A DNA stretch of 64,000 nt from Liolophura sinensis. Taxonomy: Eukaryota; Mollusca; Polyplacophora; Chitonida; Chitonidae. The DNA lies in the NCBI RefSeq assembly GCF_032854445.1, contig NC_088302.1:42570645-42634644 (forward strand), given 5' to 3'. The notes below the pieces were generated by a model, which made no database searches, was not told the DNA's origin, and saw only the letters and a program-made list of their open reading frames with translations. A program made the translations under genes and the position numbers. The stretch's first letter is position 1. Every line of letters starts with the position of its first letter. Positions 1 through 64,000 of the stretch are shown here, piece by piece.

Positions 1-1769
1 TGTAGTTTGCATATGCCGGGTACATATCTCGCTGTGTAAGATTTTTAGATACCGTGTGTTGTTTGGCAATTTCAATCAGCATTATACATTATTACTGTTT
101 CACAAAACTTCTTCTCTGACTTTCTCATGTTTTACAAGGAGAATATTTCTGTTGCGAATACATATGGACAGTGTCATGTATCTCTGGCGGTCTGTTCCAT
201 AAAAACTAGACGAACAGCTATGAGCAGTTGCCCAGCACATTCCTTGAGTCTTTTCTACATCAATGAACTGCTGAATGCTGATGAAATCTTCAGTTTGCTT
301 GACTGTATTCTAATTGCTTACCATATACCTCCCCAGCTCTTTAGTAATTCGCGTTGAACAAACTTGGCTTTGGGAATATTAACTAGAAACGTCAGTTATC
401 TTTGAAGATTAATATATGAATGTTTATTAAGGCACAAAGAAGCATAAAGGTTTCAGTCGGCAGATAAAGCGGAAGATATCGATTGCTGAATGCAGATGGA
501 ACATTCTGTGCTTGTTTGTGGTGCTCTTGCGACCTTACCAGAACCATTCACCAGAGTGAATGTCAATATTTGTTGAAGTTGTAATGAAGTATACGAAAAA
601 AAAACTTCCGTTCATGATAATTCACACAATAGATTCTACAACTCTTACCATCCATGGCTGTGCATGAAATTATTGAGGTAAAGAAATCAAACAGATCTCT
701 ACTCAAACCTACCCAATACTGGATCTTACTCTCGGTTCCAGTTTCCAGACGACCTTTCGGGCAAGAGCAACGGTAGACATGTAGAGTAGTCTCCTTTTGT
801 CTACAGTGATCGATGGAATGAGTGCACTTCTAAATCGGAGATTTCCACACTCGCAGTGCTTTCTAATTTAAACGAGTCTTCATCATTGTCAGATGTTTGT
901 CTGTCGGTAAGAGATGTACATCGGCTTTCATGGAGTCACCTTCGTATAAGTGGAATTTTCTTGAATACAGTGTAAACACCAATCAAAACAGGTAAATAGA
1001 TAAATAAGTCTGAGGACCCCTGATGTACCTAGGAAACGTTAGATTTCCAATGTAATCAATAAGTGAGTGAGAAAGTGCTTGGGGTTTAACGTCGTACATA
1101 ACAATTTTTCAGTCATATGACGACAAAGGAATCCTTAGAGTGCTATCAGGGCTGGTTATAGCCAATACAAACACCTGCCATGTCACTTATTGACAAATTG
1201 CACCCCCACCACCCCCACCTCCAGTCCCACCCCACCCCCATCACGTTCAAAGTCGTGGATCATCACCTCGTGTAGCACACAGTGACACTGAACACAGCTG
1301 CAACATTACACTTCAAAATTAAGCTGAATAACTCCACGATAGACCAGGATATCAGAAACAGGTGAAAATAATTCTGAGAAGCCCCAATTTATGTGTCATC
1401 CTTTTACAACTGTTAAAAAATATGTTTAACGATTTCTTAGCGAATAGTTTCCCAATTTTTCATCAGCGTTTATCGGAAAATTTAAACAGAATCAGTGAGG
1501 CCGACACTTGACACCATATAGGAAACACGAGGAAAAAAAGCCCCTCTCCACTGAAACAAAAATAGATTTCTATTCAGCTCCTGAACAAAGACCATGCGAT
1601 TGAGGCCTTATAACGACACTCCATAGTGTAATCTGTCCTCTCACAGAATCAATGAGCATTCTATGTCACTCTAACCTAGGCTCAAATCCCATTTCTACAA
1701 GTGCACCCATGTAATGTGCGATGATTCGTTTCTGTACCTGACAGTTTAAACACAAAGCGTCTGTCCTGG
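1..1769. other. Left flank of the array, no gene recognised
   Basis: No coding exon could be supported here. Near 955-1000 there is a short 3' end of SINE family A (the ending of the form cttgaatacagtgtaaacacc followed by an A-rich tail). A C-rich stretch of CACCCC-type runs lies near 1200-1240. The open frame at 127-357 has no recognisable motif and no splice context. Homology to the other array units starts only near 1770. Confidence 0.5.
1065..1165 (-). repeat. SINE family B, 3' part
   Basis: The sequence reads as the reverse complement of the SINE-B 3' end: ggtttaacgtcgtac followed by a (c)atatgacgacaaaggaatcc-type core. The same block ends the plus-strand copies at 10555 and 61552. No tRNA-like head is visible on the distal side, so this is a 5'-truncated copy. 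Confidence 0.6.
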
Positions 1770-1960
1770 CATCTCTACGTTTCATTATCAAAGAGAGATC
1801 CGGGATGAAACCCGCCTCGGGTCATACCAAAGACTTTAAAAATGGTACTTGTTCCTGCTTCATTCGGTGTTCAGCACTGACGGATTATAATTAAAAAATA
1901 GAACCGATTGACCCGGTGTCAGTATAATGTCACTTTTTCACTTAGTCATACAGAAAGCAA
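1770..1960 (+). repeat. SINE family B, partial, at the head of unit 1
   Basis: It contains the B-box-like GGGATGAAACCC, then cataccaaagactttaaaaatgg, the cagcactga block and gattgacccggtgtcagtataatgtcac. It then runs into sequence shared by all four units (agaaagcaaaaccaa). The corresponding elements are at 17815, 34190 and 44371. The element's normal 3' end is missing. Confidence 0.7.
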
Positions 1961-2204
1961 AACCAAAAAGACAACATATGATTAGTACATATCTTGTCAA
2001 AACTGATCTGGAAATTACATGTATTTAAAGGTTCCTCGGTTCATGAAAGTAAAATAAAAATAAACATCCTTCGAAGGACACGAACGCAGCTCGCTGCATG
2101 GAAAAACATCGGTTATCAATTTAAAATATAGAATTCTTCAAATTAAACAGTCTAATTCTGGTTTGTCTAGAACTGTTGGGCAGCATACCAAACAGATTCC
2201 AACA

Positions 2205-3200
2205 GTGTAGTTGTTTACTGGTTTATACAACATGCCTACCTGATTACCTGGTTTACTGGTTTATACAACATACTCTCCTGATTACTTTAGTGTACCTGGT
2301 TTACTGGTTTATACAACATGCCTATCTGATTACCTTAGTATACCTGATTACCTTAGTGTACCTGGTTGACTGGTTTATACAACATGCCTACTTGATTACC
2401 TTAGTGCACCTGGTTTACTGATTTATACAATATGCCTACCTGATTACCTTAGCGTACCTTGTTTACTGGTTTTTACAACATGCCTGCTTGATTGCCTTAG
2501 TGTACCTGATCCCCCCCCCCCCCCCCAGTGTTTCTGGCTTATTGGTGTAAACAACATGCGTACCTGATTCCTCTAGTGTACATGGTTCACTGGTTTACTG
2601 GATGCCTACCTGATTCCCCAGAGGGCCTCTGTGGCCGAGAGGTTTAGCACGCCAATGACCCAGGGCACCTTCTCCCCACCAATTTTGTCCGACCATCTGT
2701 GGGAAGGTCTGCCATCAACCTGCCGACGGTCGTGGGTTTACCCGTATTCTGCCCAGATTTCTCCCACCATAATGCTGGCCGTCGTGACATTAGTGAAATA
2801 TTCTTGAGTACGGCGTAAAACACCAATAAAAAATACCAAAAATAAATGATTCCCCCAGTGTACCTAATTTGCTGATGTACAGCATGCCTACCTGGTTAGT
2901 GTAGCTGGTTTGATTGGTTACAGCATGCCTACCTAATTCTTCTAGCATGCCTGCTTTATTGATGTACAGCATGCCTACCAGGCCATTAAGGGTGGGGTGG
3001 CGGGGGGGGGGGGGGGGGGGGGGTAATCCCGTTCTTCTAGTGTACCTGGTTTACTGATATACAGCATGCCTCTCAGTACTTCATCTCCCCTTCTCCAGTG
3101 GACTCCCTGATTTACACACCTTACCTACCTTATTCCCTTAGCGTACCTGGTTTACTGGTTTACCGATTTATATCACACTTACCCCTGATTTACTGGTGTT
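2205..3200. repeat. 48-bp minisatellite of unit 1, interrupted by a SINE
   Basis: Imperfect tandem copies of a roughly 48-bp unit of the form gtgtacctggtttactgg / tttatacaacatgcctacc / tgattccccca. The array is shorter and more decayed here than in units 2-4, with a poly-C run near 2510-2526, a poly-G run near 3001-3023 and a SINE-A at 2623-2850. The unit length is a multiple of three, which keeps reading frames open by chance; I do not regard it as coding. Confidence 0.9.
2623..2850 (+). repeat. SINE family A inside the minisatellite (unit 1)
   Basis: The tRNA-derived head (ggcctctgtggccgagagg, A-box-like) is followed by the family core: ctgccatcaacctgc, cataatgctggccg, and a 3' end ttgagtacggcgtaaaacacc with an A-rich tail. 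It is flanked by copies of tgattcccc(c)ag, consistent with a target-site duplication cut in the minisatellite. Unit 4 has a SINE-A at the corresponding place (46110), while units 2 and 3 do not. Confidence 0.85.
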
Positions 3201-5280
3201 AAGGATGACTTACTGTTCCGATCAGTATGTATACATGTCCCAAATAAGATGACATATTTTCATCCATTCCATGTATATTTCTATCTAACTTACAGTATAC
3301 CTGCAAGATCCAACAAGTGTTATTACCTTGGTCTAATTTACGCTATACCTGACTGGTCAACCGTGTTCAGACTACCAGAAGTTTATTGACAATAAACCTC
3401 CCTGACTGAACGAGCATATCGCCTGATCCACAAAGCTGTATATCAGAGCCCCGCACTCCACATGCACATTCAGCGTGCAGACTTAATTTACACACTGTAA
3501 CTCCTCTGAGTGAAGTCATAATTATTTGTACGCTGTCTGTGGATATTAGTCCGTAAAAAACAATTAGTACGTGAACCGAAATATGCATGTGACTGCCATT
3601 ACGACTGTTCGTCATTCCACACATGACGCCAGGTGATGGCAGGCAATTCAAAGCATAAGTAGGGTTCACACTTAAACTGAATCAGATTACAAACACAACA
3701 CAAATTTAAGGTTTACGTTGGCGGCAGTTCACTTGTCGATTGGACGCCAAATTGTTTCCTGGTCAGTACCTACCTTGGGCAAATAGATGGAACCCGAAAT
3801 GTGCTCCAGTTGTCACGCCATTTCTCCAAAAATCCGTTTGGAGATAGCGGATGAGACTGGCGTGATGAGTACACATGGAATGTATAAATACGGTCTTCCA
3901 AAGCCTCTTCTGAATCAGTTGCCCTGGTGGTATCCCTCTACAGCCTACTCCACACGTCAAGGTAATGTGTCTTACCTTATTTTTCTTTTACAGACTAAGA
4001 TATATATTGTCTCCGTGTAGCTTCTAAGATTCGCAATAATAGCCTGTATCCGTTAATGTAAATCACTGATCAATAACTACACTTGGGTTTCGGATAAATC
4101 GTCGGGCGCCTTGTTGCTTGCTTTTATGTTACTTCTTTCAATTCGTGTCTTGATATCACTTTTAAAAGTCAAGCTGTCTTTACCACGAGATACAGAAAAT
4201 TTCATTTTAATAATAACAATGAGGTATTTGTATGGAAAAAGCACGCGAGGCTCAGGAAAAAGAAACAGAAAGAACTCGAAAAAAAAAACAGACGGAGCCC
4301 CGAAGAAAAACCTACAGGCTTGAGAAAACCTGATAGAGGCAACAAGGCAGAACCAAGAAAACCAAAGACCATGGTCCACAGAAAATTGGCCAAAGCCCAG
4401 AGAAACGGACAAACTCCAGAAAAATAAACAGAGAAGACAGGACAGGGCCGAGAAAAAGCCTAACAAGGCTTAGAGAATGCCGAGAAAAGACCAGACATCA
4501 TATGACAGATCCCGTCGAAAACCGGACAGCCTGTAGATCAGGGCCCAAGATGTATAGTTAGTTATACTTGAAAGATTCAACCATTCTAACTCAGGGGTCA
4601 GCGGCTAGCCGTCTGTCTGTAGAAAATATTAGGTCTCTCAGCCAAGGATGGCTCCTTATACAAGACCCCAATACTGCATGGTAGTCATGTAAATTCGCGT
4701 TGATCATTTCAAAATACACAGTATTTAAAAAGAGTAGGTTTATATTTCGTACTGTTCAATTTACGATGTGACTTATTATATAAAGGTATTAAATATTTCT
4801 TCTTGGGGCAATAGAAATGCCTTTAAACTGCTGTTTTCCAAAGGCCAAAAGTACATCTTTCTTACTAAATTGTTAGTTCAAAGCCGCTTCCCTGATTTTT
4901 CGCTTAAACGAGTAACTCTTTGATTCCTTTCTGTGAAATTTCTTGATTATTTGAAATGAAGCTTCAAATGTTTGCCTTTTGTTTTCGTGCACCTGGTAGC
5001 CCTTTGTCGTCGTCCCGTTTCTTTGTTCCATAGTTCCTTTAGATAGTGTACTTCTTTGCTTGTTCTTTTTCCTTGTTGTTTTATGTGTAATTCGTCGATT
5101 TTTTTCACTTGAGGCTTTCAGTGATGGCTGCTGTCTGTTTTCGATTTATCTGTTTTTATACTTTAAGTACAAGCTATTAGTCGGTACCCTCTTTTCGATT
5201 TTACTAGATACTATTGATCATTTGCCTGGTTTCCGCCTTACCGGTTAATTGTACCCGTGATGCCACAGCTGATGTCATTT
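3201..5280. other. Conserved upstream region of unit 1, no gene supported
   Basis: This block recurs in all four units (for example ggtttacgttggcggcagtt near 3711, 19993, 37092 and 47287), so it is old and part of the duplicated segment. The open frames in it are shifted or stopped in at least one paralogous unit, so I call it non-coding. It lies immediately upstream of the peptide-gene TATA box and may hold enhancers, which is inference only. Confidence 0.5.
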
Positions 5281-5287
5281 TATATAA
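5281..5287 (+). promoter_or_regulatory. Candidate TATA box of peptide gene 1
   Basis: TATATAA follows gctgatgtcatttt. The same motif and context recur in units 2 (21726), 3 (38829) and 4 (48968). It lies about 230 bp upstream of the coding ATG, leaving room for a non-coding first exon and a short intron ending at the acceptor that abuts the ATG. The transcription start is not determined. Confidence 0.5.
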
Positions 5288-5516
5288 CCTTTGCAGAACG
5301 ATTTACGCTCAAAAGCTGCTGCCCAGGTCAATTACAATGTTAGTGGTTAATTATTACACTAAAGTAAACCGTCCAGTTGCTGGCATTTTCCATGTTTTAT
5401 TTCCATTGTTATATTCAACTGTTTGAGTGTTTAGGATGAGTTTTCGGGTGATAACTATTGTTCAATTTATGGACACTTTCTTTTTGCTTATATGCCGCTT
5501 GTTGATCATATTTCAG

Positions 5517-7668
5517 ATGAAGCTTACGCTGATAGCTGTTGTCCTGGTTTCCATGCTACTGGTCCAGGAGGCAGAATCAGGTTGGTTCCGGAAGGTCGGA
5601 AGAGCCATTCGCCGTGTCTGGACACCCCTTTGCTCACAGGCGTGTCCTAGATACTGCACGGGAGGAGTTGTATGCGAATTTGGCTGTGGGACTTTATGTG
5701 GCAAGAGAAAGAGGGCGGTAAGTTTACAACTGTAATAAGGATGGGCAGAATGGAGAGTAAAAGTAATGCATCAAGGACAGTGTGATATAATTGGCATATG
5801 GTCACAAAATACCAGCGTAAATATTCGCAGCACATACCCACCTTTGCACGAAGATTGAAGCAAGTTTAATTTTTTAAAAATGCAGTCAGTTAAATAGTAA
5901 TTTTTAGTCGTCAGTGATCTAGAATTGCTCAAAATTATCCGATTTATTCTCACGTTATATTATTTTTACATTTACTTATTTGATTGGTGTTTTACGCCGT
6001 ATTCAAGAATATTTCATTGATACGATGGCGGCCAGCATTATGATGAGATGAAACCGGACAGAGCCCGAGGGAAAAGCCACGGCCATCAGTTGTTTGCTGA
6101 GAGACCTTCCCACGTCCGGCCAGAGAGGAAGCCATCATGAACCGGACTTGAACTCACATGTACATGTAGACGTCCATGTAGACGGCTGCACTGGAATCTT
6201 GTATACATTAAACATCTCAACGTGTTTATACTATACGTGTTGACAGGCTTTCATAAACGGCACCCACCTAACTCGGCTGCCAAGAAACTTTGACTTTTAC
6301 GACCTGAACGATGATGACTTCGTCAGTCGGCAGGAAATTGCCACCACACTAGGCCACTCCGTGAACGAAGTTGGACTGATCGTGGCCTTCAACACTACTG
6401 ACATCGACCGTAAGTGTTAGAACTTAAGCCTATGTACGTTTGATGGCTTGGAGTTCAATGACGTTTTCAAAGTTATTTGTGATTAATACTGCTGTTTCAC
6501 TGAAATGCCATGCAGAAAACACAAGACAAGACACCTTGCCCATGGAGTCAGATTACCTAGACATGGGATCAATCAGCTCTTGGCATGTCCCTTCCTATTG
6601 AGTACCGGTCCTGAAGTACCAAATTTGCCGAGTTCAACGTTTTTGGTATTGCGAGCCGAGGCAGACCCTTGGTTGCCTTATTGCCGATTTGTTTAAGAAT
6701 GTTTTAGAGATTCAGACTACTGTAGAGTTCTATCGTCCATCGTTTTATCCTCAGCAATATTGTACCACATACGGATATGTTTGTATTATAAAGCTTTCAG
6801 TCTCTATACTGTGGCATTAATACACTCTCTAGATGAGATTGATCTTTTGCTTACTACTTGTTCATGGGTCATGAAGATAGGTTAAACACATTAATAAATT
6901 TGTATACGAAAAGAGCTATGAACCTTACATTGTACATTTCGCATTTAACATTTGCAGAAGACAACAAGCTGACTGAAGAGGAACTTTTTTCATCAAAGAC
7001 GTTTGTGTTTGGTGAGTTGGTTATTTGACTATAAGGTTAATATCAAACCCAGTTAATGTCTTTATGTGAATCTTGCACGCTAAAATATGTGTTTCCTCTT
7101 TGAACACATTTCTGTTACATTTTAGGAAGGTGCTCCGGTGTTTATTTATAAATGCTGTGTATGGTATCTGAAGAGACACGGATATTTCACCAAACATGCC
7201 AGTTGTTGACATATTAATGTTTGGGACATTTTCAATAAACGCAAATAGTCCAGTAAACATGACTGTGTTTACATTAAGTGTAAAAAGCCGATCAACAAAA
7301 CACTAAACACTTGTTTAGTGTGTACACTCCATTTTGGGATCAGTCCCCTAACTGGTGTGGCTAGAAACCACACTGGCTTTGAAGTTTCAGTGAAAACAGA
7401 TCCCTACACATGCGCATCTGCACATCTGTATTATTTTATGCACCATTTGAAGCTATTTCACTTGTGTTACAGCTACATCAGTTTCATGTATAGCCTGTAC
7501 GTTGATCATGAATGCAATTATAAAACATATTCTGCATGTATATACTTCTACTTTATATCCATCTTTTGATCTTTTGCAGTTGACGACCCGGTTGAGCCCG
7601 ACACCACACTTCCCCCGCTGACCACACTTCCCCCACTGACCACCGATGACACTGACCTTGAACACTGA
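5517..7668 (+). CDS. Cysteine-rich antimicrobial-type peptide precursor with EF-hand pro-region, gene 1
   Basis: Predicted secreted effector precursor of 168 aa. Coding exons are 5517-5717, 6247-6409, 6958-7011 and 7580-7668; all junctions are GT-AG and the frame closes exactly (201+163+54+86 nt plus stop). The ATG directly follows a TTTCAG acceptor, so a 5'UTR intron probably precedes it. Residues 1-21 form a signal peptide. Residues 22-38 are a cationic amphipathic helix starting GWFRKVGRAIRR. Residues 39-61 hold six Cys spaced x3,x3,x5,x3,x3. Residues 63-66 are KRKR, a likely proprotein-convertase site at the exon end. The next two exons encode two canonical 12-residue EF-hand loops (DLNDDDFVSRQE and DIDQDNKLTEEE). 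The last exon encodes an acidic tail with two TTLPPL units. The layout parallels mussel mytimycin precursors, but the Cys pattern differs. Antimicrobial activity is inferred. The AATAAA seen downstream of genes 2 and 3 reads AACAAA here (near 7825). Confidence 0.85.
5966..6160 (-). repeat. SINE family A in the first coding intron of gene 1
   Basis: Minus-strand SINE-A: the 3' end (gattggtgttttacgccgta) lies on the left and the tRNA-like head side on the right. The same insertion sits at the same intronic place in genes 2 (22428) and 3 (39530), so it predates the amplification. Confidence 0.85.
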
Positions 7669-10379
7669 ATGACTGGACCTCGATATGGTCGACCGCTCTA
7701 TCCGACCACATGCTGATTATGTTACTTCTGTTGACATAGCATGTATTGTCTTTCCAATATTTTAAAACTGCTGTAATTTGACGCCATTTTTATTTGGTGT
7801 TTCATGGGCAAATTCAAAAAAATGGAACAAAAATATTTTTACTGTCTTTATGGTTTTTTTTAATGACTTCAAAGTTTTCAGTGTTTACACATCACGTAAA
7901 TGCATGTTTTCAGCAGGAAAGGTTGCTGCGACAGTCACACAACTTAGATCTTTAGAAGAAAAGAGATGAATTCTGTCCGGAAAACAAAAGTTGAAGATGT
8001 TTTAAAATGTTTAAGATAATAAATTTGTGACTTGTATCGTGGTAATGAATATCTGTATAGCTTGAATTATACAAAAAATAAAAAGTTTCAGATGGAAGTG
8101 CTCACATAAACTCTTCATGTTTCTTGCTTGTTCATGCGATTCCCATCACCACCCCCACCCCACCCTAGCACTAAATATACACAGGAGGTATTGTATAGGA
8201 CAAAGTTATCACAGAAAAATATGTAAAAAAATTCTGTAAACTTTTGAAAGTCGAGAAGATGAAGTTCAGCACTGGAGCACTGACGACCAATTCACAATTG
8301 AGTAGCAATGTTTTAGATGCCCTTATGAACTTGGCCAATCACTAGTGCTCAAAGCGTTACGTGATAACTGGCTGTCACGTCAAAATCACTGTTGCCTCTC
8401 AACTTTCAGCGTCGTTTCTTGTAGTGGACAGACAGATATCGATGCAATAAATTGGATTTTGCGGTTATTTTAAGTGTTAAAATGATGCATTTTGAAGCAC
8501 ACATTTATGGGTAAAGAACTAAGAACGGCTGTCTGTGTCGCAAGGTGTACATGTAGGCAGGATACTGCAGTAACTTGTCAGGGTGAGCTGGCAAGAAATG
8601 TGCCTTGGGAGAGTCAATGCTTGAAGAAATATATTGTGACGTCGCATTATTTTTCCCTAGCAATGTTAAATTTATTACGAAAATATCTTTTAAAAAATAT
8701 GAATGAAAGGATCTCTTATTAGTCAGAAGGTCCAGCTATGTTCGGTAAATTCCCTAAAGTCGGTAGAGCCAGATAGGGCAAATACTTACAGCCATGCAGG
8801 ACGAGGACGTGCAGGGTCGCTAAAACACGGCGATTGTGTCCACGAACAACGCCCTGAACGAGCACCAAACTAAATGAAACATCGGCGATTTGAATACGGA
8901 ACAGAGCTAATACTCTATCGTTGGGAACAAGGCGTTTTTGTTTGCATTTTCTCATTGTCATATTGTTTAATACCGGTGGTACGGGAGGGCTCCCAGGTTT
9001 TGTGACATCACTCTAGATAGCTATAACATGACAAAATGGCGTCACCAAATGAGTATCTAGGTACGGACCATTGTTTATTATATATTTTGTTGATAAGCCG
9101 TGCAGAACATTTTCAATATTTTAGAACATTTCTGAAATACTACCTTATTAAATAATTTAGCTTTATTGGCTGACTTTATGTTCACTTTAAAGAAAAGTAA
9201 TAATTTAAGCTATTCCTGGTAAATACAGAAAATACGATTTGATCTCTACATAGCCTCTTTAAATGAGACGCTTTGTTGTAAATGCTGATGATAAAATTTG
9301 CATTTGTTTTTCTCGACAATCCGTCAATCTAACGAAGAGCTTTAAGTTGTGAATATGTTTATACGGCATGCTTAAAATGAGGGGATTTACGAGGAAATTA
9401 CTTTACGACCATTTACAATATTTAGGTGAATAAACTAGAACATACATTAGTGAGAGTCTCCTGGGTCATTGCGCCGCGCTGACACGCCAACCACCTCGAA
9501 TGGGCCCCCGAATTACTAAAAAATAATAAATTGATGCTTGTTTACCATTTTCTGCAGGTACAGGTTTATTTGCTCTCATTCCGTTTACAACATCTCCATG
9601 AATTTCAAGATTGAAAGACGTTAAGGAAAACAACAGAAATAAAGATTAACAGAACATCCATGAACAACCGTATCTACAAATACATCTGCACATTTTGAAA
9701 GATCTTTTTCTAAGAGATACATTCAGTTGGTCTTCGTGGACCCATATTTATTGGTGCATAAGTGTTAAATTATTTTTCACCCCATTATGCACTTTTTTTT
9801 ATCTCTTCATGTAATATCGCATGTGACTAAGCCTATAAATAATCCAATGTGATATTGCATGATATGATGAAAAATTAATTATACTGCATATGGCGAATTT
9901 AGTAAATGTAAGTACATGTATGTAAATCAACACAGATAGGGTCTGTAAAAGTTTTACACTAGAAGATGTATCCACAGAGAAGGTTTCATCATTCTTGGTG
10001 ATGTGTTGTTCTTGGCTTTAAGGATTATACAGTGTAAGATGGGAGTCTCTTGTTTTAGCAGTTTAATGGTTTCTGTTATCAAGTATAAAAATTGACCAAT
10101 TAGTGATGTCTCTTGTTCAAGCTCTTGTTGGTACGGTTTTGGCTTTGTGTCGAAAGGTTTGTCGTTTTGTTTTAGCTGCGTGGGGCTTTCCCTGCCTCTA
10201 CCCGGCTTTTCCACCACCTATGTAAATATTTCTCCCAATTTCAGCGAAATAGCCGTCAGTTTGTCATACCAATCAAGCTAACAAACACTTGGAAAGTCTT
10301 CTAACGTAAAAGATGTTACATAATGTACTAAATGTCTTTATTTTGTACGCAAAAGGCCTTTGAAGTGATCACCATTATC
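7669..10379. other. 3'UTR and tail of unit 1, no further gene
   Basis: The 3'UTR starts ctggacctcgatatggtcgacc and is conserved in all units. The rest is AT-rich sequence shared with units 2-4. Near 9450-9500 is a minus-strand SINE-A head remnant (ctcctgggtcattgcgccgcgctg). The open frames at 8492-8722, 8719-8961 and 9954-10217 are not maintained across units, so they are not called. Confidence 0.5.
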
Positions 10380-10505
10380 AAATAATGACAAATACAATAA
10401 AGACAATGAGCATAATGACAACGAGGATAATGCCAATAGGGACAACGGCAATGAAAAAAATGAGAATAACGACAATACGAATGAAGACAATGAGGATAAT
10501 TGATC
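10380..10505. repeat. Purine-rich AATGACAA-type simple repeat (unit 1)
   Basis: Imperfect short-period repeat of aatgacaa/aatgaga/aatgccaa words with strong strand asymmetry (very few T). Homologous tracts occur at 27150-27290 and 44205-44320. The apparent reading frames through it are by-products of composition. Confidence 0.7.
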
Positions 10506-10554
10506 TTTTTGTGCTAAACATGCATACATGTACAGAGTCTTTCAAGACGTCCCT

Positions 10555-10830
10555 GATCACTTTAGTGGCCTAATGGTCAGAGTGCCCGACTTAAAGTCGG
10601 GAATTTCGGGATCAAATCCGAGTCGAGTCAAACCAAAGACTTTAAAAAATGGTACTTGTTGCGTTCTCGCTTGGTTGATCCTGTGTCTTCGGCATGATGC
10701 TTCAGTGGCGACATGGAATCGCACTGTCACAAGAAGGCAGTATATTTACACACACCTAATGACTCCTCGTCGTCTGAAAATTTATTAAGTACGACGTTAA
10801 ACCCTAAACTTTCATTTCTTCATTCCAAGG
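10555..10830 (+). repeat. SINE family B, near full length (end of unit 1)
   Basis: tRNA-derived head with A-box-like TGGCCTAATGGTCAGAG and B-box-like GGGATCAAATCC, then the body (ccaaagactttaaaaaatgg) and the family 3' end gaaaatttattaagtacgacg with gttaaaccc. It sits between the unit-1 tail and the spacer. The same insertion occurs at 27345; the 44371 element shares only its left part. Confidence 0.8.
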
Positions 10831-11859
10831 CTTCTCCAAAGTTCTGCCTCCATTTAAAAACCTACAACACAGACCAGTGTCGCAGAAGTTACAAGTTCGT
10901 GAGTGTGGCGTAAATCACATATGCCCTATAAGCTGGTTTTGATTAATTATGACCTCACCCGAGGCATTGAGTTACTGGCGTCAAAACGGAGCCTATGCAG
11001 TTTAACATTATGAATGAGAAAAGTGCTCTAGTTTGATTTTCTTTGCAAGACTATGAGCCTCTCAACTCAATGTGACGAAAACACATGGATAAACTCTTGA
11101 GTGTATATTGAGTATTTCAAAAGAAATACATCATTTGTATAAGAACAACAACACGAAAATGGCACAAAATAATCATAAATAACTGTCGACTGCAGCTTAC
11201 CTGAACTAATGAGAGACAAGCGATCACCACTACCGAACATTCTACCTGGAGATTTATATGGACACAGAACTATGATTCTTCCTACATGTCTTTTGCATGT
11301 CTAACATTTTATTGTTAACGAAAACGAAATATAAGAAGAGTTTCATGGGGCTATTTTTTGATAAAGGGATACGTTTTTGACGATTGATTACAATAAGAAC
11401 AAACAAATCTCAGTGACCGATTGTCACAGATTTCTGGTATAAAAATGTACTCAATGTTGGCATAGAACTCATAGTTTATGAAACAGGTATATATTTTCCT
11501 GGAGTTTCTATGGTCTTACCTTAATTAGAAGCTATTTAGATATTTATTTCCGACCTAACTGATTCACGTCACTTCGCCATGATATTCAGCATTTTTGATT
11601 GGAGGCTTTAGAATCTAGGATTTTATTAATTACGAAAAGTGTTCATGTGTTATATTGGTATGGTTAGAAAGATCAGATTTCATAGCATCTGTGTTCTTCA
11701 AATTAATATTTAATACAGCACTAGTTGATAGAAATTAGTGGGTTTTTCTTTATGTTGGCATGGGGAAAAATTACGCTATTCTAGCCATATTGGTTTCGGC
11801 ATCATAGTAAATTATCGATGGAGCGTAGTAAGAGGCGAACGCTGCACAATGCACGTCAA

Positions 11860-11920
11860 CCAATCAAAATGGAGGACTTTTGGTGGTTAGCACCGCCTGC
11901 ATTGTTTACACCCTATAAAA
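11860..11920 (+). promoter_or_regulatory. Promoter-like CCAAT plus TATA pair (spacer 1)
   Basis: CCAAT at 11860-11864 and CTATAAAAGG around 11914-11920, about 50 bp apart, followed roughly 20 bp later by an ATG context. Spacer 2 keeps the pair (28650, 28701). Downstream lies a Lys/Gly/Ala-coding tract and a short segment faintly like the N-terminal part of histone H2A (GxRFxGRIAR-type), but stops and frame breaks follow. A decayed histone-type gene start is possible but unproven. Confidence 0.25.
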
Positions 11921-14223
11921 GGGCATCGATCATGGCGTCTGACTGATGGTCCTGGAGGTTTACGACAGTCAAGACAAGGGCAAAGGCAAAGGCAAGATCA
12001 AGGTAAAGGCAAGATTAAGAAAGGCACAAAGGTATTCGATTCCACGGGAGAATCGCTCGATCTGGCGGGAGATTTGCTATCTTCAGTATATTACGCATGA
12101 CGGATTTAGTGTTATACTGAAGGGACTGTGACTATATGAGTTAAAGAGTTACTTCTCTTACATTAAAACATACCTAAGGATTACGGTTAGGTAGAAATTC
12201 CAGCACATACACCTGTCGAAATATTTTTAAATTGCTAAAGAATATTCACCGTCTATAGCCGTGTCAACAAGCCTCCCAGAGTTATTCCCCCTGAAATTCT
12301 GTGTCGCAAATGACATTGCTGATTCTGAACGAATATTTGATGCTTTGACTGTATATATGTGAATAAATGGACTTCACTGTTTAGTGTTTGAACTGACAAA
12401 ACAAATCTTCAGATCTTCTGTTATGCTCTTCTTGTCGATTTACTGAAAGAAGTCGTAAGACTTGAGTTTTCCTCCAAGAGTTATCCCATAACAATACAGA
12501 CTGGGAATGCAATTGGCGTATTAAAAAGAATAGCAGCATTGAATTAATGATTGGGGTATTGAGAGTAAATCCATATTTGTGTAGTGGTGTCTCCAAATAC
12601 TTGAGGTAAATATACTCTACTCATACGCTACCAAAATATTATCTGGTGATAAGCAGAGCAAAACCTGTAAACTTAACCTCTAAAGATCATAAGACTGGGT
12701 TTTAAAGAAATATCCGCTACAATACCCAAGTGTAGAGCTTGTGTTGCCACGTGTCACTGACTAAAGTCAATTTTGATAACGAGACTGAGTGATTTCACAG
12801 ACAACTGAATATAAGCCACTTTCTAAAAGAAATGAACCATAGCATAGAAATTTAGTGTTTATGCAAGCTCACAATGCGCGCCATCATTCCCCCAAAGACA
12901 ACATTCCATGTCACTCATTAGAACGAATCACACCAGAGCCACACAACAAAATCGCTAAGAACGCTGTCACCATAATTACGTAAATCCAAAGTTATAAATA
13001 CTCTGCACTAATATATTTGAAATACACCATAAACTAGTATCCTGCAAAATGCAGATAAACTAGAAATATGGAGATGAAAATTTGGGTTATGCCAAACATA
13101 ATAACTTCAACAAGAAAAACATTTTATTCAAAACCATAATGCAAATTCATTTCAAAGCATTCCAAACGCATTAGAACCTGTGGGAATGGACAAGCACTTG
13201 GCAAACTTTTTGACATTTAATAACGGGTCTATCACAAACTGCATAAAAGCTCTGTGTAAACCTACATACAAGAGATCTTTAATTGTTCTGTTGTTTCATG
13301 GATAAATCTAGAATATCTAAACAAAAAAATGTTGATAGTTATTTTTAATGAGACTTGACTCACGTAATTTAAACCGGTGGAGATTATATTAGCTTAATGG
13401 AATATGGCCAGAGCCACACAAATTTTAGCTCGAAATTCAATCCAGGCAGGATTACTGATCGGTCGGAAAGCAGTCAAACAATCAGTCAAATAACAACAAT
13501 ACTTTGCCTTAAAACCAAGCAAAACACATGAATATTAACACAGCTAAAAGTTCGGCTGTGAATAATTATGTAAAATCGAGCAACCTGAAGTGTTTACAAT
13601 ATTCCAGCTCTGTGATTAAAAACGCTACCAACACTTTGTCACTCTCACTTTGACATTTTGACTGCAAACGATGTCAAGATTTAAACAGTTTCTCAATCTT
13701 TCTCGAGTGTAAGTCATTGTAAGAGATTTAATGACATTCACAAGATCAGACTTCTTAATTGCACTATGTAGATCAGTTGGGATATGAGCGGAAATCAAGG
13801 ACGAAAGGTGTTACACGGCATTTATGTCCCTAGTTGGAGGATTAAATGACTTGTGGTGTGATGACAATACAGCATTTTGAGTCACTCAAGACCAGTGACC
13901 TATAATGTAAGCAACGCAATTAACATCACTTTTTCAACTAATTCTACCTAAGCCATGGTGCTAGTGGGAGGGTAACTGCTTCTTTTAACAATTTACATTG
14001 TTTCATTTTGAAACAAAATCCTAACGCTTGTAAACTGACAAGAGGCTGTACTCACCGCTTTTCATTATATCCCAGACAACATTGTTTTCACAAAGTGTGT
14101 TTGTGAAAAATGTGTTTTTGGAACTTTATTGAGAGTCCACACTGACTGGAAAACTGTGCACAACAAAGAAATGCTGAAGTTAAACCTCTTTACTGGAATC
14201 GTGATCTCGAAACCTCCTTTTCC

Positions 14224-14400
14224 CACTGTATTTATTTATATATTTGAATAGTGTTTTACATCGTACTAAAGAATATTCCACTTATAAAACGGCGACCAGC
14301 ATTGTGGTGGATGGAAATCGGGAAGATGCGCAGTTTTCTGACAGACCTTCCCACGTACGGTCAGAGAGATAACCAGCGTGAGCTGGACACCCTAACAACT
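14224..14400 (-). repeat. SINE family A, diverged (spacer 1)
   Basis: Minus-strand copy with recognisable blocks: gtgttttacatcgtac, gaatattccacttataa, ggcgaccagcattgtggtgg and gacagaccttcccacgtacgg. The head is lost. The same element is in spacer 2 at 31014, so it predates the spacer duplication. Confidence 0.75.
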
Positions 14401-15996
14401 TCAGCCATGGGTGGCCCCTGCCCCTCTATTTAAAGAAAAATTTTTACAACTGCAAACTATATGTGGAGCAAAAATTGGGCATGCTAAGTGAGTCAGGATA
14501 GACTCTTACGTTTATTTTAGCCAATGCTTCCATCGGTAGACCCGTAAATGTACCTTAGCTAACTCACACCTTCCTGTCTCAGATCACACCGCTGTGACGT
14601 CACCCTCCATGCATGGTAACTATGGTCAGTAGTACTGCTACTCTCTGGACGAGCGAAATTTGGCGCTGCAGCTTCTGTCGTAAGTTTTAGTTAGCTCCTA
14701 AAAGCATGAAATTGTCAGGTTGCCGTCATTAACCACGAGATTACCGTTGTTTTTCAGGATTCTTTAAAACGTTTCTCGTAAACCCACAGTGGAGTTAATA
14801 AGAACTGAATTCGAACCTGCGGTTTTATATTTAGTGGATTAACCTATACCGCGACGAGAACAAATGTTTGGTTGAATGAACCAATGAGAGCCCCGCACAT
14901 GTATGTGGTTAGTGCATAAAGACAAACATCTGGTTAATTTTTTTTTATCATTTTATGGAATATTCTGGTAAGACCTACAGTCATGCTCTATTGTTACTCA
15001 CCTGCATGCAATAGTGTGCAGATATCGCTTTAGAACTAAGTCGTGTCCATTGTAAAGGTGAAAAGTCTCCATTTCTGACAAAATTCCGTTTGAGGTACAA
15101 CATTTCGTGTTCTAAGTCATTATCAGTTAAAGATTCACAAATACAAAACCCGAGTCTATGGTACGTGAAATTTCCATTTCTTTTCCATGAGTCCATTCTC
15201 TAAATACACGATCATTCTATGTTTTTTAAATTTTTCTGTTCATTAATGGTATCGAATTAATTGACCTCCAACCTATCAAAAAAAAAGGAGTTTTTGAATG
15301 AGACGTCAAATAACAATCAAATAAATCAATCTACTTTATAAAAGCAAGTTGTTAGGGGCGTTGCCACACTGACGTGTAATAGGCGAGCTCTGAATTACCT
15401 CCCTTATACATGACAGCGATTACCTCCCTAACGAGAGTTTAGTTTTTGAGGCGTGAAACTACGAGAAGTGGGACCTCGCCTAAAAAAGCATGCAGTATGC
15501 AGTTATGTGACGACAGTGACAATTTTTTCTAGGCAACATTATGTACGAAAACCTGATATCAGTCTTTGAGAGATCTTAAATGAAGTTCATGTTTTTCAGC
15601 TGATGAGTTCGCCAAAGCTGTGCTGTATTTAATTACAGCCATATGGCCTTTTGAAATTACCTCCAATTGGATTAAAAATAGCGTTTATCCTGGGAATAGG
15701 TTTACAAAATTAAACAGTCAGGTCTTCAACCAGCTTATGCCGCTTTAAGTACAAAACTTGCCAGTAGCCAATTTCTGAAGTCTCACCTGACCACAGCTTA
15801 TACCTAAAATGTACCTTTGCCGAAATTAAGTATATTCCTGTCAGATCGTATTGGCGTGAAAAACTGTAAGACCTCGTCGTGTGCTATAAAGCAACCCCCC
15901 AGAAGATGTGTATATACTTACTGATTAATGATTTCCTCTACAGTCGATACGCTGGACGGAATCTGGTGCCTAAAAGAAGCCAAGTGACAAGGAGAG

Positions 15997-16095
15997 ATGT
16001 CAAAAAATACCTCCATTGTCGGCATGATCTTCGGCTCATGCGTTGTCGTTGTCGTTCACTACGTTATCGGCAAGGAGTGGAAGACTGCACAATGA
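15997..16095 (+). CDS. Possible 32-aa single-span membrane micro-ORF (spacer 1)
   Basis: ATG to TGA encoding 32 aa, starting MSKNTSIVGMIF, with a run of five Val before HYVIGKEWK. It would be a small protein with one membrane segment and a basic C-terminal end. A CTACAG acceptor-like site lies upstream at about 15944. The spacer-2 copy (32781-32879) keeps the frame with two amino-acid changes (V8I, K29T). It weakly resembles the N-terminal segment of PET117-type mitochondrial assembly factors, but the downstream part of that family is missing. It may be an exon relic or chance. Confidence 0.2.
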   Translation: MSKNTSIVGMIFGSCVVVVVHYVIGKEWKTAQ

Positions 16096-16373
16096 TTTTT
16101 TTTTTTTTTTTTTTTTTGATTGGTGTTTTACGCCGTACTCAAGAATATTTCACTTATACGACGGCGGCCAGTATTATGGTGGGTGGAAACCTGGCAGAGC
16201 CCGGGGGAAACCCACGACCATCCGCAGGTTGCTGGCAGACCTTCCCACTTACGGCCGGGGAGGAAGCCAGCATGAGCTGGACTTGAAATCACAGCGACCG
16301 CATTGGTGAGAGACTCCTGGGTCATTACGCTGCGCTAGCGCGCTAACCGACTGAGCCACGGAGGCCCCCCCCC
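16096..16373 (-). mobile_element. Full-length SINE family A insertion with 13-bp target-site duplication
   Basis: Minus-strand element: the T-run and 3' end lie on the left, and the tRNA-derived head (reverse complement shows the A-box-like TGGCTCAGTCGG and the B-box-like GAxTTCAAGTCC) lies on the right next to a C-run. It is flanked by perfect direct repeats gactgcacaatga at 16083-16095 and 16374-16386. Spacer 2 holds the empty site with a single copy at 32867-32879, so this insertion came after the duplication. Confidence 0.95.
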
Positions 16374-16426
16374 GACTGCACAATGACAATGTCACGTTAT
16401 GCTCGAACCTGTATGTTGAATACAGC

Positions 16427-16430
<4 letters not shown>

Positions 16431-16522
<92 letters not shown>

Positions 16523-16576
16523 AGATGTCTATATCTATATCTATATCTATCTATCTATCTATATATATATATATAT
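16431..16576. repeat. TA/TATC microsatellite (spacer 1)
   Basis: A long (TA)n run, a short TATC-rich middle and a second (TA)n run. The corresponding tract in spacer 2 is only about 22 bp (32925-32946). Open frames made of alternating Tyr and Ile here are artefacts. Confidence 0.95.
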
Positions 16577-16599
16577 AAAATCAAATCCCGTTTATTACT

Positions 16600-17290
16600 C
16601 TTGCGAGACGAATTTGCACAATCGTACCTAACAAAAAACTCCGGCAAATCAGATTTTCTGAATTAAGGACTTTTCTATTAATGAGGCATTATTAAAAAAA
16701 GTAATAGTCATCGGTTTTGACAAAGCAAACAAAATTCATATTTGAGTTTTAAGACCATAAAACCGACTTCCAAGACCGATACGATTTCATTTGTATTTCA
16801 ACTTCTTTCCCATTATCCACAACAACCAACCACTACTAGAATCAAACGATCGTCTCACTAAAACGTTTCATCAAACCAAAATTATAAACGGTAAGAGACA
16901 GGCTGCCAATCTTAAGAAACTTTTTAGAAAGGCTCGGTTTATTTCCAACTTAATAGAAACCAGTTATGCAACTTCTAGGTGTGCAGACCCACGATGCAAA
17001 TGCTGTGAAAATTTAATAACAAACGATAACGATAATATGAGCTGTAATTCTCAAAGTCTGCTCTATGACTTAACCTGCTCTAATTCTAGCAAATTCTTCA
17101 TAGGCGTTACCGGTGAATCATTCATAACACGCTAAGTTTACAGATTTTACACAATGGGCCCAAGTTCCACGTAATGCCTTTCTTTAAATTATCAGTGAAT
17201 AAAGCTCAAACCAGAGGAATCAAAGAAGATTACTTTATTCATGAATTTAAATCTGAACTTAACAGAGAAAACATCCGGAGATAAACTCTC
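16600..17290 (+). mobile_element. Penelope-like element remnant (linker and GIY-YIG region)
   Basis: The frame at 16791-17135 has the order of blocks typical of the C-terminal half of Penelope-like retroelement proteins: a PLL...RLTKTF segment, NLKKLFRKARF (the 'NL+..L.+AKF' block), a Cys motif RCADPRCKCCENLI, then LLYDLTCSNSSKFFIGVTGESFITR, which matches the start of a GIY-YIG nuclease (usual form YVGETGRS). A frameshift near 17130 leads into NGPKFHVMPFF and an EDYFIHEFKSELNRE-like tail. The reverse transcriptase part is missing or unrecognisable, so the element is dead. Confidence 0.65.
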
Positions 17291-17814
17291 CGCATGGATA
17301 ATCCCATGGGCAAGTTCGAACTTTATAATATTATATGTAATTTCCCCATGGTTTAATCTAACTGCATGTATACATAGCTGTCGCAAGATATGTTGAAATA
17401 AAAAAGTTCTAAAGAATCGCCATGATACACAGTAAAACTAGTCAGCTAAATCAACAAGTTGAGTTGGTCATGTTTCTTCTACAGTGTATATATATAGTGT
17501 GTATACATATATATACATATATACATTATAGATTTAGATTTGAATTGTTCACTGTGGCCCAAATAAAACTGTAATAACAAAATAAAGTTCCGAGAACTTA
17601 CTTTCCATTTTGTGATAAAATTGTCTAATGTGGACTTGGAAAGTTTCATATTTATTTCAAGTGCATCTATTGGACAAACGATCTGCTGGCCTATGTTAGA
17701 ATGTTCAAGTCGTTGACCAGTGAGGTAACCGCCTCGAATCCAACTTCCGCTTTATCGGTCATTGGTTGGGGTTGGGACGTTTGTCAGGTATACTAGATTC
17801 TGCCTGGCTGCCGT

Positions 17815-17985
17815 CTAATGGTTAGAGGGTCCGCTTTGATACCGGGATATCCGGGATGAAACCCGGCTCGCGCCATACCAAAGACTTTAAAAATAGTAGG
17901 CCCTATTTGTGGCTGCCTTGTTCCATGCTCAGCACTGAGAGATTAGATTAAAAAAATAGGACAGATTGACCCGGTGTCAGTAAAA
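17815..17985 (+). repeat. SINE family B, 3'-truncated (head of unit 2)
   Basis: Head with TGCCGTCTAATGGTTAGAGGG and B-box-like GGGATGAAACCC, then ccaaagactttaaaaatag, the cagcactgagagatta block and gacccggtgtcagtaaaatg. It ends into unit sequence rather than into the family 3' end. Confidence 0.75.
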
Positions 17986-18261
17986 TGTCACTTCCTCACT
18001 TAGTCACAAAGAAAGCAAAACCAAGAAGACAAATTGTGTTTAGTAAAAATCTTGTTAAAACTGAGCTGGATAAATCAAGTATTTACAGGTTCCTGTAAAT
18101 TAAAAGTAAAGTAAACGTAAAATAAAAAGAAACATCCTTCAAAGGAAACGAACGCAGTTCGCTTCACAGTAAAAACATCAATGATCAATTTAAAATATAC
18201 ATTTCTTCAATTAAACAGTTTAAATCTAATTTATCTTGAAATTGTGGGCTTATACCAAATA

Positions 18262-19610
18262 GATTCCAAGAGTGTACTTGTTTATTGGTTTGTACAACAT
18301 GTCTACCTGATTACATTAGTGTACCTGGTTTACTGGTTTATGTAACATGTCTACCTAATTACAATAGCGTACCTGGTTTACTGGTTTATATAACATGCCT
18401 GCCTGATTCCCCCAGTCTACCTGGTTTACTGGTTTATACAACATGCCTACCTGATTACCTGGTTTACTGGTTTATACAACCTGTCTACCTGATTCCCCCA
18501 GTGTACCTGGTTTACTGATTTACAACATGCCTATCTGATTCCCTTAGTGTACCTGGTTTACTGATTTACACCATGTCTACCTGGTTCCCCCAGTGTACCT
18601 GGTTTACTGGTTTATACAACATGTCTACCTGATTACATTAGTGTACCTGGTTCACTGGTTTATGTAACATTCCTGTCTGATTACCTTTGTGCACTTGGTT
18701 TACTGATTTACAACATGCGTACCTGATTCCCCCAGTCTACCTGGTTTACTGGTTTATACAACATGTCTACCTGATTACATTAGTGTACCTGGTTTACTGG
18801 TTTATGTAACACTCCTGTCTATTTACCTTTGTGCACTTGGTCTACTGATTTACAACATGCGTACCTGGTTCCCCCAGTGTACCTGGTTTACTGGTTTATA
18901 CAACATGCCTGCCTGATTCTCCCAGCGCACCTGGTTTATTTATTTACAACATGCCTACCTGGCTCCCCCATTGTACCTGGTTTACTGGCTAATACAACCT
19001 GCCTGCTTGATTTTAAAAGTGTGCCTGGTTTATTGATTTACAACATGCCTACCTGATCCCCCAGTGTACATGGTTTACTGGTTTCTACAACCTGCTTACC
19101 TGATTGTAAAAGTGTGCCTGGTTTACTGATTTACAACATGCTTGCATGATTCCCCCAGTGTACCTGGTTTACTGGTTTATACAACCTGCCTACCTGACTG
19201 CCCCAGTGTACTTGGTTTACTAGTTTATACAACCTGCCTACTTGATTCCCCCAATGTACCTGGTTTACTGGTTTATATAACATCTCTCCCTGATTGTAAA
19301 AGTGTACCTGATTTGCTGATTTACAACATACCTACTTGATTCCCCCAGTGTACATAGCTTACTGGTTTGTACAACATGCTTACCTAATTTTAAAGGTCTA
19401 CATGGTTTACTGGTTACCTACCTGATTCCCTTAGTGTACCTGGTTTACTGATATACAGGATGCCTACCCGATTACCCAAGTGTATCTGGTTTACTGCTTT
19501 TCAAACTGCCTCTATGTACTTCATCTCCCCTTCCCCAGTCGATTTACTGATTTACACGACTTACCTACTTTATTCCCTCAGTGTGCCTGGTTTACTCATT
19601 TATATCACAC
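18262..19610. repeat. 48-bp minisatellite of unit 2
   Basis: Roughly 28 imperfect copies of the 48-bp unit. Variants alternate between cctgattccccca, cctgattacattag and cctgattgtaaaag endings. Because 48 is a multiple of 3, forward frames give repeats like VPGLLVYTTCLPDSPS and the reverse strand gives MLYKPVNQVHWGNQVG-like frames. Both are interrupted irregularly, with no splice or start context. Confidence 0.95.
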
Positions 19611-19629
19611 CTACACGAAGCACGACGTT

Positions 19630-19683
19630 AAACCTCAAGTACTCACTCACTCACTCACTCACTCACTCACTCACTCACTCACA
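19630..19683. repeat. (ACTC)n microsatellite behind a SINE-like 3' end
   Basis: The sequence cgacgttaaacctcaagt, which matches a SINE-B-type 3' end, runs directly into eleven or so ACTC repeats. Unit 3 has the same arrangement with fewer repeats (36746-36792). It is likely the tail of an old SINE. Confidence 0.8.
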
Positions 19684-21725
19684 CCTTCACGATCCACCAA
19701 CCTCTGAGTTACTGGTGTAAAGGATGACAAGGCTGATCCACAGAGCTGTAGACCAGAGCATGCATACTTAATTTACACAGTGTAACGCCTCTGAGTGAAG
19801 TCATAATTATTTGTATGCTGTCTGTGGATATTAGTCCGTAAAACACAATTAGTACGTGAACCGAAATATGATGTGACTGTCATCACAACTGTCCCTCATT
19901 CCACACATGACGCCAGGTGATGGCAGGCAATACACAGCATAAGCAAACTTCACACTTAAACTGAATTAGACTACAAACACAATACAGAGTTAAGGTTTAC
20001 GTTGGCGGCAGTTCACTTGTCGATTGCATGCCCGTCCAGATCGTTTCCTGGTCAGTACCTACCTTGGGCAAATAAATGGAACCTAAACTTTGCTCCAGTT
20101 GACATTTACCTCGCCATTTCTCCGAAAACCTTTTTGAAGAAAGCGGATGTCTCGGCGAATAAACACTGATGAGGAAGAACCGGAGAGTGACGCGATGTGT
20201 ACATAAGGAATGCAAGCAATTCCAAATGTATATATAACGTCCTAAAAAGCCTCTTCTGAATCAGTTGCCCTGGTGGTATCCCTCTACATCCTAATCCAAA
20301 CGTCAAGGTAATGTGTCTTACCTTATTTTTCTTTTACAGACATATATATATATATATTTATATATATATTGTTTCCGTGTAGCTTCTAAGATTTGCCTGT
20401 AATAGCCTGTATCCGTTATTGTAAATCACTGATCAATCACTACAGTTGGGTTTTGGATAAATCACCGGGCGCCTTGTTGATTGCTCTTATGTTATGTCAT
20501 GATGTCTTTACGGCGAGATACAGAAAATTTTATTGTAATAATAACAATGAGGTATTTGCATGGAAAAAAGCACGCGAAGCTCAGAAAAAGGAAACAAAAA
20601 GAACTAAAAAAAATACAGCCGAGAGTAAATCTGATAGAGGCAACAAGACAGAACCAAGAAAACTAAAGAACATAGCCCACAGAAAAATGACCAGAGACCA
20701 GAGGAACGGAGAAACCCCAGAAAAACGGGCCAAGGAGACAGGACATGGGCGAGAGAAAGCCTTACAACGCTTAGAGAAGTGGTATCAAAAGACCAGACAT
20801 CATATGGCAGAGCCCGTGGAATACCGGACAGCCTGTAGATCAGGACCCAAGATGTATAGTTATTTGTATCAAAGATTCCAACTCAGGGATCAACGGCTAG
20901 CCGTTTGTTTGTATAAAACATTACGTCTCTCTGTCAGCGATGGCTCTTGATACAAATCCTTAACACTGCATGTTTGTCTCCATTGTGCACTAGTGGTGAT
21001 GATTTAACAATACACGTAACAGTAGGTTTTTATTTCTCGCTGTGCAATTTACGATGTGACGTATTACACAAAGGCACTTGCTGGCTTCCTATCCGGCCGT
21101 AAGTGGGAAGGTCTTCAAGCAAGCGTCGGATGGTCGTGAGTTTCCCCCGGTTCTTCCCGGTCTCCACCCCCCATAATGCTGGCCGCCGTATTATAAGTGA
21201 AATAGTCTTGATTACTCTGTAAAACACCAATCAAATAAATAAACATTATATTCTTCTTGGGGCAATACAATTGGCTTTAAATTGCTGTTTTCCTAAGTCC
21301 GGAGCTACATACACATACTGTCTGTCACCCTTCTTGTCAAAGTGTTAGTTCAAAGCTGCTTCCTTGATTTTCACGTAAACGAGTGACTCTTTGATTCCTT
21401 TCCATGCAATTTCTTCATTATTTGAAATGAAGCTTCAAATGTTTGCCTTTTGTTTTCGTGCTCCTGATAGCCCTTTGTCGTCGCCCTGTTTCTTTGTTCC
21501 GCAATTCCTGTAGATGTTGTACTTCTTTGTTTGTTTGTTTTTTTTTTCTGTTTTACGTGCAACTAGTCGATACTGATAGCTGTTGTTCTGTTTTCGATTT
21601 TTCTGTTTTTATACTTTAAGTCCAACCCATTAGTCAGTGCCCACATTTCGGTATTACTAGATACTATTGGCCATTGGTATTAGTTACCGTTTATTTCACC
21701 CGTGATGCCACAGCTGATGTCGTTT
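19684..21725. other. Conserved upstream region of unit 2, no gene supported
   Basis: Homologous to 3201-5280 of unit 1. It contains an open frame of 185 codons (20393-20950) in a purine-rich tract. The same tract is frameshifted in unit 3 and broken in units 1 and 4, so I treat it as non-coding. An AT microsatellite lies near 20341-20370. A SINE-A fragment is listed separately. Confidence 0.5.
21076..21243 (+). repeat. SINE family A, 5'-truncated (upstream of gene 2)
   Basis: Core and 3' end are present (tccggccgtaagtgggaagg, cataatgctggccgcc, gtaaaacaccaatcaaataa); the tRNA head is missing. Shared with unit 3 (38180) and absent from unit 1 at this place. Unit 4 has a separate SINE-A a few dozen bases away. 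Confidence 0.85.
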
Positions 21726-21732
21726 TATATAA
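21726..21732 (+). promoter_or_regulatory. Candidate TATA box of peptide gene 2
   Basis: TATATAA in the context gatgtcgtttTATATAActagtcgatctg, conserved with units 3 and 4. It lies 250 bp before the coding ATG. Confidence 0.5.
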
Positions 21733-21975
21733 CTAGTCGATCTGTTCCGAACGATTTTCGTTCAATAGCTGCTGCCCTGGTTAATTACAATGTTAGTGGT
21801 TAATTATTACTCTAAAGTGAGCCGTCACGATGCTGGCATTTTCCATGTTTGTCGCCAAGTCTTATCTTGTTATTTTTATTGTTATATTCAACTGTTTGAG
21901 TGTTTAGGATGAGTCTTCGAGTAATAATTTGTGGGCGTTTTGTTTTTCTCATACTGTTTGTTGATTATATTTCAG

Positions 21976-24077
21976 ATGAAGCTTACGCTGATAGCTGTTG
22001 CCCTAGTTTCCTTGCTACTCGTCCACGAGACAGAATCAGGTTGGATTCGTTTTAGGCGAATCGGAAGAGCCATTGCCCGTGCCTGGAAACCCGCTTGCTC
22101 ATTGGCATGTCCTAGAATCTGCACGAAAGGATTTTTATGCAAGTTTGGCTGTGGGGCTTTGTGTGGCAAGAGGAAGAGGGCGGTAAGATCCATACTCCTA
22201 CAACTGTAATAGGAAGAGCAGAATGGAGAGTAAAACTTATGCATCGAGGACAGTGTCATATACTTGGCATAATAAGACTTAAGCAGGATTAAGTTTTAAA
22301 AAAAATGCAGTGGGGTAAATAGTAATTTATTAGTCGTCAGTGATCAAGAATTGCTCAAAATTATCCGACTATTATTCTCACGACAGACACATCCTTACAT
22401 AGCATTAGCATCTCGTTATATTATTTATACATTTACTTATTTGATTGGTGTTTTATGCCGTATTCAAGAATATTTCACATATACGATGGCAGCCAGCATT
22501 ATGATGAGATCAAACCGCACAGAGCTCGGGGATAACCCACGATCATCGGCTCGTTGCTGAGAGAAAGTCCCACCTACGGCCAGACAGGAAGCCGCCATGA
22601 ACTAGACTTGAACTCACATGTACATATAGACGTACATGTAGACGGCTGCACTAAAATCTTGTACACATCAAACAACTCTACGTGTTTATACCACCCGTGT
22701 TGACAGGCTTTCAAACAGGGCGTCCACGTCACTCGGCTGCCAAGGAACTTTGACTTTTACGACCTGAACGATGATGACTTCGTCAGTCTTCAGGAAATTG
22801 CAACCACACTAGGCCACTCTGTGAACGAAGTTGATCTGATCGTCGCCTTCAACGCTACTGATACCAACCGTAAGTATTACAACTGTAGCGTATATACGTT
22901 TGATGGATTGGAATTCAATGGTGTTTTAAAAAAATTGGTGTCATTTCACGAAGGTATTTCCGAATGATTAATAGTGCCGCTTCACTTAAACGCCATACGG
23001 AAGACACAAGACAACACACCTTGCCCATGGAGTCAGATTACCTTGACATGGGATCAATCAGCTCTTGGCATATCCCTTCCCATTGAGTACCGGTGCTGAA
23101 GTACCAAATTTGCCGAGTTCAACGTTTTTGGTCTTGCTAGGCAAGGCGGACCCTTTACCACTTGACTGCCTTAGAGCCGTTGTGTTTAAGAATGTTTTAG
23201 AGATTCAGACTACTGTACAGTTCTTTCAACCTCAGCAATATTGTACCACACATGGGTATGTTTGTATTTTGAACCTTTCAGTTTCTACGCGGTGGCCTTA
23301 ATCCACTCTCTAGATGAGATTGAACTTTTGCTCGCTGCGTATTCATGGGTCATGAAGATAAGTTAAAAACATTATTAAAATTGTATACGAAGACAGCTTT
23401 GGAACTTTCCTTACATAACATTTCTCATTTTAACATTTGCAGAAGACGGCAAGCTGACTGAAGAGGAACTGTTATCATCAAAAGTGTTTGTGTTTGGTGA
23501 GTTGGTTATTTGACTGTGAGGTTAATATCAAACCCAGTTAATGTCAGCTTTATGTGAATCTTGCACGCTAAAATTTCTGTTACAGTTTAGGAAGGTGTTC
23601 TGGTGTTCATTTATAAAAGCTGTGTATGGTAGCTGAAGAGACATGGATATTTCAGCAAACATGCAAGATGCTTGCATATTTATGTTTGGGACATTTTCAA
23701 TCAACGCAAATAGTCCAGTAAGCATGACTGTGTTTGCATTATGTGTTAAAAACCGATCAACGAAACACTTGTGCTTAGTGTGTACACTCCATTTTGGGAT
23801 CAGTCCCCAAACTGGTGCGGCTAGAAAACACACTGGCTTTGGAGTTTCAGTGAAAACACATCACTACAGATGCGAATCTGCACATCTGTATCGTTTTATG
23901 CAGCATTTGAGGCTATTTCACTCGTGTTACAGTATATACTTTTACTTTAAATCCATCTTTTGATGTTTTGCAGCTGATGGCCCGGTTGAGCCCGACACCA
24001 CACTTCCCCCACTGACCACACTTCCCCTGACCACACTTCCCCCACTGACCACTAATGATACTGTCACTGAACCCTGA
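21976..24077 (+). CDS. Cysteine-rich antimicrobial-type peptide precursor with EF-hand pro-region, gene 2
   Basis: 175-aa precursor. Exons are 21976-22182, 22707-22869, 23443-23496 and 23974-24077, all GT-AG, with a TTTCAG acceptor directly before the ATG. It has the same domain order as gene 1: signal peptide (1-21), amphipathic helix starting GWIRFRRIGRAIARAW (two residues longer than in gene 1), six Cys at 41, 45, 49, 55, 59 and 63, KRKR at 65-68, EF loops DLNDDDFVSLQE and DTNQDGKLTEEE, and a tail with three TTLP-type units ending in an acidic stretch. Mature-region differences from gene 1 are dense (about 14 of 45 positions by eye) and mostly raise positive charge; the first EF exon differs at 9 of 54. 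The Cys spacing would suit a helical hairpin with nested disulfides; that, and membrane or antimicrobial action, are inference. Confidence 0.85.
22428..22620 (-). repeat. SINE family A in the first coding intron of gene 2
   Basis: Same insertion as in gene 1 (5966) and gene 3 (39530), recognisable by gattggtgttttatgccgta and the agccagcattatgatgagat block. Confidence 0.85.
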
Positions 24078-24233
24078 ATGACCGGACCTCGATATGGTCG
24101 ACCGCTCTATCCGACCACATGCTGATTTTGTTAGTTCTGTTCACATAGCATATATTATCTTTCCAATATTTCCAAACTGCTGTAATTTGACACCATTTTT
24201 ATTCGGTGTTTCACGGACAAATTAAAAAATTGG

Positions 24234-24239
24234 AATAAA
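24234..24239 (+). terminator. Polyadenylation signal of gene 2
   Basis: AATAAA about 155 nt after the stop codon in the conserved 3'UTR. The same motif is kept in unit 3 and unit 4, and reads AACAAA in unit 1. Confidence 0.6.
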
Positions 24240-27149
24240 AATATTTTCCTGTCTTTGTCTTTTTTGTGTGACTTCAAAGTTTTTAAGGCTTATCGATCAC
24301 ATAAATGTATGTCTTCATCAGGAAAGGTTGCTGAGACAGTCTCAAGTTAGAAGATCTTTAGAAGAAAAAGATTGATTCTGTCCGGAAAAAAATTTGAAGA
24401 TGTTTTAAAATTTTTAAGATGTTCAATTTGTGACTTGTATTATGGTAATGAATATCTGTATAGCTTGAGTTATATAAAAAATAAAGTCAGTGAAAGTGCT
24501 CACACAGGCCCTTTATGTTTTCTGTTTGTTCGTGCGACTAAGCTGCATTCCAGTCACATATGTACCGATGAATTAATCAAGGACTATGTAGTTAATGACG
24601 CCTTTTGGTTTTACCCACCTGTAAACAGATTTACTTGTAACTATGTTCCAGAAGTTATACCGAAGTTATAAAGAGGTGATTAGGTCAAAATTTATCAGCA
24701 CCAGTCCAGTCGAATTTTTACCATTATATTAGATTAGTTCAAATAAAAACCTTTCACAAAATATTGGAAATGTCTGTGCACGTGTTACCGTTCAGAATTG
24801 GTATTAGAGTTTCTCATATTTATAAAGCGGGTCGTATTATACATTGTGTAACTTTCTAAAACTTTAATATTATTTTAACACGATGAATATTACAGGTACG
24901 AGTCAAATATTTAAAGAGAAAATACAGTCTGCCACTATATATACATAGGAAAAATGATATAGGACACAGTTATCACAGAAAAGTATGTAAAAAATTCTGT
25001 ACAGTTTTAAAAGTCGAGAAGATGAAGTTCATGGCACTGACGGAAAATTCACAGTTCAGTAGCAATGTTGTAGAAGTCCCTAAGAACTTGGCCAATCAAT
25101 AGTGTTGAAAGCGTCACGTGATAACGGGCTATCACGTCAAAACACCTATCACCTCTCGACTTTTGGTTTCCTCTGGTGGACAGACAGATATCGGTGCAAT
25201 AAATTGGATTTTGCGGTTAGTTTAAGTGTTAAACTGATGCATTTGAACTACACAGTTATGAGTAAAGAACTGAGAACGGCTGTCTGTGTCGCAAGGTGTA
25301 CTTGTTGGCCAGATTACTGCAATAACTGGATGGGGTGAGCTGGCTTGGGAGAGTCATTGCTTGAAGAAATATATTGTGACTTCGCATTATTTTCCCTTAC
25401 CAAAGTCAAATTCATTACGAAAATATCGTCCCAAAATCTTAATAAAAGGATCTATTATCAGTCAGAAGGTCATGCTATGTTCGGTAAATTCCCTAAAGTC
25501 GGTAGAGCCAGCTAGGGCAAACGCTTACACCCATCCAGGATGAGGACGAGCAGGGCCGCTAAAACACGACGTTTGTATCCACTGGCATTACTATGACCGA
25601 GAGCCAAACTAAAAGAAACATCGGCGCTTTTAACAGAGCAGACCTAATACTCTTTAGTTGGGCTTCAGACGTTTTTGTTTGCATTTTCCCATTGCCATAT
25701 TGTTTAATACCAATGGTACGGGTGAGCTCCCAGGTTTTGTGACGTCACTATCGATGGCTATAACATGACAAAATGGCGTCACCAAGTGATTGTGGGTTTT
25801 TAACACACAGGTACTGACCATTGTTTGCTATTTATTTTGTTTATAAATGGTGTAGAGCTTTTAATATATTTTAGAAAATTTCTGAAATACTAATTTATTA
25901 ATTTAGCTTTAGTGGCTGACTTTATGTTGACTATAAAGAAAGATAATAATTTGAGCTATTCTTAGTAAATACAGGACATTTGGTTTGATATCTACATAGC
26001 CTCTTTAAATGAGATGCTTTGCTGTAAATGCTAATCATAAAATTTGCGGTTGTTGTTCTAGAAAGAAATTCTCGACAATCCCTCACTCTAACGAACAGCT
26101 TTACGTTGTGTACATATTAATGCACCGTGAATAAAATAAGGCGATTTACAAGGAAATATACGAAAAATTAATTTACGATGATGAGCGATATTTAGGTCAA
26201 AAAACTGGAATATACATTGCTGAGGGGCTCCTAGGTCATTGCGCCGCGCTGGCACGCCAATCACCTCGGCCACGCCCCCCCCCCCCCCCCCCCCCCCGAA
26301 TTACTAAAAGATGATAACTTGATGCTTGTTTACCATTTTAGGCAGGTACATGATTATTTGTTCTCATTCCATTTACAACATCTCCATGAATTTCAAGATT
26401 AAAAGACGTTAAGGACAACTGCAGAAATAACGATTAACAGAACAACTATAAACAACCGTATCTAAAAATACATCTGCACATTTAAAAAAATCTCCTTTCA
26501 TGTGATAAATTCTCATTCTACGAGATAAATTCAGTGCAATTTATCTACTAGGTGTATAAGTGTGAAATTATTTTTCTCCCTATTCTGCACTTTTTTTTAT
26601 CTCTTCATGTAATATCGCATGTGACTGAGCCTATAAATAATCCAATGTGATATTGCATCATCATGATACGATGAAAAAATAATTGTACTGCATATGGCGA
26701 ATTTAGTAAATGTAACTACATGTATGTAAATCAGTACAGATGGGTCTGTAAAAGTTTCATCATTCTTGGTGATGTGTTGTTCTTGGTTTTAATGATTATA
26801 CAGTGTAAGATGGGAGTCTCTTGTTTTAGCAGTTTAATGGTTTCTGTTATCAAGTATAAAATTGACCAATTATTGATGTCTCTTGTTCAAGCTCTTGTTG
26901 GTACGGTTTTGGCTTTGTGTCAACAGGTTTGTCGTGTTGTTGGAGCTGCGTGGGGCTTTCCCTGCCTCTACCCGGCTTCCACCACCTATGTAAATTATCC
27001 CCCCATTTCAGCGAAATAGCCGTCAGTTTGTCATACCAATCAAGTTAACAAACACTTGGAAAGTCTTCTAACGTAAAAGATGTTACATAATATACTAAAT
27101 GTCTTTATTTTGTACGAATAAAAGGCCTTTGAAGTGATCACCATTATCA
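24240..27149. other. Tail of unit 2, no gene supported
   Basis: AT-rich sequence shared with the other units. The 99-codon frame at 24372-24671 is identical in unit 3 but stopped in unit 1 and shifted in unit 4, so it is not called. At 26225-26297 a minus-strand SINE-A head remnant (ctcctaggtcattgcgccgcgctgg) ends in a poly-C run; unit 3 has the same remnant at 43262-43326. Confidence 0.5.
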
Positions 27150-27290
27150 AATAATGACAAATAAAATAAAGACAATGAGCATAATGACAACGAGAATAAT
27201 GTTAATAACAATAATGCCAATAGGGACAACGGCAATGAAAATAATGAGAATAACGACAATACGAATGAAGACAATGAGGACAATTGATCT
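27150..27290. repeat. Purine-rich AATGACAA-type simple repeat (unit 2)
   Basis: Counterpart of 10380-10505, slightly longer, with extra aataatg words. Confidence 0.7.
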
Positions 27291-27344
27291 TTTTGTGCTA
27301 AAACATGCATACATGTACAGAGTCTTTCAAGACGTCCCTGATCA

Positions 27345-27620
27345 CTTTAGTGGCGTAATGGACAGAGTGCCCGACTTGAAGTCGGGAATTTGGGGATCAA
27401 ATCCGAGTCGAGTCAAACCAAAGACTTTAGAAAATGGTACTTGTTGCGTTCTTGCTTGGTTGATCCGGTGTCTTTGGCATGATGCTTCAGTGGCGACATG
27501 GAATCGCACTGCCACAAGAAGGCAGTATATTTACACACACCTAATGACTCCTCGTCGTCATATGTCTGAAAATTTATTAAGTACGACGTTAAACCCTAAG
27601 CTTTCATTCCTTCATTCCAA
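27345..27620 (+). repeat. SINE family B, near full length (end of unit 2)
   Basis: Same insertion as 10555, with head tggcgtaatggacagagtgc, B-box-like GGGGATCAAATCC and 3' end aatttattaagtacgacg. Confidence 0.8.
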
Positions 27621-28649
27621 GGCTTCTCCCAAGATCTGCCTCCATTTAGAAACCTACAACACAGACCAGTGTCGCAGAAGTTACAAGTTCGTGAGTGTGG
27701 CGTAAATCACATATGCCCTATAAGCTGGTTTTGATTAATTATGACCTCACCCGAGGCATTGAGTTACTGGCGTCGAAACGGAGCCTATGCAGTTTAACAT
27801 TATGAATGAGAAAAGTGTTCTAGATTGATTTTCTTTGCAAGAATATAAACTTCTCAAACTAATGTGACGAAAACACATGGATAAACTCTTGAGTGTATAC
27901 TGAGTATTTCAAAAGAAATACATCATCTGTATAAGAACAACAACACGAAAATGGCGCAAAATAATCATAAGTAACTGTCGACTGCAGCTTACCTGAACGA
28001 ATCAGAGACAAGCGATCACCACTACCGAACATTCGACCTGCAGATTTATATGGACACAGAACTATGAGTCTTCCTACATGTCTTTTGCATGTCTAACATT
28101 TTATTGTTAACGAAAACGAAATATAAGAAGTTTCATGGGGTTATTTTTTGATAAAGGGATACGTTGTTGACGATTGATTACAATAAGAACAGACATATCT
28201 CAGTGACCGATTGTCACAGATTTCTGGTATAAAAATGTACTCAATGTTGGCTTAGAACTCATAGTTTATGAAACAGGTATATATTTTCCTGGAGTTTCTA
28301 TGGTCTTACCTTAATTAGAAGCTATTTAGATATTTATTTCCGACCCAACTGATTCACGTCACTTCGCCATGATATTCAGCATTTTTGATTGGAGGCTTTA
28401 GAATCTAGGATTTTATTAATTACGAAAAGTGTTCATGTGTTATATTGGTATGGTTAGAAAGATCAGATTTTATAGCATCTGTGTTCTTCAAATTAATATT
28501 TAATACAGCACTAGTTGATAGAAATTAGTGGGTTTTTCTTTATGTTGGCATGGGGAAAAATTACGCTATTTTAGCCATATTGGTTTCGGCATCATAGTAA
28601 ATTATCGATGGAGCGTAGTAAGAGGCGAACGCAGCACAATGCACGTCAA

Positions 28650-28707
28650 CCAATTAAAATGGAGGACTTTTGGTTAGCACCGCCTGCATTGTTTACACGC
28701 TATAAAA
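28650..28707 (+). promoter_or_regulatory. Promoter-like CCAAT plus TATA pair (spacer 2)
   Basis: CCAAT at 28650-28654 and TATAAAA at 28701-28707. The following ATG opens a 24-codon frame rich in Lys/Ala/Arg that ends in a stop. See the spacer-1 entry. Confidence 0.25.
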
Positions 28708-31013
28708 AGGCATCGATCATGGCGTGTGACAGATGGTCCTGGAGGTTTACCACAGTTAAGACAAGGGCAAAGGCAAAGGCAAGATCAAGGTAAAGGCAAG
28801 ATTAAGACAAGGCACAAAAGTATTCGATTCCACCTGAGAATCGCTCGATCTGGCGGGAGATTTGCTATCTTCAGTATATTACGCAAGGCGGATTTAGTGT
28901 TATACTGAAGGGACTGTGACTATATGAGTTAAAGAGTTACTCCTCTTACATTAAAACATACCTAAGGATTACGGTTAGGTAGAAATTCCGGCACATATAC
29001 CCGTCGAAATATTTTTAAATTGCTAAGGAATGTTCACCGTCTATAGCCGTGTCAACAAGCCTCGAAGAGTTATTCCCCCTGAAACTCTATGTCGCAAATG
29101 ACATTGCTGATTCTGAACGAATATTTGATGCTTTGACTGTATATATGTGAATAAATGGGCTTCACTGTTTAGTGTTTGAACTGACAAAACAAATCTTCGG
29201 ATCTTCTGTTAAGCTGTTCTTGCCGATTTACTGAAAGAAGTCGTAAAACTTTAGTTTTCCTCCAAGAGTTATCCCGTAACAATACAGACTAGGAATGCAT
29301 TTGGCGTATTAAAAAGAATAGCAGCATTGAATTAATGATTGGGGTATTGAGAGTAAATCCATATTTGTGTAGTGGTGTCTCCAAATACTTGAGGTAAATA
29401 TACTCTACTCATACGCTACCAAAATACCAAATCTGGTGATAAGCAGAGCAAAACCTGTAATCTTAACCTATAAAGATCATAAGACTGGGTTTTAAAGAAA
29501 TATCTGCTACAATACCCAAGTGTAGAGCTTGTGTTGCTACGTGTCACTGAGTAAAGTCAATTTTGGTAACGAGACTGAGTGATTTCACAGACAACTGAGT
29601 ATAAGCCACTTTCTAAAAGAAATGGACCATAGCATAGAAATTTAGTGTTTATGCAAGCTCACAATGCGCGCCATCATTCCCCCAAAGACAACATTCCATG
29701 TCACTCATTAGAACGAATCACACCAGAGCCACACAACAAAATCGCTGAGAATGCTGTCACCATGATTACGTAAATCCAAAGTTAGAAATACTCTGCACTA
29801 ATATATTTGAAATACACCATAAACTAGTATCCTGCAAAATGCAGATAAACTAGAAATATGGAGATGAAAATTTGGGTTATGCCAAACATAATAACTTCAA
29901 CAAGAAAAACATTTTATTCAAAACCATGATGCAAATTCAGGTCAAAGCATTCCAAACGTATTAGAACCTGTGGGAATGGACAAGCATTTGGCAAACTTTT
30001 GACATTTAATAACGGGTATAAAAACTGCATAAAAGCTCTGTGTAAACCTACATACAAGACATCATTAATTGTTCTGTTGTTTCATGGATAAATCTAGAAT
30101 ATCTAAACAAAAAAATGTTGATAGTTATTTTTAATGAGACTTGACTCACGTAATTTAAACCGGTGGAGATTATATTAGCTTAATGGAATATGGCCAGAGC
30201 CACACAAATTTTAGCTCGAAATTCAATCCAGGCAGGATTACTGATCGGTCGGAAAGCAGTCAAACAGTCAGTCAAATAACAACAATACTTTGCCTTAAAA
30301 CCAAGCAAAACACATGAATATTAACACAGCTAAAAGTTCGGCTGTGAATAATTATGTAAAATCGAGCAACCTGAAGTGTTTACAATATTCCAGCTCTGTG
30401 ATTAAAAACGCTACCAACACTTTGTCACTCTCACTTTGACATTTTGACTGCAAACGATGTCAAGATTTAAACAGTTTCTAAATCTTTCTCGAGTGTAAGT
30501 CATTGTAAGAGATTTAATGACATTCACAAGATCAGACTTTTTAATTGCACTATGTAGATCAGTTGGGATATGAGCGGAAATCAAGGACGAAAGGTGTTAC
30601 ACGGCATTTATGTCCCTAGTTGGAGGATTAAATGACTTGTGGTGTGATGACAATACAGCATTTTGAGTCACTCAAGACCAGTGACCTATAATGTAAGCAA
30701 CGCAATTAACATCACTTTTTCAACTAATTCTACCTAAGCCATGGTGCTAGTGGGAGGGTAACTGCTTCTTTTAACAATTTACATTGTTTCATTTTGAAAC
30801 AAAATCCTAACGCTTGTAAACTGACAAGAGGCTGTACTCACCGCTTATCATTATATCCCAGACAACATTGTTTTCACAAAGTGTGTTTGTGAAAGATGTG
30901 TTTTTGTAACTTTATTGAGAGTCCACACTGACTGGAAAACTGTGAACTACAAAGTGATGCTGAAGTTAAACCTCTTTACTGGAATCGTGATCTCGAAACC
31001 TCCTTTTCCCACT

Positions 31014-31190
31014 GTATTTATTTATATATTTGAATAGTGTTTTACATCGTACTAAAGAATATTCCACTTATAAGACGGCGACCAGCATTGTGGTGGATGG
31101 AAATCGGGAAGATGCGCAGTTTTCTGACAGACCTTCCCACGTACGGTCAGAGAGATAACCAGCGTGAGCTGGACACCCTAACAACTTCAG
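31014..31190 (-). repeat. SINE family A, diverged (spacer 2)
   Basis: Counterpart of the element at 14224, with the same truncation. Confidence 0.75.
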
Positions 31191-32780
31191 CCATGGGTGG
31201 CCCCTGCACCTCTATTTAAAGACAAATTTTTACAGCTGCAAACTATATGTGGAGCAAAAATTGGGCATGCCAAGTGAGTCAGGATAGACTCTTACGTTTA
31301 TTTTAGCCAATGCTTCCATCGGTAGACCCGTAAATGTACCTTAGCTAACTCACACCTTCCTGTCTCAGATCACACCGCCGTGACGTCACCCTCCATGCAT
31401 GGTAACTATGGTCAGTAGTACTGCTACTCTCTGGACGAGCGAAGTTTGGCGCTGCAGCTTCTGTCGTAAGTTTTAGTTAGCTCCTGAAAGCATGAAATTG
31501 TCAGGTTGCCGTCATCAACAACGAGATTACCGTTGTTTTTCAGGATTCTTTAAAACATTTCTCGTAAACCCACAGTGGAGTTAATAAGAACTGAATTCGA
31601 AACTGCGGTCTTATTTTTAGTGGATGAACCTGTACTGCGACGAGAACAAATGAATGAACCAGTGAGAGCCCCGCACATGTATGTGGTTGGAGCATAAAGA
31701 CAAACATCTGTTGAATTTTTTTTATCATTTTATGGAATATTCTGGTAAGACCTACAGTCATGCTCTATTGTTACTCACCTGCATACAATAGTGTGCAGAT
31801 GTCGCATTAGAACTAACTCGTGTCCATTGTAAAGGTGAAAAGTCTCCATTTCTGACAAAATTCCGTTTGAGGTACAACATTTCGTGTTCTAAGTCATTAT
31901 CAGTTAAAGATTCACAAATACAAAACCCGAGTCTATGGTACGTGAAATTTCCATTTCTTTTCCATGAGTCCATTCTCTAAATACACGATCATTCTATGTT
32001 TTTTAAATTTTTCTGTTCATTAATGGTATCGAATTAATTGACCTCCAACCTATCAAAAAAAAGGAGTTTTTGAATGAGACGTCAAATAACAATCAAATAA
32101 ATCAATCTACTTTATAAAAGCAAGTTGTTAGGGGCGTTGCCACACTGACGTGTAATAGGCGAGCTCTGAATTACCTCCCTTATACATGACAGCGATTACC
32201 TCCCTAACGAGAGTTTAGTTTTTGAGGCGTGAAACTACGAGAAGTGGGACCTCGCCTAAAAAAGCATGCAGTATGCAGTTATGTGACGACAGTGACAATT
32301 TTTTCTAGGCAACATTATGTACGAAAACCTGATATCAGTCTTTGAGAGATCTTAAATGAAGTTCATGTTTTTCAGCTGATGAGTTCGCCAAAGCTGTGCT
32401 GTATTTAATTACAGCCATATGGCCTTTTGAAATTACCTCCAATTGGATTAAAAATAGCGTTTATCCTGGGAATAGGTTTACAAAATTAAACTGTCTTACA
32501 GTCAGGTCTTCAAACAGCTTATGCCGTTTTAAGTACAAAACTTGCCAGTAGCCAATTTCTGAAGTCTCACCTGACCACAGCTTATACCTAAAATGTACCT
32601 TTGCCGAAATTAAGTACATTCCTGTCAGATCGTATTCGCGTGAAAAACTGTAAGACCTCGTCGTGTGCTATAAAGCAACCACCCAGAAGATGTGTATATA
32701 CTTACTGATTAATGATTTCCTCTACAGTCGATACGCTGGACTGAATCTGGTGCCTAGAAGAAGCCAAGTGACAAGGAGAG

Positions 32781-32879
32781 ATGTCAAAAAATACCTCCAT
32801 TATCGGCATGATCTTCGGCTCATGCGTTGTCGTTGTCGTTCACTACGTTATCGGCAAGGAGTGGACGACTGCACAATGA
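32781..32879 (+). CDS. Possible 32-aa membrane micro-ORF (spacer 2)
   Basis: Counterpart of 15997-16095 with V8I and K29T. The stop codon region (gactgcacaatga) is the empty target site of the spacer-1 SINE insertion. No function is assigned. Confidence 0.2.
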   Translation: MSKNTSIIGMIFGSCVVVVVHYVIGKEWTTAQ

Positions 32880-32924
32880 CAATGTCACGTTATGCTCGAA
32901 CCTGTATGTTGAATACAGCATGTG

Positions 32925-32946
32925 TATATATATATATATATATATA
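32925..32946. repeat. Short TA microsatellite (spacer 2)
   Basis: (TA)n of about 22 bp, far shorter than the counterpart at 16431-16576. Confidence 0.9.
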
Positions 32947-32959
32947 AAATCAAGTCCCG

Positions 32960-33660
32960 TTTATTACTCTTGCGAGACGAATTTGCACAATCGTACCTAA
33001 CAAAAAAACCCGGGAAATCAGATTTTCTGAATTAAGAACTTTTCTATTAATGAGGCATTATTAAAAAAAGTAATAGTCATCGGTTTTGACAAAGCAAACA
33101 AAATTCACATTTGAGTTTTAAGACCATAAAACCGACTTCCAAGACCGATACGATTTCATTTGTATTTCAACTTCTTTCCCATTATCCACAACAACCAACC
33201 ACTACTAGAATCAAACGATCGTCTCACTAAAACGTTTCATCAAATCAAAATTATAAACGGTAAGAGACAGGCTGCCAATCTTAAGAAACTTTTTAGAAAG
33301 GCTCGGTTTATTTCCAACTTAATAGAAACCAGTTATACAACTTCTAGGTGTGGAGACCCACGATGCAAATGCTGTGAAAATTTAATAACAAACGATAACG
33401 ATAATATGAACTGTAATTCTCAAAATCTACTCTATGACTTAACCTGCTCTAATTCTAGCAAATTCTTCATAGGCGTTACCGGTGAATCATTCATAACACG
33501 CTAAGTTTACAGATTTTACACAATGGGCCCAAGTTCCACGTAATGCCTTTCTTTAAATTATCAGTGAATAAAGCTCAAACCAGAGGAATCAAAGAAGATT
33601 ACTTTATTCATGAATTTAAATCTGAACTTAACAGAGAAAACATCCGGAGATAAACTCTCC
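32960..33660 (+). mobile_element. Penelope-like element remnant (spacer 2)
   Basis: Counterpart of 16600-17290. The frame at 33160-33504 carries NLKKLFRKARF, a Cys motif RCGDPRCKCCENLI (the RCG form is closer to the family's usual CGxPRCKxC) and the FIGVTGESFITR GIY-YIG start, followed by the same frameshift. Truncated and dead. Confidence 0.65.
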
Positions 33661-34189
33661 GCATGGATAATCCCATGGGCAAGTTCGAACTTTATAATAT
33701 TATATGTAATTTCCCCATGGTTTAATCCAACTGCATGTATACATAGCTGTCGCAAGATATGTTGAAATAAAAAAGTTCTAAAGAATCGCCATGATACACA
33801 GTAAAACTAGTCAGCTAAATCAACAAGTTGAGTTGGTCATGTTTCTTCTACAGTGTATATATATAGTGTGTATACATATATATACATATATACATTATAG
33901 ATTTAGATTTGCATTGTTCACTGTGGCCCAAATAAAACTGTAATAACAAAATAAAGTTCCGAGAACTTACTTTCCATTTTGTGATAAAATTGTCTAATGT
34001 GGACTTGGAAAGTTTCATATTTATTTCAAGTGCATCTATTGGACAAACGATCTGCTGGCCTATGTTAGAATGTTCAAGTCGTTGACCAGTGAGGTAGCCG
34101 CCTCGAATCCAACTTCCGCTTTATCGGTCATTGATTGGGGTTGGGACGTTTGTCAGGTATACTAGATTCTGCCTGGCTGCCGTCTAATG

Positions 34190-34360
34190 GTTAGAGGGTC
34201 CGCTTTGATACCGGGATATCCGGGATGAAAACCGGCTCGCGCCATACCAAAGACTTTAAAAATAGTAGGCCCTATTTGTGGCTGCCTTGTTCCATGCTCA
34301 GCACTGAGAGATTAGATTAAAAAAATAGGACAGATTGACCCGGTGTCAGTAAAATGTCAC
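34190..34360 (+). repeat. SINE family B, 3'-truncated (head of unit 3)
   Basis: Counterpart of 17815-17985 with the same truncation. Confidence 0.75.
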
Positions 34361-34637
34361 TTCTCACTTAGTCACAAAGAAAGCAAAACCAAGAAGACAA
34401 ATTGTGTTTAGTAAAAATCTTGTTAAAACTGAGCTGGATAAATCACGTATTTACAGGTTCCTGTAAATTAAAAGTAAAGTAAACGTAAAATAAAAAGAAA
34501 CATCCTTCAAAGGAAACGGACGCAGCTCGCTTCACAGTAAAAACATCAATGATCAATTTAAAACATACATTTCTTCAATTAAACAGTTTAAGTCTAATTT
34601 ATCTTGAAATGGTGGGCTTATACCAAATAGATTCCAA

Positions 34638-36735
34638 GAGTGTACTTGTTTATTGGTTTGTACAACATGTCTACCTGATTACATTAGTGTACCTGGTTTA
34701 CTGGTTTATGTAACATGTCTACCTAATTACAATAGTGTACCTGGTTTACTGGTTTATATAACATGCCTGCCTGATTCCCCCAGTCTACCTGGTTTACTGG
34801 TTTAATACAACATGCCTACCTGATTACCTGGTTTACTGGTTTATACAACCTGTCTACCTGATTCCCCCAGTGTACCTGGTTTACTGATTTACAACATGCC
34901 TATCTGATACCCTTAGTGTACCTGGTTTACTGATTTACAACATGTCTACCTGGTTCCCCCAGTGTACCTGGTTCACTGGTTTATACAACATGTCTACCTG
35001 ATTACATTAGTGTACCTGGTTCACTGGTTTATGTAACATTCCTGTCTGATTACCTTTGTGCACTTGGTTTACTGATTTACAACATGCGTACCTGATTCCC
35101 CCAGTTTACCTGGTTTACTGGTTTATACAACCTGTCTACCTGATTCCCCCAGTGTACCTGGTTTACTGATTTACAACATGCCTATCTGATTCCCTTAGTG
35201 TACCTGGTTTACTGATTTACAACATGTCTACCTGGTTCCCCCAGTGTACCTGGTTTACTGGTTTATACAACATGTCTACCTGATTACATTAGTGTACCTG
35301 GTTCACTGGTTTATGTAACATTCCTGTCTGATTACCTTTGTGCACTTGGTTTACTGATTTACAACATGCGTACCTGATTCCCCCAGTGTACCTGGTTTAC
35401 TGGTTTATACAACATGCCTGCCTGATTCTCCCAGCGCACCTGGTTTATTTATTTACAACATGCCTACCTGGCTCCCCCATTGTACCTGGTTTACTGGCTA
35501 ATACAACCTGCCTACTTGATTTTAAAAGTGTGCCTGGTTTATTGATTTACAACTTGCCTACCTGATCCCCCAGTGTACATGGTTTACTGGTTTCTACAAC
35601 CTGCTTACCTGATTGTAAAAGTGTGCCTGGTTTACTGATTTCCAACATGCTTGCATGATTCCCCCAGTGTGCCTGGTTTACTGGTTTATACAATCTGCCT
35701 ACCTGACTGCCCCAGTGTACCTGGTTTACTGGTTTATACAACCTGCCTACCTGATTCCCCCAGTGTACTTGGTTTACTGGTTTATACAACCTGCCTACTT
35801 GATTCCCCCAATGTACCTGGTTTACTGGTTTATACAACATGTCTACCTGATTACATTAGTGTACCTGGTTTACTGTTTTATGTAACACTCCTGTCTGTTT
35901 ACCTTTGTGCACTTGATTTACTGATTTACAACATGCGTACCTGATTCCCCCAGTGTACCTGGTTTACTGGTTTATACAACATGCCTGCCTGATTCTCCCA
36001 GCGCACCTGGTTTATTTATTTACAACATGCCTACCTGGCTCCCCCATTGTACCTGGTTTACTGGCTAATACAACCTGCCTACTTGATTTTAAAAGTGTGC
36101 CTGGTTTATTGATTTACAACTTGCCTACCTGATCCCCCAGTGTACATGGTTTACTTGTTTCTACAACCTGCTTACCTGATTGTGAAAGTGTGCCTGGGTT
36201 ACTGATTTACAACATGCTTGCATGATTCCCCCAGTGTACCTGGTTTACTGGTTTATACAATCTGCCTACCTGACTGCCCCAGTGTACCTGGTTTACTGGT
36301 TTATACAACCTGCCTACCTGATTCCCCCAGTGTACTTGGTTTACTGGTTTATACAACCTGCCTACTTGATTCCCCCAATGTACCTGGTTTACTGGTTTAT
36401 ATAACATCCCTCCCTGATTGTAAAAGTGTACCTGATTTTGCTGATTTACAACATACCTACTTGATTCCCCCAGTGTACATAGCTTACTGGTTTGTACAAC
36501 ATGCTTACCTAATTTTAAAGGTCTACATGGTTTACTGGATACCTACCTGATTCCCTTAGTGTACCTGGTTTACTGATATACAGGATGCCTACCCGATTAC
36601 CCAAGTGTATCTGGTTTACTGCTTTTCAAACTGCCTCTATGTACTTCATCTCCCCTTCCCCAATCGATTTACTGATTTACACGACTTACCTACTTTATTC
36701 CCTCAGTGTGCCTGGTTTACTCATTTATATCACAC
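34638..36735. repeat. 48-bp minisatellite of unit 3 with a 567-bp higher-order duplication
   Basis: Same repeat as in unit 2 but longer. A block starting near 35338 repeats from near 35905 with an offset of about 567 bp, including matching variant units (gcgcacctggtttatttatt and catgcttgcatgattccccc). This accounts for most of the extra length over unit 2. Confidence 0.9.
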
Positions 36736-36745
36736 CTACACGAAG

Positions 36746-36792
36746 CACGACGTTAAACCTCAAGTACTCACTCACTCACTCACTCACTCACA
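36746..36792. repeat. SINE-like 3' end with (ACTC)n tail (unit 3)
   Basis: cgacgttaaacctcaagt followed by about six ACTC repeats; counterpart of 19630-19683 with fewer repeats. Confidence 0.8.
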
Positions 36793-37437
36793 CCTTCACG
36801 ATCCACCAACCTCTGAATTACTGGTGTAAAGGATGACAAGGCTGATCCACAGAGCTGTAGACCAGAGCATGCATACTTAATTTACACAGTGTAACGCCTC
36901 TGAGTGAAGTCATAATTATTTGTATGCTGTCTGTGGATATTAGTCCGTAAAACACAATTAGTACGTGAACCGAAATATGATGTGACTGTCATCACAACTG
37001 TCCCTCATTCCACACATGACGCCAGGTGATACACAGCATAAGCAAACTTCACACTTAAACTGAATTAGACTACAAACACAATACAGAGTTAAGGTTTACG
37101 TTGGCGGCAGTTCACTTGTCGATTGCATGCCCGTCCAGATCGTTTCCTGGTCAGTACCTACCTTGGGCAAATAGATGGAACCTAAAATTTGCTCCAGTTG
37201 ACATTTACCTCGCCATTTCTCCGAAAATCTTTTTGAAGAAAGCGGATGTCTCGGCGAATAAACACTGATGAGGAAGAACCGGAGAGTGACGCGATGTGTA
37301 CATAAGGAATGCAAGCAATTCCAAATGTATATATAACGTCCTAAAAAGCCTCTTCTGAATCAGTTGCCCTGGTGGTATCCCTCTACATCCTAATCCAAAC
37401 GTCAAGGTAATGTGTCTTACCTTATTTTTCTTTTACA

Positions 37438-37476
<39 letters not shown>

Positions 37477-38828
37477 TCCGTGTAGCTTCTAAGATTTGCG
37501 TGTAATAGCCTGTATCCGTTATTGTAAATCACTGATCAATCACTACAGTTGGGTTTTGGATAAATCACCGGGCGCCTTGTTGATTGCTTTTATGTTATGT
37601 CATGATGTCTTTACGGCGAGATACAGAAAATTTTATTGTAATAATAACAATGAGGTATTTGCATGGAAAAAAAACACGCGAAGCTCAGAAAAAGGAAACA
37701 AAAAGAACTAAAAAAAAATACAGCCGACAGTAAATCTGATAGAGGCAACAAGACAGAACCAAGAAAACTAAAGAACATAGCCCACAGAAAAATGACCAGA
37801 GACCAGAGGAACGGAGAAACCCCAGAAAAACGGACAAAGAAGACAGGACATGGGCGAGAGAAAGCCTTACAACGCTTAGAGAAGTGGTATCAAAAGACCA
37901 GACATCATATGGCAGAGCCCGTGGAATACCGGACAGCCTGTAGATCAGGACCCAAGATGTATAGTTATTTGTATCAAAGATTCCAACTCAGGGATCAACG
38001 GCTAGCCGTTTGTTTGTATAAAACATTACGTTTCTCAGTCAGCGATGGCTCTTGATACAAATCCTTAAAACCGCATGTTTGTCTCCATTGTGCACTAGTG
38101 GTGATGATTTAACAATACACGTAACAGTAGCTTTTTATTTCTCGCTGTGCAATTTACGATGTGACGTATTACACAAAGGCACTTGCTGGCTTCCTATCCG
38201 GCCGTAAGTGGGAAGGTCTTCAAGCAAGCGTCGGATGGTCGTGAGTTTCCCCCGGTTCTTCCCGGTCTCCACCCCCCATAATGCTGGCCGCCGTATTATA
38301 AGTGAAATATTCTTGATTACTCTGTAAAACACCAATCAAATAAATAAACATTATATTCTTCTTGGGGCAATACAATTGGCTTTAAATTGCTGTTTTCCTA
38401 AGTCCGGAGCTACATACACATACTGTCTGTCACCTTTCTTGCCAAAGTGTTAGTTCAAAGCTGCTTCCTTGATTTTCACGTAAACGAGTGACTCTTTGAT
38501 TCCTTTCCGTGCAATTTCTTCATTATTTGAAATGAAGCTTCAAATGTTTGCCTTTTGTTTTCGTGCTCCTGATAGCCCTTTGTCGTCGCCCTGTTTCTTT
38601 GTTCCGCAATTCCTGTAGATGTTGTACTTCTTTGTTTGTTTGTTTTTTTCTGTTTTACGTGTAACTAGTCGATACTGATAGCTGTTGTTCTGTTTTCGAT
38701 TTTTCTGTTTTTATACTTTAAGTCCAACCCATTAGTCAGTGCCCACATTTCGGTATTACTAGATACTATTGGCCATTAGTATTAGTTACCGGTTTATTTC
38801 ACCCGTGATGCCACAGCTGATGTCGTTT
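36793..38828. other. Conserved upstream region of unit 3, no gene supported
   Basis: Counterpart of 19684-21725, with the AT microsatellite near 37440-37472 longer than in unit 2. The purine-rich open frame of unit 2 is split here by a small indel. Confidence 0.5.
38180..38346 (+). repeat. SINE family A, 5'-truncated (upstream of gene 3)
   Basis: Counterpart of 21076-21243, same truncation and flanks. Confidence 0.85.
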
Positions 38829-38835
38829 TATATAA
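38829..38835 (+). promoter_or_regulatory. Candidate TATA box of peptide gene 3
   Basis: TATATAA, same context as in unit 2, 250 bp before the coding ATG. Confidence 0.5.
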
Positions 38836-39078
38836 CTAGTCGATCTGTTCCGAACGATTTTCGTTCAATAGCTGCTGCCCTGGTTAATTACAATGTTAGT
38901 GGTTAATTATTACTCTAAAGTTAGCCGTCACGATGCTGGCATTTTCCATGTTTGTCGCCAAGTCTTATCTTGTTATTTTTATTGTTATATTCAACTGTTT
39001 GAGTGTTTAGGATGAGTCTTCGAGTAATAACTTGTGGGCGTTTTGTTTTTCTCATACTGTTTGTTGATTATATTTCAG

Positions 39079-41179
39079 ATGAAGCTTACGCTGATAGCTG
39101 TTGCCCTAGTTTCCTTGCTACTCGTCCACGAGACAGAATCAGGTTGGATTCGTTTTAGGCGAATCGGAAGAGCCATTGCCCGTGCCTGGAAACCCGCTTG
39201 CTCATTGACATGTCCTAGAATCTGCACGAAAGGATTTTTATGCAAGTTTGGCTGTGGGGCTTTGTGTGGCAAGAGGAAGAGGGCGGTAAGATCCATACTC
39301 CTACAACTGTAATAGGAAGAGCAGAATGGAGAGTAAAACTTATGCATCGAGGACAGGGTCATATACTTGGCATAATAAGACTTAAGCAGGATTAAGTTTT
39401 AAAAAAATGCAGTGGGGTAAAAAGTAATTTATTAGTCGTCAGTGATCAAGAATTGCTCAAAATTATCCGACTATTATTCTCACGACAGACACATCCTTAC
39501 ATAGCATTAGCATCTCGTTATATTATTTATACATTTACTTATTTGATTGGTGTTTTATGCCGTATTCAAGAATATTTCACATATACGATGGCAGCCAGCA
39601 TTATGATGAGATCAAACCGCACAGAGCTCGGGGATAACCCACGATCATCGGCTCGTTGCTGAGAGAAAGTCCCACCTACGGCCAGACAGGAAGCCGCCAT
39701 GAACTAGACTTGAACTCACATGTACATATAGACGTACATGTAGACGGCTGCACTAAAATCTTGTACACATCAAACAACTCTACGTGTTTATACCACCCGT
39801 GTTGACAGGCTTTCAAACAGGGCGTCCACGTCACTCGGCTGCCAAGGAACTTTGACTTTTACGACCTGAGCGATGATGACTTCGTCAGTCTTCAGGAAAT
39901 TGCAACCACACTAGGCCACTCTGTGAACGAAGTTGATCTGATCGTCGCCTTCAACGCTACTGATACCAACCGTAAGTATTACAACTGTAGCGTATATACG
40001 TTTGATGGATTGGAATTCAATGGTGTTTTAAAAAAATTGGTGTCATTTCACGAAGGTATTTCCGAATGATTAATAGTGCCGCTTCACTTAAACGCCATAC
40101 GGAAGACACAAGACAACACACCTTGCCCATTGAGTCAAATTACCTTGACATGGGATCAATCAGCTCTTGGCATATCCCTTCCCATTGAGTACCGGTGCTG
40201 AAGTACCAAATTTGCCGAGTTCAACGTTTTTGGTCTTGCTAGGCAAGGCGGACCCTTTACCACTTGACTGCCTTAGAGCCGTTGTGTTTAAGAATGTTTT
40301 AGAGATTCAGACTACTGTACAGTTCTTTCAACCTCAGCAGTATTGTACCACACATGGGTATGTTTGTATTTTGAACCTTTCAGTTTCTACACGGTGGTCT
40401 TAATCCACTCTCTAGATGAGATTGAACTTTTGCTCGCTGCGTATTCATGGGTCATGAAGATAAGTTAAAAACATTATTAAAATTGTATACGAAGACAGCT
40501 TTGGAACTTTCCTTACATAACATTTCTCATTTTAACATTTGCAGAAGACGGCAAGCTGACTGAAGAGGAACTGTTATCATCAAAGGTGTTTGTGTTTGGT
40601 GAGTTGGTTATTTGACTGTGAGGTTAATATCAAACCCAGTTAATGTCAGCTTTATGTGAATCTTGCACGCTAAAATTTCTGTTACAGTTTAGGAAGGTGT
40701 TCTGGTGTTCATTTATAAAAGCTGTGTATGGTAGCTGAAGAGACATGGATATTTCAGCAAACATGCAAGATGCTTGCATATTTATGTTTGGGACATTTTC
40801 AATCAAAGCAAATAGTCCAGTAAGCATGACTGTGTTTGCATTATGTGTTAAAAACCGATCAACGAAACACTTGTGCTTAGTGTGTACACTCCATTTTGGG
40901 ATCAGTCCCCAAACTGGTGCGGCTAGAAAACACACTGGCTTTGGAGTTTCAGTGAAAACACATCACTACACATGCGAATCTGCACATCTGTATCGTTTTA
41001 TGCAGCATTTGAGGCTATTTCACTCGTGTTACAGTATATACTTTTACTTTAAATCCATCTTTTGATGTTTTGCAGCTGATGGCCCGGTTGAGCCCGACAC
41101 CACACTTCCCCCACTGACCACACTTCCCCTGACCACACTTCCCCCACTGACCACTAATGATACTGTCACTGAACCCTGA
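39079..41179 (+). CDS. Cysteine-rich antimicrobial-type peptide precursor with EF-hand pro-region, gene 3
   Basis: 175-aa precursor. Exons are 39079-39285, 39809-39971, 40545-40598 and 41076-41179, all GT-AG. It differs from gene 2 by three coding substitutions that I could find: A44T between the first two Cys, Asn to Ser at position 3 of the first EF loop (DLSDDDFVSLQE), and one synonymous change (AAA/AAG Lys) in the third exon. Ser is tolerated at loop position 3, so calcium binding is probably kept. Signal peptide, helix, six Cys, KRKR site and TTLP tail are as in gene 2. The intact frame and splice sites suggest a functional recent duplicate. The role as a secreted immune peptide is inferred from architecture. 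Confidence 0.85.
39530..39722 (-). repeat. SINE family A in the first coding intron of gene 3
   Basis: Same insertion as in genes 1 and 2. Confidence 0.85.
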
Positions 41180-41335
41180 ATGACCGGACCTCGATATGGT
41201 CGACCGCTCTATCCGACCACATGCTGATTTTGTTAGTTCTGTTCACATAGCATATATTATTTTTCCAATATTTCCAAACTGCTGTAATTTGACACCATTT
41301 TTATTCGGTGTTTCACGGACAAATTAAAAAATTGG

Positions 41336-41341
41336 AATAAA
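41336..41341 (+). terminator. Polyadenylation signal of gene 3
   Basis: AATAAA in the conserved 3'UTR, same position relative to the stop as in gene 2. Confidence 0.6.
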
Positions 41342-44204
41342 AATATTTTCCTGTCTTTGTCTTTTTTGTGTGACTTCAAAGTTTTTAAGGCTTATCGATC
41401 ACATAAATGTATGTCTTCATCAGGAAAGGTTGCTGAGACAGTCTCAAGTTAGAAGATCTTTAGAAGAAAAAGATTGATTCTGTCCGGAAAAAAATTTGAA
41501 GATGTTTTAAAATTTTTAAGATGTTCAATTTGTGACTTGTATTATGGTAATGAATATCTGTATAGCTTGAGTTATATAAAAAATAAAGTCAGTGAAAGTG
41601 CTCACACAGGCCCTTTATGTTTTCTGTTTGTTCGTGCGACTAAGCTGCATTCCAGTCACATATGTACCGATGAATTAATCAAGGACTATGTAGTTAATGA
41701 CGCCTTTTGGTTTTACCCACCTGTAAACAGATTTACTTGTAACTATGTTCCAGAAGTTATACCGAAGTTATAAAGAGGTGATTAGGTCAAAATTTATCAG
41801 CACCAGTCCAGTCGAATTTTTACCATTATATTAGATTAGTTCAAATAAAAACCTTTCACAAAATATTGGAAATGTCTGTGCACGTGTTACCGTTCAGAAT
41901 TGGTATTAGAGTTTCTCATATTTATAAAGCGGGGCGTATTATACATTGTGTAACTTTCTAAAACTTTAATATTATTTTAACACGATGAATATTACAGGTA
42001 CGAGTCAAATATTTAAAGAGAAAATACAGTCTGCCACTATATATACATAGGAAAAATGATATAGGACACAGTTATCACAGAAAAGTATGTAAAAAATTCT
42101 GTACAGTTTTAAAAGTCGAGAAGATGAAGTTCATGGCACTGACGGAAAATTCACAGTTCAGTAGCAATGTTGTAGAAGTCCCTAAGAACTTGGCCAATCA
42201 ATAGTGTTGAAAGCGTCACGTGATAACTGGCTGTCACGTCAAAACACCTATCACCTCTCGACGTTTGGTTTCTTCTAGTGGACAGACAGATATCGGTGCA
42301 ATAAATTGGATTTTGCGGTTAGTTTAAGTGTTAAACTGATGCATTTGAACTACACCGTTATGAGTAAAGAACTGAGAACGGCTGTCTGTGTCGCAAGGTG
42401 TACTTGTTGGCCAGATTACTGCAATAACTGGTTGGGGTGAGCTGGCTTGGGAGAGTCATTGCTTGAAGAAATATATTGTGACTTCGCATTATTTTCCCTT
42501 ACCAAAGTCAAATTCATTACGAAAATATCGTCCCAAAATCTTAATAAAAGGATCTATTATCAGTCAGAAGGTCATGCTATGTTCGGTAAATTCCCTAAAG
42601 TCGGTAGAGCCAGCTAGGGCAAACGCTTACACCCATCCAGGATGAGGACGAGCAGGACCGCTAAAACACGACGTTTGTGTCAACTGGCATTACTATGACC
42701 GAGAGCCAAACTAAAAGAAACATCGGCACTTTTAACAGAGCAGACCTAATACTCTTTAGTTGGGCTTCAGACGTTTTTGTGACGTCACTATCGATGGCTA
42801 TAAAAAAATGACAAAATGGCGTCACCAAGTGAGTGTGGGTTTTTAACACACAGGTACTGACCATTGTTTGCTATTTATTTTGTTCATAAATGGTGTAGAG
42901 CTTTTAATATATTTTAGAAAATTTCTGAAATACTAATTTATTAATTTAGCTTTAGTGGCTGACTTTATGTTGACTATAAAGAAAGATAATAATTTGAGCT
43001 ATTCTTAGTAAATACAGGACTTTTGGTTTGATCTCTACATAGCCTCTTTAAATGAGATGCTTTGCTGTAAATGCTGATCATAAAATTTGCGGTTGTTGTT
43101 CTAGAAAGAACTTCTCGACAATCCCTCACTCTAACGAACAGCTTTACGTTGTGTACATATTTATGCATCGTGAATAAAATAAGGCGATTTACAAGGAAAT
43201 ATACGAAAAATTAATTTACGATGATGAGCGATATTTAGGTCAAAAAACTGGAATATACATTGCTGGGGGGCTCCTAGGTCATTGCGCCGCGCTGGCACGC
43301 CAATCACCTCGGCCACGGGGCCCCCTGAATTACTAAAAGATGATAACTTGATGCTTGTTTACCATTTTAGGCAGGTACGTGATTATTTGTTCTCATTCCA
43401 TTTACAACATCTCCATGAATTTCAAGATTAAAAGACGTTAAGGACAACAGCAGAAATAACGATTAACAGAACAACCATAAACAACCGTATCTAAAAATAC
43501 ATCTGCACATTTAAAAAAATCTCCTTTCATGTGATAAATTCTCATTCTACGAGATAAATTCAGTGCAATTTATCTACAAGGTGTATAAGTGTGAAATTAT
43601 TTTTCACCTTATTCTGCACTTTTTTTTATCTCTTCATGTAATATCGCATGTGACTGAGCCTATAAATAATCCAATGTGATATTGCATCATCATGATACGA
43701 TGAAAAAATAATTATACTGCATATGGCGAATTTAGTAAATGTAAGCACATGTATGTAAATCAACACAGATAGGGTCTGTAAAAGTTTTACACTAGAAGAT
43801 GCATCTACAGAGAAGCTTTCATCATTCTTGATCATGTGTTGTTCTCGGTTTTAATGATTATACAGTATAAGATGGGAGTCTCTTGTTTTAGCAGTTTAAT
43901 GGTTTCTGTTATCAAGTATAAAAATTGACCAATTAGTGATGTCTCTTGTTCAAGCTCTTGTTGGTACGGTTTTGGCTTTGTGTCAACAGGTTTGTCGTGT
44001 TGTTGGAGCTGCGTGGGGCTTTCCCTGCCTCTACCCGGCTTCCACCACCTATGTAAATTATCCCCCCATTTCAGCGAAATAGCCGTCAGTTTGTCATACC
44101 AATCAAGTTAACAAATACTTGGAAAGTCTTCTAACGTAAAAGATGTTACATAATGTACTACATATGTTTATTTCGAAAGTCAAACCTTTGAAGTAATCAC
44201 CATT
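41342..44204. other. Tail of unit 3, no gene supported
   Basis: Counterpart of 24240-27149. It carries a small deletion near 42780 relative to unit 2 and a minus-strand SINE-A head remnant at 43262-43326. The last stretch, after about 44160, is the more diverged copy leading to unit 4. Confidence 0.5.
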
Positions 44205-44320
44205 AGCAACAAGACAACGAGGATAATGTCAATAACTATGATGTCAATAGGGACAAGAGGAATGAAAATAATGAGAATAATGACAATACGAATAAACACA
44301 TTGGGGGTAATTGATGTTTT
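44205..44320. repeat. Purine-rich AATGACAA-type simple repeat (unit 3/4 junction)
   Basis: Diverged counterpart of 10380-10505 and 27150-27290. Confidence 0.65.
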
Positions 44321-44370
44321 TATACCAATACAGGCACACATATACAGAGTCTTGCAAGACTGTCTGATCA

Positions 44371-44560
44371 TTTCAGTAGCCTAATGGCTAGAGTGCCTAC
44401 AAGTCGGGAGATTCGGGATCAAACCCGGGTCGGGTTATTCCCAAGACATTAAAAATGGTACAAGTTGCTGCCTCGTTTATTCCTCAGCACTGAGAGATTA
44501 GAGTAAAAATAATAGGACTGATTGACCCGGTGTCAGTGTAATGTCACTTTTTCACTCAGG
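44371..44560 (+). repeat. SINE family B joining units 3 and 4, apparently chimeric
   Basis: The left flank and head (tcagtagcctaatggctagagtgcc, B-box-like GGGATCAAACCC) correspond to the elements that end units 1 and 2. The right part (cagcactgagagattagagt, gacccggtgtcagtgtaatg, then agaaagcaaaac) corresponds to the truncated elements that begin units 1-3. A single element thus stands where the other junctions have two elements separated by the spacer. Confidence 0.7.
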
Positions 44561-45071
44561 CACAAAGAAAGCAAAACAAAATGACAACATATGTTTAGTA
44601 AAAATCGTGTCAAAACTGATCTCGAAATTACATGTATTTAAAGGTTCCTCGATGCATGAAAGTAAAGTGAAATAAAAAGAAACATCCTTCAAAAAAAAAA
44701 CGAACGAAACTCGCTGCATAGAAATAATATCGCTTATCAATTTAAAATATAGATTTTTACAGTTAAATTATAGTTCATCTTGAACTGGTGGGCTTATACC
44801 AAATAGAATAATTTCAGTTCTTCACTCAATCACACAGAAAGCAAAACCAAAAAGACAACATATGCTTAGTAAAAATCATGGAAATTACATGTATTTAAAG
44901 GTTCCTCGGTTCATGAAAGTAAAATAAAACTAAACATCCTTCGAACGACACGAACGCAGCTCGCTGCATGGAAAAACATCGGTTATCAATTTAAAATATA
45001 GATTTCTTCAAACTGAACAGTTTAATTCAAATTTATCTTGAACTAGTGGGCTTATACCAAATAGATTCCAA

Positions 45072-46690
45072 CAGTGTACTTGTTCACTGGTTTATACAAC
45101 ATGCCTACCTGATTACCTGGTTTACTGGTTTATACAACATGTCTACCTGATTACATTAGTGTACCTGGTTTACTGGTTTATATAACATTCCTGTCTGATT
45201 ACCTTTGTGTACCTGGTTTACTGGTTTATACAACATGCCTGCCTGGTTTCACCAGTGTACCTGGATTACAGGTTTATACAACATGCCTATCTGATTCCCC
45301 CAGTGTACCTGGTTAACTGGTTTAAACAGCCTGCCTACCTGATCCCCCCAGTGTACCTGGTTAACTGGTTCATATAGCATGCCTACATGATTGTAAAAGT
45401 GTACCTGGTTTACCGATTTACAACATGCCTGCCTGGTTCCCCCAGTGTACCTGGTTTACTGGTTTATATAACATGCCTGCCTTGTTCCCCCAATCTACCT
45501 GGTTTACTACATGTAGTTTCTACAACATGTCTACCTGATTACATTAGTGTACCTGGTTTACTGGATTATATAACATTCCTGTCTGATTACCTTTGTGTAC
45601 CTGGTTTACTGGTTTATATAACATGCCTGCCTGGTTCCCCCAGTGTACCTGGATTACAGGTTTATACAACATGCCTACCTGATTCCCCCAGTGTACCTGG
45701 TTAACTGGTTTAAACAGCCTGCCTACCTGATTCCCCCAGTGTACCTGGTTAACTGGTTTATATAGCATGCCTACATGATTGTAAAAGTGTACCTGGTTTA
45801 TTGATTTACAACATGTCTACCTGATTCCCCCAGTGTACCTGGTTTACTGGTTTCTACAACATGCCTGCCTGATTCCCCCAGTGTACCTAGTTAACTGATT
45901 TATATAGCATGCCTACATGATTGTAAAAGTGTACCTGGTTTATTGATTTATAACATGCCCACTTGATTCCACCATTGTACATGGCTTACTGGTTTATACA
46001 TGCCTACCGAATTTTAAAAGTCTACCTGGTTTACTTGTTTACTGGATGCCTACCTGATTCCCTCAGTGTACCTGGTTTATTCGTGTGTGCCATGCATACC
46101 TGATTCCCCCAGGGGGCCTCCGTGTCCATGAGGGTTAGCAGGCCAGCACGGCGCAATGACCTAGAAGCCCCCTACCAATGCTCTCGCTGTGAGTTCAAGT
46201 CCAGCTCATACTCTGACAATACGTGGGAAGGGCTGTCAATAACCTGTGGATGGTTGTGGGTTTACACCGGGTTCTGCACGGTTTCCCCCCAACATAATGT
46301 TGGCCGTTTTCACATAAGTGAAATGTTCTTGAGTACAGCGTAAAACACCAGTTAAATATATACAATAAATAAATAAATGATTCCCCCAGTGTACCTGGTT
46401 TACTGGTTTCTACAACTTGTCTGCCTGATTACCAAAGTGTACCTGGTTTACTGATACACAGCATGCCTACCTGGTTAGTGTACCCGGTCTGATTGGTTAC
46501 AGCATGCCTACCTGATTCCTCTAGCATGCCTGGTTTACTGATGTACAGCATGCCTACCCGGCAGATTCTTCAAGTGTGCCTTGGTTTACTGGTTTACACA
46601 TGCTTATATGTACTTCATCTCCACTTTCCCAGTGGATTTAATGATTTACACAGCTTACCTACTTTATTCCCTTAGTGTGCCAGGTTTACT
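45072..46690. repeat. 48-bp minisatellite of unit 4, interrupted by a SINE
   Basis: Tandem 48-bp units at 45072-46109, then a SINE-A, then diverged units to about 46690. An internal block repeat is visible (45097-45420 resembles 45520-45800). Confidence 0.9.
46110..46378 (+). repeat. SINE family A inside the minisatellite (unit 4)
   Basis: Full head and body (ggggcctccgtgtccatgag, B-box-like GAGTTCAAGTCC, cataatgttggccg, gtacagcgtaaaacacc) with an (AAAT)n tail, flanked by tgattcccccag on both sides. Corresponds to the SINE-A at 2623 in unit 1. Confidence 0.85.
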
Positions 46691-46699
46691 GTTTTATTT

Positions 46700-48230
46700 C
46701 ACACCTACATGAATCACCAACCCCTGATTTACAGCTGTTAAGGATGACTTACTGTTCCGATCATTATGTATGCATGTACCTTGAGCTCATTCAAATTAAG
46801 ACGACATATTTTCATGCATTCCGTGTATATTTCTCTTAAAGTATACCTGCAAGATCTAACAAGTGTTATTATCTTGGACTAACTTCCGCATTACCTAACT
46901 GGTCCACCGTGTTCAGAGTACCAGAAATTTATTGCCAATAACCCTCCTTGTTTGAATTACCAATTCGTCTACGTATACGCCTTGCCTAACGTAAACCAGG
47001 CTGATCCACAGAGCTGCAGACCAGAGCCTCGGACTCCACATGCACATACAGCATGGATACTAAATTTACACAGTGTAACCCCTTGAGTGAAGTCATAATT
47101 ATTTGTATGCTGTCTGTGGATATTAGTCCGTAAAACACAATTAGTACGTGAACCGAAATATGCATGTGACTGTCATCACGGCTGTCCTTAATTCCACACA
47201 TGACACGAGGTGATGGCAGGCAGTACAAAGCATAAGCAAACTTTACATTTAAACTGAATTAAATAACAAACACAACACTGAGTTAAGGTTTACGTTGGCG
47301 GCGGTTCACTTGTCGATTGCATGCCCGTCCAGATCGTTTCCTGGTCAGTACCTACCTTGGGCAAATAGATGGAACCTAAAATGTGCTCCAGTTGACATTT
47401 ACTTCGCCATTTCTCTGAAAATCTTTTTGAAGAAAGCTGATGTCTCGGCGAATAAACAATGATGAGGAAGAACCTTAGACTGATGCGATGCATACTTAAG
47501 GAATACAAGCAATTTGAAATGTATAAATACCGTCCTCAAAAGTCACTTTTGAATCAGTTGTCCTGGTGGTATCCCTGTACATTCTACTCCAAACGTCAAG
47601 GTAATGTGTCTAAGCATATTTTTGTTTTACATACTAAGATATATTTTGTCTCCGTGTAGCTTCTAAGATTTCCAGTAATAACAGTTCTTTCAGTTCGTGT
47701 CTTGATACCACTTTTATAAGGCATGATGTCTTTACGACGAGATGAAGAAAATTTCATTTTTATAATAACATTGGGGAACATGGACAGAAAAAAACCAGGC
47801 AAAGCTCAGAAAAGAAAGAAACAGAAAGAAAAAAAACAACCGACACAGCCTGGAGAAAACCTGATAGAGGCAGCAAGGCAGAACCAAGAGAACCAAAAAA
47901 CATAGCCCACAGAAAAATGGCCAAAGCCCAGAGGACAGCCTATAGATCAGGGCTTAAGGTGTATAGTTAGCTGTACTTGAAAGATTCGACCATTCTAACT
48001 CAGGGGTCAACGACTGGCCGTTTGTACAAAACATTAGGCCTCTCGGTCAGCGAAGGCTCCTGATACAAATCCCCAACACTGGAAGGTAGTCGCGTAAATT
48101 CTCCATTGTGTACTAGTGGTGATAATTTAAAAATACACGAAACTGTAGATTTTTTTTCTTACTGTGCAATTTACGATGTGACTTATTATATAAAGGTACA
48201 TAAAATTCTTCTTGGGGCAATACAGGGTCT
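46700..48230. other. Conserved upstream region of unit 4, no gene supported
   Basis: Counterpart of the upstream blocks of units 1-3. Parts of the purine-rich tract are deleted (near 47930). The minus-strand frame at 47290-47508 has intact counterparts in units 2 and 3 but not in unit 1. I see no known domain in it. Confidence 0.45.
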
Positions 48231-48450
48231 TCCATGACTCAGTTGGATAGCCCGTTAGCGCAGCGTAATGACCGAGAAGCCCCTCACGAATTCGGTCCCT
48301 GTGACTTCCTCTCGGCCGTACATGGGAAGGTCATGCAGCAACCTGAGGATCGTCGTGGGTTTCCTCCGGTTTTTTCCAACCATAATGCTGACCGCCGTTG
48401 TATAAGTGAAATGTTCTTGAGTACGGCGTAAAACACCAATCAAATAAATA
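48231..48450 (+). repeat. SINE family A, unit 4-specific insertion
   Basis: Head atgactcagttggatagc (A-box-like), the core and the gtaaaacaccaatcaaataa end. It lies just after cttggggcaatac, tens of bases from the unit-2/3 SINE-A, and is flanked by a diverged duplicate (cttgagcactac). It is an independent insertion near the same site. Confidence 0.75.
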
Positions 48451-48967
48451 AAAAAATGAATCCTTGAGCACTACAAATGGCACTAAACTGCTGTTTTCCT
48501 AAGGCCGAAACTACATACATGCACTGTCTGTCATCTGTCTTGCTGAAACATAAGTTCAAAGCAGCGTCTCTAATTTTTTACTAAATAAGCAAGTGACTCT
48601 TTGAATCCATCATGTGCAATTTCTTGATTTTTTAAAATGAAGCTTTAAATGTTTGCCTTTTGTTTTCGTGCTCCTCATAGCCCTTTGTTATTGCCCTGTT
48701 TCTTTGTTCCACAATTCCTTTGCATTGTGTACTTCTTTGTTTGCTTGGGGTTTTTTGTTGTTGTTGTTTTATTGCAATTGGTCGCTTTCTTTCACTTGAG
48801 GCATTCAGTGATAGCTGTTGTTCAGTTTTCGATTTATCTGTTTTTATGCTTAAGTCCAGGCTTTTAGTCAGTGACCTCTTTTCGATTTTACTAGATACTA
48901 TTTGTCATTACACTGGTTTCCGCGTTATGGGTTAATTGTACACGTGATGCCACAGCTGATGTCATAT

Positions 48968-49116
48968 TATATAACTAGTCGACCTGAACACCTAATGACC
49001 GGACACTGATACGGTCGACGGCTCTATCTGATCACATGCTGATTTTGTTAGTTCTGTTCATATGGCATACATTATCTAACCAATATTTCCAAACTGCTGT
49101 AAGTAAATGGAATAAA
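48968..49116 (+). pseudogene. Peptide-gene relic with all coding exons deleted (unit 4)
   Basis: The TATA context (TATATAA at 48968, then ctagtcgacctg) is joined directly to the last coding bases and the 3'UTR (gaacac, then ctaatgaccggacactgata), ending with AATAAA at 49111. In the intact units these two ends are about 2.3 kb apart with the first exon, all four coding exons and the introns between them. A single deletion with short similarity at the breakpoint (cgatctg / gaccttg) explains it. No peptide can be made from this locus. Confidence 0.85.
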
Positions 49117-50918
49117 AATATTTTTCATGTCTCTATGTTTTTTTTTAGTGACTTATCGATCACATAAATGTATGTCTTCATCAGGAAAGGTTGCTGTGAC
49201 AGTCTCACAAGTTAGACGATCTTTAGTAGAAAAAAGACTGATTCTGTCCGGAAAACAAAATTTGAAGATGTTTAAGATGTCAAATTTGTGCCTTGTATCA
49301 ATGTAATGAATGTCTGTATAGCCTGACATGGAAGTGCTCATACAGGATCTTTATGTTTTCTGTTTGTTCGTGCGATTCCAAACCGCTCCCCCCCCCCCAA
49401 AGACCAAGCTGCATTCTATTCGCATATGTACCGGTGATTTCTACAAGAACTATGCAGTTTATGACGCCTGTTGATTTTACCCATTTCTAAAGAGATTTAC
49501 TTGTAACGAGAGTAAAGGAGTTATACCAGAGATGAAAGGCAAAGCATTAATCAGCACAAATCCCGTCGAATTTTTACCACTATTTTACATTAGTCCAAAT
49601 AAAAACCTTAAAAAAAATATCGAAAATGTCTGTGCACGTGTTACCTTTCAGAATTGGTAAAAGTGTTCCTAATATTTATATATTATACATCGTGTCAATT
49701 CCTAAAACTTTAGCATCATTTTAACACGATGAATATTACAGGTATGAGTCAAATGTTTAAAGAGAACATACAGTGTGGCACTAGATATATACATAGGAAA
49801 TATTATATAGAACACAGTTATCACAGAAAAATATGTAAAAAATTCTGTAAAATTTTTAATAATATGAAGTTCAGCATTGGGGACATCGCACTGACGGACA
49901 ATTCAAAGTTCAGTAGCCTTGTTGTAGAGCCCTTGTGAACTTGGCCAATCACTAGTGCTGATGTGATAACGGGCTGTCACGTCAAAACACCTATTACCTA
50001 TGGACTGTCAGCGTGGTTTCTAGTGGATAGACAGATATCGGTGCAATAAATTGGATTTTGTGGTTAGTTTAAGTGTTAAACTGATGCATTAATAGGTACA
50101 GAGCTGAGAACGGCTGTCTGCGTCACAAGGCGTACATGTTGAGCGGGATACTACAGTAACTTGCCGGGGTGAGCTGCCAAGAAAACCGCCTTGAGAGAGT
50201 CATTACTTGAAGAAATATATTGTGATTTCGCATTATTTTCCCTTAGCAAAGTCAAATTGATTACGAAAATATCTTCCCAAAATCTGAATGAAAGGATCTG
50301 TTATCAATCAGAAGGTCCAGCTATGTTCGGTATATTCCCTGAAGTGAGTAAAGGCAGCTTGGCCAAATGCTTACACACATCCAGGATAAGGACGAGCAGG
50401 ACCTCTAAAACACGGCGATTGTGTCGCCCTGACCGAGCGCCAAACTAAAAGAAACATCGGCGCTTTGAACATGGAACAGAGCTAATACTCTTTGGTTCGG
50501 TATCTTTGTATTTTCTCATTGTCATATTGTTTAATACCGGTAGTACGGGAGAGCTCCAAGGTTTTGTGACGTCATTGCAGATAGCTATAACATGACAAAA
50601 TGGCGTCAACAAATGAGTGTCGAAGAATTTTTTAAATATTTTCAAAACATTTTTGAAATGCTACTTTATTAATTAAGGTAATAATTTGAACTATACTTAG
50701 TAAATACAGAAAATTTGATTTGATCTCTACATATCCTCTTTAAATGAGACGCTTTGCTGTGAATGCTGATCATAAAATTTGTAGTTGTTTTGCTAGAAAT
50801 AAAGTTTCGACAATCCGTCAGTCTAACGAACAGGTTTAGGCTGTATATATGTTTATACATCATGAATAAAATGAAGCGATTTACAAGAAAATGTACGAAA
50901 AATTAATTTACGAAGCGA
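49117..50918. other. Tail of unit 4, no gene supported
   Basis: Diverged counterpart of the unit tails, with several internal deletions. Frames such as 49729-49938 and 50191-50448 are not open in the other units. Confidence 0.5.
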
Positions 50919-50984
50919 AGTTATAGTCAGTTTAATAAACCAGACCGCCGTTTTAAAGGTGAAGCACTCTTGGCCACAAAGTAA

Positions 50985-51085
50985 AACAACAATCAATCAA
51001 GCAATAAATCAAAAAATCAACCAATAAATCAATCAGTCAACCAATAAATCAATCAATCAACCAATCAACCAATAAGTTAATCTCT
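50985..51085. repeat. AATC/AATA-type microsatellite at the right edge of the array
   Basis: Irregular run of aatcaatc, aataaatc and caaccaat words starting about 65 bp beyond the point where unit homology ends. Confidence 0.85.
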
Positions 51086-51724
51086 AATTTGAGCACAGCA
51101 TGTACTGTGGGACAGGTACAGAAAATCAGCTTTAAATCTTTATGTACTATATACTGATCAATTTCACTTTCTATTTGCTGAGTGAGATTGCTGAAAGCAG
51201 CTTCTTTAGGTCAAATATGAATACTTTAATTGAATATTGTTTCAAGTCATGCTCAAGAAGTTTTATATTATGGTGGTCATATTCATGGGTGGAGAAAACA
51301 GAATTGCCCTGTGAATAGAAGTTTTCCACTCGTGACGTGCTTACATGGACACAACATTTCTGTGTATTTTAGGGTCTAAAATTTGATGTCACAGCTAGCC
51401 GGCCATTTCTGGTGTACAGGTGCATGCTTGGTAGTTTTATTGATGAAAGCTTGAAATTGCTGGCGAGAGAACACAAAGTGTCAGGTAGCAAAGAGGCTTC
51501 GAGTAACACCTCTTTTGCGTTGCTAGGTGTTCCTTACAGCGTAGGAAGGTCCCGATTTTGACGGTCAACCTCTGTTAAGGGGTTTATGGTCGCTTTCTCG
51601 CACGCTGGATAATGCAGGCATGCACCAAGTTATGATTGGAGCTAAATTAAAGCACTAAACGTTAACACTGTGGTCTTAATTAATAATGACTTGAGACAAG
51701 GATGTTCTGAAAACGAAAGGAGAT

Positions 51725-51825
51725 AAACCCACCACACCTGTATGACAAACAACATTACCTATTACTAACAAACCCACCACACCTGTATGACAAGCAACAT
51801 TACCTATTAGTAACAAATCACCCAA
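51725..51825. repeat. Two-copy 45-bp tandem repeat
   Basis: aacccaccacacctgtatga at 51726 recurs at 51771, with caacattacctattact/agtaac after each. Confidence 0.85.
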
Positions 51826-51842
51826 GCTTGTTATTAAGGATG

Positions 51843-51940
51843 CGGATGCGGTCGTGGGTTTCCCCCGGGCTCTGCCCGGTTTTCATCCATCATAATGCTG
51901 GCCGCCGTCGTATAAGTGAAATATTCTTAGACTCTTAGAC
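51843..51940 (+). repeat. SINE family A, 5'-truncated
   Basis: Blocks ggtcgtgggtttcccccggg and cataatgctggccgccgtcg, then ataagtgaaatattctta. Head absent. Confidence 0.8.
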
Positions 51941-51959
51941 TTGCTCTCTCTCCAGTGAA

Positions 51960-52087
51960 CCCGTATCTCTGTAAGCTCAGTGAGAATGCTGGCTGTTTCC
52001 CAGTCTCGCCTTTTAGTAGTTAGCCTGACTCACCCGACGGGAAGTCACAGGATGCGGCTGAGAGTCTCGTTTACCACGGGATAACAG
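51960..52087 (+). other. Candidate non-coding first exon of the sarcoglycan gene (speculative)
   Basis: A relatively GC-rich stretch ends in a strong donor (ATAACAG then GTAAGACC at 52088). Related vertebrate genes begin with non-coding exons, and the next acceptor (CCTCACAG at 55851) precedes the coding ATG. Exon start and linkage are guesses. Confidence 0.15.
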
Positions 52088-53876
52088 GTAAGACCCCTCC
52101 TGAATTCAGCTGGTTCATTTGAACATATTGATGGACTTTGTAAGCTACTTGAACAAGGCTTTCGGGCATGGGTTCAGATGTAAGTATTATCTGCACATAA
52201 ATACAGGCGGACACGGTGCCCTCTATTTCTCCATGAATCTGACTACAAGCCTATAGAGCTTAAGAATGGCAACAGACTTTCATAAGTGCACGTTCCCTGT
52301 TGTAGAGTTGAACGTCTTGGTTAATAATATTATGTACTATATCGTGGATGGTTCCGTTATTCACACAAGAAAACTCGATTGTTACCAAATTTGTGAATGA
52401 TCGAGCCGTAGGGCTACACGTTCACTGAAGTCCTAGCGGTGTACAGACAGGCCCCTCTAAATGGGTATACATTGCCTACAGCCAAGATGTATATGATTGC
52501 ACTTTTACGTTGCGCACACACAAATAACACAGCACTCGTATATGCAGAGACAGGTTTATATGCTAAGTACTGTGTGCTGTGTAAGGTTACGTTATTCTAC
52601 GTGCACGGCTTCAGGGAAGTACATGTACTTTGTCAGGACGGCTCATAATGGCCCGCATGGCGCTAGGAACGGTAAGGAAAGGCTCATGGCTAGCCCTCAC
52701 GCTGCTATATGACATAGGGTAAACCGCTTTCTTAGAGATGTCCGCCCTGTTACAGTCCTCACCCCTGGAAGACTTAACAAGTAGACAGTGGTAGTACAGC
52801 TAGTGTAAGAGGGTCATGAAACCCTACACCCTCGCCGGCTGTTCGCGGGCATGCCAGCTGGGATGTATATATAGCCTAGGAAGAAGAGACCAAGTGTTTG
52901 ATTGTGAGGCTAAATCTGAGAAAATACTTGATGCTAATGTTGACCTACTGCTGCATGTGCGTTTCCGGAAGTTAACGGGAGGTAGGTGGTAGCTTGGGGG
53001 GAGGGGCCTTAAGTTTTCATAAGCACGTTGGTTTCGACGCATACATATAGATCTCGTACTATTTGATGTAGGTAATTTGCTAACTTCAACAATGATAAAA
53101 TTACATATACATATGAATAAGAAACTTTCACGTTATACTAAAACACACACAGCCATATGCAACTTGCACTTTTCTCTATAACAGATCGAAAATTCAACCG
53201 TGTATGTACACTTTGTTTTTTGTTATTTAAGTCTTGCGACTGGAAAAGAAATAGCATGTCATCACCTTGGAATATATATGGGGGCGGAAAACCAGCTTTT
53301 TTGTTCTTTCAAAAATATACAAAATTCTGTTATGTTTTAGCAAATAACAAATTGACAATACATATATTTAACGTGTATCGCCAAATTATGATATTTGTGT
53401 GCCAGTTGCACATGCAGCGGTTGAGAGTTACATGGGTAGTGATGTAATGTACGATCACATGATACACATAACAGCTTAAGATTAAGAAGCATACATTATT
53501 TGGCAAACGCATTGCATATTCTCGCATTTTTCTTGTCTGAATATGAAATATTGTTCAATCCGATGAAGATGCACTGTGTGTATGGATTTGGATGGCGTGG
53601 TTAAATTTGGGAAGGTCTGAATTTTGGTGTAGATTTTTGTCGAATGTGAATCGTTTACATTTACATGCATTGGGTATGAATACTGTTTACAAAAGAATCC
53701 ACATGTGAGGAAAAAAAACTTCACCAACCTGTTAAAATGTCGCATTTCTTTTCACCAAAGACTATCGCTTTCTGTGAAACTTAGTCGTACCCAATTCAGA
53801 TTAAACGAAGCGTTCAATTTAAATAATATTAGCAAATATTATTATTGACACTCAAATGTAGACTGTTTTACATTCA

Positions 53877-54450
53877 AAATTCTGTTGAAAAACATTGAGA
53901 ATGTATATAATGTTCAAATGTATCAAACGCTGGTATTCATTAAGAACCAGCAAACAGCTTTAACTTTTTTACATGTTTTTTTTTGCACGTTTTGTATGAA
54001 TCATTGCCGAGGCACGACAAGGAGGAAGCCGTCCATGGCGACAAATTATTGAAATACGAAATGTTTTAACTATGTACTGTTTATTTCTGCATTTTAACGA
54101 GAAATTATATCCTTAGATAGATGTACAGCTTTTTCCTTCGCTCATAGCCATTCAAATGATATCCTTCTGGGGAAAATATGTATTTCTCAACAGATGTAAT
54201 ATGTTAAAAAATCTGCTGAAAAACTTTGTGAATGTTACTTAATGTTCAATGTATCAAACGCTAGGATTGATTAAGAGCCTGTCAACAGCTATAGAATGTT
54301 TGCAGGTGGTTTTTTGCATGTTTTGTATGAATCATTGGGGAGGTACTACCAGGGGAAAGACGTGAAAAACGAGAAACTGTGGAAACACGTAATATTGTAA
54401 CTATCTACCGTTTGATTTTGCATTTTGCAAATAGCACAACGAGAAATTAC
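53877..54450. repeat. Diverged two-copy local duplication of about 330 bp
   Basis: Both halves contain ctg(t/c)tgaaaaac, aatgttcaa(a)tgtatcaaa, gctgg/aggatt with attaagaacc/gcc, then tgcatgttttgtatgaatca and gagaaatta. First copy from about 53877, second from about 54211. Unknown repeat, no coding potential seen. Confidence 0.7.
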
Positions 54451-55037
54451 TTTGTTCCTTCCCTATTTAATTACTTTGTTTACAGCCTTTCCCTCCTGTG
54501 ATTGCTCCCGTATATGACATACAATTTCATCCATGACCTTTTGCTCATGTTCCCTTTGCTCTGATTGTTGTTGTGATCTTAGAATAGTTATTTGTGGCCT
54601 ACTGCAAAAATATAAGTGTCTCAAACAAAAATAATATGTTATGATGTTTATTTACCCCACAAAATGCATTTTATGGAAAACATTTGGGTCATTTACCGTA
54701 GAATAAAATCCGGTACGGTACTTATATGTTCTGTCGTCTGTTTCGAGGAAAGAAAAACAGGGAATACTGTGTGTTTAGTTAGCCGTCACAAAGTAGGGCC
54801 GACAGTATTGTGATCATGTGGGAAAATGCCGTGTAGAGGTGACGGCGTTTGTGTTCCGTTGGGTTGTTTTGTTAAATTTGAGGATAGGTATTTGCAGTGT
54901 ACACATACATAGAGGTGTATGGTGGTAATTTGTGTTGTGACGTGGTGTGTTTAAGGTCAAAAGTAGCCGTCAGTTTTATGTTCAGGTGCAGGTACACCGG
55001 CCTGTTAAGACAGGTATGTATGCATGTAGGTATGTAT

Positions 55038-55255
55038 GCCTGGGGTTTTACGTCGTACTTAACAATTTTTCGTTTATATGACGACGGGGATTCATTAGGT
55101 GTGTGCCTCTCACTGTGTCCACACCACAAAAACGCTGCCTCCACTGAAGCATCTGCTGAAAACACCAGACATGACACCAGACATGACACCCCACCCAGTC
55201 ACATTATACTAACACCGGCCCAACCAGTCATGTTTCCTTTGCTCTAACCATCTGT
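55038..55255 (-). repeat. SINE family B, long copy
   Basis: Reverse complement of the SINE-B body and 3' end: gggttttacgtcgtacttaa, catatgacgacgg-type core, cacattatactaacaccggc and caaccagtcatgtttcc. The tRNA-like head is not clear. Confidence 0.75.
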
Positions 55256-55524
55256 TCACCAGTCACCACATACCTACGATGCAATCTTGATAAAGAAAAA
55301 ATTATTGTGGGGTTTTCACGATAGATTCACCACAGAAATAAAAAGAATGTTGGAAATTTTTGCCGCGATAAGGACCAAAATATGAATATTTTCATCGCCG
55401 ACAAAATACATTCTGTGGTGTAGGCCCTGTACCCGCCGATAGATTTATATTGTATGTATAGACTCTAACATCTCTAATTGCCACATGCATGTACTCCAAT
55501 TTTCTCCAAGGACTCTCTTTGATT

Positions 55525-55680
55525 ACAGGGATGCCTTAGCGGCCTAGCGTAGTAGCACAGCACAATGTCCAAGGAGCCTCACACCAGGTCTACCAGCAAC
55601 CTGGGCATGGTCGTTCCCCCCCCCCCCCCCCCCGGCTCTGCCTGGTTTCCTCCCACCATATACTGAGCGTTGGGTCAACT
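55525..55680 (+). repeat. SINE family A, internally damaged
   Basis: Head-like gatgccttagcggcctagcg, then accagcaacctgggcatggt, an 18-base C run near 55616 and the ggctctgcctggtttcctcc core. The 3' end is lost. Confidence 0.7.
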
Positions 55681-55867
55681 AACATCTGAGTTATTTGAGC
55701 TAATTTGACTCAGAAAAATGAATTACATGAGCAGATCAGCTGAGTAATGATTGACTTCTGTTGGTTTCCCGACTAACCAAGTGTCACAGTATAACCATGA
55801 GATTCGTGGCCTGCTTTCCTGCGTGTCTAAATTTCACATCTATCCTCACAGTGACCAGTTGGATACA

Positions 55868-55879
55868 ATGTCCAGTTAG
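55868..55879 (+). promoter_or_regulatory. Three-codon upstream ORF before the sarcoglycan start
   Basis: ATG TCC AGT TAG lies in the leader between the acceptor (55851) and the coding ATG (55933), in a different frame. It could mildly lower translation. Functional relevance is unknown. Confidence 0.3.
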
Positions 55880-55932
55880 ATCCAGAGTGTGTTGACGCTG
55901 TGTGCCCTGCTGCGGGAGGTCACAAACTGACC

Positions 55933-58900
55933 ATGACGAGCACCTTGACCCCTGGGGATGCGGACAACCCCACCCTCCGCAAACACAGGGTCGGGATCTA
56001 CGGCTGGAGAAAGCGGTGTCTCTACGGCTTCATCCTCGTCATCTTCGCCATTCTCATCATCAACATTGCTCTCACCGTCTGGATCATTCGCGTTATGGAC
56101 TTCTCTATCGTGAGTAATAGGCCACTGCTAATTTATTGTTCTCATTTTGACCTTTTCTCAAAATGACAGATGTTTAAAACGATGTTATTATCATCAATTT
56201 TTCACCTAAAATAATATATTTGCCGTTAAGACAAAGTTTTATTTATATTTTAAACGCTCAATAGTTTGCATTCGGTGGCCACAAAAAGACATGTTTATAT
56301 GAGGTAAAGTCTTGAGAAATGAACAAGTAATGACCCCTGACCTTAGCAGCATCTCGCGCTCAGATCATGGAACTATACCTCCAGATACCAAACAAACCGT
56401 GACTCTCACCACTGAGAAGTTTGAAGGCTGCTAGTCTCCAGCGAAAGGATATTACTGTTACATGTGCAATGTATATTTAGATTTATTTCTCACATTAATA
56501 CTTGTGGAACATGTGTGTCATATATCTGCTTACTAAATACAGGTGGCACCTGTAGCGAGTATATGTACGTGTGCTCCTTTCTGAGTTTCATTGGATGGAT
56601 TTTGTGGCTTATAGAGATCCTACTTTTGCATCATAGTGTTACAACACGTGATGCACGTAAGATCTGCACGTATGATCAGCTCATCCAATATAGTGTATTT
56701 CTAGCCAAGATCAATCATGTACATATATAACTAGCTGACTGTAGGCAATGTTCTGTGGCAAATACTGTGAGCAAATATTGAAACATTTAAACACATATTG
56801 GTACAACTCTGTTCCAGCGAGGGATGGGCCGATTACAAATCATTGAGAAAGGCGTACGAGTGAACGGCGAGGTGGAGTTCCTTGACTCTTTGTACACGTC
56901 ATCAGTAAAAACCAGAAATGTAAGTCCACCCAATGTAAACTTTTCCATTGCTATTGACAAATTAGTTTTCTCACAACACTCATGAAAATAGATATTACCG
57001 GTATATCCTTTATGTGTTTTTGCTTCTTTTGTCATGTTTTAGCTTTCTCGTGCGTCTTTCATTTTTTGTACATGTAGTGGACTTAATGCATTTATTAAAT
57101 ATGATTTATTGTCTTTTGAGAAACCAGATTCATTTGGACCATTCTCAATTTTTCGTTGAGAAATTAGCGTTATGTAGACTTGTTCATTTTAATTAACTAA
57201 TGAACAATGGTGTTGATTGGCTCTTTACACAGGGAAAATTTGCATGTGGAATCCAGTGGGGATGTCGCCCCACACGCCAGAGATCACTTAGACAGCATCA
57301 CTCGTCTTTCGTTTTAATACTTTAATGAGCTTTATGGCTTTAATGAGCTTTATGGCAGTGAAAGGTTTGCCTTAGAGACGTTTACGTGTACTTTAAATCA
57401 GGCTCGGAGTTAGGGGATTAAATGATGAACTGTAGAATATCTATAAGGGAATGTCCTTACACATGGAGTTTACCCACCTCCTCGTAAAAGTAGGAAAAAG
57501 AGACTACGTATCTTAGGCCAGAGGTGATTAAATGATGAATTGTATAATATCTATAAGAGAATGTCCTTACACATGGAGTTTACCCACTTCATCGTAAAAG
57601 CAGGAACAAGAGACTAAGTATCTTAGGCCAGAGTTACTTTAGGAGTGAAAGGTTTGCCTTAGAGATGTTTACGTGTACTTTAAATCAGGCTCGGAGCTAG
57701 CGGATTAAATGATGAATTGCAGAATATCTATAAGGGAATGTCCTTACACATGGAGTTTACCCACCTCCTCGTAAAAGCAGGAAAAAGAGACTAGGTATCT
57801 GAGGCCAGAGGTGATTAAATGATGAATTGTAGAATATCCTTACGGGAATGTCCACTCCGCATGTCCTGCAGGGAATGGCTGCTTCACTGTCGTAAAACTA
57901 ATATGGTAGCATCTGGGGAACCATTATAACAGTTAGGAGAAAAAAATATTGTGTCTATATTACTAGTCGTATGACTGTTCATATTAGAAACATGTTTGTT
58001 TTCACGTAATCGATTCATAGTACATAGCTCAGTGCCATGAACTTTCCGCTCTGCTATATAGGACGTTCAAGTCCAGTTTCATTAATGGAAGACAATAATA
58101 TAGGTTTGTCCTGTTTGCCAGTCGAAGTAATATATTGTTTAAAGCAACCAATACAAGTAGCATCATAATTTAAAAACAAATACGATTTATTCTCTTTTGA
58201 GAAATCACATATATTTGGACCATTCGTCATTCTCGGTGAGAAATTGGTATTATAGTGATTTGTCCATTTCAGTGAACTGATGAACAATAATGTTAATTTG
58301 TTCTTTTACAGGGGGAAAATTTGTATGTGGAATCCAGTGGGGATGTTGTCATACACGCCAGGGATCACCTAGACAGGATCGCGAACGAAATAAATATAAG
58401 TTAGTTTCACATACATTGTTCAGATTTACTATACATCGTTTAACGTCACCGTCATATGACGACGAGGAGTCAGTAATTGTGCGTACATTTCTTGCGTCAA
58501 CTTCCTTTATGACTTCACTGGAGTCATATTTACAAATGTATGATGACCGGTGTTACAAACCACTCTGTTTGGACCCCCTGAAATTGTATGTGGTATAGTT
58601 TGACACATTAACCAACTAGCTCAACCGAAGATTTATGTCCGATAGTTTGGTAAGTAAACATCTATAATAACTGACTTATTGGAAGTTTTATGTCGGTTAA
58701 TTTATCAAGTGTATATTTGATATATACGGTGGTGGGGACTTACGTGGCCCAGTGGGTGGCGTGCTAGCGCAGCATAGTGATGCAGGAACCTCACGTCGAT
58801 GCGATATACGTTGTTGTGCGACTTCGTATATGTTTGAAGCTTGCCAGAAAGCTGCGGATGGTCGTCAGTCCCAACACGCCCCCAACCCCGCTTCCCGACC

Positions 58901-61900
58901 CGCCCTTTCCGGAGCTGCCCTGTTTCCTCCAACAATAATGCTGTCGTCGTATAAGTGACATATTCTTGAGTACGGCGTAATACTCTAATCAAATAAATAA
59001 ATAGTGGGTTTCCTCCGGGGCTCTGCCCGGTTTCCTCCCACCATAATGCTGGCCGCCGTCGCATAAGTGAAATATTCTTGAGTTCGGCGTAAAACACCAA
59101 ATAAATAAATAAATAAATATGATGTGGCTTCATAGAGACTATAGAACATGGCACAATGCATATATTTGTTGGAAGTATGATAGCAAGATAATTTGAAGGC
59201 ATGGCGGCTTCTTGATTCCACTTTGTACAGCAAAAATGAGCCAATTGGCGCCATCATCATCTAGTTGGCTCATTAATGCACATGTACACCCCTCATAAGC
59301 AGCAACCAGTGATATAGCGTAGCGGCAGTAACATATGCGTCTTGTTTGTTTCAGGTAACGGCGAAGTAAAATCAGTGTGTGAAAATTTCGTCATTAAAGA
59401 CAAAAATGGGAAATTGCGTTTTGGTGTTAACAAAAACGGTGTTACTCTGGGCCAAGAGAATTTAAATGTAGAAGGTGAGCATATCTCCACTCCTTAGTTA
59501 GACAATCAGTGTTGTTGTAGGTAGGTTTTAACGCTGCGTTTAGTAGTTTTACAAAATAGTGTTCGGCAAAACAAAATGTTTAGTACATTTAACTGTGTTT
59601 AATAGCTCTGTAAAACACTGTTAGGTACTCTCACAACCCAATTTCCGTAGTTTCACAACACCGTGTCCAGCTGTTCCAGAAAAAGAGGGGGATAGATGTT
59701 AAGACTGTCGTCTTCGCACATTGTTTATTCAGCAGGAGTGCACCGGATGCTGCTCAACTGCTTGGTATGTGGTGAGCTCTCCCTCTGGCGTTTCTCTGTT
59801 TGTTTTTTGTTATCTACAGATCCAGTAGTTTTTGTTAATGACTGAAATGTGAGCTCGTTGAAAAACAAATAAAGTAAAAAAAGGTTGATAGTTGTGCAAG
59901 GCTGCATTCGATGTATTTACAAGATAGAAGTTTCCAATCATTGATTGCTGAGTTTCTGAAACAAATAGTCAAATGGATTGTTGTTCTGTAATAGTTGCCC
60001 CCGCCCCCCATATCTATCGTGTGTATGGAGCCAATGTAGAACGTAAAGGTAGGTAGAACGCAAAGGTAGGTAAAACTAGCAGAAAACTAACACTTATTAA
60101 TGATTTAATATTCAGCAGTAAAGCTTTTGTACATGTACCAAAACCAGGAAAGTGTGAGTGAGTGTTGAATGCGAAGTTTTGTGTTGGGTGGAGTAAAGAT
60201 TATATGTGAATATAGGTTACATGCTGACTTCTTCGTACAGGTCTGTCTGTGGACAAGATTGTACAGTCTCCCATAATTCGCGGACCCAGTCGAGAATCAT
60301 TAAGGTAAGACAGCTTTCACATTTCCTCAGACCGTGTCACTAAAGCGTTACAGGAGTGGATCTACATCGGGGGCCTGTCACCTTCCCTGAGCCCCCCACC
60401 CCCTCAAGAGCGTTATAATGGACGTACATAGAATAAACAGAAATATAACATCAAAAAATGATGCTAATTGTAGAATTTGCCCTTTTTTTATTCAACATTA
60501 TACTTTTCAGGGAAGGCCAGGACCCCTTCGTAGTTTTAACGGTGGGCGAGTTTCATGTAATGCACAACTTGTGAATTGCTATATAAATGTCGAGACACCT
60601 TCTAGTCTTTTTTTGTCAGTTTTGGGCTCCGAGCTCTTTTATACCCTACGTCTCGGGACACCACTTAACTTTGAATGGTTGAAAACTCGGACATACAACA
60701 ATCTAGGGTCGTGGAGCTTCCGGGACCTACGCTGCCCTGAACCCCCACTTAATGTGTTCGGATAGGCTGTTAAACTACTACCCACCCTCACTCGGTCCCC
60801 ACTATTTATCTTTTTGCGGCTTTGTACTCTCTATTTATTTATTTGATTGTTGTTTTACGCCGTACTCAAGAATATTTCACTTATACGACGGCGGCCAGCA
60901 TTATGGTGGGAGGAAACAGGGGAAACCCAAGACCATCCGCAGGTTGCTGGCAGGCCTTCCCACGTACGGCCGGAGAGGAAACCAGCGTGAGCTGGACTTG
61001 AACTCACATCCACCGCATTGTACTCTTTAAATGGATACAGAATCGACGCTGATTTGTTGATGGTTGAGGTAGGGTTCCCCGGGTTGAATAAATGTACCGT
61101 ACCTAAAAATTAGCATGGAGCAAATTGTAAGTGACTTGCCTTAGTCCGTGGTTTGTGGTTTTCCTCTGGAATCTGGTGCCTGCTATCTATTTTAATAACC
61201 GCCGTCGTTCAACTGAAATGTTTCTCTTCCAATCCGTTTATTTGATATTTTCTACTCACTGTATTGGCATTTATATAAAGGCAGGCAGGGTTACGAGTGT
61301 ATAGAGCTTGCGGTACGATACGTACCAAAGGAAGCTCTTAGAAGGTAAAAATATTACCGTAGAAAAACAAATTAACTTCCTCCAAACGACTGAGAACGCA
61401 TCTCCGGCCATCTATGATTGTAGAGCTTCCGGGGCCTATGCGGCCCTTGGTCCCTCGCCTCTTGTGCTGTGATTGACCCCCCTCCCCCTCCCCCGCCTCA
61501 TTCTGAACTAGATCCGCCCTTGGCGGTACATAGGTAATCAGTTAATTCTGAATGCTTCGGTGGCTTAATGGTTAGATCGTCCGCCTCGAAGTCGGGATCA
61601 AACCCAAGTCAGGTCATGCCAAAGACTGAAAAGGTATTTGTACATGTTACTGCCTCGCTTGCCGGTCAGTACTGACAAGATAATGTGACTGGGGTTGGTG
61701 TCATGTCTGGTGTCTTCAGCATGATACTTGTAGCGGCAGCAGCACTTTGACGACATAAACTTACCTTACCACAAGAGGACACAGTATAGCTACACACGCC
61801 TAACGACTTCTCGTCGGCAAATGACTGAAAAATTGCTAAGCACGACGTAAAACCCCAAGCATACATTCAAACTCAATTCTGATGAGGTCATATATTGAAA

Positions 61901-63465
61901 GTAAGTGATGAGTAAACATTGAATGACAATGTCACCCGATGGGCATTTCAATCCATTGAAGGGGATGGGAGCGAGGGGTATCATATGAGATTATGATTGA
62001 ATTGCTTAACTGTTCCCCACATGTGACACTTCACTAAATTTTTCATGTTGGCACCTGAGTAGTTTAGTCGCATGTGTAAAAGTATAGCTGCTCCCACTGT
62101 TCAACTCGAAAAATCTAATTCGTCCAAATACTTACACACGCACCTATTATAAGCATACCAATAGGACGGGAATCTCTTTCGTTCGAGTACCTCTGTATTA
62201 GTACATTAACAGTGCCATCGGAGTGCAGTATACCATTCGGGTATCTAAATGTATTTGTAAATAACTACGTATAGGTGTTGGAACATCGGTATATATATAT
62301 TTAATTTTATTTACTTACGTGTATTTGACTGGTGTTTTACGGCGTAGGCCTACACAAGAATATTTCACTCATACGAGGGTGGTCAGCATTGTGGTGGGAG
62401 GCCAGCCAGGGGAAACCCCACTACCATTCGCAGATTGCTGGCAATGTATGTCGCATAATTATGACGCTACCAACGGTGCCCATCCACTGTCATTGCTTGG
62501 GTGACTAATGTGAGGTAGCTAATCGCAGGACCTACACGCATTACAACTAGAGGTGACTTACTACTAGGCTAGCGCAAGCTACTGACATATTGATTCACAT
62601 ATTTGCGGCTGTGACTATAAGTCAGACGAGTTTTTCAGGTTACAGGAATGGTCGGTGGATTACCCCTCTGCCCGATTCCTCCAATCTGACCAGGACAAAA
62701 TACTTGAGCACGGTCAATAAATGAATTGAAAGTGAGTCTTTCTCGTATTTTGTCATCGTTAGTCACAATTATCTTTGCTTTCCTTGTCAGAGTTGTGTCT
62801 GTAACGCGGGATGTCAGAGTTACGGGCCCTGCTGGCGTAGAACTCAGGGCTCCGGCCGGCAAGATACATCTCAACAGTTTAAATGACATACTTATAACAT
62901 CCAAAGGTCAAGGGGTAAATATACATGTACTTGAGCTGACTTGGTTATATGATAAATAAATGCCTTTTTGTACTTACATTATTGACACCCAACTTAACCC
63001 TGCTTTTCTTGTAAACTTGGGCCATGAATAACTTGTCCAGGAATCATTTTTGGATACTACGTTTTAAGACAGGACAGCTCCCGTAGGTCACATATTATGG
63101 TAACAAGGGTCGTTGTCCTCAAACAAATAAAGATAGAAGGCGACAAGACAAGTTGCACCTTTTTTAAAATGTAGAAAATTGCTCCTATTGACCATAAGAA
63201 AATTATGTTTTCATGCAGCCCTGAAAACTTGCATTCATGTATGAATCTTGCTGTTGTTTTCTGTTTTGTTTTTCCCTAATCTCTAAATCAGATCCGCTTT
63301 GATGCTGAGAAAATGTACCTGAAAAACCTTCCGCTGGGTAATCCGCCCATCGCCGGAGATCCGCCCGTCGAAGTGTACCAGCTGTGCGCTTGTAAGGATT
63401 CCGGACGTCTATTTCTGGACAAAGTTGACGGACCATGTACAAACACAGCCTCCATCTGTAGTTAG
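55933..63465 (+). CDS. Sarcoglycan of the gamma/delta/zeta type
   Basis: Complete 282-aa type II membrane protein of the dystrophin-glycoprotein complex, which links the muscle cell cytoskeleton to the matrix. Coding exons: 55933-56109, 56818-56919, 58312-58399, 59355-59474, 60241-60304, 62791-62914, 63292-63465 (all GT-AG; phases 0,0,1,1,2,0; frame closes exactly). Residues 18-30 contain the family signature [12 protein letters not shown], followed by a hydrophobic membrane segment to about residue 52. Then come [21 protein letters not shown], the beta-rich extracellular region and a C-terminal Cys cluster (C-A-C, then two more Cys), all matching the vertebrate gamma, delta and zeta proteins in order and near their length. 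A sequon N-I-S spans the exon 3/4 junction. The ATG is the first in-frame one in the exon. It cannot be placed with gamma, delta or zeta individually; it is probably the single invertebrate co-orthologue. Confidence 0.95.
57071..57320 (+). pseudogene. Decayed duplicate of sarcoglycan coding exon 3 and its upstream intron end
   Basis: 57091-57320 parallels 58170-58385: gatttattgtcttttgagaa, atttggaccatt, gatgaacaat-type blocks, an acceptor CACAG (57232), then a match to the exon (tgtggaatccagtggggatg). Two G are missing just after the acceptor, which would shift the frame (86 instead of 88 nt), and no donor at the matching end is evident. It is probably never spliced productively; use as an alternative exon cannot be fully excluded. 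Confidence 0.75.
57345..57850. repeat. Higher-order tandem repeat (about 110 bp within about 287 bp)
   Basis: gattaaatgatgaa...aagggaatgtccttacacat...ggagtttacccacctcctcg recurs with a period near 110 bp. A larger block beginning gtgaaaggtttgccttagag at 57358 recurs at 57645. It lies in the intron between the decayed and the real exon 3. Confidence 0.85.
58437..58495 (-). repeat. SINE family B, short 3' remnant
   Basis: gtttaacgtcaccgtcatat followed by gacgacgaggagtcagtaat; only the 3' end remains, just after the exon 3 donor. Confidence 0.6.
58736..59125 (+). repeat. Two SINE family A copies in tandem (intronic)
   Basis: The first copy has a head (acttacgtggcccagtgggt), a damaged core and the 3' end gtacggcgtaatactctaat with an A-rich tail (about 58736-59003). 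The second, 5'-truncated, follows at once (gtgggtttcctccggggctc to gtaaaacaccaaataaataa). Confidence 0.8.
60836..61022 (-). repeat. SINE family A (intronic)
   Basis: gtacgccgt-type end on the left (gttgttttacgccgtactca), gacggcggccagcattatgg core, and the head side truncated near cacatccaccgcattg. Confidence 0.85.
61552..61875 (+). repeat. SINE family B, full length (intronic)
   Basis: Best single copy of the family: head gcttcggtggcttaatggtt, B-box-like GGGATCAAACCC, a body with ggtcatgccaaagactgaaa and tgtcttcagcatgatacttg, and a 3' end gaaaaattgctaagcacgacg with gtaaaaccccaagcatacat. Confidence 0.85.
62312..62460 (-). repeat. SINE family A, truncated (intronic)
   Basis: gactggtgttttacggcgta, caagaatatttcactcatac and gtcagcattgtggtgggagg blocks. 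A further degraded plus-strand trace lies near 62660-62720. Confidence 0.7.
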
Positions 63466-64000
63466 TTCTCAACGGAACGAGGGACAGGCTGCGGCGTATA
63501 GACACTACGCATAGTATTCCCATTCTGGATCAAAAAAGGACTGGATTGAAGGCCTCACTCTGTGACTGGAGGAATGAAGTTCCGTCTGTGAAATGAAGTT
63601 TGTGTGTATGACAGATTTGATCAGAGGTATACATGTACGTGTATATCAAAGTGTGGTAGAGTTAAGCTCTAGTATCTCAGAGTTTTACTCTAGCCTCTGA
63701 GAGCTCTACTCTAGTATATGTATGTATGTATGTATGTATACCATAATTGGTCAGGCTTATGACATGATAAATGACATTGTTAGACCTAATACCACAGTTA
63801 TACCATGATACCGAACTTATACCATGGTGAATGACAATACATCCCAGTGGTCACAATGTAGCAGACTTGTTCTGAAGTGTTAAAACAAGATTGATTAAGA
63901 TCACTCTACGAATTAGGGTTAGCTAATTTACAATGGGTCGAATTTTTACCTCGATCGGTCATTTTTATCACAGCTGTTCAAAGTTATAGCTCGAAGGGTT
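63466..64000 (+). other. Sarcoglycan 3'UTR and flank
   Basis: Contains a (TATG)n microsatellite at 63716-63739 and, just before it, short imperfect repeats of the form agctctactctagtat. No AATAAA was found with confidence, so the transcript end is not placed. Confidence 0.5.

Follow-up and report, generated by a model that had tools for sequence, protein, structure and literature searches.

The window, a stretch of 64,000 nucleotides from the chiton Liolophura sinensis, contains three intact four-exon genes with GT-AG introns, at positions 5517-7668 (g1), 21976-24077 (g2), and 39079-41179 (g3). The intron phases (0, 1, 1) are common to the three genes, as is the interruption of the second EF loop by intron 2. 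The predicted precursors are 168 (g1) and 175 (g2 and g3) residues long, and the NCBI protein P0001 of L. sinensis is identical to the g3 translation at every residue. In all three, six cysteines in the layout C-x3-C-x3-C-x5-C-x3-C-x3-C are followed by GKRKR and then by a pro-region in which an acidic Thr/Pro/Leu tail follows a pair of canonical EF loops:

5517-5717, plus strand: g1 exon 1, encoding the signal peptide, mature GWFRKVGRAIRRVWTP, Cys core, Gly, and KRKR; donor GTAAGT, phase 0
residues 1-21, plus strand: g1 signal peptide, cleavage assigned by eye
5631-5699, plus strand: g1 Cys core in exon 1 (Cys 39, 43, 47, 53, 57, 61)
5700-5714, plus strand: g1 Gly and KRKR site, in exon 1
6247-6409, plus strand: g1 exon 2, EF-hand 1 and the beginning of EF loop 2
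6301-6336, plus strand: g1 EF loop 1, DLNDDDFVSRQE, in exon 2
6958-7011, plus strand: g1 exon 3, remainder of EF loop 2 (DID|QDNKLTEEE)
7580-7668, plus strand: g1 exon 4, acidic Thr/Pro/Leu tail and stop
21976-22182, plus strand: g2 exon 1, signal, GWIRFRRIGRAIARAWKPA, Cys core, and GKRKR
22707-22869, plus strand: g2 exon 2, EF-hand 1 and the beginning of EF loop 2
23443-23496, plus strand: g2 exon 3, remainder of EF loop 2 (DTN|QDGKLTEEE)
23974-24077, plus strand: g2 exon 4, acidic Thr/Pro/Leu tail and stop
39079-39285, plus strand: g3 exon 1, signal, cationic arm, Cys core, and GKRKR; matches P0001
39809-39971, plus strand: g3 exon 2, EF-hand 1 and the beginning of EF loop 2; matches P0001
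40545-40598, plus strand: g3 exon 3, remainder of EF loop 2; matches P0001
41076-41179, plus strand: g3 exon 4, acidic Thr/Pro/Leu tail and stop; matches P0001

The Cys pattern, searched with a loop of 3-14 residues in the six frames of the window, occurs three times, always in g1-g3, and was found in none of 20 first-order Markov shuffles of the window. The initial annotation had proposed that a Cys-rich cationic peptide, a polybasic site, an EF-hand pair, and an acidic tail are encoded by one gene, and the GT-AG gene models bear this out. The union of the Cys peptide and the EF pair in a single precursor is also found in six NCBI proteins (P0001, P0002, P0003, P0005, P0006, and P0007).

Family size and conserved features

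The three genes belong to a tandem cluster of 11 genes that spans about 188 kb at C8:42.42-42.61 Mb, and diverged clusters of the family also lie outside it. An intact Cys exon and EF exon with the same exon plan were found at 27 of the 36 loci examined on three scaffolds. The full six-Cys pattern is kept in 28 of the 32 loci with a similarity match to exon 1; the other four are visibly damaged. The family core consists of two C-x3-C-x3-C runs flanking a loop of 5-13 residues, which is the sole variable Cys spacing (lengths 5, 7, 11, 12, and 13).

Because the exon finder required the split-loop junction and the first Asp of EF loop 1 in addition to the Cys runs and the basic residues, the family counts are partly set by construction: six Cys and a polybasic convertase-type site are present in 27/27 models, and the ligands of EF loop 1 are retained in 27/27 and those of EF loop 2 in all 21 modelled. 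The same features also appear, independently of the exon finder, in the six NCBI proteins. The site reads R-x-[KR]-R in 15 models, KRKR in nine, KKKR in two, and KRER in one, and 12 of the 27 sites lack the Arg at the fourth position before the cut that the strict furin rule demands. A Gly precedes the basic site in 22 models, where the motif predicts a possible amidation; the five models without it are the C1 genes.

The cationic helix, first described as part of each precursor, holds as an N-terminal arm in most subfamilies but not as a family constant, since the peptides of the C8:20.5 Mb and C11 loci have no long arm: one residue precedes Cys 1 in the former and only a few in the latter (signal cleavage by eye). 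What is constant in the family is the twin C-x3-C-x3-C core together with the EF pair.

Domain, homology, and structure searches

Single EF exons scored under the Pfam EF-hand cut-offs. P0001 passed that of EF-hand_6 (27.3 against 25 bits) and narrowly missed that of EF-hand_7 (29.0 against 30), and P0003 reached 35.0 bits for EF-hand_7 (cut-off 30). By sequence, the pro-region is assigned to the EF-hand superfamily as paired canonical calcium loops. Plain calmodulin-like genes were set aside: the strongest EF-hand_7 matches of the genome sit at C6:9.2-9.45 Mb, and loci L001 and L007 read as calmodulin. A structural search with the P0001 model gave 635 matches at E <= 10 and none at E <= 0.001; the best 50 of the 635 were apparently EF-hand proteins or sensors derived from such proteins.

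In the two exon-1 frames that were scanned, no Pfam family reached E <= 1 over the Cys part. At E <= 0.1, a Pfam scan of 13 members matched 12 families, BRICHOS not among them, and on these scans BRICHOS, defensin, or another Pfam family was rejected for the mature part. The two matches named after antimicrobial peptides (AMPs), Myticin-prepro (E 0.044) and LEAP-2 (E 0.067), each occurred in one of the 13 members and were rejected, and the single PDB match of the mature part (E 0.88) was not meaningful. Three protein searches, seeded by exact 5-residue words and in one case scoring the best 7993 candidates only, returned L. sinensis proteins, one exon, and one chance match, and no mytimycin. 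P0008 had no relative in the viral contigs searched.

AlphaFold models the EF pair with pLDDT block means of 75-93. The mature part is of low confidence (block means 41-58), and its folds differ, with helices in the P0001 model and strands in the P0003 model. The Chou-Fasman means across the Cys runs, by group, were 1.03-1.12 for strand versus 0.86-0.96 for helix.

Proposed function and competing readings

We propose that this chiton gene family encodes secreted peptides of the host-defence type, made with a pro-domain of EF-hands, a reading drawn from sequence features to which we give a probability of about 0.6. The signal peptide would take the precursor into the ER. Because two C-x3-C-x3-C runs flank a loop whose length varies, the mature part may be a hairpin stapled by three nested disulfide bridges (Cys1-6, 2-5, and 3-4). 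Inside the secretory lumen, which is rich in calcium, the acidic pair of EF-hands would fold around this ion and would act in cis to neutralise and chaperone the cationic peptide. At the observed polybasic motif, a proprotein convertase would cleave the precursor, and the peptide would probably be C-terminally amidated where Gly precedes the site. The released peptide may attack microbial membranes, as suggested by its charge, by the amphipathic arm at its N-terminus in most subfamilies, and by the faster change of the mature part.

Mature peptides of up to 51 residues carry charges of +1 to +17 across the family, and the first 54 pro residues carry -4.9 to -14.9. Acidity of the pro-region increases with the basicity of the peptide: the Spearman coefficient of the two charges is -0.62 over 26 genes, which are kin, so that the p value overstates their independence, and -0.79 (p 0.036) over the means of seven subfamilies, a small number of points. 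The net charge of seven full precursors lies between -7.0 and +0.1. The initial suggestion that the pro-region keeps the peptide inactive agrees with this charge relation, which would fit a neutralising role. The C8:20.5 Mb peptides are almost neutral (+1) and so match a membrane-active role poorly.

The other part of that suggestion, release upon a change in calcium, finds no support. Both the secretory lumen and marine hemolymph are rich in calcium, so canonical EF-hands should remain occupied at all times. The likelier trigger would be proteolysis at the basic site, and calcium would serve the pro-domain as a permanent structural cofactor and not as a switch.

A special form of the host-defence reading, which we consider possible but doubtful, is that the EF pair acts as a calmodulin-like clamp, whose calcium-opened hydrophobic groove would grip the amphipathic cationic arm and block membrane action until cleavage or acid. 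Calmodulin binds melittin or mastoparan, and when the family profile was matched to the PDB, calmodulin and troponin C led the best 60 of the 530 sequences hit. Nine of the 11 C8:42 genes and all three C8:51.63 genes encode a strongly amphipathic arm, with a maximum moment of 1.08-1.22 per 11 residues. However, the arm is weak (0.63) in the two other C8:42 genes, members at C8:20.5 and C11 without a long arm still have the EF pair, and docking was not established by the AlphaFold outputs.

In the 11-gene cluster, the mature part changes faster than the signal and pro-region, with a dN/dS of 1.01 versus 0.36 for the signal and 0.53 and 0.45 for the EF exons. Mature dS is also high (0.218 versus a mean intron-1 distance of 0.116), so the mature divergence does not reflect amino-acid selection alone. 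Tandem arrays, fast mature change, and high charge are unusual in hormones and usual in defence peptides. The 11-gene array, its fast-changing mature part beside a more conserved signal and EF region, and charges of up to +17 thus make it unlikely that these are signalling peptides (neuropeptides or peptide hormones) with the EF-hand tail serving for sorting or as a co-released calcium-binding peptide, even though the Gly and polybasic sites would suit amidated hormones. The snail HCS2 precursor of giant interneurons, reportedly a neuropeptide precursor, is also said to bear an EF-hand region; its products are said to be short linear neuropeptides lacking a Cys hairpin, and the likeness is one of description, not sequence.

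Multi-copy clusters in which the Cys framework stays fixed while the residues between the cysteines change would also be expected of venom- or toxin-like secretory peptides of gland or mucus, diversified for deterrence. We regard this as very improbable: the high positive charge and, in most subfamilies, the amphipathic arm point to microbial membranes, and chitons are grazers without a venom apparatus. Equally improbable is a role in biomineralisation or mucus, in which the EF-hands and acidic tail would handle shell-plate calcium and the basic peptide would bind acidic matrix. Besides the EF-hand and Thr/Pro/Leu tail themselves, 9 of 13 members weakly match the SPARC extracellular calcium-binding domain (best E 0.00034), but the scores of P0003, P0005, and P0002 are under the Pfam cut-off, and the conserved polybasic site between the halves, the Cys hairpin, and the fast mature evolution argue against it.

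Comparison with known precursors and peptides

The chiton precursors can be compared with mytimycins, which the initial annotation had judged similar yet distinct; they are alike in the EF extension and unlike in Cys number and exon plan. Mytimycins are described as antifungal, reported from Mytilida, multigene, and variable, and the excerpted account gives them, like the chiton family, a signal peptide, a cationic Cys-rich mature peptide, and an acidic C-terminal EF-hand extension after a dibasic site (PMC8004829). They have 10-14 Cys, ten of which form a constant backbone (PMC8004829), versus six in all 27 chiton models, and their 75-residue extension with an EF-hand motif contrasts with two canonical loops and a Thr/Pro/Leu tail. 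Two public mytimycin genes have three exons and two introns (PMC3210125), whereas g1-g3 have four coding exons and three introns in the coding sequence, one of them inside EF loop 2. Mytimycin membership was rejected on Cys number and exon plan, as given in published descriptions rather than by sequence comparison. The function of the mytimycin EF-hand is stated to be unknown in the same excerpt (PMC8004829). In the literature excerpts covered, no chiton AMP or EF-hand AMP precursor was found besides mytimycin and a big-defensin transcript, the only chiton defence peptide in the portions of PMC7203481 and PMC6425005 considered.

Polychaete AMPs (arenicin, alvinellacin, and nicomicin) are served by BRICHOS pro-domains (PMC6265681). 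These precursors, like those of the chiton family, combine an acidic folded pro-domain with a cationic AMP, and BRICHOS is regarded as a chaperone in the passages cited (PMC6265681, PMC13001179). They differ in having a BRICHOS domain, which the chiton proteins do not match, and in that the mature peptide comes last in nicomicins and first in the chiton family. By analogy, the EF-hand pro-domain may be comparable to BRICHOS or cathelin pro-domains. More tentatively, and with less than even odds, a calcium-loaded EF-hand pair could join vertebrate cathelin and polychaete BRICHOS as another type of folded AMP pro-domain, one that would clamp in cis as calmodulin does and would shield the charge of a membrane-active hairpin with three bridges, within a multi-copy chiton arsenal that either arose independently of the mussel mytimycins or shares an ancestor with them. 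The storage of peptides able to lyse their owner's membranes is understood for few pro-domains, and an EF-hand pair is an unusual partner for a cationic six-Cys defence-like peptide. The charge-matched EF pair on a common Cys scaffold makes the idea of a calcium-folded pro-domain testable, and the family offers a comparison for the mytimycin EF-hand from outside the bivalves.

The mature part, for its part, recalls beta-hairpin AMPs, which show C-x3-C spacing and nested pairing. Tachyplesins/polyphemusins and arenicin-3 are cationic, disulfide-bridged hairpins, amidated in tachyplesins; those described in the excerpt have 17-21 residues and two bridges (PMC4410394), versus room for three bridges in chiton peptides, which have up to 51 residues and, in most subfamilies, carry an additional cationic arm unlike beta-hairpin AMPs. 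Turgencins A and B of the ascidian Synoicum turgens inhibit bacteria and have nested Cys connectivity and an amidated C-terminus (PMC7024374). They share six separated Cys and a cationic character (PMC7024374) with the chiton peptides, in which nested connectivity and amidation are predicted. Turgencins come from a chordate, and the excerpted text mentions no EF-hand precursor for them; the spacing of turgencin B is C-x3-C-x4-C-x7-C-x2-C-x3-C (PMC7024374) versus C-x3-C-x3-C-x(5-13)-C-x3-C-x3-C in the chiton family. The turgencin connectivity (Cys1-6, 2-5, and 3-4) appears compatible with the chiton Cys spacing, and the chiton peptides may provide a three-bridge peptide scaffold.

Gene plan and genomic spread of the family

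Three intact genes in the window, with models built from GT-AG introns, share an identical exon plan with intron phases 0, 1 and 1:
5517-7668 (+), g1
21976-24077 (+), g2
39079-41179 (+), g3
exon 1, signal peptide, basic amphipathic arm (GWIRFRRIGRAIARAWKPA in g2), six-Cys core and GKRKR
exon 2, EF-hand 1 and residues 1-3 of EF loop 2
exon 3, remainder of EF loop 2
exon 4, acidic Thr/Pro/Leu tail

The arm and Cys core form the mature part, and everything after the polybasic site the pro-region. The genes lie in tandem repeat units, with 16.5 and 17.1 kb from one gene start to the next. At 44879-50940 the window has a fourth copy of the unit, in shortened form (repeat families D5, D6, D9-D14), where tblastn with the g1-g3 proteins (E <= 10) found no Cys or EF exon. 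A minisatellite whose periods are 48 and 94 bases occurs in every unit (2185-2560, 18245-19479, 34613-36534 and 45037-46063) and may promote unequal duplication. An AT-rich, dinucleotide-like long run at 16347-16631 translates as Tyr-Ile repeats.

The genome searched comprised 609,464,459 bases in 632 contigs, in agreement with the published chiton assembly of 609.5 Mb in 632 scaffolds (PMC11068029). That assembly was first assigned to L. japonica, and the name has since been corrected to L. sinensis (PMC12441733). Using the g2 protein as a query against the whole genome, 65 exon-sized matches were found (E <= 10). A single cluster at C8:42.42-42.61 Mb (scaffold:position) held 11 Cys exons, three of them inside the window, and diverged groups were found at C8:40.8, C8:51.6-51.7, C8:20.5, C11:14.1 and C1:16.09-16.14 Mb. 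Of the 36 loci examined, 27 keep the Cys exon intact with an EF exon downstream of it; these family counts are lower bounds, as the genome search scored the best candidates only. The remaining nine lacked an intact pair within the pieces fetched:
C8:40.823, C8:51.611, C8:51.664 and C8:20.535, EF exon alone, or only an EF relic
C8:51.680, exon 1 reading frame damaged
C1:16.099, 16.104, 16.135 and 16.138, damaged members

Decayed members adjoin intact ones at C1:16099000-16138300 and C8:51.61-51.68 Mb, a birth-and-death pattern. The gene at C8:42468841 and g1 (window 5517-7011), with 107 kb between them, encode the same predicted protein over exons 1-3, which reflects recent duplication or conversion.

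Protein searches of ~5.8 billion sequences returned P0001-P0008. Six of these, annotated as Liolophura sinensis, match our models across the exons compared:
P0001, identical to the g3 protein; NCBI name 'EF-hand calcium-binding domain-containing protein 1-like'
P0002, C8:42.560; NCBI model begins later
P0003, C8:40.840; exon-1 letters in our model set were taken from P0003
P0005, C1:16.110
P0006, C1:16.090
P0007, C8:20.546; NCBI model begins later

P0008, an exon-1 read-through with the source tag 'lgn', is 74% identical to the C1:16.09 member across 77 residues and possibly comes from another chiton or an unplaced copy. P0004 was rejected as a chance match (E 9). Many EF-hand matches fell at C6:9.2-9.45 Mb; two of these loci, L001 and L007 (9.22 and 9.45 Mb), resemble calmodulin exons and are apparently unrelated to the peptide family.

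Constant and variable features

The chiton gene family is real and well-defined. The six Cys, the Tyr-Asp opening EF loop 1 and a few further positions are invariant in a 13-member alignment. The only varying spacing in the pattern C-x3-C-x3-C-x(n)-C-x3-C-x3-C is the central loop (n = 5, 7, 11, 12 or 13), as expected if both Cys runs face each other on hairpin arms. A polybasic site follows the Cys core (R-x-[KR]-R in 15 genes, KRKR in 9, KKKR in 2, KRER in 1) and the calcium ligands of EF loop 1 are kept in 27/27 genes, counts that are partly by construction because the exon finder accepted only loci having the Cys runs with basic residues close by, the first Asp of EF loop 1 and a split-loop junction. 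All six Cys were in pattern at 28 of the 32 loci where exon 1 was matched by similarity alone, the other four being visibly damaged, and the six NCBI proteins independently display the family features. Gly precedes the polybasic site in 22/27 genes (it is missing in the five C1 genes), and EF loop 2 ligands are kept in all 21 genes with a modelled exon 3 (six have none). Exon 1 and exon 2 distances are strongly correlated (Mantel r 0.94, 0/2000 permutations, 27 genes), as expected of halves inherited together.

In the 11-gene cluster, dN/dS, summed across 55 non-independent pairs, was 1.01 in the mature part; the signal peptide gave 0.36, the cleavage site 0.25, EF exon 2 0.53 and EF exon 3 0.45. 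In the mature part dN is 0.22, roughly double the mean intron-1 distance of 0.12. It should be noted that mature dS is also raised (0.22); the mature part therefore changes faster, and positive selection is not proven. For four non-overlapping pairs that we hand-picked from six, the ratio of replacement to silent changes was 31:8 in the mature part and 18:17 across the EF exons, a difference with Fisher p 0.014.

The mature part carries a charge between +1 and +17, the first 54 pro-region residues one between -4.9 and -14.9, and these values are inversely related (Spearman -0.62 for 26 genes; -0.79, p 0.036, for seven subfamily means), and seven full precursors have net charges of -7.0 to +0.1.

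Related architectures and predicted structure

No paper on this family was found in searches of open-licence PubMed Central papers, and it is apparently undescribed within reach of our literature and database searches; the architecture, a Cys-rich defence peptide with an EF-hand pro-region, is already known in kind. The nearest known is that of mytimycin, which has 10-14 Cys rather than six (PMC8004829) and three exons with two introns rather than four exons (PMC3210125). Turgencins have the amidation and the connectivity that we predict for the chiton peptides but differ in Cys spacing (PMC7024374), and BRICHOS-AMP precursors resemble the proposed chiton design in having a folded acidic pro-domain (PMC6265681).

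AlphaFold2 models of P0001 and P0003 (ten alignment rows) had pLDDT block means of 75-89 and 76-93 in the EF pair, and 41-47 and 46-58 in the poorly modelled mature part, whose low-confidence folds differ (helices in P0001, strands in P0003); both folds would permit the same nested bridges. Many members have Pro within the second Cys run and Chou-Fasman means favour strand, on which basis we lean weakly toward a strand hairpin. Foldseek with the P0001 model gave no match at E <= 0.001; the matches listed appear to be EF-hand proteins.

A candidate mechanism

What can be read from the genes is a predicted secretion signal, a putative polybasic cleavage site, an amidation motif in most members, EF ligands, the charge relation and faster mature change. 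In the plausible and testable mechanism that we propose, the mature part would carry nested disulfide bridges, the EF pair would bind calcium, the pro-region would shield the peptide, and processing of the precursor would yield an antimicrobial product. That these are signalling peptides instead seems quite unlikely, a reading kept alive by a snail neuropeptide precursor that reportedly has an EF-hand region.

The initial annotation had suggested release of the peptide when calcium changes. Seawater, marine hemolymph and the secretory lumen are all rich in calcium, so a canonical EF pair should remain loaded. This makes such a trigger unlikely and cleavage the more probable switch. The EF pair might also hold the amphipathic arm in the way that calmodulin binds basic helices, which we consider possible but doubtful, as members without a long arm still keep the EF pair.
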